Shown: positions 1 to 64,000 of the stretch, in pieces | Numbering within the stretch: the stretch's first letter is position 1 | Layout: every line of letters starts with the position of its first letter | Origin: Bryoerythrophyllum caledonicum | Lineage: Eukaryota > Streptophyta > Bryopsida > Pottiales > Pottiaceae | DNA length: 64,000 bases | Direction of reading: 5' to 3' | Assembly (NCBI GenBank): GCA_963971425.1 | Contig: OZ020514.1 | Span: 26,710,602 to 26,774,601 of the forward strand | Translations under genes and position numbers: made by a program | The notes under the pieces: model-generated | What the model was told of the DNA's origin: nothing | What the model saw: only the letters and a program-made list of their open reading frames with translations | Databases searched by the model: none

Positions 1-1635
1 TAAGAATGCCCTAGCAATGTACCTGCAAAGTTAGGCATAGAACTTTTCTTTTAAAAAATGTATAAACACTCACACAAATGTGGTTTTTGAAAAACCTTCA
101 ACGCAAGCTTGTTTTCTTTTTACTAAATAATAAAAACCTTCCTAGGGAGCCCAAATCCGAAGTCGGAATTCAAAAATAATGATTATTTTGGGAGATATTA
201 ACTCACAGCTAATAGATTCTGCCCAACTTATAGTTTCATCCACTCCAGATGAAAAAATAGTCCATGGATGAAAAAATAGTTCGACAATGGAAGAAAAGTC
301 TATGGATGAAAAATCAGTAAGTGGATGAAAAAAAAATCTGAAGATGTTGTGTACCATCCTTGAATAAAAAAACACTCCATGTTTGATAAAACAAAAAATT
401 ATTGGCAGATGACAAACCGTCCGCAAATGGTGGATGGAAGTTCTTTGGATGCTAAACCAAAAATGCGTAGTATGTCAAGCATTACAATGGCATTTTTGGG
501 AACCACATGTGTATGGTAATAACCATGAGGGGATTGTAATATTTTTTGGGTTATTGTTGAAGGTTCCAACGTACATAAGGATGAAGTAGCAAGATTTGGT
601 TGAGGACACTACTACTTGCTTTTTATTTCCTAGATTGCTTTATTATGTCTTTTGACTATTAAAGAGTGTATATGGCGTTGTTGACAATTAAGTAAAACAT
701 GTATCCATGTTAATGATCCTATGGTGCTACAAATGGGACATATTATAGTTGGATATCTTTCTACTCCCAAATTAAAAAAATTGGTCTACGAGCATTTGCC
801 ATATATTAGCATAATCTATGGAATCTAAAAAGGTGTACTTGTGAGTCCATATTTGCATAATTATTGCAAGAAAACTTTAATACTTCATTATTTAGGTAGC
901 TTGCCAATTTTTTGATATGATGGATAATTTAAGATATAATTTTGAAGTTGTGTCTGTAGTCATAATTTTTATGATATTTATATAGGAATTTTATGAAACC
1001 TTTGTCCAAGGTTTCCTAGTAGAAGGCTTGTATGAACACAATAGGATCATATTGGAAATGTATAGGGATCACATATCGAAAAGAGTTCATGTCTCACTTC
1101 AAAGGTTAATATCTTTCAATCCGTGAGGTCAAACTATGCAAAATATGAACTTCTATCAAACTACTCACAACTTGGTCTTATACAACTTTAGTGCAAGATC
1201 CTACGGTTAACTTCTTTGAAAGAAATATGTATCATTTTCTGTTGAATGCATTGAAAATGGTAGTTTTGGAGTGTTTTTGATGGAAAATTGCATTGGGCAT
1301 TTAGTGGCTAACCATGATATCCCCAACAATATATCTAAAACAACATGCTTTTCAAATTTCACGGAAGTTGATGGTACAAAGGGAGATATTATATAGTTTG
1401 AAGCAAAAGATATGTCTTTTTTTTAAAATTCTAATTTTCTCTTCCATAGATTTAGTGGATCATCTTTCTTTGAATTCTTAAGATGTCAATTGTGTGCATG
1501 AATTTAAGATCAAATTTTGAGCAGCAATTTGACATAGAATGTTAGTTCATTCTTGCAAGAAAAATCAAAGAAAAATTGAAGGATACAAAATATTCAAAAA
1601 CATTGTGGAAAGGATAGGGATTCAAATACTATCAC

Positions 1636-1668
<33 letters not shown>

Positions 1669-2236
1669 TTTTATTTTTATTTTTTTTAAAAAAGATTTTA
1701 AATTTTTTTTTGGTGAATCTAATTTGTCATAAAATGATAATCCCAATAGTTAATAGAAGTTCATATTTTGCATAGTAAAATAAAACCCACTCATCTGTGA
1801 TTTTGTGAAAATTATCAGTGGTTTTCTTTACCCTACCAAGAAACATGTAAAAACTTTTGACTTTGCTTGGAATTAGATCTTTCATTGAAGACATGAAGTA
1901 TGTATTGATATTTTCAAGTAAATTAGTACAATCTACTATGACAAAGACTCCTAAAATCAATAGAATTTATGATTATAATTATGAAATACGTCATATTGAT
2001 GAGCTCAAATACCGGAATCATCACACAGGCAAACCCATATAAAAAGGAATATAATCAAATAAAAGAAATGTATGTCCTTGCACAAGTATATGAAAAAGAT
2101 TTTTTTTATTTATTGAGTCAAGATTTCAAATAAATCATTGAAATCTAGGTCTACAACTGTAGTCATTTTGAAACATGCATGCTACTCTATACAATCTACT
2201 AATGCCGGAAGTAATCAAAAGTTGCCCATGGTATTA
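1..2236. other. AT-rich non-coding stretch
   Basis: No frame here looks like a real protein; the short open frames are AT-driven. A TA microsatellite lies at about 1635-1669, followed by a T-rich tract. I see nothing else that can be supported. Confidence 0.6.
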
Positions 2237-3708
2237 CTAATACGTGGTCCGAAATTGCTCATGTGGCGTAGACCAATTGTATGTGTCGCAAAAGCGTGTG
2301 ATGATATGAAAAAGCCGGCCAACGCCCTCTCTGCCTTCGTTGCACACTCTGTCCATGTACAAGTGAAATGTATTCGCAAATTCCCCATTTGAGAATACTA
2401 CGGAAGTTTGAGAGTGCCGTTGTAACCTCTCGTAGTCCTTGGATATGGTCTTGCCGTTGATTCGTTGCGCTATCCGGGGCGTGGCATACTCCTCCGAAGC
2501 CGTTGATAATTTGGAAATGATTTGAACATCCGCATCTTGTTTGTGCAAGTACACATCTCTAGGACTCATCCACCAACCCCTCCGCATAGTCACGGCCATT
2601 TGTTTAGCATTGGTGAACGTATAGAGTGGTTGCATTGGTTCAGTTGCCTACGTTGTCATGCCCCAATCGCATACTCCAATGTACACCTACGATTCATTGA
2701 GTGGGAAATGGAGGAGGATATTGTTCGGAGATAAGTCATTGTGAAGATTGTTGCTCGTATGTACTTCATTGATTATGCGCAACAATGCCCACGTGAGCTC
2801 AGTTCGTTTTCTTCGAAAACGAACTAGGTGATGAGCTTGAATAACCTCATCGTCCAGGACATTCCCGTAGTGAAGATGTATGAACACATCATCACCGTAT
2901 TCGTGATCACGGTTCAACATCTCTCGCAAAGTCCCTCCATTCCACCAATAGGCATAGCCTTCGTATTTATCGGCATGAATGGCTACAAATCGAATAGCAC
3001 CCGGATGTGGAATCCTCACTGCCATTGACTCATTTTGGTGCTCCACTTTTGCCAAGTTTGGCCTCTCTTGCCATTGATTGGACAATTTAGTGGCAAACTC
3101 CCAAAATGCTTCAATGCCAGGTGCTCCTTCAATACGAACTCTGCAAATGGTGGCATATCCACCTCTCTGTGAGACAGTGTCAATGTTATTGACCCTCGCC
3201 GTCGGTAGAATGGCAATCAAATGGGCCATTCGTACGTGGTCGTCATCTCTTCCTTCTTCCGAGTTCCACCACCCCACGACGATTCCTATTTTTTGCAAAT
3301 GGCCGCATCTTAGCAACAAACAAATCAACTTTTAACAACACGTCGTTGAAAGCTTCATCATCTACGCGATGTTGTCTTCCAAATTTTGCAAACAAGTTCT
3401 GGCATTCCATAGTGCATCCTGCACTCCAAAATCTTCAAATCATCCTTCTTCTCGGTCTGCGCATACCATTGTGGAGCATGAAGAAGATCCATCATTAGTT
3501 GTGTCATATCCATCTTGAACTTATCGGGGCCCTCATCACTATATCGGATATACTTGCTCTCCAAAGCCCGAAGAGTATTATCCTCATAGAATTTTACAAT
3601 AAATTCAATGAGAAAATTCTTGCAACTCTCCTATGGAATGTCATGAACGGCATGCAACTTTGGAGTAGCACCCTTTGTGACCTTCTGCTTCTTCTTGTCC
3701 TTTGTCAT
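2237..3708 (-). pseudogene. Kinase-fold protein, broken copy
   Basis: The start is taken at the ATG reading MTKDKKKQK at 3708. The frame passes a TAG, then two frameshifts near 3430 and 3290, then a long stretch to 2687 and, after two more in-frame TAGs, on to 2237. The signature is a protein-kinase catalytic loop, HNDLSPNNILL at 2711-2743, followed 14 codons later by DWG at 2660-2668 where kinases have DFG. Upstream, a GGTLREML segment resembles the hinge and helix D. These motifs imply a kinase-like fold that once bound ATP; the substrate is unknown. The N-terminal 150 residues match nothing I recognise. All three in-frame stops are TAG. A GC-rich leader lies 400-650 bp upstream, as it does for the RING and hAT genes near the right end. 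It is probably a transposon-borne or multicopy gene. Confidence 0.65.
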
Positions 3709-4124
3709 CTTGATAGAATCACTGGAAGTTCTTAAAAGAACAAGTTCAAAATTGTTGATAAACTTGCTAGAAGTTTTTAGAAAAACTTCTTCAAGTTAGG
3801 TCAAGATATTCCTCAAAGTTTTAAAAAAAATTGCGTAAAGAATGGTTGAAACTCCTCAAATTCAAAATTTATGTTTCATTCATTTATGAAATTTGAGAAT
3901 TTTTTACAAGTAATTAATATGGTGAGCCAAAGTTTTCTCATAAGTTTTTTTAAAAACTTCTGAAAATTTGAAAAACTTCACCCCCAAATAACATCACTTC
4001 TTTTCTCTCAAAGTTGAGGAGCCAATGGATGGATTTTGTCTAGCCAAGGACACTCCGCATCCACTCTTAAATAGAGAGGAAAGAAAAAAAGTGAGAAGAA
4101 AGGGAGGACGGACGGCCTTTTATA
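3709..4124. other. Non-coding 5' flank of the kinase-like gene
   Basis: AT-rich sequence with repeated AAAACTTCT-like words, lying immediately upstream of the minus-strand kinase-like gene. No gene is visible. It may hold that gene's promoter or 5' UTR. Confidence 0.4.
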
Positions 4125-4510
4125 GGTTGGCGGATAGCCATGTGGCCGACTGCCACCACGGTTGTTCTCCAATTGGCCGTCCGATCGGACAGTCAATCGA
4201 ACAGCGGGCGGACCATCCTTGCGATTGGGCGGCCGTTGCGGGCCTGCATGATCAGATCGCTGCCGTCGGATCGGTCCGCCGGCCGTCTGATGGCCCGGAC
4301 AGTAGCGACCGATCGGACGGCCAATCGGTATTTGATAGCTCCAATGCGGCCGTGTGTTGCTTCAGCGAATCCAACTGTTCAGAAAACTTACCAGAGCCTT
4401 GTGTAAATGGTTTTTACCCCTTGGACGATGCGTCCGACAAGACGTCCGGAGGTCCTCGTCTGGACGACGTCTCACGACGCTTCGAGACCTCCAAGGACGT
4501 CGGATTGGTA
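4125..4510. repeat. GC-rich GGCCGTCCG-word leader, copy 1
   Basis: Strongly GC-rich patch in AT-rich surroundings, packed with GGCCGTCCG, CGATCGG and CCGATCGGACGG words on both strands. It ends with several GACGTCC-type words at 4430-4510. The open frames in it are composition artefacts. Equivalent patches occur at 52.55, 58.83 and 62.64 kb, each upstream of a transposon-type gene. Confidence 0.6.
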
Positions 4511-4523
4511 ACCCTGATCTACA

Positions 4524-4790
4524 TAGACATTTGCACAAGGGACCACCGACTTTACTCCTTCCCGTAAGAGAATGAAGTCTTACCTTCAGCATCCCAGTAG
4601 ACATTTGCACAAAAGGGTGAGTTGGATCTCATTCCTTCGCTCAAGGCGATCCGAGCTGTTAGAGTAATTTCTAGTTATAACTGCATAGACATTTGCACAA
4701 GGGATCAAACCAGGTCCTACTTAGTTCATAACACAAAGACTTCAGTTCAATCATCCCCAATAGACATTTGTACAAAGGAAAGGATTGAAA
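4524..4790 (+). repeat. Four-unit tandem repeat, TAGACATTTGCACAAGGG
   Basis: The word TAGACATTTGCACAAGGG recurs at 4524, 4598, 4686 and 4761, spaced 74, 88 and 75 bp. The last copy has T for C at one site. Sequence between the words is only weakly conserved, so this is an old or constrained repeat. Confidence 0.7.
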
Positions 4791-5814
4791 CTAGACTTGA
4801 TGCTAAGGTAATGTAGTGCTTCTATGAATCAACCATCTGACCAAAGGTTAGTCCATCTGAAATCCGAACTATGCCTTCACAACCGGCTACATATTGCCAC
4901 CGACAAGTCACACAAGGCATACCCTGACTCCTTCTTCATCCATCACTCCCCCCTCGTCATTCGTTAATCATTTACTGTGTCACCTGTTATTCCCATCCTA
5001 CCTTGACTAGTTCTATGTGATGGCCCAAGGAAACAACAACAAACGTTTAATTTTAGATTTCACGCCTCCCTAATTGTCTCGTTGTCTCACTTGTTATTCC
5101 CACCTTATTTAACCACTCTAAATGACGGAGCAAGGAAACAACAATGAGAAGGTTAGAACAAACTGAGGAGCGGACTACTTGAAACGACACTCACAGTCAT
5201 GTATAGAATCCGAGCTCTCTAAACATGGAAGGCTCTGAGAGCATAGGTTTAGAATTAAACGAAAAGTAAGTACACACATCAAGGAGTGAAGAGAGGTGCC
5301 AAGAGACTCCTCACTTATACTGCCAAGAACAGACTCAAACGTCAAAAGCAAACGATGCCTTGAAAGTAAAAACGGCGGCATTAACTACCCTTGACGGCAG
5401 ACGCCACCGTCCCACCTACTCAACGTACTAAGTCAAAAGGCATCTAAACTCAAATCTCAAGGCAAACCAAGTCAAATCCATGTTCAAACCAGGGCCTAGT
5501 CTGCGAATGAACAGTGACCTACAAAACAAGATTCCAAGCCTACTTCCGAACCAATTCCTCAAGTCTTCACTTCTCGTCTCTCCTCTTCCGCTTTTTAGCG
5601 CTTCGGCTTGACATTGGGTTGGACGCAACCTTCACAAGGGTCAGAAGTAGTAATAACAAACATGCAGATAATGAGGATGTTGGTCGGGTCATGGATGATC
5701 ATAGCAAGGTCTCCTCTGGCTCAGACCTCGCTGGTCTTTGTTGCTCAGAACTTGCCCAGCTCGCTCGGTCATCTCATCTCGCACCTCCGCTCAGATGACT
5801 CGGTCCTCTCTCTA
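4791..5814. other. Non-coding stretch
   Basis: No convincing gene. Composition is near-average and the short open frames lack recognisable protein character. Confidence 0.4.
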
Positions 5815-6190
5815 CCGTCGTGCTCTCAGGTCTCCACCTCGGGTTTCTATCTCGGCTTTTTGTCTCGGATTTCTGTCTCGCGTTTTCGTCTTGGGTTTCC
5901 GTCTCGCATCTTGGGTTTCCGTCTCGGGTTTGTGTCTCGGGTTTTCGTATCGGGTTTTTGTCACGGGTTTCCGTCTCGCATCTCGGGTCTTATCTCGGAT
6001 TTCCGTCTCGCGTCTTGGATTTCCATCTCGCGTCTTGGATTTCCATCTCGCGTCTTGGATTTCCATCTCGCGTCTTGGATTTCCATCTCGCGTCTTCGTC
6101 TCTGGTTTCTGTCTCGAATTTCAGTCTCAGGTTTCCGTCTCGAGTTTCCGTCTCACGTCTCGGGTTTCTGTCTCGATTGCGTCGCTCCCT
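5815..6190 (+). repeat. Minisatellite, GTCTCGGGTTTC-type units
   Basis: Tandem array of about 10-20 bp units related to GTCTCGGGTTTCC. The most homogeneous part, at about 6003-6090, repeats TCTCGCGTCTTGGATTTCCA in 20-bp steps. Long open frames on both strands (VSVSRLGFPSR-like translations) are by-products of the repeat. Confidence 0.9.
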
Positions 6191-7234
6191 AGTTTCTACC
6201 TCAGCTGCTTTAAGAAGCGATGCACGGGATGGTGGAGTTTTCCTCACGATTTCCCTCCGAATTTTGAGACGGCCCCCCCTCCTCCGTTGACTTCTGGCTC
6301 GCAAGTTCCTTCTTCGGACTTTACTTGTGCTCCATCCTTAGAGGTGCTCGCCTGCTTCCTGGTTCGTTGGCTTGTACCCTTGGGCTCGGCCCTTGAACTC
6401 GAGTCCTCAGGCTTCGGTCCTTGAGGTTGGGCTCGGGTCGGTACAGGCTGGGTTAAGGTGCGGGCTCGGGTCTGTATTTATCCTCCTTAACATTTTGTAA
6501 GCACTCTCTATTTTCCTTCTACTGATACTAACTAAGGATTAACACTTAGATTTGCCCTAACCTTCCTACCTAACTATTTTCAGTATTTTAACCTCTCCTA
6601 TCTAACTAACTAATTTTTTTTAAATTCGTGGTACGACAATATGGTTGTAGTTGGAACCCGGATTTGCATGAACGATTTACCGAGACTATTTTCCGATAGA
6701 TTGTAAAGGCCGGTAATTTACTAGCTGCAACCTTTTAACTCTTTCAAAGTGTAGAGTTAGATTGTGGATATTGTAGCCTCTAGACTGTAACGACGGAGGG
6801 CAGTGACTTTCCGAGCACGATAAAAACTTACCGATTTAACTACTCTGACGTTTAATAGAGTTTAAACTAACACTTGTGGATACTTGTTATTAGTCACTAA
6901 GGTACCGGGGAAGCCATCCTCCGGGATGTGCTGAGGTATTAAGTATGAAGTGTTGTTAAGATTTAAAAAGTTTGACGCACGATAAAAATCCCTACATATG
7001 ATTTGGTTAGGTGGTCTTGCTTAATGTTAATTTCGGTTAACTTTGAGAATTACAAACCACTAGACTACCACAGAAGCTATGCCAAATTTCTCTCAAAAAA
7101 ACCTTGTCTCTTATTTTTAATGCTACAGTTAATCGCATATTGCAAATTAGATATTTTAGTTAAGAAGTGAAAATTTAGGAGTACTAATATCTATTTCTAG
7201 CTTTCTAGTAATAGTAGGCATGCTTAAATTGGAT
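6191..7234. other. Non-coding stretch
   Basis: No gene seen. A weakly GC-rich tail of the minisatellite runs to about 6480, followed by AT-rich sequence without clear repeats. Confidence 0.4.
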
Positions 7235-7565
7235 CAAAGACGACGAAGTTGTGGTGTTTTTAGTGTCAAGGGAGTTCTGCTGCCAGCAGATCTAGAGCAT
7301 CATCTTTCGCGGGCTACTGCAGATGAACTACAACAATTTTGGAGCTAAGCCTTGTTGGGCACACGGATTTGCAAGCCAAATTTTGAGTTATATTAAACAC
7401 GCTCGAATCTAAGCAGAGACGAAGAAGTTGTGGCCTATCATGTGTCGGGGGGTCCTACTGTCGGCAAATGAAGAACATCAACTTTGGCCGGCTACTGCAG
7501 GTAAACCACGACAAATTTAAAGCTGAGCTTTAAAACACACGTAGACCTGCTAGTCAACTTTCTAG
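7235..7565 (+). repeat. Diverged direct repeat, about 165 bp x2
   Basis: Two successive blocks, about 7235-7395 and 7410-7565, share the word order GACGAAG-AAGTTGTGG, GTGTC-GGGG, GGCTACTGCAG and AAA-TT-AAGCTGAGC. Similarity is moderate by eye. No protein is encoded. Confidence 0.55.
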
Positions 7566-8469
7566 TATTACCAAGAATGCTTAAATCAAAACAAAGTAGC
7601 AGATTTCATAACAAATTTAGTAATAGGGGGTCTGCTACCATGAACGAAGCACACTTCCCTTACTTTTTACTTCTATTCAATGTTCATTGTGTACTTTTGA
7701 CTTTAATACTTTTATCCTTGACTTTTATTTATAATTTCTATTTTTTACTTCTACATCTATTTTTTACTATTACCTTACCTTATATATGTAAAGTCTCAGA
7801 ACTTATCTTCATCCTATGAATTCATCTGTTGGGGTTGGTTCATCCATTAGAGTTAGGGTTCATTTGTTTGGGTTAGATTCATCCACTAAGCTTATGTCAG
7901 ATGAAATTAGTTAAGGAGGATTTAGGTTCACACTTGGCCGTATCCATTTTATCGTGGATAATACAAATAATATTCACATTGTTGCGTTTAGACTCCTCTC
8001 TCTAGGAATAGTACAAACAATGACATGAACCTTTGTGGTTTCAGTGCACATTTTGTTGTTTTACAAACAACACATACTTGGCAGAGCCCTTCACGGATTT
8101 GCCAATGAATTGATATAAAGTGTCATAGGCAGTGCGCTTGGCAAATGTACTCCCCACCAATTTTATTGCAACATTGTTGTAGAATTTTGTTTTATTCTAC
8201 TTATTGCAGTATGCAAAACCTTCGGCAACTCGTACTCAAGATTTGTCAATGAAAAAAAGTCCATAAATAGTATTCATAATAGAATGCCCATATTGTGAGT
8301 TGTAGACTAGAGGATCCTTTGGTCACAGACCACAACCATGGGCACGGTCTTAAATTCCAAGTACACCTTATTCTCTACTTCTAGTCAAAGCCACCCGGCT
8401 TACATCGTTCATGCCAATACACGCGAGGAACAACAAATGTGTTATACTCTAGATTCACTTAATTAAAAA
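7566..8469. other. Non-coding flank of the left DUF7869-type relic
   Basis: AT-rich; no gene seen. A 20-bp imperfect palindrome with GGATCC core lies at 8305-8324, just beyond where recognisable DUF7869-type coding sequence ends. Confidence 0.4.
8305..8324. repeat. 20-bp palindrome, GGATCC type
   Basis: The left half GACTAGAGGA pairs with the right half TCCTTTGGTC, with two mismatches. It belongs to the same family as the perfect copy at 15279. Confidence 0.7.
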
Positions 8470-9720
8470 AATGGTCATTGGGGATGTTTAGTGAAGAGTA
8501 TTATCTCCGTGGCATTAGATTGGATCCTCTTCCACCTGTAACTTGATGGAAGAAATTTGAGTGTGTCCATGCGTCGGATATGTGTCCCTATTTCCCTGGA
8601 ACAGTCATTCGCATTTGATGAGGCATGTTATCCGCGTTCTCATTGATAATTGCAGCAATGTTACCCATGCTTGCACGGTTTCGAGACGGGGACGTTTGAC
8701 GCCTTTGTTCCTATGCATTGATCACAACATGCCCGCCTTGTATATGTTGACATAGGTGTGAGAAGTTGACTTGGATATGCCATAAATTTTATTCCACGTT
8801 GTAGTGCAAACATCCATGCCAAGCAAAGTGACATACTCCTTTTATAATAACTTCTTAGGTTACGCACTTGCTCTCCGACAACAATTCCATATTTCCGCCC
8901 ATTGTCAAACTCCCTCAAATAATACCGCTTTCGGACAGAGAAGGTATCATTGCGACAAAAAATTGGAGTGCATTTGTCAAGGCAATACAATTGAGAACTA
9001 ACAACTCGAATCTCCAAAGCACTAGTTTTTATAGCATACAAATCACGCTTCTCTTCAATTTTCTATTTACAACGAATAAATTGGTATGGTGCTTTTGGTT
9101 GATCACTAAGGTGCCCGTTTGGGTCAACCATTTGAGGAATACAAAAAAATGCTCAAACGTCTCACTTAGACCACATCCAACTTCAAATGCGCATTCCGAT
9201 ATTGGCCATCTTTGATGACTTATAATGTCATTACAATCACCAATGAAAACATCAAACATTGTTACTTCAATGTTCTTCTCTTTTTATGTGTTGTTTTAGA
9301 ATGGCTTCCAAGGCAGGGAGTAGTTGATACGTCTAAAGGCCGTCAAATCCCCATCACTATTATTGTGCTTAACCACATGCCCCATCCAGTCCGCTTGTGG
9401 AACGTAAGGAATGGCATTTGGAATTTTTGATAAAATCTGACGTCTTGAAAGGATAGGAGGACTCTTTAGATAAGGACTACCTACTCGGCATCCCAGGGAA
9501 CTATCTTATCAATTGAATCAAAGAAGATAAAGACGCCCTCCAGCAACGGCTGTACAAGAATATTCCTTGCCTCATGTCAAATTTGAGTAGGTCTAGGCTG
9601 AGCCATATCGCCCATGGTGAGAGCGATGTCAACAGCAAGCCAATTCCCCGTTGGAGTAGATTGAATGGTGGTGACTTGTGCAACAATGCCGTGCGCAGAG
9701 TAGTTAAGTTGAACTTCCAT
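8470..9720 (-). pseudogene. DUF7869-type transposon protein, truncated copy A
   Basis: This is the diverged partner of the longer copy at 32.3-36.1 kb. Matching blocks in order: MEVQLNYSAHG-IVAQV near 9720; VFIGDCNDIISHQRWPI near 9250 (copy B: VFVGDTETIMSHELWPI); a Cys-containing module with CLDKCT and RKYGIVVG at 8890-9000; and, after a frameshift, YVTLLGMDVC and YGISKST. Then RNKGVKRPRL and NMPHQMR follow at 8630-8700, ending in RMDTLKFL near 8560. The later DUF7869-like domain is missing. Several frameshifts and stops break it. In this family the N-terminal Cys-rich part and the following KRPR block are probably DNA-binding; that is inference. The family assignment rests on copy B. Confidence 0.65.
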
Positions 9721-10660
9721 ACTTGGGAAAAATTCGGCTCAACAATCACTAGTCCAAGCGTCAGCGCCACGACATGATGGCTTACAAATATCATTGTGCG
9801 TTCTAAACAAAGAGGACATTGGAGGATCGCAGGATCCCAAGGTCCGATCCAAGAACCTGGACCTATGATAAAATCTTCACTTCTTAAAAGCATCGGAGAA
9901 TCCTCTGGTCTCTGCCAAAAAAGTCGCTGAATGATGGAAATTCCCGATGCTCAACTTCTTTTGAGGTTATCATTGGTACACAGCAGAACTGTACGGACAA
10001 GTTGTATGTAGTAGACCTACCGAACAGAGAGAAATGGATACGCAAATGATATAAATTGAAATACACAATCAATTTTCAAAGCTTTTGAATCAATATAGAT
10101 GTTGGTGGGTGAATGTGGAAGTTTGTGAATCAATACTGCAAGGACTAAGATGAATAAAGTTGCGAGGTTTATAGATAGTAAGCAATTGGGTACGGAAGAG
10201 TTTGGCTTACTTGTTACGGATGTATCAAGTCGACAAACCAATGCAATCTATGGAGGAATAACTCTTTGAAACGAAGTGATCTGCAACATTGCGCCTTAAA
10301 CAAAATCAAACTCCATTGAACGATGCAAGGATATCGACAAGATCTAAACAACCATTCAATAAAAATGCCTAGCTATTGACAACACTGTTACAAAATCAAA
10401 TCACATATTGATTATGCCCGGCAACGAAATCAACTTGCGATAAATGGTCAAGCACTAAGTGCAATGCAATGAAATCCATGTGCTAGAAACGCTCTGCAGT
10501 ATTCACGTGGCTATGCAATAAATGCCCTGTTTTGTGCTGATCATCCTGCACTACTCTAAACAATCCGCATCAATATGAATATTAGTACGTATTAGTAAAA
10601 TATGGCATTTAGTTGGTATCTTGAAAACGAGAAAGTAAAATAATCATAAGTACCGCAGTT
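9721..10660. other. Non-coding 5' flank of copy A
   Basis: Probable upstream region of the minus-strand DUF7869-type relic. Open frames here are not conserved with copy B. No other gene seen. Confidence 0.35.
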
Positions 10661-11005
10661 CATGATTTAGGGTTCAATGTAGGATTTAAAATAGATGATT
10701 TTCTAAATTTGGGGTTTCAACTTTCAAGGTATACCAATTTCAAAGTTCAAGGTTTAGGATATATCATTTCAGGGCTTAGGGCATTTCGTTTCAAGGTTTA
10801 GAGCATTTCATTTCAAGGTTCAGGGTTTAGGATATATCATTTTAGGGTTCAAGGTTGCAGATCCTTTGGGTTCACGATTCTAGCTATCAATTTTAGGGTT
10901 CAAGGTTGAGTGTAGGATCTAGGGTACATCAATTTAAGGATTCACGGTCTAGAATTTAGGATTTAGGATTTAGGATTTGGGATGTAGAATATTTGTTTTA
11001 GATTT
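10661..11005 (+). repeat. Degenerate AGGGTTCAAGGTTTAGG array
   Basis: Irregular repetition of AGGGTTCAAGG, GTTTAGGATATATCATTT and GGATTTAGGATTTAGG words. Some resemble the TTTAGGG plant telomere unit, but spacing and sequence are too irregular for a telomere tract. Confidence 0.6.
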
Positions 11006-13289
11006 CTAAGGTATAAAGGTCTAGAATGCAAGGATTATACATAAAAATTGAAGTTCAAAATTATATGCAAGCATTCTAGTAATCTCGATTATGGTTCAAG
11101 GAATAAATTACCATGTTCACAAGGATGTTACTTGGGTAGGTTAAAAACATTGTTCTTGATATTTGAAAGTTATGTGGATGGCAAGAACTCTGGTTGGTGA
11201 GATATATATCTTCATTTTAAGGTGAATTAAAGGATTTGTTGATGTCAATTACAATTGAATACGCATGAATATATATACCTAGGATTTCATAACAAAAGAT
11301 ATATTTAAATTTTTTTATTCAACACTATACAAGAAATACAAATGATAATACTATTCATTTAGTTTATGATCATTGATTTCATAACAAAAGATATATTTGA
11401 AAAGATATCAATAATATATTGGTGATGTCAATTTAAATGCACAATCATTTGTATATTCCATACAAGTTTATAACCACCTAAAATAATTGATAATATTATT
11501 ATTGCATTTTGATTAATTAGTATAAGTAACTTCTGAGAAAAAATAATAAAAATTAGCTAGCAAGAATCATAGCAAAATCTATGCATAATACTTATAGGTA
11601 ATGTGCAAGTGAGAATTTAATGCTTGGTATAGAGATATACTTTCATTTTAATTTGATAAAATGAGGTCAATTAAAGAGTTTGTAGATGTTGTAAATTAAT
11701 GTTGAATGTTAATAACGTGCATACCTAAAAATTTTCAACAAAATGAATATCATTTGAAACTCTTACTTAAATGATAATATTGTTATTGCATTTTGATTAA
11801 ATAAAATAAATGAATTCATATTATTACACAATGAACAATTTACTTTCTACCACTTAAAAGGAAAAATATCTTAAATTATTAATAGCCTTCATTAATTAAT
11901 TACATATTGGGATATGAGATATATTATTGCTGTACATTTTTATATTTTTATATTGCCCAAAAGATAATATGATATTCATTGAGGAAAAATATAAATATTA
12001 ACCCAGTTTTCCTAAAAAGTCTTTTTATTAAAAGAAACATCACCCTAAATCTTTCATATAGATTGTCAAATTTTTTAGTATGGTCTTTGATTCATCGACC
12101 ACCAAATTAAATATTAATTCATTGCAGTGGTAATCTAGTAGTGATTATTAAACAAGAATTATGACTTTAAGGGGCTCAACATAAATGATGTTTTCCTAAC
12201 CTAATATTCTAAACCCTAAACCCTACACTTATAATTTTTTACTAAAAAGATAAATTTTTCTTTGAAAAGGAATAATAAAGTGTAAATTGAAAGTAGTACT
12301 GTACAATCATTATTTAGAATTAGGCTTTAGAAAGGAAATTCTCCTTGGAAAAGAAATTTCTAATAGATGAGAAAGTGCATCATTTGATCTCCAACCCAAT
12401 ATGCAAACAACATCATGAGAGAGTAATATGTCTAATTAGCCATCACATAGGACGGCTAATAAGTCCCAATCATGAGCATTCTAGGCCGAACTCCACATGC
12501 GATCGCCCATCCCTCTCCCTTTGCCATTGCCATTCTTCTCCTCGCCATTTCATCTTCTTGCTTCAACCATTTCAAAGTCATGATCGTCGTTATTTCTGTG
12601 GCACTCAGTGTTTTTGAGTGTGTTGTTTTTAGACTTGCTTTGTGTTGGATTGCGTTGTATTGCAAGGAGCTATTAGCAGCTTTAAGGAGCGCTAAAGGGC
12701 TCTCAGGAGCTTTGACGGCCTATGACGAGGTGTGAGGAGCGGTGAGGAGCTATGAGGAACGTCTTGTGCGAGCCTAGTTTTGATGAGCTAATGTCTGAGA
12801 GTTGCTCTGTGAGGAAATTTTGCACCTATAGGTGAGAGTTGTGCTGCGAGTATTGTGCAATAGTTGTGCTATAAGAGTTGCAAGAAAGCTGAGCTCTCGA
12901 TTTAGGAGCGAAAGGGTGGTAAGAAAATAGTCAAAAAGTTGTTGAAGGGTAAGATTTTGAAGGATCCAAATGCAACTTCGAAGGCCGCGTTGTTACAAAC
13001 GGGCGTGGCGATCCTAAACACACGACATTGAAGATATTTATACAAAAACATGTTACTTGATTTAGAACTTTTGTTTAGCGCGTACATTTTGTATATATCA
13101 GCTGGTGTTTTCGATCCAGATGATTTTAAACTAACGCAATTGATATACCACTATGAAACGCAGATAATTCGTATCATGGCAGGCGCTTCTTAAGGAGCAA
13201 TCATGCAAGTGTTGGAGTACCTCCAAAGGTGCGTTTCATTTTCATATACAGACGGATCCTATGGTCTCTTCTAAGAGAGTGTTAAAATA
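11006..13289. other. AT-rich non-coding stretch
   Basis: No gene seen. At 12209-12226 there are two adjacent TAAACCC units, a telobox-like word. Short AGGAGCT-type repetition lies at about 12660-12760. Confidence 0.5.
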
Positions 13290-13690
13290 CATGTAATGTA
13301 GTAATCACTGTGGAGACCGGAAGATCCTCTAATCTTTGCCATTTGCACTGCTTTATTTCTGCAGACAATAGCCTCTCTTTGGACCGGAGGATCCACCGGT
13401 CTCATCCGTGAGGATGCTTCAATACATGTAATATAGTAGTCATTGTAGAGACGGGGAGATCCTCCGGTCTCTTCCAATTGCCTCGTTGTATATCTGCATG
13501 TAGTAGCCTTAGTTGGGACCGTTGGATCCTCTGGTCTATGCCATTTCAACTTTCACTATCTACAAATAGTAGACTCAACAGAGATTGGAGGATCCTCCGG
13601 TCCCCTCCATTTTTTATTAGACTTGCTGCAATGTAGTAGACCTTGTGGACACGAGATGAACCATTGGTCACATACATTAAGATGTTAGAA
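13290..13690 (+). repeat. 67-bp satellite with a 20-bp palindrome per unit
   Basis: Six units with a period of 66-68 bp. Each has a TGTAGTAG-type lead, then a palindrome near the consensus GACCGGAGGATCCTCCGGTC, then a pyrimidine-rich spacer. The palindromes lie at 13315, 13382, 13450, 13517 and 13583, with a degenerate one at 13648. The copy at 13382 has one mismatch to perfect symmetry. Spacers are similar between units, so this is a satellite and not a CRISPR array. Confidence 0.88.
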
Positions 13691-13789
13691 TCTCTTGATG
13701 GCACCTACCACCAAGTGCAGGGATAATCCACTTGTGGATTTGATATCGGATGACCAAATAACTTTTGTTGTAACTTATTGGTTTTTGCA

Positions 13790-16066
13790 GCCATTACTCA
13801 ATCAAGACGGAAGACATGAACCCTAATTGGTGCCCAGTGAAGCTTGACACTGCAATCACAAAGGGTGAAGAAATTTGATTGTCACCATGCTGAAATTGAA
13901 CCCTCTCTTACTTTCTAGCAGAAAATGTCTTCGAGTGGGGCTTGGATTGGGAGAAAGAATGCAAGAAGGATTTGGTTTGAATTGCTCATGTTATTGCAAT
14001 ACAAAGCAAGGACCAAGACAATCCATATGTGCTATCGATGACGCACCTTGAGGTGTTGGATCTCAAGCAAATTGAGGAGTTGAAATTATTTCTTCTTGTC
14101 ATCAATGAATTTGTGCTCATTACGGGATGTTGTAGGGCATGTTGCCTTGTTATACGATCTTCAATTTTGAGCCCCAAGCACAAATCAGCCGTTCTAGATT
14201 TTGGCTTCTAAGTCTTGCATATGGGATCGTATACACCCATTGTTGCGTCAAACTAAGCCAAATTGCGGGCCAAGCGTGACAGTTCCAACTTAATGCAGAG
14301 GAAGAACAATTTGCCAATACCTACCAAGACACAAAAGAGGTCATGAATAACGGCTTCTGGTGGTGAAGACAAGCTTCCAAAGAAGAAGCCTTAGAGGAAG
14401 AAGTCGGATCTTAAAGAGGGCGACATGACATTGACAAAGGTTGTGGCCTTGTCGCACACAACGGTGATGGAGTATTCTCCAAAATATCTACAATCGATAT
14501 GATTGTTGACATTGATCGCCTGCATAGAGTCCTGCCGCAGAGGTGGTGTATTGTCCACTTAATCAGCTTTGAGTTGCTCAACTCGTTGACTAGAAGATGA
14601 CCATGCCTTCCTTCTTGGCATTATTGGAGCATTTGTATGTGATGCTGATTAGAAAATCTCCTTATGAAGCACACGATGACGACCTAGCATATAGGTCTAA
14701 AGTATACTTTGAGCAAAAATCAACAAAGAAAGACATCAACATACGGACCCACGACTATATCAACGGAGGCCAACATTGTGATGTTGCGTACTTTGGGTGC
14801 AATGGAGTATAAGGACAAATAGAAATTCAGGAGGCCAATGCTTGCTAGGATGTTCATCACCAATTGAGATGAGATGGAGGAATTAAAGAATGTTGTGTCA
14901 CAGCAGGCTAAGGCTATTCAAGAAGAGCAAATGTGGCAGTGTACCTGGACATTTTATATTACATCTAGGATTGATTGCTGAACTAAACCTTGAATACCTG
15001 AGCCGACTCTATCGTTGTACTTTAACTACCTCTATGGTCATAATCCTGACATCAATACGGGAAACAGCTTCCGTAAATTCTTTGGTAACGAATTGAGCTA
15101 CAAGCATATGATAAACGTAGCGGAATTTAAAGATTCAAGCTTTGAATGGGCTAAGGACGACCGCAACAATTACAACATTGAAGCAGTTAACAAACCGATT
15201 GGCTCGCTCTAGAAGAAGAATAATATCATTGTTAACGTTGGCAGGGGTTTTGCTATAACTTGGATTGGCTTGGTAAGTGACCAAAGGATCCTTTGGTCTC
15301 ATATTCGGCTCCTTGTGCTGCATCGCTTTATCCCTGACAGCCTTTGTATTTTCTTTGCGTGCATATTTGTGATCTCATCCAAAGTGTTGTTTCTTTTATT
15401 GCAAACAAAAGACGCTCAAGTCCTCCACATCGTCTACAACAAGCTTTACGAGGCTGCTGCTCAATCCCTTTGCCCGTGCATACTAAGAATCTTGAGTTGT
15501 GCTGACACTCACAGCACCTTGTCAAATGACACTAAGGAAGGAGAAGACTTCGCAAAAGACTAAGCAAAAGACTTTGCAAAAGAAGGAGCCCGCCGTAGCA
15601 CGTCAAACGAATGGTCAACAATTTCGGGGAGGGGCTACAAGAGGCTAGGACAATATTAGGACAAAGTAGAATTTGGATTTTAATGTCCTCCCAAAAAGTC
15701 AAAGACGTGACATAGACTCAAATGGAGACTCAAATTCGGGATTGCATTTCGAGTTTTTTGTGGAAATGTTGATGGTATCTCAACATTCAGATTCTCCAAC
15801 TTCAGGGAAAGATGTCGCGGTTTAGACTGAACTGCGAGAGAACAATCCCTTGAATGATCGTCACGTAGAAGTGGAGGTGGAAGTCTAGCTTGCAGAATTG
15901 GGGGCATGGTAATTGTCACATGCGCAAGATGACGACGACTTAGTAGTCCACAAGGTGTTGCAGCTTACACAGATATGTGGGTTAACCAAAGATAAAGCTT
16001 TAGAGTTTGATGAACACGGAGATTCTAGCGCTCCTCATCAAACTACTAACGATGTATGATGCAATT
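13790..16066 (+). pseudogene. Unrecognised multi-exon gene, left copy
   Basis: A degraded plus-strand gene of unknown function. The best exon is at 14,950-15,272, with YLYGHNPDINTGNSF and IIVNVGRGFAITWIGL, interrupted by a TAG at 15210-15212. It ends at the donor GGTAAGT, with the intron starting at 15273. Later coding-like sequence includes LYEAAAQSLC and HVEVEV-LAELGAW up to about 16060. The copy at 37.3-39.7 kb shares the block FGYDPNKTTTQSF...NVNGGAHFTYLGL and has an intron at the same residue and phase. The VNV-G block vaguely recalls the SAM-binding motif of DNA methyltransferases; I regard that as weak. The gene lies downstream of, and divergent from, the DUF7869-type relic. Confidence 0.5.
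15279..15298. repeat. Perfect 20-bp palindrome in an intron
   Basis: GACCAAAGGATCCTTTGGTC is perfectly self-complementary. It begins directly after the GTAAGT donor of the intron at 15273, so the transcript could form a 10-bp stem at the 5' splice site. Confidence 0.9.
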
Positions 16067-16161
16067 TCCTACTCCAAATTTTTACTTCTATTTTTAATGG
16101 ACGGTTAATTCCTCCAAATTTTTTCTTGGATATTTCTTTTTCATTCTCAATATCCCTCCTA

Positions 16162-16193
16162 CTGCAAGCATCTAAGGCTCTCGATGCTTGCAG
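16162..16193. repeat. Inverted repeat, 11-bp stem, 10-bp loop
   Basis: CTGCAAGCATC at 16162-16172 and its exact reverse complement at 16183-16193. It lies in a probable intron of the unrecognised gene. Its function is unknown. Confidence 0.8.
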
Positions 16194-16268
16194 GATGAGA
16201 GCATATACATCTTCTTGCCCGGTAACAATCTACATATCTCCGCTTTAAATTTCCTCTTAGCTTGCATA

Positions 16269-16288
16269 GATCGGGAGATCCTCCCGTC
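16269..16288. repeat. Degenerate 20-bp palindrome, GGATCC family
   Basis: GATCGGGAGATCCTCCCGTC. Four of ten pairs are broken, but position in a probable intron and the word content place it in the family. Confidence 0.5.
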
Positions 16289-16555
16289 CTCCTTTCATGT
16301 TGTCATCCGTTATTGATTCCCAAGTCGACCATATAGTCATGACTTTGTCAGCCATGTAAATAATCCATATACTTTGACGGATCCAAGTAAATAATCCATA
16401 TATATATCCCCATCCAGTTTGATTTAGGTTTGATCCTTTCTTCTGTCCACCTACGATGCGGAACATCGGACTCAGACGTCCAACTCACTGGGTGTAATTC
16501 TTGGTCGCAGCTTATGAACACTAATTTCCTCAACCCTTCATTAAAGTAGTCATTT

Positions 16556-16945
16556 TTGTCTTTTCCTGTAGAAGAAATTCACCTGTTCTTTGTAAAGGCT
16601 TCTGCAATCCATAATGTAACCGGGAGTGATGAAGTTGAGCTTGTCTTTAATGTAGAGGACCCACGTTTGATAAGAAAGGCTGACCTTCCAGCCAAGGAAG
16701 ACAAGACGCAACAAAGAATAGATTTGGTCTTTTTTCTGCCATCAATCCATGTACGTAGTATATCCACTCGTCTTAGAACTAAGATTACCCGTAGGGTCTC
16801 ACCAAGTATTGTACCACCAAAAAACAATCAACTAGTGGCAATGCAGGTTGATCTATCTTGTCTGTTGTACGAAGGCGTTCCCACTCGCTTCCGCACACTA
16901 GCACTTAATCCGGAAAGAAATGGGGGATTTTTTTTTAAAAATTAG
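16556..16945 (+). pseudogene. Further exon of the left unrecognised gene
   Basis: Open from a pyrimidine-rich acceptor (TTTTCCTGTAG, ending about 16570). It includes EEIHLFFVKAS, a basic segment SISTRLRTKITRRVS and DLSCLLYEGV. The preceding sequence holds a palindrome-bearing intron. The frame stops where the retroelement begins. I recognise no domain. It could be a C-terminal exon of the gene at 13.8-16.1 kb or an N-terminal exon of the HAD gene beyond the retroelement. Confidence 0.4.
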
Positions 16946-19900
16946 GTAGTTAGCTTTGCTTTATTAGCATAATAGGTCCTAAGTAGAAAGAAGGTTTCAA
17001 TGCTAATCCGGCATCCATAAAAATGATAGTTGCGGAGCTTTTCTCGGAGGTCCGCAAATCGGAGTACGGTGGAGTCCACAACCGGTTGTTCCGGAGTGGG
17101 CAATATCTAGATCCGGAACCGTCATCATGACCCCAACGGTATCCGTACATCGTGCCAGATATAATGCGTCTGCCAGAGAAGGGCATCATCATTCTCGTTT
17201 GTCGTTTTTTGCGCTCTCTACTCTTGTTTGCTTCCCTACGCCTTTTGTCTTCGTATTCTCTAGTGCAGGAGTAGTCTAGAGACAAAGGTCTTTGTGAGGT
17301 TAGTGCGTGCAGGGTTTTTGAAAGATTGCGAGGCGCAAGCACACCGAGACGTGGGCCCGGATGGCGGGAAAGAAAGGCAAGACTCCGGCCGCCGGAACCC
17401 TACTACTCCAGAAGGTGGCGCTAGAGTGGCCAACCTCAGTAGAAGAGTTTAGGGTTTTAGAAAGCTACTTGGAGGTTATGGGTTGTAACGGACTTCTCGG
17501 AGCGCCATGGACATTCCCGAGTGAAGCGATGGTGACGGAGCTCTTGGGAAAGCCGCCAAAGCAATTCGAGGGACGCATTTGGGCGCATCCGGAAGGATGG
17601 ACTACAACGATCTTAAGGGACACCTATAGTCTCCGGCCGCGGGTAGTCAAGGTGACAAAGCGCGACGACAACCTGCTAAAGGGAGAGTTCCTACAGAACG
17701 CTAATCCTAAGGACGGGTACGTCCTCAGCGACCTAATGGATCCGGATGCGAGGTTAGTCGTCGCCTTCCTAAACCCTATCTTCCATCCGGAGAAACTGAA
17801 GAGGATAGTGGCGAAGTTAGCTAGTCTGATCCTAGGAGTGATGAGAGGGAAGCATACAGTGGACTGGGCAGCCGTGATGGGAGACTAGGTCGACCGGATG
17901 GTCAAGAACCTTTCGAAGGCCCAAAGACAACAACGCCCCTCTCAACTTATGTGACGCATACGTACGCCAAGAAGAAGATGTTGAGTCCGGAGGAGCAAGA
18001 CAAGTATGACAAACCGCTAAATATCTAGTCTTACGAGGAGTTGAAGACGGACCATGAGAAGCAGGTTTCGGAAGACTCGGGGTCGCAGACGTCGTTATCC
18101 CCTCTCATCGCCAGGAGATCCCAGAAGCGGAGCCGGTCAGTCCAGAAGACTCTGGAACCGCAGGTCCGAGCGAGCCTCTCAAAGACATAGAGACCCCAGA
18201 GCCCGACCAAGGTACCGCCCTCCGGAGCACCACCGGCCGAACCCTATAGCTCCGGACAAGAGCCGATACCAACCTTTACTCTGACAATGACCGGACGCAT
18301 TCCGGATGACATTGCTGAGCTCTGCCAGCATATAGTCTGGCGGGCAAGGATCCAGGAAGGAGAGATCTAGTAGCGGACACCCATGATCATCGCCATCATG
18401 GAGGAAGTAGGGACAAACGACTCTGTGGATCTCCTTCCACGACTCCAGCAGCTGAAGACCAAGGAGGTCTCGGTCCAGCAGTTGGAGCAGCAGCAAACCA
18501 CCCTCACCTAGACCAATGTCCGGCTCAGGAAGCAAGTGGAGCAGGCGGAAGCTATGTAAGAAGCGGCCCAACAAGCAAGAGCCGAGATGGAAGCAAAGGT
18601 CCGGACCACCATCTACGCCTTGACGGAGGTTTGCGCCGCCCTCGACATTCCAGTAGACACCGTCAACCGGCCTCTCCTCTACACTGAGAGCCAGGAGAAG
18701 AATGATAAACTCAACAGGGGGCAGATCATCCGATTTCTCTAAGATCACAGCCGGAAGATGGAGAGGACGTGGAGCAAGATGCAGGAGCTGGTGAAGAACC
18801 TGACCCCTACAGTCCCAAAGGCACCTGAGGTACCAGTTCTAGAGGCAACACTTGCGACACCGGCCAGAGCCGGGCCATCCAGAACTCCATCCGGACCTGA
18901 ATCTGGAAGTCCACCCGGACTTGTAGCCATATCACCACAGACACTCGCCGGAGGTTTCAATGACCTCATTGGAACTCCGGATTTAGCCTCTGTGATGAGC
19001 TGGAGCGGAGTGCCCTTCCCAAGCACGGAGACCCTGTAGAAATGGCAGAGTACCATGTTGGGAGGTCTCTCGCAGGAATCCCCTCTGCCCTTCCGGATTC
19101 CGTCGGAGTCTCCTTCTCCGGTTCAATTGTAGACTACCCCTCCACTTCGCAGCCTAGCAGCGACTGCCATGGATGTCAGCCCCAACGGAAGTTTTCGAGA
19201 CCTACCCGATCTTCGAGTCCGATCAATTATCCAATAGACCGTCACACCAACAACGGGGGATCCAGAAATGCCTTTCGGATCGAAGGATAAGGAGCTCGAG
19301 TTTGCGCCGGAGCCACGGGCTTCTACTCCGGAACAGCCAGAAGCCAACATAGGCTACAGCAGCAAAAGAGGTAACTCCTAGGCGTAGGAGTCTTAGAAAG
19401 AAGAACCAGATTTCTCCGTAGATAGGGTCTTTAGTGAGCTAGGTTTAGCAACAATTAATAATGGGACTCAAGGTTGCACTCGGCTACCAAACCCTAGGCT
19501 AAAAAAAACCCTAAACTGGTTTACAAGTTAGAAGTGAAAAAATTGGATCTTAGATCCATAAATTCCGGATTTGTGTTTTGAAAGCCGGATTTTCAGGGAT
19601 AAGATCTTTTAGGATAAAATTTCCCGGATTTCAAGCAAATAAGGTAGTCGTTTGATGCAAGAGTTTAGTTAGTACTTAATAGATGAGTTTAATTAACTTG
19701 TCATCTTGTTTTCTCTCATGAAGAGCAATTTTCATCTATCACACTTTCTCTTCTTGAACTTGTGGTGATTTAGTCTTCTTTCTTGTGAGAGAACGGATCC
19801 ATTGTGGTTGGTGTATTGTGATTTAAGTTCTTATGTATGAGTATTACAAGGGTTGCATCTAGAACGATCGGTTGGGGCTTGCATTGGTAGATCGCCCGGA

Positions 19901-20581
19901 AGAGCTGTAGGAGAGGTTGGATAGAGACCTGACAATCCGTAGGGACCGAAAGTAGCCAGGAGAAGGAAGGAATGTACTGCACGGGTGGGCCTGGTAGCTC
20001 TTAGGGCACGGACTATCCGTGTAAACCCAGATTTTTGTTAAGGCCAAAATTTCCCCTTATGATAGAGAAAAAAGCTTGATGTGTATGTCTAGAATGAAGT
20101 CTATTTAAAAAACAGTACCACTCATTCAGTAGAACCACTGTAGTATCAATCGGAATGTCGTTGTAGTCCGGATCAACTTTCCTGTGACCACATCCGAAAA
20201 GCCATCCGGATGATGTGAGAGCGTGGGTCTAGCAGCAACAAATCAATCATCGGTTAGCGGAGTAGGGAGAGTGGATGTCCAGCCACTTTAAGTTTCGGGG
20301 CTGTGGGTGTCTAGCCACTTTAAGTAACAAGATAGTGGGAAATCCGGCCACTTACACAAAACAGGATCAGTGGTACCCGGCCACTCGCTTAAAAACTCCG
20401 GAAGAGGCTCCGTCTGAAGTTATCCAGAATTCGTAAGGATCTGGAAACTAAGTGTCAGAACTCCGGAATTCGGAAGGATCCTCATGGTAGATTAGGAGAT
20501 GAATAGGAAAAACTAACCAGGGGATAGGGATGTGGTAGTTAGTTAGTTTGTACTTATCATTTAGAGAAGAAATAATAGGTC
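16946..20581 (+). mobile_element. Retroelement without polymerase, gag-like coding
   Basis: The borders are a best guess. The word ATAATAGGTC occurs at 16969-16978 and again at 20572-20581, each preceded by GGTAGTTAG, so these may be terminal repeats or a duplicated target. Inside are a GC-richer coding half (17361-19510) and a non-coding half rich in TCCGGA and GGATTTCCGG words. The non-coding half from 19.4 to 20.2 kb is clearly similar to the reverse strand at 36.1-37.1 kb, so this is a multicopy family. No reverse transcriptase, integrase or clear LTR pair is visible, so the element would depend on another for movement. It sits between two genes of the left composite element. Confidence 0.55.
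17361..19510 (+). pseudogene. Gag-like protein with Gln-compatible stops
   Basis: The first frame starts at ATG 17361 and runs 175 codons to a TAG. Translation stays protein-like to about 17925, then shifts frame. From there a single frame continues to 19510. The N-terminal part has W-rich segments (FEGRIWAHPEGWTTTILRD, AFLNPIFHPEKLKRIV). The middle, 18380-18620, is a Gln-rich coiled coil (LQQLKTKEVSVQQLEQQQ). The C-terminal half is Pro/Ser/Gly-rich. The coiled coil and overall layout suggest a capsid-like or structural protein; no zinc knuckle was found. Fourteen in-frame stops are present: twelve TAG, two TAA, no TGA. All are compatible with former CAG or CAA codons. Confidence 0.55.
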
Positions 20582-21046
20582 TCTATGGGAACAAATTTAG
20601 AACGGATATTTTGGGTACATTTGGTTACAACTAAGTGCTATTCGGAAGAATACTCACTCTACAAAGTGCAAGATATGTCTTCAACAAGCTTGACGGTAGA
20701 GACTGTTCCAGAGGCCGCGCAACACATTGATGGCACATCTACATTGGCAGCAACCGCTACACTAGCCTATCTAGAGACATTGCAACATATTTTTCCTTTT
20801 GTACTTCATACACGGGGTACAGATTCGACAGGGGCCAGGGGCACCAAAGAGCTTGTGTTACAAGGCATTTTCAAGGATGCTAGTGCCAATCTAATGCCAT
20901 TCAATCCTCCTAGGAAAATGCTAAGGTTTTTTATGTTAATATTGGTGAAAGGGGTGAATCATCAGCTCCTTGTTCTAGTCTGGCACCTTCTTTACAAGGT
21001 CAATTCCACTTCACTTCTTTTGCCTTCTATATATACTTTGTCATCT

Positions 21047-21066
21047 AACCGGAGGATCCTCTGGTC
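21047..21066. repeat. 20-bp palindrome in a HAD-gene intron
   Basis: AACCGGAGGATCCTCTGGTC, close to the GACCGGAGGATCCTCCGGTC consensus. It lies in the probable intron before HAD module 1. Confidence 0.8.
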
Positions 21067-21770
21067 GCCCATCTTTTATACTTTTCTTTGTATATCTAAA
21101 GTACTTGGCGGTTATCTTCATGTTGCGCCCACCATGTCAAAGGTAAGGATGTCAAGATACATTGCTTTCCTTGACTTGAATGGAATTCTTATTCACAAGA
21201 CCCTCCTATGTTGAGAGTTAATCCCGTCAGACCCAAATGTCCCCTTTTCTTGGAGTGGTTGCATCAAGAGGCTAATGTTGTGATATAGAACTGCGGCACA
21301 AAGAAGAATGTTGAAAGTATGTTACATGATGCTCAGCAAGGTTCTAGAATGAATGTAGAGTCGGATCTCATAGTTTTTACCCAAGCAAATGTTATGAAGT
21401 CATCCTTTTCTAGAGCCGCAAATAGAGACAAGTTATACATGCTGAAAGACCTCTTGGTACTTGTAAAACAACATGATCATGTGGCTCATAAATTGACGTT
21501 GCTTATTGACAACAATCCTGAGAAGAATCTTCTAAATGGCAAGTTTGATGCTATTCATCCTCTCCCTTAGGTTGGTTTAATGTGAGACAAGTTCCTCAAT
21601 ACCGACCTAAAGATTTGGCTCATGAAGATGTTTTCGTCTAACCTCCATGTAGTAGAGTTTGTTTAGAAAAATGTCTTTCGTAGATGTGTGCGTGGTGCAT
21701 TCCGTTCAAATTATTACCTAAAATTATTTTCTTCACTCGTCCTTTGTATTCTTGTCTATTGATTGTTTAC

Positions 21771-21790
21771 GACTAGAGTATCATTTGGTC
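21771..21790. repeat. Degenerate palindrome between the HAD modules
   Basis: GACTAGAGTATCATTTGGTC lies in the intron separating HAD modules 1 and 2, about 35 bp before a TTATAG acceptor. The right copy has three palindromes in the same intron. Confidence 0.55.
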
Positions 21791-22609
21791 ATTTTTTAAC
21801 CTCTCTCTTTTGTTATGTTATAGAAACTTGACATCCCAAAGAAAGTTGTCGTCTTTTCCATAAACAGACTGCTTTTTTTTATGAATATAATTATTCTACC
21901 CCTCGATGCTTCAATCCGAACAATATTATAGTTCAGGCTAGACTCTTAGAGTTCTTTAGAATCCTACTAAGATCCTTCTATGTCAGCATTTAGTCTTGCA
22001 TGGTACAATCGCGCCTAAAGAAGTAATAAAGACACGACTTCTTTTCATCTATGGATGGAACAAGTACTCAAGACTTGGACATTATCTTCTATACAACAAG
22101 GCTCTCCAGAGCCTCTCAACGGATCCAAAGACTATGAAGTTATGCCTTGCTAACAAAGTATTAATGGTTGATGACCAACCAATGCGGCATGTTTTCCACG
22201 AAAACGACGCTTGCTACTTTCCAAAGTCCAAGCTTGGTAAAATGGACTTACCCCGCATCCAACGTCATACCAGACATTGCAACAGCGTTGCATCTGTTCA
22301 TTTTTCCCCTCCAATCTTATTGCTTGGTGAAGAATTATCTTCTTTAGCATGAAATAGATGGAAAGTATATACGAAGAGTGCTTGAATTATGGCACATTGA
22401 TCGAGTACTACAAACTTTTTAGATGGTTCCTACATAGGATCGTTATTTATCTGGAGGTGCTAATTTCAATGAATTAAGTTACGACTTGTCAATGTTTTTC
22501 TCATACTTAGTGTCTAGGTGACTGCCTATTTGTTTCGTGCAGACATCATGCATGGTTGGATTCTTTTGTGTTACCGTTGTTGAATTGAGTGATCCGTCTC
22601 TTTGATATA

Positions 22610-22629
22610 GATTAGGTGATCCTCCGGTC
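22610..22629. repeat. 20-bp palindrome 3' of the left HAD gene
   Basis: GATTAGGTGATCCTCCGGTC; the right half matches the consensus exactly. It is the last GGATCC-type copy to the right. Confidence 0.7.
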
Positions 22630-24698
22630 TATAGACATTGGTTCTCTTCAAACTAAAATTTAATTTGCTTCTCAAAAAAAAATTCTTTTTAAGCACCTAT
22701 GGTTACCTTGGAAATGTCCAATTCTGAATAATTCCTTATTTACCTTTAGGATCGGGAAATTTCTCAATTACCTTCTGACACATATAATTGTGTTTGAGTC
22801 CAAATATAATCCTAAAGTGCAGATTTACTTAAATATGAAAAAAATGATAGACATGAAAGCTTTCATTTTTTTGTAACGCAGAAGTAAAATGCTTAAAATA
22901 TTTTTATGTCTTCTTCAATTGTAAAATCTTCAATAGGACCTCTAGAAACGTTAATTCAAATCATAATGTTGAAAATGGGAAACTCAAATGTTTCAGTTGA
23001 AGTAAATGATTTTTTGAAAACTCATGTTATAGGGTCCCAAATCCTTTGATTTCTTGGGAAATTAAATCATAGCAGTATCAAGCTTGAATTTCTATGTGTT
23101 TCTATAAATTATATGGAACTTTCCTTCAATGAGTCTGGTGCTACAAAAATTATGTTCTGTTGAAGTGCTTGCACTTAGAAAGACTTCATTTACAATACAC
23201 TCAAAATTGAAATTGTACAAACTTACACAAGATGCAAGCATTTTGTCACATGTCAATTGTCTTTTAGAAAACAAGATTTCTCTTATGATAATATGTATCT
23301 TCTAAACATTACCAAGGCAGGGGCATTCAGTATGGCTATTGGAGACCATGTGTATTAAAGGGATATGTCATAGAAAGTCAAAGAATAATAGGATCATTCA
23401 TTATGTATTTTGTAAGTTGTTAAACTATTCTTAAATGTGGTATGAAGAAATGTCCTATTTCTTATAGTGCTAGAAATATAATCTACCTACTCCTTCATTA
23501 CTATATTTCTAATTAAATTATGAAAGTTACACTTTAATACTATAACAATTTGTTAAGAAAAACATTTACTTTCTCATTCATATCCTTATTGTCCACCCGT
23601 TCAAACATCATATGAAAAGAAACTGAGAAGGAAGTGAGATCATGGATTATAAGTCTGGTTTCACAATTAAGTTTAACTTTGGTTTAATATGTCTTTCAAA
23701 ACAAAATTGGTTCCCAAAATTTATCACAGTTTTATTATTGTCTTTTAACCAAATTACATTTTTCAACATAACATGGAAATATCCTAACAAAAAGAACCTT
23801 GAAGTTGACCACTACATCTGAATTTACCTTTTAAATAAACATTCATATTTGTATGTTCAAGTCTAGGTGAATGTATACTTTTTAATTAGAGAAAAAATAC
23901 AACAGAATCAAACAGAATTCTGTAGAAATAGGGGGTTATATTGGAGCCAGCATGGATATCAAGTAAGTATCCTAGAATAAATCATTCTCAATTTCAAGCA
24001 TGTCTTACATTTTGAGGGCTTTTTTGAATCTCTGGCGCTCTTCATTTGTCCAGTATCTACTTTCCGAGACTTGCTGAAACAGTAACAACACAACAGTTAT
24101 AACAAAGATAGAAAGGGCCATGCTGCTCATGACAACCCAATATTATAACGTTTAATAATATTAATACATAAGTGTGATAGAAGATACATAATATCAAAAT
24201 ATACATTGATGTCCACTTAGTTGGTAGTTGTGTAAGGTTTCCTTGTGTGCAAGAATTTTCTTCATTTCTCTAAAAGAGAGAAGGAATTTTCAGGACCACC
24301 ATGAGGCAACTTACACCAAATGTTAGATATAAACTACCACTTCAAGGAATACTCCTTGGTACTCAAACACTATCTATCCACTAATATATGTGCAAAAATT
24401 GGAACATGTCAATATGCATGGAAATAAGTCTTCTTCACTTGAGTATATATGAATTTACATATGTAAATGAAGAAAATTCATTGCAATTTACAGCCAACAC
24501 TTACACCCACTAATACACACTACCATTGATGCTTGGATGCGTACATGCTTGATTTAAGTGCTTTGCAATGAGCCCTCTAAGAAAAAAAGCAGGGCCTCAA
24601 CATGAATAAAGGGACTCCGAAAGTGAGTTGACCAATTGTTTATTTCAAGAATTGATGGTAGTATTGTAACTCCTGCATTTCCATGGATCCCACGTAAT
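22630..24698. other. AT-rich non-coding stretch
   Basis: No gene seen. Open frames are short and AT-driven. Confidence 0.5.
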
Positions 24699-24795
24699 AC
24701 CCCGGTCGAGCTTTGAACCAAGTCTCACGCTCGGGAGGGTGGGAGAGGGTGGGATAGGGACAAAAGTTACCCCTATTTTTATGTTGGAGACCTCT
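24699..24795 (+). repeat. MITE-like repeat, left-end fragment
   Basis: Begins TACCCCGGTCGAG and continues with GGGAGGGTGGGAGAGGGT and TATTTTTATGTTGGAG, as does the full copy at 42112. It breaks off after about 95 bp. Confidence 0.75.
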
Positions 24796-26910
24796 AGAGT
24801 TGCTTGACTACTTCACACCAGAAACACTTCAAAATTTCCCATTCTAGTGTAAAGAGCAAAAATTGAGTCAAAATATTTTATTTTTATTTTTTATGGTAAG
24901 ATCTCAATCCAAGCTAATAAGATAACCTGCTTACAAAATTTTGCAAACTTTGATCACATGAATTGAAAGATCATAGTATTTAAAGGGATTTTTTTTCCTA
25001 GCATTAAGAGGACCAATAGGCTTTGACACATTTTTACAAAAATAATTATTTAAAAAAATAATAATCCGAATTAGATATAATCCACTTAAAATGGAAAATT
25101 TCCTCCAAGGGGCAATACATTATAGGGATTAACAAATACTCCCTTTGAAGTCTTCCCATGAGCATCATCAATGTAACTCAAACTTTATATTGAAAAGGAA
25201 CCAAATTATGGAGAAAACCATCCATTTTTTGAAATAATATAAAATTTGGTATTAGATTGGCATTAATGTGACGTCAATGTGATATTCAAATTGTTGTTGG
25301 ACTAACAAGAAGATTGTACATTGTCTTTATTATATTAAAATGACATCAAAATAAAAAAATTCTTGATATAAAATTGGCAAATATTCAATTTACATTGAAA
25401 TATCAGTTGTTAAAATGGCATGAAATCATTGTGAACATAAAACTACAATCATATCAAGAGAGCATGAAGATGACATATATCAAAATGATGTAAGTTAGGA
25501 TGACATCATTATGGTATTGATATGACATAATACTAATACTAGTGAGGATGACATAAATGATTTGAAAATAACATCAAAATGACATGTGCTTTAATAACAT
25601 CACATTGGTACTAATAAACATTATACCAATATAATATCACAATAACATGTGTATTTGACAATGTGTATCACAACATCAAGTTCAATAGCTGAATAACAGA
25701 TTAATTTGCAACTTGTTGTCAGAATGCCAAAATGAGATAATTTAATTTTTTTAATGATTCCACTACAACTTGCCAAATAAAGATGAAGTGCCAAACTTAG
25801 ATTTGAAATTCTTGTTGCCTCAAAAATGATGAATGGTTGGAGGGTACAATAAAATTGTATGTGGATAAGGCTTTGTTGGAGTTTTTGATCTTTTGTTTTC
25901 CGTTTTTCACATATTGGTTTTTGATTGGTTATCATCTACTTTTGGCTCAAACAAGTGGTCTAGTCCAAGTTTGAAGGGACAAGGTTACATAGTTCTACTA
26001 TTATCTTGTTTCGCAGTCAAAGTCATTGATTCTTTTGTGCCATAATAAAGAGGTGTGTATTAGAGGGCATGTCGAACAAATTTTCATCTATGTTTCACAA
26101 GTTGCAATGGGAATGCTCTATTAGCAAGTATAATTGTATTTTCAATGTCAAACAAGAAATTTGTGCCATTTATATGGGTGTAAAGTTCCCCAATCCATAC
26201 AACACAAATGATAATTGTCTGCAACTTCGCAGCCTGGTGCAAATGTTACAATATGGTTATGAGTTTGTTAAATGTATGAACACTTTTTTTTAGAATTCAA
26301 AGAATGACTTTCGTTTGCATCTTTGAAGTGTGAGGAGTGGGGAAATCTGAGTTTTTGGGGCCCAGCTAAAACTAATTGCATGGGGTTTTAGTGTGTTACA
26401 GTGGGATGCACTAATCTTTTGTCCTCAACTTGCAATAGCTCCAGTTATAAAACCTACCGCAAAATAGGTTCTTTAAAGTGTATCATGCAGGCAAACAAAT
26501 CAGCCCACAAGCAAAAGAATTGGTGCAATAAGACTTGCAACATGTGGACTGGACAACACCACAGCTCTGAAATTACCAGTGTACATACTTTTGTATCAGG
26601 CAAGGAAGTGTCACGATGTTCCTGGGCTTTCAGTACCAAAATCTGCAAGTACCATCAAAACCAACTCAAAGTACTTCAGTTTCTGTTAACATTTGACTTC
26701 ACAACAATACTTCCTTGACCATGGAAAAGAGTGCATTACAGCACCCTGATCCATCTCTTTGTTGTCCGGCTAAAGCTTGTAATCTTTAACTTCGAACATC
26801 ATGAATTGAAAATAGAATGAATGAATTGGAATTACACATTTATCGACTTCAGTATTTATAACAAGTATTGATCATATTGTGATGCAGTAAGCAATAGAAA
26901 TAGAAGTTGC
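24796..26910. other. AT-rich non-coding stretch
   Basis: 25.25-25.65 kb repeats AATGACATCAAAATGACAT-like words irregularly. 26.05-26.72 kb has two modest open frames with no recognisable domain, and I do not call them genes. Confidence 0.45.
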
Positions 26911-27070
26911 ATACTTGAATGGTAGTAGATGGATACTCGAATGGTAATGGATGGATATTCAAATGGTAATGGATGGATACTTGAATGGTAATGGATGGAT
27001 ACTCGAACGGTAATGGAAGGATACTCAAATGGTAATGGATGGATACTTGAATGGTAATGGATAGATTACT
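26911..27070 (+). repeat. 22-bp minisatellite, about 7 units
   Basis: Tandem ATGGATACTTGAATGGTAATGG units with one or two substitutions each. Confidence 0.92.
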
Positions 27071-27780
27071 TGATACAAATGGAAGGTTTTCTATGAATCA
27101 TTTAAACATCTTGTACTTTAGATATTATAAATATCTATACATATTCAAACATTTATTGTTGTATATAAAATAACTGTGTATATTATATGCATTAATAAAC
27201 CTTGAACAATCGGAGATGATACAAAAACAATGTGGGTCATAAAAGACTATGAAAGTTTCTTCTAGCAAGACTTAATTAATAATATAAACTTTCATATTTC
27301 AAATAGAAACTTATTTATCTTGGTGACTTTCAATTCAACAAAGCTATTTGTAAGCATGTATCGTTCGAGTAGATTAATACTAATCAAATATATGAATACA
27401 TCTTTTGAGTATGTGCAACAAAAGTTGAGTTGCTCTTCTAAGTTGTCAACTTCTGATTTTTTGATTTTCTAGGGTCTTACAAAAAAATGAAACTTAAAAA
27501 AAAAACATGTATAACATGGTGCTCTCTACTCACAAGACACATCTATGTCAATTGTATTAGTAAAATAAGGTATAACTATATAACACACATGACACCTACA
27601 ATATTATATGAACATCTAATACCTTCCAATAAAACGTGAAAAAAAGAAGACAATAGAAACAAAATTGATAGCACAAGGACAAACATCTCAGATTTCAAGA
27701 AATATATTAAACATAAATAATATCTACATACGTTATGATAAAAGAAACCCAGCTTCATCATGTGAGCAATTATCAAATAC
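27071..27780. other. AT-rich non-coding stretch
   Basis: Nothing supportable seen. Confidence 0.5.
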
Positions 27781-28540
27781 AAATACTCACTCACTAACTC
27801 CCTCACTCGCTCACTCCCTCGCTCCCTCTGTCACTCACTCCCTTGTTCACTCACTCCCTCGCTCCCTCCCTCGCTCACTCCCTCCCTCGCTCCCTCCCTC
27901 CCTCACTCCCACGCTCACTCACTCCCTCGCTCGCTCCCTCCCTCCCTCGCTCCTTGGCTCCCTCCCTCCTTAGCTCCTTCGCTCCCTCCCTCCCTCGCTC
28001 CCTCCCTCCCTCGCTCCCTGGCTCCTTCCCTCCCTCCCGCCCTGGCTCCCTCCCTCACTCACTCCCTCGCTCACTCACTCCCTCGCTCCCTCCCTAGCTC
28101 ACTCCCTTGCTCACTCACTCCCTCGCTCCCTCCCTCCTTTGCTCCCTTCCTCGCTCCCTCCCTCGCTCGCTCCCTCCCTGCCTTGCTCCCTCCCTGCCTC
28201 GCTCCCTCCCTGCCTCGCTCCCTCCCTGCCTCGCGCCCTCCCTGCCTCGCTCCCTCACTCCCTCGCTCCCTCCCTCCCTCACTCCCTTGCTCACTCGCTC
28301 CCTCNNNNNNNNNNNNNNNNNNNNNNNNNNNNNNNNNNNNNNNNNNNNNNNNNNNNNNNNNNNNNNNNNNNNNNNNNNNNNNNNNNNNNNNNNNNNNNNN
28401 NNNNNNNNNNNNNNNNNNNNNNNNNNNNNNNNNNNNNNNNNNNNNNNNNNNNNNNNNNNNNNNNNNNNNNNNNNNNNNNNNNNNNNNNNNNNNNNNNNNN
28501 NNNNCCTCCCTCCCTCCCTCCCTCCCTCCCTCGCACGCTG
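27781..28540 (+). repeat. CTCCCTCG-type low-complexity tract
   Basis: Pyrimidine-strand array of CTCC, CTCG and CACT words in 4-bp steps, interrupted by an assembly gap. Long frames translating to SLPPSLPRSLA on one strand and GREGGREG on the other are artefacts. The pure polypyrimidine strand is prone to triplex formation and polymerase slippage. Confidence 0.95.
28305..28504. other. Assembly gap (200 N)
   Basis: Exactly 200 Ns inside the CTCCCT tract. The round number suggests a placeholder of unknown true length. Confidence 0.99.
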
Positions 28541-30189
28541 ACCCATGTTCCCATGTTCCCATGTTCAAGATTCTTACAGGGTGTTCATTTTTATCCTCTT
28601 TGGATATCAATCTTGTACTTCAGAGTATTGCTTTGAGTACACAGTGGAGGTGTACTGGTTTGTGCAGAGTGCACTGCATGTGCTGAAAATTCTGCCGAAT
28701 CCACTTTATTATCCATAATGTGAACAGGTCACACTACGGATTATTTCCGATCCTTCTATCTTTGTTTCAGCTGGCATGGTTTCATGTGGTCCTTTGCCCA
28801 TGCAAAACTGCAGCTCACGTCCAGCCTCTTAAACGAGACTTTATCTGTTCATGCAGATTTCTCAAATCTATGCTTTTCGATATCATGTAAATCAGCGGAA
28901 TGCTGATTCTTACTTCACATGTCTGACGGTGTGGTGATTTAGCTTACCATGCTTACATACGTTGGTTCACGTGCTAGATTTTGGTTCATTTTCTTAACGA
29001 GACTGTCTACCGCCTCAGGAACTGAAAAGATGCTTACTCGTTCACCTGCAGTGGTTGTACATTAATGTTTGGTTTTCTCAATTGACAGGTCGCCTGCTCG
29101 CTACTTAAGATGCACCAGGTTCTCAATGTCCCTCAATTGACTTGGCAGAGCGTTCTGGCTGCAATGCTTGTGTGCAACTTCTGTTTATGCTGCGTTTGCC
29201 TATCGGCGATGGCAGATTCACGGGTCCTTCTAGCTACTAGAGAGATGACAGTGTTTTTGCTCTTTGTTTTTATATCTTGCTTTGCTATTTGTTGTGCTTA
29301 CAAGTGTAACGTTGTGTATGTTCACTTTGTAGTTGGTTGCCTGTAATAAGGTCACGACATGGATAACAACTGGATAAGACTGCCAACACCTTGCATACGG
29401 TTTAAACTGACTACTTGTTTGTTTGATTCCATGGGTGCAAGTGAGGTTTTTCCTCAATTCTTGGTGTACTATTATGACAGCTTCATTTTGGTTTACATGT
29501 TTCTTTGACATAATTGTTCCCAGGTTTTTCCTCAATTCTTGGCGTACTATTATGACAGCTTCATTTTGGTTTACATGTTTCTTTGACATAATTGTTCCCA
29601 GTTTTTTGCTGTCAGTTCATGAGCAATACTAATTCTCATGCAGATGCTTTTTATTGTTGTCCTTTTATGGACGCATATGTCAAACTTACTTTCCTACATT
29701 TTTCTTACTCAGCTGATGATTGCTGATTCCAGCTTCGTAACTACCATATTCATTGCAAGTTCTGAACTATATGTAGTAAAAGGTATTCAAAAGGAGTGTC
29801 TTGCTCTCTTTTTAGTTGCCCACTCTCAAATAAGCTTTCTCGCATTATATGTTCGGTGCCATTGCTGCTCTTGCAATTTTGGTCCATCAGGAACATATCT
29901 TCCTACCAGTCAGTGAACTTGATCTGAAAGTTTTTTTTTAAAAGTCTCTGTTGTCTTTATTTGTCCTTTTGTAAGGAAAAGGAAATTGTCTTCTAGGGTC
30001 GTCATTACGAACAAAACAAGGCCATCTAGCGGGCGAATCCGACTCACAAATCAATCTAGACGAGCGGACAGATTGGACGGTTTGTCTGTTGTATACATTG
30101 TAATTTGTTAAATGGTGGAATAGTTGGCTGTAAATGACACATCAGTACGTGACATGTCATTCAATGGTAAACTGAAGTCCAATGTGGAC
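28541..30189. other. Non-coding stretch with a 78-bp duplication
   Basis: Near-average composition with T-rich, splice-like words, but no convincing gene. A tandem duplication at 29446-29601 is listed separately. Confidence 0.4.
29446..29601 (+). repeat. Tandem duplication, 78 bp x2
   Basis: 29446-29523 and 29524-29601 are the same apart from one T/C difference near position 20. The unit starts GTTTTTCCTCAATTCTTGG and ends GTTCCCAG. The near-identity makes it much younger than the surrounding repeats. Confidence 0.95.
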
Positions 30190-30400
30190 GCCTCCAACAA
30201 GGCGCGGACGTTACAGTTGGGAAACCGACATCCCCAGCCAGGGTGTGGATGTTATTGTTGGGGCGCGGACATCCCTGCCGAGAGCGTGGAGGATATCGTC
30301 GGGGCGTAGATGTCCCCATCCAGGGCGTGGACGTTATCACCGGGGGTTGGAACATCACTAGACAGGGCAAGGACGCTAGTCGACAGGGCGTAGACATAGG
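30190..30400 (+). repeat. GGGCGTGGACGT minisatellite
   Basis: About eight degenerate units of 20-23 bp beginning GGGCGTGGAC or GGGCGCGGAC, alternating with GTTATC and ATCCC endings. GC-rich in an AT-rich setting. Confidence 0.8.
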
Positions 30401-30980
30401 GTGGGGAATTTACTCATTGAAAGGAGTCTTTTCCTCAACTCTTGCAAAGCTTTGAAATGAATTTGCCAAGGCCATTCTTTTCTTCTAAAGATTGGAGGAA
30501 TCATTAATGGCTACTAATTATTTATGGTTCTAACAAGATCTTGACATTTCCCATTAATGACAAGGATTCTGTCTTTGCCAACATGTGGGAAGGAAATCTA
30601 TATTTGAGGTTTGACTTTGGAGGTCATACTTCCAAGTCCCTTTCCCCCCATTAATTTGATTATTTTATTCTCTCCCACCACCAATTCCCCCTTTGCTCTA
30701 CCTCCAAACCTTGATCATACACTATTTTTCCCTTCAATCTATCTCCATATTATGTTAAATAATTGTCTTTTAATCCCATTCCTGACACCCTCCAATCCCC
30801 ACTGAATTTAATTATTTTTTGTCTCCCACTAATACTTCTTCCTTCATTCTATTTCCATACTATTCTTGTTTAAATAATTTTCTTTTATTCTTAGTACTTA
30901 CTCTCTCCCCTCCAATTAGATTTAAGGATAGCACTTTGGACAAAAATATATGAATGTATCACCTAAAACAAAAAGTATAC
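30401..30980. other. Non-coding stretch
   Basis: AT-rich with TCTCCC-type words; nothing supportable. Confidence 0.4.
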
Positions 30981-31245
30981 ATGGATATCACCTTGGACAA
31001 AAAATGAATTTTCCTAAGAATTTGGACACCCTTTATACCAAACCCCAAGGTCAAGTTCAACAGTCTTATGTCGAAGTAATTATTTTCTCCTTGCATACTG
31101 GTTCGGATATAATAGGTATCACCTAGATATTGCACAAGTATCACATAAATATTAGATGAGTATGACCTTAGCATCACATGGGTATCACCTTAGACAAAAA
31201 ATATATTTTCTAAGAAATTTGGACACCCTCCATTTTGAATTAATT
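30981..31245 (+). repeat. Direct repeat, about 55 bp x2
   Basis: TATCACCTTGGACAAAAAA...TTTGGACACCCT at about 30983-31035 recurs with a few changes at about 31175-31232. The intervening sequence repeats TATCACC words. Confidence 0.7.
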
Positions 31246-32226
31246 ATGCACAAAGTAGACCTCCACGTAGGGGAATTTTTCCAAAAATTAATTATTGATT
31301 TTTTCCAAAAATCTGTTGATGTCCTCACCCTAGACAAGGGGGCGCATTGACGTCCTTGCCTTGTCCACCTAGGTGCAATGACATCTCCGCCCATACTCGA
31401 CTCGTCATTGCCCAAAAAACCCTAAAATTAAAATATTAGACGGTCTCCGCCTCATTGTATGCACCTCGCATCCTCCCTCTCAACCACTTCTTCAATAAAT
31501 AGGTTTTGGACGCCTGTGAGGTCTGCTAAATTGTATTTAAGATGCAATTGTATGTGTGTGAATTGTATGTAAGATGCTTTGCATAACTAACGTCCTCGCC
31601 CTGATCACTTAACCTCCCCGTTCTAATCACTTAACATACCCTCTCTGCATCCTTTGTGGCAACCAGGTGGCATCAACGTGGCAAACCGGTAGACGTAGGG
31701 TAAATGCCTAATTTAACTATATCAAATCTTTGCAAAGTCCAAAAATATAGATGAAGCTTCTGTTGGTTAATAAATATATGCATCTGGAGAAATTTCGAAA
31801 GGTCTAGCTGACCCAATTTGGATTGCATCATCCAAAAATCTCCAGTTGAATGTTGTGAAAACAAGTCAAGTTCAACGCTGCTAATAGATAATACATAAAA
31901 TAAAATGTTGTGATTAAGCACATACAACAAGATTGAAAATGCAAACACTTGTGATGCTCAACATGACAACGTGATTCAAGTAGACATGCGTAGAATACCT
32001 ATCACATGATATAAAGAATGAAATGATAGAAATGTTTGTACATCTGTGTAATTTGACTTCAAATGCATAAAGAAATTCGACTTAAAATTGCTGAAATCTT
32101 CTTGCGGAGATCTTCTATTCACAAGGCGGTCATGATCCATTTATAGGACTCCCGTAGCCCTTGTCCGCCTAGTGGCAACACTTGAAGTCCCAGAGATTGT
32201 CGTCGAGGTAGAGACGGTAAATCATG
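31246..32226. other. Non-coding stretch
   Basis: Short words resembling the GGGCGTGGACGT minisatellite occur in inverted form at 31330-31400. No gene seen. Confidence 0.4.
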
Positions 32227-32246
32227 CATCCGAAGATCTCCGGATG
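32227..32246. repeat. 20-bp palindrome, AGATCT type, 3' of copy B
   Basis: CATCCGAAGATCTCCGGATG with one mismatch to symmetry. It lies about 100 bp beyond the 3' end of the DUF7869-type copy B, comparable to the palindrome at 8305 near copy A. Confidence 0.8.
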
Positions 32247-34687
32247 AAATATTAACGTCTCACGTACTCTAGAGGACTATCCGTTGTAGAGTCTCAGCCA
32301 TTGTTTACTAACCTACGGAATTAGAGGAGCACATGATCAAATCTAGAGATATCCAATTACTTTTGAAAATGCAAATTATCTCTCGATGGTATAGTTACTA
32401 TAACCTCATGACTGCGACTAGGTCGTTGGCTAATATTGGCTCAGGGATCAATAACATTTGCTTTATTCAAGTTCAGAATGGCGGCCTCCTTCATTGCCTG
32501 CGGAATGGTCCTCGTATTCTGAGATTGAACTTTCGACCAAGTCGCAAAAATCACAGATTTCAGAGAACACCATTTAGGCTTCTCCTCGTCCTGAATCCAT
32601 GTGCCACCTCAATAGTCCTTATACTTCATCTTGTGATTTGTCTGCACGTTATTTGGTTTTCAATACTGAACGAGATCGTTCCAGTAGTTATCATTTCCTT
32701 CCACACTATTCACGTCGGAAACGACTCTTTCGTGCCACACAAAATAGATTGTTGGGTCGTCGAGACTTATTAAAACCCATGACCCCTTTTGAATGTCACG
32801 CCAAGGATTGAAACATGACTTTGGCGCTTCATTCCTCCGTCCGCAATAAGGTTTTGGCTCCTTATCTTCCACAGTAACATCCGTTATAGGTATAACAAGT
32901 CCTAGAGGATGCTCACCTCCTTGGCGGGGGACTCTCCAATCATGTTGTGGCCAGAATCCTTCTACTAGTTCAGACGGTGTCTGTGGAAGTAGCTTGTTGA
33001 GCTGGACGATGATGTCTTTCCAGTACGGTAGATAAAAAGAGATTGACTGTGCAAATCCTCCGCACTTCGAAACTTCTGATGCCCAGTAGTTGACATATTT
33101 CTGGAGCCCGAGCTTTAAAAAGTTCTTGTTCTCCGTCACTTTCCTTGCCTTGTCTCTCGCACGATCTTGATTTCCTATCTGGATTTGCTCCTTACTTCCC
33201 CACATTGGCCTAAAGGGGACGAGCTTAGGAGTGCCTGTGGGCAACTTTGGACAACCGTTTTCATCTAATTGCCACAACATTATTGATGGTCTCTTTGCGA
33301 GTAGCCACTTAGCGTCAATGGCATATTTCTTGAACTTCATGATAGGAATACCATCATCGTCAATGTAGAACTTGAAAAGGTACATATCACCTATTCCAAT
33401 AAGACATGCCGCACTATAGTTTTGGTATCTTTTGACGTAGGATTTGAAGTCAGCCACCTCTTGAAAAACTTCCAGAAAGCTATATTCGTTATATTGAGAC
33501 TTTTCACAATCTCAATTTAATGCTGATCTTATATTTGTAATTGATTTCTCAATTAATCTTATATTTTTAATTGAATTTTTTATTAAAATTGGGAAGTTTA
33601 TCCTTGACTCAAGAATAATCTATAATTAGAAATTCAATAAAATGCATTAATAAGCTCAAACTAGGTGCTGAAATTATAGGCAAAAAGTCTCAAAACTTCG
33701 AAATTGTTTCAGAATAATGAATATGACCATACGGCATGAATGCTAGTTTTTGCGACTTCATGAAAGCTCTCATGAATCCGCAAGAATATATATATTAGTC
33801 TTCTTGGGTTCTTTTGAAAGATGACTAAAATACACATCAATATCTTCATGCGTATGTCCGACCACTAAAAACCGACCAGAATCTCCTTTAATTCACCTTG
33901 TGCAATTAACAATGACAAGAAGGCCATCAAGTATTGGTTCTTGTTATCTTTGGCTGAGTTGTCAAGCTGCAGATATAATTCAGTGGCAAGAGTTTGGAAC
34001 TGTTTAAAAAACTAAGGTTTTCAGATACTAAAGCATTGAGGCACCTACTCTTCCCTCTCATTAGCGATTCAAATATTGAGTTTGCGGGTGGGTGCTCAAA
34101 GAGGGCGCGCGTCTCTTGTAGAGGTTCACTCTCGAGCCACCTAAAAAGTTTAGCCAGAGACGAGATAGTGGCGTTGGAATCACCTGGCCATAACGTAGGA
34201 GTGTAGTGTACATACGCCCCGTCCACATGACCATGTGCTACCATTCCGGTGACACTGATGGGAAGTTGTCCCTGACCCGATGTCGCTTTTGTTGTCTTCT
34301 ACATCATTGGAAGAGCGGTTTTTGCAGTATCCATCTTGTCATGAATGACACAAAGAAAGGTCTCCGATTTGTCCTTTGAAAGTGCTTCCAGATGGCTTGA
34401 TAGCAACATTTTCGAACAGTTCCTTTCTGACCCTGCTAACTATGGACTGATTTACAGGCACGAGTCCAAATGAGTCATTTGTCTGCAAAATGAATGAGCC
34501 AAGTGAAAGACGACTTATCAACGGAGTAATTTACATGTAGGATTAATTAGAGGATGGGAAAAATAGATAGTTTCTATTCGTTCATCAAATACATTAGGAA
34601 AGGAACAGTCCGAGATTTCTGGTAGGATTACATAGACTTCGGATATTTGTACTCTTTCTTCATGTCATACACATGTTAGCAAAGGAA

Positions 34688-34707
34688 TAGCCGGAGATCT
34701 CCGGTTG
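34688..34707. repeat. 20-bp palindrome in a copy B intron
   Basis: TAGCCGGAGATCTCCGGTTG, with a perfect 14-bp core, in the intron before the TNDSFGLV exon. Confidence 0.85.
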
Positions 34708-35680
34708 GATTTCATGGACTTTGGAGGACTATGGATATAGATAGACAACCCTAAACAATAACAGATGGGTTCCGTTGGTACTTCATTTACAGTGGCACAA
34801 ATTTGTTTCCGATTATTTCCTTCAGAAAGAAACGTGAGAGTGTCCATTCGACCATTTCCGTCACCCCGCATCTGGTGCGGCATTTGATCTACGTTGTCAT
34901 TAATAATGGACGTCATTGATCCCATGGCTTGAACTATTGCAAGGCGTGGGCGTTTGATCCCCTTATTTCTGAGAGCTCCATTCATAACTTTTTTTTATTG
35001 AAATCATCCATGTACGTGTAAAACGTAGACTTTGGAATGTCGTGGATAGTGTACCATGCTACCGCGCAGACCTCCGTTCCAAAGAGCGTGATATATTTTC
35101 TCTTCCAATCTCTTTTAACAGAGTGCATGTGCCCACCGACTGAGATCCCATACTCCTTTTTGTCTTCAAATGATTTTTCGTAGAATTTTTGTTTTACAGC
35201 TAGAGTCCGGGATTGAACAAAATGTTGGCAGCAATTTCTTGGACAACACCTATCAGAGCTAACCTTCCAAATTGCATCGTCGGTAGTCTTTTTGGTAAAT
35301 AGAGAGTCTTTCATGTTTAGGTCCTGTTGTCGGGAAATGAAGCTAATGGCTCTTTTGGTCGACCCCTCAAGTGAGCCTCCAAATCTTGATTTCTAGGCCA
35401 GGAAGCAAAATCATCAATTGTGCTTTTCAATGAGCAATCCAAAGGAAAACATCATTCCAAAATAGGCCACAATTCATGACTCATAATGGTCTCTGTGTCT
35501 CCGACAAAAACGTCTAGGACTACAACTCCGACGTGATCATCACCTAACCATCCACTACAAAAATGAACTGTTGGGAGTGCCGCCATGATCCCCCTGGAGG
35601 AGAGGAGAATCCCAAGTCCGTCGAACCACTGCACTTCAAGTCCAACCCAATGCTCTCGCGATACAAACGGTGAATCATCT

Positions 35681-35698
35681 AACCGGAGATCTCCGGTT
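35681..35698. repeat. Perfect 18-bp palindrome, AGATCT type
   Basis: AACCGGAGATCTCCGGTT is perfectly self-complementary. On the minus strand it reads in frame as part of IPTGDLRLDD, so here it lies in open sequence and not in an obvious intron. Confidence 0.9.
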
Positions 35699-36099
35699 GG
35701 AATCAGAACATATGTGGTTGTCCAGAGGACGGTCCGCAAGAGAGTCTCAACAACCGTACTGTAGCCACGTTGGCAAAGAATCAATGGTAAATCTTTGGCC
35801 GCTGCCATTACACCTATGGGTCTAAGTAAAACGAATTCCGTCGATCAAATGGTATGTGGATTCCTAGCCATTGTCCTACTGGGTGAACCTTAACTACTTT
35901 GCCAACTCCAACTTCGCCAAACCCTGGATTCAAGAGCTTCACTAACATTCCGATCCGCAGAAGATCCAAACTTCCAATGGACTTGTGGGATGGTTCATCG
36001 TCTCTCGCGTGATGATCATTTCCGTCACCCGGGAACTGAACTGCGACCATGGCAAGGTCGACTAAGTGACGCTCCCACAAATCACAGTCAGACATACTT

Positions 36100-37200
36100 C
36101 GTCTCTGACAACATCCGGATGGCCATCCAGACACGATCACTCAGAGGTTGATCCGGACTACAACGACATTCCGGCAAGTGTTGTCGTGATTCTACCGAGT
36201 GAGTGTTACGATTTGCAACGAGGACTCCTTCTAGACATACACATCAGGCCTTTTTCTACCTCAGGGGTAGATTCCGGCCTCAACTGGAATCCGGGTTCAC
36301 ACGGATCTTCCATGCCCTAGAGACTACCAAGAACACCATCTACAATACATCTCTTCCCCTCCTCGCTTTTTCCGGACCCTAAAGACTACTAGACACACCT
36401 CTGTAATACGTCTCCAGCTCTCCCGGGCGCTCTCCTAATGCAAGTCCCAACCAGTTACCTCAAGTTACAAACACAATAACGCTCACTACGGCAGAACCCA
36501 TCCACAACAAGACAAACCGCAATGGATTTGTTCCTCACAAAACGCTCAACATTAGGATATAGAGAAATATATTCAGAGGATAAGACGTCTTCTACGAGAG
36601 TAAACAAGATGATGAGCCTTTTAAGACTCATCCTTTAAGTACTAACTCAGTTCCTAACCTCAACTCCATTTTATTCCTAAGGAATCCAAAAAATCTTATT
36701 CTAATAGTAAAAGTCCTTATTCCCAAAAATCCGGAAATATGGATCTCAGATTCGGATTCTGGATTCCGGAAATCCGGAAATCCGGAAATTCCCCGAAGTC
36801 CGGAAATTCCCTGAAATCCAGAAATTTCCTGAAATCCGGAAATTCTTTCCGGACTCACAATTATCTAGACTTAGGCATTCCAGATGCAAACTTCTCTTAG
36901 TCTCGATCGTTAGTAGCCAGGTGCAATTCTGAGCCCCATCGTTAATTGCTACTAATTCAAAAGGGACTAAGGATTTTCTATAACTACTCCTAACTATGGT
37001 GTCTTCTTATTCCTACTACTCATATGCCTAGGTGATTCCTCTATCTCCTTCCCGGCGTTTGTCTTCTCCTGCGTCTCTTCCGACTGCTCAATTCCGGATT
37101 CAAAAATCGCTACTGTAATATTGGTCCTAATGTAATATTTTATTTACTAATTTTTTTGTAATCTTTTTATCAAGCCGGATATTAAGGCTACATCCGGAAC
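36100..37200 (-). mobile_element. Retroelement fragment, reverse orientation
   Basis: The reverse strand aligns by eye with 19.35-20.22 kb. Shared words include AATTAAYRATGGGRCTCA, CATCTTGTTT-CTCTC, GTTGGGGCTTGCATT-G, TGATGTGTATGTCTAGAA and CGGAATGTCGTTGTAGTCCG. The similarity ends abruptly near 36105, at the start of the DUF7869-type gene. The 36.74-36.86 kb part is a TTTCCGGA-word array. No gag-like frame is present. It lies in the divergent promoter region of the right composite element, so it either inserted there or supplies that promoter. Confidence 0.7.
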
Positions 37201-38755
37201 CGTGTGGGAACGGATTCCTACAAAAGTTAAAGCGAAAACCCTTGGTAGCAAACGACTTCAAACCGATATACAAGATGCGCGATGTCAACTTGGACTACTT
37301 GGCGGACTTGGTGCTTTAGAAGAAGGTTTGCGTGAAGTACTCGAAAGCAGCAAACCTATAAAGTAAAGGAATTAGAAGGAGACTCTTTGAAATGCTGCGG
37401 ATTGGAAGAGGCAAATTTGTGCCTTGAAGAATGAACTCATGTTGCACTACAGGCAACACCCCCTACCATCAAAGGTTGCGGACTTTGTGCCTTAAACCAA
37501 GAAACAGCGGGACGCCTTTGCAGCAGAAAAGAGGATTGATCGGGCCGAGCTTGAACTATGGATTGACATGGCCAATCAGACGTCGAAGGCAAAGGCATGG
37601 CTTTAAAGCCGGACACAAGCATTCAACACGACGACAAAGTCGTCAAAATGCTCGGAATCCTTGGTGGCGGCATGGGATCCACACATCTCCTCAGCGGTCT
37701 CGAGCAAAGACGTTGTGGTCCCAAACAAGGACAGAAGTCTCTTCTCCGACATGTACATGTAGAGGACCATGGACGGTTTAGTGGGAGAATTTGCTGCAGT
37801 TCTCATTCACGATGACGTGGGGGAGTTGTGTGATTCTACAAGACCGCACTTATACTTTTGGTTCCTCTTTTGTATGCAACACTCCGGACCCTATGTTGGC
37901 ATGCTTAATTACATGAGCCTTGATAGGATATTCAACCATGTCGAAGTTGTATACCAGGATGACAACGTCGGTGTCAAGTCACTAGCGGTGCTCATAGCAG
38001 ACGCTGAAGGATTTCATCAAATCGTGGGGCACCTGGAGATGCCGATGGTGGAGAGGAAGAAGAGCCTGTGGTCGTGGCATGTGGTCTACTACATCGCGAC
38101 ATCTTATGACGGATTTCCTCCGCCACCCATCAAAAAAGTGACGACCATGTACTGTGTCTTTTGCTTTGGATATGATCCAAACAAGACGACTACTCAATCG
38201 TTCAACGACCTTTTCGGAGAGAGCCCCGACCAACTTCTCCCATGTAATTCAGCCACCGAAGTGGCTTAGGTTACCAAAATGTGGCAATCCTAGGAGGTGC
38301 AGCAGATGCGGATCTTGGTTCTCGACAAACTCTTTAGTGGGTTCGTGAGGAAAGGAGTGGTGGTGGTCAATGTCAATGGTGGAGCGCATTTCACATACCT
38401 AGGCTTGGTGAGGATGACTACCTTTGTATCTTAATATGTTTCCACTATTCTTGCAATGTTCAGATGCTGTCGTTGTTAGTTAAACATCTGAATAGCTCAA
38501 GTTTTTTCTCCATGGACCAACAAAGCAGTGGTCCTTGAGATTAGAATACTCGGAACAACAAGAAAGGAAGGCCATCCAATAGGCAGAAGAGATATTTTGG
38601 TTCAATTTAATTGTCAAACTGCAAAAAAATGAAACCAATGCCGCCAAACCCGCGGTTGTCAAGGCCTAGTCTGCATCTTGATAGGGGAATGTTGTCATAC
38701 AGAAGCAAGCCACAAAGACTACTATAATTTAGGTATGATAGCTCTTGGTTTTAAA

Positions 38756-38775
38756 TTAGCCGGAGGTCTTCCGAT
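38756..38775. repeat. Degenerate palindrome, AGATCT family, intronic
   Basis: AGCCGGAGGTCTTCCGATG lies in a probable intron that begins GTATGA (about 38732) and ends GATATGTCAG (about 38825). Confidence 0.6.
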
Positions 38776-39174
38776 GTTTTTATGTACAATCCAGTTAAAT
38801 GCATCTTCTCTTATCTGATATGTCAGTTCTAATCTTCACCCAAGGAACTTTAAATGTGGATGCTCATCAAGTACTAGAGTCCGCTCAGGTGATTGTAGAT
38901 GAGCAATAATCAATTTCAAACGTTGATTTGGTTGCAGCTGCAAATGTAGTAGCTAGACTCAGATTGGACGGCCGTAGCAACCTTCGTACATCAAACCCAA
39001 CTCTTGATTGGTATGCCGACATAGGCCAGTCCAACAAACCTTCCTTTGCTTATGGAATGGCTAGTGATCAAGTAAGAGCCACTGTGGACATGTTCCTGCA
39101 AGATGAAGCTTTGATCGATGAGGATAAAGACCAACCTAGTATGATTCAGCCTGGCTTTCTCGATTTTCAGGAAG

Positions 39175-39194
39175 CATTCAAAGATCTCCGGCTG
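39175..39194. repeat. Degenerate palindrome in open frame
   Basis: CATTCAAAGATCTCCGGCTG, six of ten pairs intact. It reads as KDLRL in the plus frame, echoing GDLRL at the copy on the minus strand at 35681. Confidence 0.45.
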
Positions 39195-39959
39195 AATTAG
39201 ACACAGATTAAATTGGTCGAACGGGAGATCAAGGTCAAGGGTCTCAAGGACCATGGTGTCAAAGATGAAGCTGACACCATGGACTTACAATCTGTGCAAC
39301 ATACCATGGCGGAGTTACAAGTAATGAGCCCGCCGTGCACAAAAGGCAATGGCAATGTAGAGCTTCAGCAAGACAAAGGAAAGAAGGTGGCCACAAAGAA
39401 GAGGAGCAAGGGCAGCAACGACAGTACTGGCTTTGAGCAAAGATTGTTAAGGTCGAAGAAAGGTCAGGTAAAGCGATGCTCTTGGACAAGGCACATCGTC
39501 CTAAAACCAGCCACCTCTCCGCACCTTCTTCCAATGAAATAAGTAGAGTTGTCTCTATAGTGAGCTTACTTTGACTCTTTCATTTTTGGTTATCAGGATT
39601 CCTCAGGCTCTCCAGAAGCAATGGACGGGAAGCGGATCAAGAAGCACAAAGCATCGGAGGCGATCGTAGTAGAAGTTTGTAAGAACACAAAAGCAACTGA
39701 CACAAGTGCCTGATGTGTAAATCTCTAATTTAGTGTTGTTGTGTAAATAGTCATTAGTATAGAAAATCAAACATTTGAGGACTCTCAGAGCAAAACTTCA
39801 TTCTAATGCAGAATTTGCAGTTGTGGACTCTCAGAGTAGACTTTTACTTTAATGCACAATTTTCTTATTTGGGACTTGTACCAGAATTGTGGGTTCAGTT
39901 CAGAAGAAGCCAATTAGCATTTTATATTGGCCTAATCAGGTGGCTTAAGTAACTACACC

Positions 39960-41490
39960 ACGGATGTATCATGCCATACTTGACTTGAATGGAGTTCTGG
40001 AGCATAGAAGAGAACACCACAGTGGAGAACCAAGGGTTATCAAACTTAGGCCCGGTTGCGGTGTCTTTCTCGAATAGGTCCGGGATAAAGCAATTCTATC
40101 ATTTTGGAGCAGTGTCACGGACAAGAGTATGCCAAAAATTCTTCTTGAATTGGAGAAGCATGTTGCTTTCACAGCGAATGCCATGAAAATTCTGACAGAC
40201 CGCATGCTACACATCCACAACTTAGTACCCACTCAAACTGGACAAGCCTATCTTTATTGAAGACCTTACAGTTTATAACAAGACAGTGAATCCCAAGTCT
40301 CCCCATGATGTCTTGTTTGTGGATGACACCCTATTAAAGATTGTGCTTAACAATCCCTTTAGCGCAGTGCACCCGACTTCTTGGCATGGAGATCCAAATG
40401 ACACCTTCTTAGAGGCGAAGTTAATGCCTTGGCTCGATGGACTTTTATCTTCAAACTAGGATATTCTTGCCTATGTTCGCAGCGTCCCTATACCGGACGG
40501 CTATCCTCTTAAAAACAAGAATTCTTCTATCGTTGTCGCTATTCAGAAGGATTCTAGTTCAACATAAGACGGACATTTAATGCCATTGGATTTTTTGGAC
40601 CATGTACTTTTGATCATTGGACACCATAAGTGGTTTTTCCGCAACACATGTTTCAAATTTTATTTTTTTTGTAAATCACATACTTTGCGGACCTTCCTTT
40701 GATTTGATATTTCCTACACTGCGCCCTTCCACGTTCGTACTTCTTTCCTCTCACACTATTGTATATTCATGCACCTTTCAAACATCATCGTCAATGTTGT
40801 CGTCTTATGTTATGGATGTCTTCAATTAGTCGGTGATCTCCGGTTGAAATTGTTCAGTGATGGACAAACTTGACAGCATTTGGAGATCTCGGGTTGAACC
40901 CATTCGTTGATGCACAAACTTGTAGTCATCCGGAGATCTCTAGTTCATTTCCATTTGATACGTAGCCCCACATCATTTGCTCTTTCCTATGTTTAAATTT
41001 TGATGGTGTCATTGTGGCTTCCAATTTGCAGGTGATAGTTATCTCTCTCCGCAGTCCTCTCTGCTCCAATGAGGTACTAGATTCGGTGAAGTCCAACTCC
41101 GTGCAGTTGTCGTCGTTTGTGGAGACAATAGATGTTATTTGAATACTCTTGCGGTGTTTCAACGCCGCGATATGGTCGTCTGTACTTCCTGAAAGTTTGA
41201 CAGAGGTGGTTGATATTCTATTGCCCCCGGAAATCTTATCACAAGTTCTTTTTGTCTGTGGCTGTAAAAGAACTTGAAGGCCATACGACTACTGTTATTT
41301 TTTAAACCTATTGAAAAAGACCGTTATAGATAGAAGTACAAGGCAATATTTGTGGCCTAAATGTGTAGTGGTTGCAAATATTGATCCATACCTTAATCTT
41401 CGGATGGCTTTAGTTTGTTACTTGCAATATTTATCCCATGAAACTGGATGGCTTAGTGTATTTGTAAAGATCTTAGATTGACATAGTTCT
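39960..41490 (+). pseudogene. Tandem HAD/NIF phosphatase-like gene, right copy
   Basis: Module 1: HAILDLNGVL at 39973-40000, LRPGCGVFLE, ILSFWSSVTDKS at 40095-40130, a frameshift near 40230, and motif IV DVLFVDDTLLKIVLNNPF with HPTSWHGDPNDTF at 40300-40410. Module 2, after an intron of about 300 bp: ISLRSPLCSNEVL (41040), FNAAIWSSVLPESL (41160-41200), LFVCGCK (41250) and CVVVANIDPYLNL (41370). DLNG in place of DxDx(T/V) leaves only the first motif I aspartate. The order and spacing of modules equal those of the left copy at 20.6-22.35 kb. The intron between modules holds three tandem palindromes. It is the third gene of the right composite element. Stops and a frameshift make it non-functional. 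Confidence 0.72.
40820..40965 (+). repeat. 50-bp tandem repeat with palindromes, 3 units
   Basis: Three units of exactly 50 bp with palindromes centred at 40836, 40886 and 40936, each near CAACCGGAGATCTCCGGTTG. The spacer carries TTGATGCACAAACTTG-like sequence. It lies in the intron between HAD modules 1 and 2. Confidence 0.85.
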
Positions 41491-41611
41491 ATCAGGCGCT
41501 TACCTACCACTTGAGTTTTCTTGAAAGTCACCGAAATACACTAGATACCTACCCCAAATCTTAGGGTCTTATGTTAGAAACCGGGACCACATGCACATGG
41601 ATCTCTTTACT

Positions 41612-41864
41612 GACCTTGGTCAACCGTTGCACCAAACCTCAGCCTCTTGTGGGTCCATTTTTCTGGCCCTGTCCGTTTTAGGATCCTAGAGGCTTTTTTT
41701 GGAATTTTTTTGGCCAAATTTGGTGCCTATGGCCCCAAATTATCCCATGGAGTCCCTCAAGGATCAAACAGGGCCCCACTCCAATACAAAAATAGAGGCA
41801 AGTTTTTTTCCACCCCTCCCAAGCCCTGCTGAGCCTGTGGCTCAGCTCAACCCTCGACCGGGGT
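41612..41864 (-). mobile_element. MITE-like element, copy 1 (inverted)
   Basis: 253 bp, the reverse complement of the element at 42112. Ends: GACCTTGGTCAACCGTTGC on the left and CTCGACCGGGGTC on the right. Internal matches include TCCATTTTTCTGGCCCTGTC and CTAGAGGCTTTT. It has no coding capacity. Confidence 0.85.
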
Positions 41865-42111
41865 CAATAGGCAAATCTTATGTACATGGTGTCTTGCCTT
41901 GGGAAAGGTTTGGGGGAACTATTGGTCAGCCCTGTGAGAATTTAGGGTACTATGGGGGAGTTTTAGCTTGCATGGGGTAGGACCCAAGAACATTGATTGC
42001 AAAGCATTCCATTGGTGCAAAAAAAGGCAATATGAAAATTCTTCATGCTTTCTTTCTTTGCATTTATACATCTCATACTGTCTGGCACCATATTCCTCGG
42101 ATTTGCCTAAA

Positions 42112-42365
42112 TACCCCGGTCGAGCGTTGCAGCAAGCCTCAGGCTTGGAAGGGTGGGGGAGGGTAGGGACAAAACCGGCTGCTATTTTTATGTTGGAGGG
42201 GGGCCCTACTTGATCCTAGGGGGGGCCATTGAGGGTAATTTGGGGCCGCAGACCCCAATTTCGTAAAAAAAAACCAATAAAAGCCTCTAGAACCCTAAAT
42301 CGGACAGGGCCAGAAAAAATGGACCGACCCGAGGCTAAGGTTTGGTGCAACCCTCGACCAGGGCT
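42112..42365 (+). mobile_element. MITE-like element, copy 2
   Basis: 254 bp with terminal inverted repeats of about 33 bp: the left end starts TACCCCGGTCGAGCGTTGC, and the reverse-complemented right end reads AGCCCTGGTCGAGGGTTGC. It contains a GGGTGGGGGAGGG run. A fragment of the same family lies at 24699. No coding capacity; no clear target duplication was found. Confidence 0.85.
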
Positions 42366-42399
42366 AAGAAAGAGATCCATATTCCTCCTGACTTGTCCA

Positions 42400-43430
42400 T
42401 TCGGGAAGCACTTTAAGGAAAACTCTACAGTCTTTGACAATACAGTAGATGAACTTGGAATCTTACTCCCTGACATTCTTGTGTCTTTTAACGTGCCGCC
42501 TTTCTTAATGGCAATGCATATAATTCACAAGGCTAAATACAGATGGTTGACAAGTGCCTACCAGACTGTCTTTACAAACATTGCCTCTCTTTTAACTTGT
42601 ACCACATCACGGTACTTGAGCCTTTCAAAGCTTGGGCTAAACTGATAGCTGACAGATTTAAGACATTTGTACGAACTAATACTTCCATTTTTTGGAGAGT
42701 AGAATTGAGCTTGCAGGTTACACTCAATCTATCAAAAAAAATTACACAACAACTATGTCGCAAACATTACTAGATGTTATGAAACAATTGCATTGGAAGG
42801 TGATGTCAATTTGCTCGATGCATGGAAATTTGTCATCAAAATCGGATTTCGGCGAGCATCTTTGCTGCATTCTAAAACAACTACATCCTTGTGGCCAAAA
42901 TTAGAGAAAGATAGGATTTCTCAAGTAGCCAAATGGGATACTCATAGACCTAGATCTTGGCAATGGATTGAGATCTGACAAGATGGTTTGATCCAACTCC
43001 AACAGAGGCTTCTGCAGCACTACTATGTCATGATAAGTGACAGAGGTTTGGCAAAAAGGTACTGGAATTCCTACAGGGTTCAGCTGTTCACAATCTAGTG
43101 CCTTGTTGCCAAACCTCTATCACATAACAGGCGAACAATCTGGTGCAATATCTACCTACTTTCTTATGAAGTTCCTTTCAAACAACAATTAACTACTTTG
43201 GAACGCATTGATTAATTGGCCAAATTCCTACATGCTTTCAGGTACATTGATGATATTTGTTGGATTGATGTTGGAAATCCAACCCGCTTAGACGTTCAAG
43301 TTGCAAAAACTCAAGAGTATTCACGATGTCTTGGAGGCCATCGGCCTACCTACAGGATTCCAACTCAAGAAGGGTGCACACTAGATGTTTCTTGTATTTT
43401 GGTCTGATGCTTCCGGGGGCCAATTTTCTA
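42400..43430 (+). pseudogene. Reverse transcriptase relic, FRYIDD type
   Basis: Reading across frameshifts gives VPPFLMAM-IIHKAKYRWLTSA at 42490-42570, CTTSRYL near 42600, then LLDAWKFVIKIGFRRASLL at 42805-42860, NIYLLSYEVPF at 43150-43180, and FLHAFRYIDDICWID (YIDD at 43243-43254). The order P-IHK...RW-TSA...C-T...FW...YE--F...FRYIDD matches the reverse-transcriptase class often linked to GIY-YIG endonucleases or Penelope-like retroelements. YIDD is the polymerase active-site box. No endonuclease domain was found nearby. It is heavily decayed and adjoins the MITE pair. Confidence 0.6.
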
Positions 43431-46400
43431 CAAGGACAAACTTAACAGTTAATTGCAGCAAATAGGGTGTTGCGGGGAGTGGAGGATGACAGGAAATTAG
43501 ATGCCCCTTCAATTTTATCACAGACGGTAAGTCCAATTTTTGACAAGTCCTACTGCTATGGTAGATAGCACAATATAGCTTAGGAAAAGAGATACTTTAC
43601 CTCAAGAGGTTGTCTACATTCTTTTTGAGTCTAAAGGCGCTGTTGGATACTCGCGGGATTAGCTTCAACACCCTTGTACTTGACAACTGTCCTTACAAAA
43701 ACGTCAAGAATAGGAATGTCATGCATCCTTTGTCATTCAAGCTAGATTCAAATGAGTCTGACACGAATGTCATCCCGGAGTTGCGAAGTTCCTATCTAAG
43801 ATGATAGAGTCAGGCTTGCTTTTACCCAAATAAATCTTTAAGAACCCCACCACTTGGAACTCTTGCTTCTTTCTTGGTGACCTTATGTGGGAGCAGTTCA
43901 TATTGGCTCATCCATGTACAAGGCGTCCATCTAGTATTATTGCATAGGTATTTGGCATCGACTGCCCACCTACACCGACATTGCCTCGTTTTTCCAAGCT
44001 TGTAATGACTTTCTATAATTACATTTTTCTTCCTGATAAAGTCCTTTATAATAGTCATGGTGCATTGGTGCCCAGTGCACATGTCTATCACAACACCATA
44101 TTTGTTATATTGGGAAAATTCCATGGTTTTGAAGGTATTCATTTAGGTCGATTCAACCTAAATTATTTGTCTCATGTTAATTGTGTGTACATGTAAGATG
44201 TCCATTGTAGCTTGAGCGCGACACACGTATTAATTTGGAAGACAAATAATCTCCTAATGTTACAAATATATGGTTTCACTTATTATTTGCATGACATCTA
44301 TTGTTGCCTCTAGGTACTTCGTTATGATGTGAAGATTAAAGACGAGAGCGGCCCTCCCATCAACTTTTAGACGGTGAAAGTAACATTATTCTTCTCTTTG
44401 AGAGCAAAGTGTAGAGCCCAATGTGTCCTCTTAACAACAACTTCCCTTTGCGCCCTGCCTTTGATGTTCAACAACAATATTCATTCGTCCCCAAAATAGT
44501 CCTACATTGGTCGTAGGCCTAGAGGATGATGATTTCATTCTACTCTCCCTGCTAGAAGTAGAAGGCCAAATGGTTTCCAATTTGTATTTGGAACCCGTCC
44601 ATCAATGAATGTCTTTGTCCTCCCTCCTCTTTAGAATGTTGATCTTACAACAAATGATTCTACTTTTGTGGAGCCATTGGAAATATTCCTATGGATTTCA
44701 TCACTGAGCATGTTATCATTTAGCAAGACAATAGCCAAGTCTTTGCTCTTGACAAATCTTGGCCTCAAACGGTCCAAGTGGTGTGAAATGGGACACCCTA
44801 GAAATGGGCCCTATGTGGTGTGATCTTTCTCCCAAGTAAATCTCAAAACAAAGAAATCCAACATGGTACTCAAGAGGCTTGCTTGCATAGTTAGAGATAC
44901 TTGAATTCGTTTTGCTAATCATGCAAATCAATGGAACATTCTTCTAATTAATCACAACCTCCTCCATAGTGTACCCAACAACTGCTATAATGCAATTCAT
45001 CCAACTATGTATACATTTACTCCCCCAAAGAACATAGTTGACGAAATGCAGCTGTATCTTGTTTGTATGTTGATCCCCTGTCTCATGGGACTTTTGGACT
45101 CTAGAATCAATGACCTTGAATATTGCCGCCTTATTGACAATATGGATCCACCTTTTCATTTTAATATGTTTGCTTTAAAGGAAATACAAAGAAGTCATTG
45201 ATAGTCACAAAGAAGGCTTTCTAGTTCATATCTTGCTTCCATTGACACGGTGCTAGGATTTCATTCGTAGTGTAAAAGGAGTTTATTGCATATTGTTGGA
45301 CGGTTGTATTGTCAAGTTATAAAGTTGGATGGTCTTTTCAATGATGGGCGGTGAGCCAACATTGATTTTATTGTCTAATCAATATTTATGTGATTGTGTA
45401 GTCTTCTTGCATCTCTATTGAATTCATTGTGGAGTATGATTTTGCAATTTGGAAAAGCATTCAAATGTCAAAGTGCTGAGAGAGTCTACAATCACAGTAG
45501 ATTTACTAAACATCATCAAAATAGTAGATTCATTTCACTTCCTTGCCATGGTTGCTCATCTTTAAAAGGGTGAAGATGTTCATCATTATTTTCAGCTATC
45601 CATTGATAGCATGTTTCAATGTCTAAAAAATAAAGGTAGAAACAAAAATAAAAATAATAAAATAACATAGAAATTTAACAAAAAAATAAAGGTTAAAACA
45701 AAAATATGTCACATCTTGTATTATGCATAACTCATATTGATCTCTTCCTTGTAACAATGCTATCATTTCCTATTCAAAATAGTTTTGATTGACACCAATA
45801 GTTATGAAATCTCAAACACCAAAATAACTTTTAGGCAACAAGGCACGCCTAGGAATGGATTTCATATTAGCCTCAAAAGAGAATTTTGAACTATTCATTT
45901 TTGCACACTTGATAAACAAATGTATACACTTGATAAAATTCCACAACAACGTAAAATGTGTCAAAAAAATCAACAAGCGCCAAAGAAAGCCAGATCAGTC
46001 TCTAAAAGACAGAATAATCAAAGAACCCACTCGACCTAGTTGCGACAAAAACAAAGGACCAAAATACGTCAAAAACTCCAATATCTTTAGAAGACATCCG
46101 AAAGCAAAATATTTCATAAAAAAATCAAACTCAAACTCCAATACTTATAGCACACCTTCAAACGAAGCAAATAAAGAAGACTTGCCTTGAGAGAAAAAAA
46201 TGGAGGCTGTGTAGATGTAAAAGAATTTGCAAATTGGATGTTGTGTGAATGGGGCGAGGGTCATACGTTGGGCAAGGGTAGGGGCAAGGGCAAAGGCAAG
46301 AACAAAGCGGAGAGTATTGTCCCTTTGACAACAATTTAGTAAGTCTTGGCTAAAGTAAGAGCCAACAAGGTTTGTAGCGAGCAAAGAACAACACCATTAT

Positions 46401-47269
46401 GTACTTGTATAGGTCATAGAAACAAGACAAGTTCAACGAGGTCAAGGGAATAGATCATCTCTATAATACACTAATTCATTTGTCCATTTTATTGTTGTCA
46501 CACTTACACTACACCTTGTGAAAATAAAAAGTGATATTATACAAGGTGATAGGGATATTTACAAGGGAATTTTGAACTAGGAAAATCAATTTTAAGGTTT
46601 CGGGTGATAACATCAAGGTGTTCTATCAATAGGATGATATTATCAAGGTTACACTGTACACCCAAAATATACAAAGTATATGATTCATTAAGTATCAACT
46701 TCAAATTCTAGGCTACATCCTCATATGTCTAACATCCACAAGGAAGGCATACCAAGTGAGCACTTTTGTGCGAGAAAATTGGCGTAGACCCTCTATAGAT
46801 GTCTTTGGGAATGTTAAAGATTCATATTGTCGTTAATTGCGTTGACCACATAGTCTAGCGTCCTTAGAAAGCTCATGCCAAGTTGTAGTGAATTTGTACA
46901 TATTTGGCATTTCTGCAAGTTTGGCATGACCAAAATCTAGTGTAGTGAGGAGCTCCCCATGGATTATACACGATGTCTGCTCGTTGCCGTGGTGGATGGA
47001 GTGTCGAGTGCAGCTATTTTCATCGTTAAACTCCTCTCAATATGTCTCAGAGCATTTCGACCTCTTCCATATCATTCGAGTAGTAAGGAAGTGGAGAGCC
47101 TTACATCATCACTACCTCGCGATCAGAGTGCCGGATGGAGGCCGCACCGCTTGCCTAGAGCCACAACAAGCACTTGCCAACCCGTTGTTGCAAGTGGCAG
47201 TTGCAATGGTCATCGCCGACTGCAACCATCTGCTACGCACAAGGGTATTTTTTTATATTAAAAAATAAA
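43431..47269. other. Stretch without a supportable gene
   Basis: Some protein-like fragments occur: LVLDNCPYKNVKNRN at 43670-43720, and a frame at 45007-45201. None has a recognisable domain and neighbouring frames are broken, so they may be transposon debris. A GGGCAAGG-rich patch lies at 46250-46305. The rest is AT-rich. Confidence 0.4.
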
Positions 47270-48189
47270 TAAATAAATAAAAATCAAAATATTATATATA
47301 TATATATATTTGATTTGATTTGATTTTATATTTTAATTAGTAACTGCTGTAGCCACTTACTTGCTACCACGTGGTAGCACGGTAGTGTTAGGCGTCCACG
47401 TAACAAAATGATAAAGGCCGGCCATGAACTTAGGATTTCATGGGCCAGCACCAGCTCGGAGTTGCCACCCTCGTTGGAATTGTAGGCCTTGAGCCAACGC
47501 TAGGGCAGCTCAAGCCTTTGCGTATGCTAGGGCGAACATTTCCGCTACAATTCACTTTCAAGGTTGGGATGCTCTAAGTACAACCAAAATATGTGGGCAC
47601 AAAATTTGTCAATCTTTATTACTATCTAGGTAATATAATAATAAAGTGCAAAATATGCAATGAAAGCGTTACAAGGTAGCATTTTTGTGTCGAAAGCGTG
47701 GTGTGGACCACAACAGATGTTCCTAGGAACATCTTAACCGAGGGATGGGGCCCAGATAGATTACTTAGAGTGACGTCAAAAGTGAAGCAAACCATTACAT
47801 TGCGGGGCCCAAGCCTGCATTCCGGTGCAGTAGGTTGGTGGCATCAGCCCTTTCAAACAAATTGTAAGAAAATGCAATCCCTGTATAGAAATTCCTTGTC
47901 TACGGTAGGATATGCCGTGATGCCAGGTGGAGGGTTGTGAGTAGGAGCGGCCACAAGCGACCAATTTATGAGGAGTTCACATTACATTATCTACAATATA
48001 CTTATGGGGACTTTCACTTCCTCTCTATTTTTCATCAACTCTGTGGTTGTATATTATTCTCTATGAGCGATGTTATTTTTATATTATCACCGCCATGTTA
48101 TATTTTTTGGTCTCTTAGCTACTCTTAATTGCGGTGCACAATTCTCTTTGTGAGCAGTGCATCTACTCTTCTTTATTTTTAGTACATTC
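47270..48189. other. AT-rich and mixed non-coding stretch
   Basis: Starts with AATA and AT microsatellites (about 47255-47330). No gene seen. Confidence 0.45.
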
Positions 48190-48545
48190 ACTCTCATTTT
48201 TTAATTTTTTTAGAAGATCTTTACATAGTAGAGTATTTAACCCCTAAAAGACCAAGTGTCAAAAATTGGCTTTTCAAAAGTTTGGTCACGTTCCTATAGT
48301 GTCCCAGTGAAATGAATGTCTTTGAGAATTTTATTGAAGGTGGGCACTTCATAGAGCTTTGCGAGAGTATAATTTATTTTGAATTAGGCTTATAAAAAAA
48401 ATCATATAATTTTTTTTTAAAATCGGGGAGGCCGGGCACCTTGGGCAAGGTTACTGGCCACTAGTGGCAAGGCGGTAAAGTAGGGGCAACCACGTGGGGC
48501 AGAAAGGGTGGAAGGAATTGGTCACTATTAAAAAATAGGGACCGG
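48190..48545. repeat. Possible fragment of the 59-62 kb repeat family
   Basis: Contains TTAACCCCTAAAAGACCAAG, similar to TTAACTTCTAAAAGACCAAA at about 59050, and to the reverse complement at about 59920. The match is short, so this is tentative. Confidence 0.35.
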
Positions 48546-48947
48546 GATTCTAAAGTCTCCAATGGCGAAGACTAGTCTTGTAAGGGCCCTAGTAGCTTTA
48601 TTTTTGGAGCATGTGCTTAGAGTCAAGGGAATTGCATGGGACTCGGAGCCAAGGGAAGGCATACAGCTAGCACGTGTCTCAAACTTACTCATTGTTGACT
48701 TTGTAAAGGGCAGCATTGGAGGCACCCTTGTACCTTCAGCTTCATCCTTGCATCAACTCAACTGGTCAAACGGTTGTGACGCACCCTCTGCTTCCATGTT
48801 GCTCAAGTTCGGTAGATCACTTCCTACCTTGGAGATCAGTAGAATCTATGCAGAATGTAAGTGCGGAGTGCATGTATGGAAAACTTGTGCGGATCAGAAG
48901 TTATACAATTTGTGTTCATACATAAGCATAGTGCGCACACTAATGTG
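48546..48947. other. Open stretch without recognisable protein
   Basis: A 136-codon frame (48562-48972) has no domain I recognise and no visible splice structure. I do not call it a gene. Confidence 0.35.
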
Positions 48948-49045
48948 GATAGAACCTGTGCAGACTGTGTAGAGAACCTGTGCGGATCAGAACCGTGTAG
49001 AGAACTTGCACGGATCAGAACTTGTGCGGATCTGTGTAATACACA
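48948..49045 (+). repeat. Short tandem repeat, TGTGCGGATCAGAAC
   Basis: Three to four tandem units of about 20-25 bp, each holding TGTGCGGATCAGAAC or a one-base variant, with TGTAGAGAAC linkers. Confidence 0.8.
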
Positions 49046-50919
49046 TTGTGCATACTTCGCGTCAAGAGAACTAGTTCATAGAAGGATCAACACAGCTATC
49101 GGCCTCTCATGATCCATATGTCCCTGCTAAAACTGTTGTTTTCAACCTATTTCAACAAAAGTTGTCCCTTTTGCTTCAACCAAGTAGTGACGTTGACAAC
49201 TTCAAGGAAAAATTTGTTCAATAATCGGTGAGACACAACTCCTAGTCTCTCGTTCATTTGAACTACTTGAGCTCATTCAACATCTTGTCCCGATTTTATT
49301 GGAGCTCATTTCTTCGGTTCACTTGATTTTCTAGCTCACAGAGATCATCGTGAGCTTTGTGTAATGGTGACATTCAGTCATTGACCGAATATGAGTCCGA
49401 TATAATGTTTCGTGTGCATACCTGATATAAGGCTAGACTTGATGATAGCCACATTATATATGTACTCATTATGATTCATGTGTGGATGAACATGTGTAGA
49501 TGAGTAGATGCTTTGCAATGAGCCATAAGTTATCCTCGGTGAGGCTGAAGTTGTCGAAGCCTATGCAATCACGGATGCGTTAATAGAGTCATCATCAAGT
49601 GTCCTATTATTCTTTAGCTTCTTCGAGTGAGTCCCAAGTCCACTACATCCGAACCTTTTTTCTGAGCTAATGTGTACACGATGATGGATGGGCAAGAGAG
49701 TATGAATTACACTTGGTTGAATCTAGGTTGTTCCGGTCAATAGTTGTTGTATAGTGGAATTATATCATGCATTGTAACTTAACACTCTTTTGGTTCTCTA
49801 CATTCCTAATGGAACGTCATTTTTTTTTTGGGGTGCAACACTTGTTTGGAGAACAAGAACCATTGACTTTTATGATTTTATGAAGGATTAGCGTGTAGAC
49901 ACTGAATGAAACATTTCTTGACAAAGAGATTTAAGTCTTTCAGTTCAATGGGTCTATAAATGAATATAAACATGGACCCAAACTTGTAAACACTTCTTTT
50001 GTTCTTTTCTTTTGTAGACTTGGGTATGGTATCCAAGTTGCTTCAAAGCCGGATTGCAAAGACACAACTTTGAATACATGACATCTCATATAGTATGAGC
50101 CTTGATGGCATACTTCATGGCTGAGTTTTGAGAAGTATATGGTACCGCAATTGTGTTTTGTGACAAGTTTTTTCAATATTTGATTATACCAATCGGCTTT
50201 GGAAGATATTCTTTTATCAACAATGAAGCTTGCAAAGGACTAGGTGAGCCATGTAAAACTGTAGATAACTCTAATATGCTGTTAATTTCTAACTGAGAGG
50301 GGGATTTATACCAAGGAAAGGTAATTAGTGCCCATATCAAATTTCAACCCACATGCTCTTTTAGAACCAAAACCATATTGTTGTCTTTATCAAATTCAAT
50401 GAACTTTATAGTTCAAACACAACGGTGTGAAAATTGTTTTAGAGTTTCTAAACATAATTTAGTTTCACAAAAAAATTGAAGGTTTGTACAATTTATTATT
50501 ATTTAATGGTTATTATTTCAATTCTTTCCTTTGTATGTTCTAATGTAGGTTCGTATCCTTTGCTCTATGCATGAAGTTTCATAACGTTGAAAATTTTAAA
50601 ATGCACCCTTCAAACGCATGTATCTTACAATCCGCACGGTCAAAGTTTAAAAAAAAATTCAGTGAAATTTTGTAGTGCAAAAATTCAAGGTCCTAAGTTC
50701 AAAATAATTTTAAAAAGAATGTTTAGATTACTTTCATAATATCTCTTTTACAATGACAATTTTCAAGTGTTTTGGTGAACCTATTCATGTTTACTGAGAC
50801 TAACATGCAATATTTTTGTGGCTCTAGACATTGAGAATATTTTTCTAAGAGCTACTATAGGTGGGTGGTCAAATCCTTACTTTCTTTCAACTAAAGTGCA
50901 GATTTCACAAAATATAGCC
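49046..50919. other. Non-coding 5' flank of the piggyBac-type relic
   Basis: AT-rich; no gene seen. It may include the element's 5' end, but no terminal repeat could be defined. Confidence 0.4.
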
Positions 50920-52440
50920 ATGCCACAAAAACCTGCAATGCATGGAAAAGATAAGGAGGTTAGTGCTATATTTATCATTGTATACATGCATGAATAATTT
51001 CTGTATGAATTTGTAAATTTTACAAATAATGTAATGGTTTATGTATCTTTTCCAGCTTGCTCATGGAGAGCAATCAATGTGGCATAGCTCCCGCGGTACT
51101 GAAAAAAATTCACTTCCAATGTCACTATCTCCAGTTTCAAGACAACCAGTACCTGCTCTTCCTTCTCTATTTCTTGAAGACTTTGATAATATTGTAGAGA
51201 ACAATGAAGGCACTATCATTGGAGAATATTACAACGAGTATTTTGACACTGAAGACTTTCGAGGGAGAGAGTCTAGTGGTGAAGAATTTGAAGAAGATGA
51301 TTTTGAAGAAGGTGAATATGGTCATGAAGAGATAAGACCTATAGAAGATGTGTGGTGGCCTCTGGAGGTTCTCCATACACCCCAATCTATTTCATCTATA
51401 TGCCCTTCTTCAATATCTATTGATGATCCAAATGTTGTCGGGACTAGTTTGAATGAGGAACGGGGGTTTTTTCCGAGAGAGGAAACAATTCATTTATTAC
51501 CCATGGATGTTGGGGTCGGAGGGATGGAGGATGACGCTACAGATGAAATGAGGCATAGTGATATGAGAGTTCGTGATGAATCAAATAAAGGTATTGATTC
51601 TAGTGGTGGAGAAGATGATGGTTATGATCTCGGAGATGTAGATGATATGATATAAAATATTTGTATCGCGATGTCACATGGAACCAAAATTATTCTACAT
51701 TTGATCCTTCGCCTCAAGAATTTATTGGTTCTTCGCAAAGTACATATTTCCGTTATTTTCAAACATTCATGCAATTATTCTATCTATTTTGGCCACATGT
51801 GTCTTTACGCTATATAGTGAACGAAACCAATCGATATGCTTGTGAAGAAGTAGATGGCAAGGGAATTCCTATGGATGGTACAAATTAGAAAGATTTCTCG
51901 AAAGAGGAATTTAAAGCACTTCTAAGCATATGTTTGATTATAGGTATGAAGCGACAATCGAGTATAAAGAGTTATTGGCAGAAACAAGGATTTTTTTTTG
52001 GTGTGAGCATATTACTAAACTTATGAGCCAAAACCGATTTCTATTGTTGCTTCATTGTTTACACATCACAAATCCGGCTACATATGTTAGAAAAAGTCAT
52101 TGCCAAATTATGACAAATTGGGACAAGTGAGGTGGTTAGTAGATATTGTTCGTGACAAATGCAAACGAGTGTGGAGCCTTGGGCAATATCTAACTATTGA
52201 TGGGATGATGATACGCTATAAAGGATCTTATTGCCCTTTATGACAATAAATGCCTCAAAAACCACAAAAATGGGGTATTAAGGTGTGGTATCTCGCATGC
52301 TCAACATCAAAGTATGTTTGGAATATTTCCGTATATTGTAGAAAGGATCAAAATATTGTTGATGTTCCACGTGCGACACGAGGAGAGCCAAGCTTTGCAC
52401 ATAGACTCAGAGTTATCAAGACCCTCGACGTCCATGACAT
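50920..52440 (+). pseudogene. PiggyBac-type transposase, broken copy
   Basis: Start ATG at 50920 (MPQKPAMHGKDKE). A 97-bp intron (50959-51055, GTTAGT...TTTTCCAG) joins in phase to a 200-codon acidic exon rich in Glu and Asp, ending at 51655. After a frameshift come LFYLFWPHVSLRYIVNETNRYA (51770-51840, 22 residues shown in part), DFSKEEFKALLSICLIIGM and RFLLLLHCLHI. Then LGQVRWLVDIVRDKC and the hallmark LTIDGMMIRYKGSYCP (52190-52240) followed by QKPQKWGIKVWYL. These match the DDE domain of piggyBac transposases (DDE_Tnp_1_7); the Asp in TIDGMM is a catalytic position. CGA has become TGA in CPL-stop-Q. The C-terminal third is missing after about 52440. Confidence 0.8.
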
Positions 52441-52549
52441 CCGGTTGTCCGGACGGCACATCCTCGGCCCCGTGAGAATGTCCGATGACATTACGACTTT
52501 GGTGAGTTTCCCTGAGAATAAATAGCCGTCCTCTACCCTAGCCGACCAC

Positions 52550-52810
52550 CCGGCAGACAGCGTCGGGCGTCCACGGGCGAAGGCGAAGGCGCTGTGGACG
52601 GCCATTCCGTCCGCTTGGGCCGACCGCACGGCCGTCCGCTAGAGGTGACCGCCATCCGGTCTCCGCCGTGGCCGACCGCAAGGTCGTCCGCTTGGGGCGA
52701 CCGCCGTCCGCCGCAGCGGACGGCCCTATCCCGACCGCGTGGCAAACTGTCCGGCGATTGCCGTTTCGCCGGCCGCCACGCCGACCGCTCCCCCGACCTC
52801 GTTCGCTAGT
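52550..52810. repeat. GC-rich GGCCGTCCG-word leader, copy 2
   Basis: Dense GACGGCC, GCCGTCCG and GACCGC words on both strands. It separates the broken piggyBac end from the hAT body and ends about 100 bp before hAT-like coding sequence. Confidence 0.6.
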
Positions 52811-52899
52811 AGATTGACATCCTCTCGTCTCTCAACGGTCATAATCACCCTGACTATGAAGACAATAGCACATGGAGCCTCAGTTCACTTCTCAATTTT

Positions 52900-54463
52900 T
52901 GTTTTCGAAGAGTTTTGAGCTACATTATATATCCATTGCTTCAAAATCATTGAATTTGGAAGTCTTTGATATCAGAGTTTCTTTAGGAACTCATGATATT
53001 TCTTCCACATACAAGGCAAGTTCAGCCTATTGATGCCCGGGCAAACAAGATTTGCATGTAATTTCATAATGATAGATTGCCTATTGAAGGTCAAGGAATC
53101 ATTGGAGCAAACTATTATTGATCTGGAATGGCGGGCATACGCATCAAAGAAAGCACTCTTGGCTAGAGATAAACTAGTGATCTCTCGGAGCATCAAAAGA
53201 GTGGTTCTAGATGAGCGTTTCTGGGAGTGGTGCATGAACTTCCGGGAGATGATTGCCCCTGTAGTGTATGCGCTTCGGGAATTGGACGCCAAGGAACCTT
53301 ATATGCTCAAGGTCTTGCACATCCTTCACGACCTCGAGAAGCATGTTCTGGCGTTGCATAAAGAATCATTTTGTCTCGATAGCGACTTAGCAATCATTGC
53401 TGAGGACGAGTTCTACGCACGAAAACAAATGATGACAACGGATTTACATTTCGCCAGTGCACTTCTCAATCCTTATTTACTCCATGACGAAGAGTTGGCG
53501 GATGATCCGGATATCATCACGGCATGCAAATGAGTACTACGAAAGCTATGCACTCCTACGACTTACCCGGACGTGGAGAACGAGTTCATAGCATTTCGAA
53601 ACAAGGATGTACCATTCCATGGCATATTGGATCCTAAGGACCAAAAATGTTCTCCATATGCTTGGTAGGATTTTGAAGGTGCTTGCGGAAAATTCCTTGC
53701 TCCTATTGCAAAGAAAATACTAGCGCAGACAGTGTCACCTTTTTCTTGCAAATGCAATTGGAGTAGCTACTCTTTTGTCCATGACAGGAAACGGAATCGG
53801 TTATTACCGAGAAGGGTTGGTGACTTGGTTTTTGTGTATACAAACTCGAAGTTGCTTGCGAATACAAAGTTGACGGATGAGAAGAGGTGGTACGCGGAGA
53901 ACTTGGATTTGAAGGATCCACAACCACGTCAGTCGGATGACCCGGAATACTCTCACGATTCAAGCACCGGTGCCCTTGCCAATTACGATACAGAGCATCT
54001 AGACCATGACATCGATAGAAGCCCTCTTCAACGTATGGATAACACTCATGACACCCTAATCACCGAGTTTGATTTTGTCGAAGACGACATTCTTGCAGAG
54101 AAAGAAGATGACTTATTGTCCATAGCACGGTACTTGAATGGAGACGACATGGTCAATAGCAGTAATATCCTTCATCATGGACCAGCTCCGCCTCCGGAAG
54201 ACACGAAAGACAAGGGAGAAGAAGATTTATCATCCTCACGTGCAACGGCACCACTCGGGAAAAAAATGCAAGGGCATCCAGTGAAGAATGTTGGGGAAGG
54301 CAAGCACCACGATCTCGCAATTGCGGAAAATCCTGGGCAAACAATAAAAGAGCCATTCCTAGACGACACGGTTGTTCTCAGGGAGAAAACTATGGAGGCC
54401 GATATTTACGGCGGTACAATAAGTCCCATTCACGTCACGGAGAAGAAGACGTCCTCCTCTTAG
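52900..54463 (+). pseudogene. hAT transposase body, broken copy
   Basis: Frame 2 runs from about 53030 to 54463 with two stops: TGA at 53531 (probably from CGA) and a TAG at about 53667 (AW-stop-DFEG, probably from TGG). Domains: the segment after DUF659, PGQTRFACNFIMIDCLL (53033-53090); FWEWCMNFREMIAPVVYALR (53219-53278); ASALLNPYLL (53455-53485); and the hAT dimerisation region ILAQTVSPFSCKCNWSSYSF with RNRLLPRRVGDLVFVYTN (53720-53850). An acidic, low-complexity tail follows. The N-terminal BED finger and first catalytic part are absent, so the copy is internally deleted: a leader patch joins almost directly to the body. hAT transposases cut and paste DNA using a split RNase-H-like domain. 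Confidence 0.82.
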
Positions 54464-55480
54464 GATCAACCGTCCTTGCATGGTCGCGCTTCGTGGTCTC
54501 TATTTGGAATCCCTCTTGCAAAGGTCACTACAACCAATTTGAAATCCTCCCATGGTTTGGTGTTCTTTTCAAAACATGTGCGACCCAAACACCGCAACGC
54601 CAATCTAATAGCATACCCAGTGATGGAGATGTACCTTTGTCTAAGCTCTTCATACATCACCCCGAGGTTCACAAAGGTTTAGGATTACAACCTAAGCGGC
54701 CTTCAAACGCCACAAAAAACGTAAAGCTTCCATGCATCCATTTGTTCGTGTGCGACCTAGTAATCCCATTGATGTCATTGAAACTTGCAAGAAATTCAAA
54801 ACCATTTAAAAATTGACGATCAAACGGAGAATCAAACAAGAAGCCACCACCAATTATGAAGACAATCCTAAGGGATTTTATGGAGCTAAAATCAAAGGAG
54901 ACAACATTTACGAACTTCCTACCGACGTAAATGATGAGGAAAAATTGGCCCGTCTACGTAGTATGCGTTCACCGCACTTATTTTTATTGCAAATATTGTA
55001 GTTCAAGTTTATGGAACTTTATATTTGTACCGCGGATTTTTCGAAAGCGTCTATTGTCTCAATTGATTTTTGGATTGATATCGAATATCAATAAAGATTT
55101 TTCATATATGTACAAGTTTTATATTCATCTCTTTTGCTATTCTATTGTCTTGTGTTTTGTGTATGGATTTAGTCATCTCCTACAAAATGATTTAAACATG
55201 ACATTCTTGTTGTGTACCAAATGTACTTGGATTTTGCAAACTTCTATTTATTTCATTGCTTCGCATTCACCATATGCACTACAACATTTCTAACATCCAC
55301 ATACAATTGAAGAATTAACAAGTGGACAATATATCTTACATATTGTAAACCTTTATTTCAAAAAGTATGCCCTACCACGGCATGTTTCCAACTTCTTGCC
55401 ACACCATTCCTTCAACAACAATTACGCTAAGCTTTAAGTTCATCTACCCCATTCTATTGCCTTAAAGAAGAAGGCTCGTT
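54464..55480. other. Region between convergent hAT and RING relics
   Basis: Contains short open frames such as RRIKQEATTNYEDNPKGFYG (54820-54880) with protein-like composition but no domain I recognise. They may be the tail of the hAT element or of a separate gene. The rest is AT-rich. Confidence 0.4.
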
Positions 55481-58400
55481 CCTATGATCCATTCGTGTGC
55501 TATTACAAGTCCGCGGTCTTTGGCTTGGCCTGGCAATTCTTCCCCCTCTCTTCGTACTCTTGATCTACGGCTGTAATTTCCCTATGCATCTCCGACCCTC
55601 AACTATCGTCGGTGTCATTGTCATCATCCCTCTTCGGCTTCTCGCCAAGATCCACCTTCTTGGCCGCAAAGATTTCCATGGCCTTCTCAATTCGTTCCAC
55701 CACCTTGTTCTCAAAAGCGTCATTCTCTAGGAATGACACCAATAATTCTTCTTATAGCTTCTGTAGCACATTCCGCCAATAGCCAATGATGTCCCCAATC
55801 CTCCAATCAAATGCTTGCATCGCATCCCAATAAGAACATTCTACGTCTTCAAAATAAACCTCTTTTGTTGAACACGGTAGTTTTGCGGCCTCTTCCAATT
55901 TTGCAAGGACCAGGGCTCTTCCAACTAGAGTATAATTGTTCTTCTTGAAGTCATCTTCTAACTCAATGCCATCGTCTACCTAATGCCACAAACCATCGTC
56001 TCTCTTCTCAGCTCTCTTTGGAGGAAATCGGAAGAAACGCTTGTGCTTAGTGCTCCAATGCCCCCTAAAGTTGCGGCAAAACAACTCTTGTTGCTCGCCA
56101 TCTTCAATCTCTTGGGCCCTAATCTCCACCTCATAGTCTTGTCTCATTTAAAAGAATAGATCACATTCCATCTCATACTCCTCGTATAATTGGTGACAAG
56201 AAAACTCACTATTCCAAATAAGTGGTTTTCCCCAGTCACGATAGTTATGGGATTTCTTCGGAAGCTGATCCAAGGGGAGATTCCATCTGTTGAACTTGTG
56301 CCCTGGTGGCATAACATCTCGTATTCCCATCACTTTGTAGCATCTTTTGCTAATTGGAGAGCGACACATGGGACACATCGATCGTATGATAGAACTTACG
56401 GAAATGCAAGTAATATGAAAGTTATGGCCACATTGGCCCAACGTATATGCTCCCTTCGGACCAAAATGTTCTTGGCAACAAACTACATTTTTTGTTGAGG
56501 AATACCGGTACTGGGTGGCAAGTATGGATTACTCTTCCCTCCGATTCCGCAAAATGTTATCAAAAGATATTGTAGGGCATCCATCCTTCCTCCACTTCCA
56601 AAGCTCAATCAATACCATTGTTCTTTCCCTTCCAATGATAGTTTGTGCGATCCATCATCTCCGGTACATCACCCCAAATTGTAACCTTTGTGGGCTCATG
56701 TCCACGTTGTCCAATGAATTTCTTTAATCTCTCCAATGAGGTATCCACGAGTTCACATGATTCTTGTGATTCGGCGGTAAATTTTTTGAGATCATATTGT
56801 GCTTTCGAGACCATGGTCTCCCTGTCCTGAAGGCGATGAACCCAAACCAAGCAAAGCATTGTGTTATCATTGCATGGTGTGTCGTCCACCGATCTCAATG
56901 TCCTTCGCAATGTCTCTAGTTTGGCTCGTGCCTCATCCCTTTCCTTATTTGCTACCTCCAACTTCTATGACATCAATTTCATCTCCCCCTCACATTCCAC
57001 TACTGCCTTCCCTTTTCGGTGCGCTTCTGGCCGTACTTGGCTAATTCCAACTGGTACTGCCAATTCAATAAAAGAAGGCTCGGCCGGTCTGCTAGATTTG
57101 ATTGATGTGGCATCCTTTGCATCATTCCGTTCAAACTTAGAAAGAAAAAGGTCGTATGAAGTTTCGGCACTGTCCTCAATGACTACCACATCTACTACAG
57201 GAACCGGCGCATTCATCTTCTCCGACATCTTTTTAAGGACTTTCCTATTTGGCCTCTTCCTACCACTCGTTTTCTTCCAATTCACATTTTGGTTGTCTAG
57301 TGAGGGCATCATTTTTATCGGCCTCATTCTCCAATTTTGTCACTTTCTGTAATAGCGCGATCTTGTCTTCAAACATTGTCGTTACATATGAGGATAATGT
57401 ATCAAAGCCAGCTGCGACTTGTAGCACACTCGGAGTTATACTTAAAAACACATGAGCCATATCTACAAGAAAATGAGCCATTGCTGCAAGAATTTTGGCC
57501 CCGTCCATCAAATTACGTGCCACTCTCACTATTTTTTTAATTTTGGCCGCCTTGCTCCAATCACTTCGAATTTTGACTCGAACACCAAATTCATTTGTTT
57601 GAACGCATGCTTTAGTCCACTTAACACTCAAGTCGAGCAACTCTTTGAACTTATCCTTGTTTGGCATTGTTGGAAGCATTTCTTCAATACGGGAAATTAT
57701 ACCCTTGTTAATCATCGAGTCATTGGAATTTGGTTTCAATGTTTCCTGCGTTGAAGTGCTTGGCCCGATATCCATTGTCTCTGATGCCATGCCTTCCAAA
57801 GTTTGAACGTTTGGAACAACGGTTTCTTCTCCATCCGTATTTTTCCCCCCCTCGTTTTGCGTTACCATTGTCTTCACCTGCTACCATCACAATATTTTGA
57901 ATATCCGATTGTACGGGGCTTTTCTCGTCCTTTCATCAAAAGTGTCATTGGAGATCATCGTTGACAATATATTGTTGACCACAATGTCCAAATGTTTTTT
58001 AGACTCCATCACAACGGCAAACTTCTCCACCGAAGGTTGTATTTTCTGCATGGTATCCACCGCGATCATTCAACGAGGCCTTTTCTTGTACTCCTCCAAA
58101 ATATCCTTAGTCAAGGCCGATTCAAGATTGCATAAATCGGGTGTATGCTTCCGATTTCGCCCAATCCTAAGCGAATATTGTGTAGTAGTCGAAAACGTGG
58201 TCCAATCCACCTTTTGTTACAACACAACCTCGGTGTATGTCATTGATAGTAGGCTTTAATTAAAAAACCCATTGCTTTTTGGCATTTTACAAACAAAGCC
58301 CGCCAAACTTTCTCCACACGATAAATGAAGTGGTCATCTTTGCACATCCACGGCTTGCAAGCAAAGTAAGTTGTTCAACTTATGTGAAAAAATCTTGGCC

Positions 58401-58623
58401 AAAGTTTATCGATGTGGTACATCTTCACGTATTTCTTGCATGTCTTGGATATCCAATAATCCTCCATTTCAGCCTCTTAACCTTCCTCCGCTTGAATGTC
58501 TTCATTGTCCAAAATCTTCCATCGTAGATCATGAGTAGCACCTTTCAGTTTGATCCTTTTCTTCGACCCTCACGTTCCAATTTCACTCATATTCTCTACC
58601 ATGATCCCCTTCTCCGTCGCCAT
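55481..58623 (-). pseudogene. RING-finger protein, broken transposon-type gene
   Basis: Start at ATG 58623 (MATEKGIMVEN). N-terminal block: YWISKTCKKYVKMYHIDKLW (58.40-58.46 kb), shared with the hAT at 63.0 kb. Middle: ILEEYKKRPR, then a helical, Lys-rich region (57260-58069) with DLSVKWTKACVQTN and KIVRVARNLMDGAKIL. After frameshifts come a basic segment and a coiled coil MEVANKERDEARAKLETLRR (56900-56961). The RING is at 56340-56490: VVCCQEHF, LGQCGHNFHITCI, SMCPMCRSPI, followed by MGIRDVMPPGH and NYRDWGKPL. The C-terminal region (55.5-56.15 kb) includes RNFRGHWSTKHKRFFRFPP. RING proteins usually act as ubiquitin ligases; a role here is inference. Stops are mixed TGA, TAA and TAG. A GC-rich leader lies 200-380 bp upstream. 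Confidence 0.65.
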
Positions 58624-58824
58624 AATAATGGTGATTTTTTAAAAAGCAAGGGCTGATACTCTGGTATTTATTTGAAAATTAATGGTTTGGCAAATTTAAA
58701 AACAAAATATCCGGTCACAATAAAAGGACCCCCATCTCCCCACCTAGTAGGAGCAACAACTACAAAAAACTATAATTGCAACACATTCGACTCAGCATGA
58801 GAGGTCAGGAAGTGAATATAAACA

Positions 58825-59005
58825 AGTGGCCGTCCGCTTGGATACGAGAACGGCCGCCTAAACTAACTGGGCGGCCGTCCGAACTGGCAGACGGCTAATT
58901 TGACGGGCCCACTGAGCTGGCGGGCTGCCAATCGGCCGGCCGTCCGAACTGGCCATTGATTGAGACTGGCCGACCGAGCTGGCAGGCGGTCCGCTTGCGG
59001 ACACG
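58825..59005. repeat. GC-rich GGCCGTCCG-word leader, copy 3
   Basis: Repeated GGCCGTCCG, CTGGCGGGC and GGCCGACCG words, immediately upstream of the minus-strand RING-type gene. Confidence 0.6.
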
Positions 59006-59009
59006 AAGA

Positions 59010-62000
59010 TGTTTTTTTTTTTTTTTCTTCAAAAAAAGTAATAAAAGGTGTTAACTTCTAAAAGACCAAACGTCCCCCCGAGGTCAAATTGGATTTTGGG
59101 CATGTACCTACAAATTAAAAAAAAATCTTTTTTCAATGAAAATTTTATATAAGATAGCCTCTGATAAGAGCTTCGTGGAGATATTTTTATTTTATGTTTT
59201 GGATTTGTGGTTTGAACGTTAGTACCACTCATAGTAAAAAATGGGGATTCCGAGCACCTCCAAATTTTTTGACAAAAGTTTCTATTGACATTGAGATTTT
59301 TCTCAAATATATCTAATATTTACTTCTTTGGAAATTTTCAAAAAAAAAACTTGTTTTTAGTGTAGAAAGCCATTTTATTCCAAGTCAAACATTTCACACA
59401 TTGTCAGGCAACGGGGAAAAAAAATTCAACTTTTCTACATAAATCCTAGAGATCTTCATATTTTTCACTTTTTATTTTTTCAACAACAATATGAGGTGAA
59501 AACCTTCTTATAGACTATTTGGATAATTATTCAAATACATACATAGTTCACAAAAAAATATAACATGAAATGGCAATTTTTGAACCTCCACTCTTTGCAT
59601 TCTTGTTTTGAATATGCTACACCCCTTTTTTACCTCTAAAAATTGGTGTGTTGGAAAATAACATCATGCTTAAGACAATGGTAAAAGATTTAGACCTTGT
59701 ACAATGCAAAAATTTGATAAAAAGTGAAGTCGAAGTCTACTGATCTACTCAACGCAGAGAAGAAAATGAACCATTGTTTTGACTTTATACACTAAAATCT
59801 ATCAATCTGTGCGGTAGATTGCAACCAAAATTTAATGGCATGTTTATATAAAACTCTATTTTAAGATCTTAGGGTTGAAAAATCTAAAATTCACTTTAAC
59901 AGCAAAAGTGGTTGTGGTCCTTTAGGGGTTAAGATGGAGCTATATACCGTAAGGATATAGAGCTAGAGACTCTAGGAAAACCAAAATATAAGTGAGAGCA
60001 AATATAAGGGAGAGACAACAAATAACACAAATATACTTAAAATATATAAGCTATGGAGAAGTTTTTTCAACTCCATGGGAGAGTTGCCTTCAATAAGTTC
60101 ATCTTTGTAGTTATCAATCAACGAAGTAGAGATTAATCTAAAATCACTTAGACCATTAGGGCTTAAAGGAGTCACGAGGAATTTTAAAAAAAACAGAGAA
60201 AAATAACAAATAAATAAATGAAGAGGACAAAAGGAAGAGAGTAACAATCTACAAAATTCCAGATCTGAACTAAAATGGAGAGAGAAGGCAAGGAGAGAGA
60301 GACGACATTTATAAATGTAGATCTCATTTAATTTAGATGGAGTTAGTGGAGAAGGGAGAGATGGACAATCGTTTAGGAATATCTTGGTTAAATTAGAAGA
60401 AGAGGATCAAAGGCAAAAGAATTCCATTTTCTTTTTATTAGAAGGAGTAGAGAGGAATGCAAAAAATTATAAATCAAAATAAAGAAGGGTCTTCAAAAAA
60501 GAAAAAAAATTGGGAGGCAAAAACAAGAGATGGATAATTATAAACGAAGTCTTCATTAAACTAGAAGGGAAGGAAGAGGGTTTAGGCTTTAGGGACAATT
60601 ATTTGATTTAGATATTAAGTAATTTAGAAGGTGTTAGTTTGGGGAGGAACATTCCAATTTTTTTTAAAAGACAATAGGAAGAGAGGGACAACCAAATAAA
60701 AATTAAACTCTCAAGTAAACTAGAAGGAGAAGAGAACTAGAGAGAGAGGAACAGTTATAAATGTTCACCTTATTAAATTTGACACATCTTGTTTTCTCTT
60801 GTACAAGATGTGTTATAAACCTTCCCATTGATTGTTTGGATAAAAATTCTAAAAGATATTTGGTGCACAAAAAAGTGAAATGTGAATTGGCCATGTTTGA
60901 ACTTCCACTCCTTGCACAAATTTATTTGAATATGCTACTTCCGTTTTTTACTTCTACAAATTGGTGTATATGGAATTAACATCATGCTTCACAGAACAAT
61001 ATAAAATTATAAACTTTTTGGATTGTATAAAGTTTATACAAAGCGAAGTCAAAGTTCAAGGTACTGATCAACGATGGAAGAAAATGAACAATTTTTTTTA
61101 CTTTACACACTGTAATCTATCAATCCATGCGGTGGATTGCAACCATAAGAGCATGGTGTGTTCATATAGAAGTCTACTTTAGGATCTTACGGTTGAAAAT
61201 CTAAAGATCACTTGAAAAATGTGATTGCTATGCCTCTTTTTCAATGTGACGGTTTTGGACTAATTTTTTAGCTAAATTGGCCATGTTCCTTTAAAGTTTC
61301 AAACAAAGGTAAAATATTAAGACCTTGCATATTACATAAATATGATACGAAGTGTTGTCAAAGTCTCATGAATATGGATCAACGCAGGAAAGAGAATGAG
61401 TTGTTGTTTCGATTGTAAACACCATGATTTATCAATCCGTGCGTTCGATAGTAACCAAATATATGAACACGCCATACTCTTTTAGTTGCAATCTACTGCA
61501 CAAATCGATAGATTATAGTGTCTAATGTGAAAACAATGGTTGAGTTTTCTTCCCGGGTCCGTAGACTTTGACTTCACTTTCTATGAAATGTTTAAAGTAC
61601 AGAAGTTCCAAATCTCTTACCATTGTCTTAAGCATCATGTTCATTTCCTATACACCAATTTCTAGAGGTAAAAGAGAAAATAACATCTTCAAAAAATTTG
61701 AGCAACAAGTGGAGGTTCAAGAATGACCGATTCACGTGACAATTACTTGTGAACTAAATATCTTTTAGAATGCTTATCCAGTCGGTCAAAAAAAGGGTGT
61801 AGAGCACATCTTTTAGGGGAACAAAACAAGAAGTGAAAAATATAAAAATTTGTAAGAATAATTGAGGAAAAGAAGAACTTTTATTGCACATTGCATGAAA
61901 AATGGTGAAAATATTTTACTCGGAATAAAATGCGGTTTTACAATAAAGACAATTATTTTTTTGGAAATCTTTAAAGAAAGAAATATTCTTCATGAGTATG

Positions 62001-62200
62001 AAAAACCTCAATGTCAATAGAAAGTTCTAGGAAAATTTTTAAGATGCCCGGGCTCCCCATTTTTTACTATGAGTGGTACTAAATTTGGAACCACAAATCC
62101 AAAAAAAAAGTTAATACATTCAAATAGCTCTTCCCATGGAAAATCTAACATAATATTTTCAAAAGTTTTTTTTTTTTCGAATTCTAGGAACCTGTCCGAA
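59010..62200. mobile_element. Fold-back element with about 0.7-kb inverted arms
   Basis: The left arm (about 59,150-59,850) matches the reverse complement of the right arm (about 61,480-62,170). Shared words include GGATTTGTGGTT, AGTACCACTCATAGTAAAAAATGGGGA and TTTCTATTGACATTGAG, and inner words such as CATGCTTAAGACAATGGTAA and ATCTATCAATCTGTGCGGTAGATTGCAAC. The inner sequence also holds direct copies at about 60,880-61,220 and 61,290-61,450. 60.18-60.75 kb is A/G-rich. No protein was found, so the element would be non-autonomous. Confidence 0.7.
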
Positions 62201-62639
62201 ATTGAAAACTCGCAGCGAAGGAGATTTAGTCCTGTTGAGGCCAAAAATCCTCCCATACAAAGTTATGCCTATGACGTGGGCAATGTACCCTTGGCCCTTG
62301 GAACATTGTGCTCGTGGGCCATTCCAATTTCCTCCTTGTTCGTCAAAGATAAAAAAGGATACGAACATCTCTTATATGTTATGTAGGATATTTTGAGTGG
62401 AACCATTATTAAGAAATTATATAATTCATATGCTTCCACGCGCACAATGGAATATCCATGTGTATGCGCATAAAATCTTCCCAATGTTCCTCCGACCAAT
62501 AATGCACGTTACTCTATCTCCTGATTTGGAGTGCATGTGCAATGTCAACCGTCCCAGAAAAGGAAGTGGAGGACAAGGGAAGGGAGTTTAGAGGGGAGAG
62601 AGTTGGGAGGGGAGGGAGCGTAGAGAAGTGGAGGAGCGA
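62201..62639. other. Spacer between fold-back element and leader 4
   Basis: Short frames only; GGGAGGGG words lie at 62570-62640. No gene. Confidence 0.4.
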
Positions 62640-62870
62640 CGAGGAGGGGCCGTCCGATCGGGGTCCGCCATGGACGCCCGAGGTCATTCAATCTGACAGC
62701 CGCGGATGGATCCGATCCAATGGTCGCGAGTGTTGGTGGCGACATCGCGGCCGTCCGATTGGGCGATGCTCCCAAGGCCATCCGCCATCGGACGGCTGGA
62801 CGATTCCCCGACCCTCCACCAATGCCGTCCGCCATCCGCGGTCGGCATAAAAGGCGGACGGCCCACCATT
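62640..62870. repeat. GC-rich GGCCGTCCG-word leader, copy 4
   Basis: GGCCGTCCGATCGG, GGCCGTCCGATTGG and CCGTCCGCCATCCG words, ending about 130 bp before the hAT N-terminal coding sequence. Confidence 0.65.
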
Positions 62871-62979
62871 CTCACACACTTTAATAGGCGAGCTTCTCGC
62901 TCTGGCATTTTCTACCAAATTGCTTGCGCCCCCTGAGTGCATTCATTAATTTATAATTCATTTAATTTTCCTTTAATTC

Positions 62980-64000
62980 ATTTAATTGTTTGTTCTAATT
63001 AGGGACGATCCAGATGTTGTCGCAGAATATGGATGGCAAGATGAGGAAGAGAGGCTTTGGACTTGCACCACATGCAAGAGGTACGTGAAGATGAAGCACC
63101 TCATGAAGTTGTGGCCGAGGGCAAAAGTGAGGATATTAGGGACGCGGCGCAAAGGTTTAGCGAGCAGTTGTCAAAGCAACCATTTCTTGCATCGATATCA
63201 TGAAGTCACAATTGCGGTGGATGTGCGCAACTCAAGGCCGGAGATCATGTTGTACTCGAACATGGCGAACAAACCTAGGTTTGGGCGGAAATTGTCCTTC
63301 ACAAGGATGTGGATTGGCTCACCGTGGCAGGTTGTAATGTTAGCCTCTTGGATCGAAGCCAACATTTTATACCGACCACCTCGAATTAACCGAGTGATTG
63401 TTGGCCACGTTGGTTAAACCAAAGATCTGGAGACAATCCTGATGCCCAGCAATAGCGGCGGAGACCTCCACAGGAGTACGAGGGTCATAACTACAACAAC
63501 TATGGCAATGATATGGGTTCCGCACCAGTATCATTTGGTGGGGAAAGTGGCAGCCATTACTATAAAGGCGGCCAATGTGGTACAAGAACCAACATCCTTT
63601 AGAGTTATATGCCAACGCATCCAAGGGTTGTCATATAACTCTTAATTCTGAATTACGACAACATCCTTTAGAGTTGTATGCCAACGCATCCACTCTTGTC
63701 GTAATTCCTTGGGAAAAGAGGAAGAATACCAAAGTATGCACCTGTCTTGTACGATGGATATGGCCGGAGCACATATGAGAGTAACAACACACCTCCACCA
63801 ACGTTTGGACCTTGTGAGAGAAGATGCCGAGTTTGAGAGACAAATGTGTGAAGCCACAATATAGAGCGAGGAAGAGTACATCCGCAAGCTTGAAGATGAA
63901 TCCCGCTACATGAATAGGCAGTACAATAACTTGTATGATGTTTATTCAAGCGGGTCGTACTCAAGTGGCGCTGGGCGAAGTCAAAGACGTGATACTGACT
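62980..64000 (+). pseudogene. hAT transposase, N-terminal part, runs off the window
   Basis: Coding sequence begins at a probable acceptor (TTCTAATTAG, 63002). DDPDVVAEYGWQDEEERLW and CTTCKRYVKMKHLMKLWPR (63057-63115) form a BED-type zinc-finger-like start, as is usual for plant hAT proteins. It continues as NKPRFGRKLSFTRMW in frame 1, then shifts to a Tyr/Gly/Ser-rich linker (NNYGNDMGSAPVSFGGESGS, 63490-63550). Near the edge a helical segment, EEYIRKLEDESRYMNRQYNN, leads into a Ser/Gly-rich tail. Stops at 63450 and around 63600-63660 and a 34-bp internal duplication show that it is inactive. The catalytic part would lie beyond the window. Confidence 0.65.
63588..63694 (+). repeat. Direct repeat, about 34 bp x2
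   Basis: ACATCCTTTAGAGTTATATG...CAACGCATCCA at 63588 recurs at 63661 with one change. It disrupts the hAT linker frame, possibly as a local duplication. Confidence 0.85.

Follow-up and report, generated by a model that had tools for sequence, protein, structure and literature searches.

Two decayed loci in a moss genome as probable members of a three-gene, palindrome-marked DNA transposon

We consider two loci in the window, the whole stretch of 64,000 nucleotides that was analyzed, which are very probably decayed members of a large cut-and-paste DNA transposon with three genes, each from a different one of two related lineages. Both loci carry a DUF7869 gene on the minus strand, followed by an orphan gene (gene 2) and a NIF/HAD gene on the plus strand. 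Each of the three gene pairs scores higher between the loci than all of 1000 shuffles, which bears out the two diverged copies with the same gene order and strands that the initial annotation had proposed. Elsewhere in the source genome there are younger copies with clean ends and an insertion footprint. Because inverted-repeat ends, exact 4-bp target duplications and a fixed-order co-occurrence of the genes come together, we take the family to be a multi-gene cut-and-paste DNA transposon. The features of the two loci are collected in Table 1.

Table 1. Features of the two copies, and further NIF-like fragments, in the window
Feature	Positions	Strand	Evidence
Copy 1 DUF7869, decayed, N-terminal half and first part of core	7930..9723	-	profile matches
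Copy 1 GGATCC-core palindrome, 12 sites	8305..22629		word search
Copy 1 gene 2, final portion upstream of probable splice donor	14994..15277	+	37.4 bits joined
Copy 1 555-bp stretch	19667..20221	+	inverted homologue of copy 2 DUF7869 5' flank
Copy 1 NIF/HAD module 1	21131..21663	+	PF03031 7.5e-7 (joined pieces)
Copy 1 possible HAD module 2	22113..22229	+	weak, E 0.25
Copy 2 left terminus	31704..31757	+	41/54 bases match C12 left end; at most 32 in 50 simulations
Copy 2 AGATCT-core palindrome, 9 sites	31830..40945		word search; word common to C12
Copy 2 DUF7869, nearly full length, broken by stops and frameshifts	32444..36098	-	profile, Pfam
Copy 2 DUF7869 5' flank	36103..36647		inverted homologue of 19667-20221
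Copy 2 gene 2, broken	37131..38431	+	37-84% protein identity to C12, by piece
Copy 2 gene 2, later exon	39201..39539	+	39% over 61 residues to C12, E 9e-7
Copy 2 NIF/HAD module 1	39949..40549	+	PF03031 7e-13 (joined pieces)
Copy 2 HAD module 2	40966..41478	+	47-58% protein identity to C12
Further NIF-like fragments	43664..45129	+	44914-45129 E 6.4e-5; 43664-43756 E 0.021

The DUF7869 gene of copy 1 appears as a series of profile matches (9583-9723, 9143-9277, 8835-9059, 8728-8838, 8603-8718, 8496-8576, 8044-8193 and 7930-8001). It scores 323 in a Smith-Waterman comparison with the N-terminal half of copy 2 (shuffle maximum 57) and also matches the start of the core (8193-7930). The rest of the core was looked for leftward of 7930 and across the window and was not found, and the Pfam scan gives no match for this copy; both window copies are decayed, and in copy 1 the DUF7869 core is mostly absent. 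For copy 2, the joined pieces match Pfam PF25273 with an E-value of 5.6e-31, two of three single frames stand above the Pfam cut-off, and four pieces over 32455-36096 have 71-81% DNA identity to C12, a copy with open frames elsewhere in the source genome. Considered as a candidate RNase H-like DDE transposase, the protein has conserved acidic motifs (LQLDN..DNKN and GHTHEDID), and we infer that it is the transposase of the element. Its matches range from amphioxus to mosses and liverworts; no relatives were found in prokaryote genomes and plasmids, comparison of the profile with the sequences of solved structures gives no match, and a literature search for DUF7869 found no publications. DUF7869 also occurs as a separate, high-copy single-ORF family, and further DUF7869 copies without a gene-2 match nearby lie in the flank of the window.

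The gene 2 proteins of the two copies align with a score of 79 (shuffle maximum 53). With a profile built from copy 2 and three database relatives, no window ORF outside copy 2 scores better than the copy 1 exon at 14994-15209 (E 6.2e-4), and the next exon, starting at 15213, ranks seventh (E 1.4), not significant alone; joined, the two give the bit score in Table 1. A profile made from the relatives alone does not detect copy 1. No match to solved structures was found by sequence comparison with the gene-2 profile. Two identities for gene 2 were tried and set aside. A DNA methyltransferase had been suggested by P0071, a protein in which DUF7869 occurs together with a marginal methylase match; no relation and no methylase family match was found. 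The N-terminal part contains a GGQH motif, which we take to resemble ParB/sulfiredoxin, and a ParB-like identity, to which Pfam, NCBIfam and PHROGs give no support, remains a lead only.

The NIF/HAD gene of copy 1 is recognized by a profile of relatives from the piece 21295-21564 alone (4.7e-21). In copy 2, module 1 has an in-frame stop at 40075-40077 and its last part (40463-40549) is weak, while module 2 is weak by profile alone (41158-41238, E 0.038). The two HAD modules that the initial annotation had described in both copies hold for copy 2, by identity to C12, and the second module of copy 1 is a weak match. Motif I of the NIF-like protein reads DLNG. Since the usual HAD motif I is DxD, a classical phosphatase activity is doubtful for this protein. 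The NIF profile has no match at 0.001 in a sequence comparison with solved structures, and the literature on NIF linked with transposons gave no match by title.

We turn to the source genome (437 Mb), where co-occurrence was counted from scored matches only. A NIF match lies within 6 kb of 66 of the 92 gene-2 matches (random mean 0.79, maximum 4), in all 66 downstream of gene 2 and on the same strand. Likewise, 49 of the 67 DUF7869 matches have a gene-2 match within 25 kb (random mean 1.84, maximum 7), and gene 2 is divergent from DUF7869 in all 49. The gene order thus recurs, and neither independent scattering of the three genes nor a single-copy host gene among them, either of which the initial annotation had named as speaking against an element, was seen in this genome. 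C12 is 17,712 bp long, with DUF7869 leftward and gene 2 and the two-HAD NIF-like gene rightward; one frame covers DUF7869 profile positions 2-642, and the gene-2 and NIF frames are open. The pieces of copy 2 follow the order of C12, with 66-81% DNA identity depending on the piece.

The termini and target duplications that the initial annotation had suggested looking for are found in these other copies; the features of the ends, the 4-bp duplication and the size of C12 are established for the copy-2 lineage. C12 ends in 26-bp inverted repeats. The exact 26-bp sequence occurs 67 times in the source genome (reversed control 0), with a scored gene-2 and/or NIF match within 30 kb of 54 of the 67. 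Seven pairs of ends, spaced 16.5-26.2 kb and perfect over 26 bp on both sides, enclose a NIF match in 7/7 cases and a gene-2 match in 6/7; all seven have an exact duplication of 4 bp and none has one of 5 bp. Read by eye, the duplication is CTTG at C12 and TTAT at another copy, C10. Every copy with both ends read (9/9) has an exact 4-bp target duplication, and terminal inverted repeats and a target duplication of fixed length are two of the features expected of a TIR cut-and-paste DNA transposon.

In the window, the limits of the copies differ from those first proposed (8305 for the start of copy 1 and 32.2 kb for copy 2): copy 1 reaches left to at least 7930, and copy 2 starts at its left terminus. 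The right end of copy 2 was not found in the window, where the best match to the right end is 33/54 bases, and neither end of copy 1 was found there. The inverted homologues in Table 1 align at 68.6% over 567 columns (E 8e-40). A MITE-like inverted repeat spanning 41597-42380, which is matched in part at 24696-24789, was considered as an element terminus and rejected, since the distances are unequal and the left ends have no such match.

It is conceivable that three ordinary host genes were copied long ago by segmental duplication to give the two loci, in view of the identical order and strands and the occurrence of NIF/HAD genes in plants. We give this practically no weight, as dozens of dispersed loci have the same order, and the inverted-repeat ends with 4-bp duplications in 9/9 copies refute it for this family. 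An integrated virus or virus-derived element, the other half of what the initial annotation had inferred, would fit the large size and several genes and is nevertheless highly improbable: the three proteins have no relatives in viral contigs (scans started from few short patterns), gene 2 has none in phage records, four C12 ORFs match no phage family, and the scanned window frames and subset of element ORFs contain no capsid or polymerase family. Polinton-like or virus-like features, namely virus relatives, capsid or polymerase genes, were thus absent from what was scanned, and the transposon half is the one that stands, on its inverted repeats, target duplications and gene order.

Among known cut-and-paste elements, En/Spm (CACTA) has TNPA-binding subterminal motifs, CACTA ends and a 3-bp target duplication. 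The present element is similar in having many short motif copies near its ends, to which an element protein may bind, but it has ATGC ends and a 4-bp duplication, and its motif is a perfect palindrome that also occurs in 5' regions and probable introns. The 8-bp duplication of hAT differs from the 4 bp seen here, where even 5 bp is found in 0/7 pairs, and the TTAA target of piggyBac is found in only 1/9 copies. The flank of the window contains an unrelated hAT-type element of 12,069 bp, which likewise has several ORFs, TIR and target-duplication bounds and its own palindrome family (15 of 18 matches in 264 kb lie inside it), but differs in its 8-bp duplication, 11-bp TIR and other genes. It is possible that the element belongs to the Sola superfamily and is not a separate one, with DUF7869 as the Sola transposase, though we consider this unlikely. 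Sola makes 4-bp target duplications, the length found in 9/9 copies, and both have TIRs. The present element differs from Sola in its three genes, its palindromes and its size above 16 kb, and the likeness considered here is one of TIR and target duplication. The curated bivalve Sola1 elements reported in PMC10294476 are far shorter, with a mean length of 5445 bp. KolobokP composite-like transposons, as described in PMC9587614, are also eukaryotic DNA transposons with an accessory gene; there, however, the accessory gene is a homing endonuclease and the transposase is of Kolobok type. The literature on giant transposons with accessory genes gave no match by title.

Each copy has its own palindrome variant, as the initial annotation had stated, with a GGATCC core in copy 1 and an AGATCT core in copy 2. 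The word GACCGGAGGATCCTCCGGTC (at most 5 mismatches) has 12 sites in the window, all within copy 1 (8305, 9825, 9891, 13315, 13382, 13450, 13517, 13583, 15279, 16269, 21047 and 22610), and none in 5/5 simulations. Five of them form an array with a period of about 67 bp between the divergent genes, and the one at 15279 is just inside the intron of gene 2. The word AACCGGAGATCTCCGGTT (at most 5 mismatches) has nine sites, all within copy 2 (31830, 32228, 34689, 35681, 38758, 39176, 40828, 40878 and 40928), where 1.3 are expected by chance. In 264 kb of contiguous sequence, 12/12 sites of the first word are in copy 1 and 6/6 of the second (at most 4 mismatches) in copy 2; single imperfect sites used as seeds give 0 to 3 extra matches more than 10 kb away, and a general genomic repeat is not borne out by this context. 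At the C12 locus (30 kb), 23/23 palindromes are inside the element, with 0 in 12.3 kb of flank. Some lie close to either end, others surround DUF7869 or stand by the start of gene 2, and others again are in probable introns.

The lineage of copy 1 outside the window was judged by NIF and the exact 18-base core of its word, to which copy 1 itself has no exact match. The GGATCC-core word is near 9/12 of the closest NIF relatives of copy 1 and near 0/137 other NIF matches; on these matches it marks a lineage separate from the AGATCT-core one. Intron read-through of P0080-P0082 and P0018 suggests a palindrome from protein letters alone, which is not counted as evidence. Because the unrelated hAT-type element has its own palindromes, carrying them may be a feature of the host, or one shared by several kinds of element. 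Searches of the literature gave no match by title for dispersed palindromic repeats and no publications for subterminal ones.

The palindromes could be passive relics, not bound by protein, that arose by local duplication or as tiny foldback insertions, were homogenized by conversion and were inherited with the element. Tandem arrays among the sites (about 67 bp in copy 1 and 50 bp in copy 2) agree with this, as does 32179-32296, which duplicates a coding stretch with a palindrome. We find it doubtful all the same, as 15 of the 23 C12 sites are perfect despite varying flanking bases, the sites are placed close to either end and in 5' regions, and the word differs as a set between the lineages. 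In the reading that we prefer, the palindromes are putative binding sites of an element-encoded protein, either the DUF7869 protein or gene 2, which would pair the ends and switch the element's own promoters; one perfect palindrome within the DUF7869 coding sequence (10095) counts against such binding sites. If an element protein binds it, the word would therefore co-evolve with that protein and differ between lineages. The DUF7869 protein, with its acidic motifs, would cut and join the ends, and the most likely target of the NIF-like protein would be either the transcription of the host or proteins of the element itself.

Taken as binding sites, the palindromes lead us to propose, tentatively, a new eukaryotic DNA transposon superfamily (DUF7869 transposase, orphan gene 2 and two-HAD NIF-like protein) organized as one regulon. 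The palindrome, placed close to either end and within the 5' regions of the divergent genes, would serve as a lineage-specific operator; an element protein that recognizes it would link the pairing of the ends to gene control, and the word would be rewritten at all sites in each new lineage. The finding adds a large transposon with several genes, including accessory ones of unexplained function. DUF7869, a Pfam domain without an assigned function, gains a concrete candidate role, that of transposase for an element whose ends and footprint are known. This natural case of an element-wide palindromic word that differs as a set between lineages makes it directly testable whether a DNA-binding protein and its sites evolve together.

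The initial annotation had proposed that the two copies in the window (positions 26,710,602-26,774,601 of sequence C1, in a genome of 437,360,962 bases in 894 pieces) carry the same three genes in the same order and on the same strands: a DUF7869 gene, an orphan multi-exon gene (gene 2) and a NIF-like gene with two HAD modules (NIF/HAD). This holds, since each of the three pairs scores above every one of 1000 shuffles (DUF7869, 323 with a shuffle maximum of 57; gene 2, 79 with 53; NIF, 130 with 49). The correspondence is less complete than was claimed, however: profile searches of window and flank find no DUF7869 core of copy 1 beyond 7930, HAD module 2 of copy 1 reaches only E 0.25 in a profile search, and its gene 2 is missed in the window by a profile built from relatives alone. 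With a profile built from copy 2 and three database relatives, the copy-1 gene-2 exon (14994-15209) scores best (E 6.2e-4) of all window ORFs that are not part of copy 2. The DUF7869 gene of copy 2 is broken by in-frame stops and frameshifts.

Features of the window and its surroundings (window coordinates unless stated)
Feature	Position	Strand	Detail
Copy 1	7.9-22.6 kb		three counterparts, gene order as in copy 2, weaker and more decayed
Copy 2	31.7-41.5 kb		DUF7869 (-), then gene 2 (+) and NIF/HAD (+)
Copy 2 DUF7869 gene		-	PF25273, E 5.6e-31, joined pieces
Copy 2 NIF/HAD gene		+	PF03031, 7e-13
Copy 2 pieces matching the C12 element	within 32455-36096; 37224-37603; 38358-38424; 39949-40384; 40981-41415
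piggyBac-like match	51700-53900		DDE_Tnp_1_7, E 4.9e-15
hAT C-terminal match	51700-53900		below cut-off
Dense inverted and direct repeats	59093-62202		70-82% identity, some 3 kb across
hAT-type element	78,097 to 66,029 bases upstream of window start		12,069 bp; 11-bp TIR CAGGGTTGTCA, 8-bp TSD TATAGGGT

Co-occurrence in a fixed order at more loci, suggested as a check, is found in the genome with constant orientation. Among the best 92 of 919 first-look gene-2 candidates (query protein P0081), 66 have a NIF match within 6 kb, always downstream and on the same strand (random mean 0.79, maximum 4), at a spacing of mostly 1483-1507 bp (range 1273-2948). When the DUF7869 subfamily of this element is searched with P0001 and the best 67 of 4500 candidates are scored, 49 have a gene-2 match within 25 kb, all divergent (random mean 1.84, maximum 7), and 53 have a NIF match nearby, 52 of them divergent; either partner is present at 58 and both at 44. 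The matches left without a partner (26 of gene 2, 9 of DUF7869 and 84 of NIF, for which the best 150 of 2363 candidates found with P0073 were scored) do not show that a partner is lacking, since scoring covered just the best matches.

An open-frame copy, read from 30 kb of sequence C12, serves as the reference for the ends. At guessed end positions in six other copies, the end lies inside two of the six left and five of the six right stretches, and the matches to C12 there break off at points no more than about 10 bases apart. The element so bounded is 17,712 bp long in C12, with a 26-bp terminal inverted repeat, ATGCTGTATTTAACTATTTCTGGACT, of which the right end in C12 is a variant. Genome-wide, the exact 26-bp sequence has 67 occurrences, compared with none for its reversed control, and 54 of them have a scored gene-2 and/or NIF match within 30 kb (both at 36), a few at odd distance or orientation. 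Seven pairs of ends face each other over spans of 16,517-26,171 bp, enclosing a NIF match in every case and a gene-2 match in six. All seven are flanked by an exact 4-bp duplication (CAAT, TTAA, AATG, AAAG, ACAA, ATAT, CAAG) and none by one of 5 bp; with C12 (CTTG) and C10 (TTAT), read by eye, the count is 9/9. Inverted-repeat ends with a fixed target duplication are standard evidence of cut-and-paste transposition, and the large DNA transposon originally supposed is therefore borne out, with termini and target duplications, on copies outside the window: its past mobility, ends, footprint and gene order are established.

Copy 2 is collinear with the C12 element (66-81% DNA identity by piece), and its left end lies at 31704, where 41/54 bases match the C12 end (maximum of 50 simulations, 32). 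Its right end is not found, the best window match (33/54) being located elsewhere; an inverted repeat at 41597-42380 may have disrupted it. For copy 1, which is a member of another lineage, neither end is found in the window.

The 4-bp duplication would fit Sola elements, which make one of this length. The families hAT, piggyBac and CACTA are ruled out by the duplication or ends that characterise them.

The palindromes that mark the copies are confined to the element and associated with its lineages. Over 30 kb that includes the C12 copy, CCGGAGATCTCCGG is matched with at most two mismatches at 23 sites, all of them inside the element and none in 12.3 kb of flank; 15 are perfect, and the consensus of the sites is ANCCGGAGATCTCCGGNT. 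They stand close to each end, on the 3' and the 5' side of DUF7869 and in probable introns, with a cluster of five near the gene-2 start (position approximate), and 21 fall outside coding stretches set by hand from profile matches, several being within longer open frames. Each window copy does have its own variant, as first noted: copy 2 carries the C12 word (9 sites) and copy 1 a word with a GGATCC core (12 sites). The exact 18-base core of the latter has 46 genome sites (control, 0) in 13 places, with 42 in 9 clusters of 2-11 kb. A genome search with the copy-1 NIF exon gave 149 scored matches besides itself. Counted by eye, a GGATCC-core palindrome lies within 6 kb of 9 of the 12 relatives at least 66% identical, compared with 0 of the other 137 (<60% identical), and a close match is present at 9 of the 13 places; the word thus tracks lineage, loci outside the window being typed by NIF and word alone.

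When 264 kb are scanned for palindromes in an unbiased way, a third strong family, GGCGGAGACGTCTCCGCC, comes up besides these, as do three weaker groups with 3 or 4 sites each. For the third family, 15/18 matches of one seed and 13/14 of another, perfect seed lie inside the hAT-type element, whose ORFs, labelled by eye, are kinase-like, RING-like and transposase-like (941 aa). Just outside the C12 element (locus L032, 3090-4106, - strand) is a 339-aa ORF whose sole family match, DUF1015, is below cut-off, and whose DGNHR motif resembles ParB-like proteins.

DUF7869 as such is far more widespread than this subfamily: a family search of the genome gives 3611 candidates, all of the best 150 scoring above cut-off, and eight fetched members of the broader set belong to a different subfamily, mostly with long single open frames. 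Relatives are present in a moss and a liverwort. Two loci (L029, L030) hold a high-copy single-ORF DUF7869 family (1087 aa), whose C9 and C3 members share 98.8% identity across 5.9 kb, and in one protein (P0071) DUF7869 stands together with a DNA methylase match that is marginal (25.7 bits, cut-off 26.7). A literature search found no paper naming DUF7869, and a search by title no multi-gene element of this kind.

We infer that the DUF7869 protein is the transposase, because of its conserved acidic motifs (LQLDNSAKDNKN, VGHTHEDIDAYFS) and because another multi-copy DUF7869 family occurs with none of these partners seen beside it. The early reading of a transposase travelling with a phosphatase-like protein stands as to the travel, but an active phosphatase is doubtful: motif I of the NIF-like protein is DLNG in both window copies and in 7/7 database relatives, so that it may not be active. 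The palindromes would be putative operator or end-pairing sites for an element protein, gene 2 might speculatively encode the protein that reads them, and the NIF-like protein could, as speculatively, be a modulator of host transcription.
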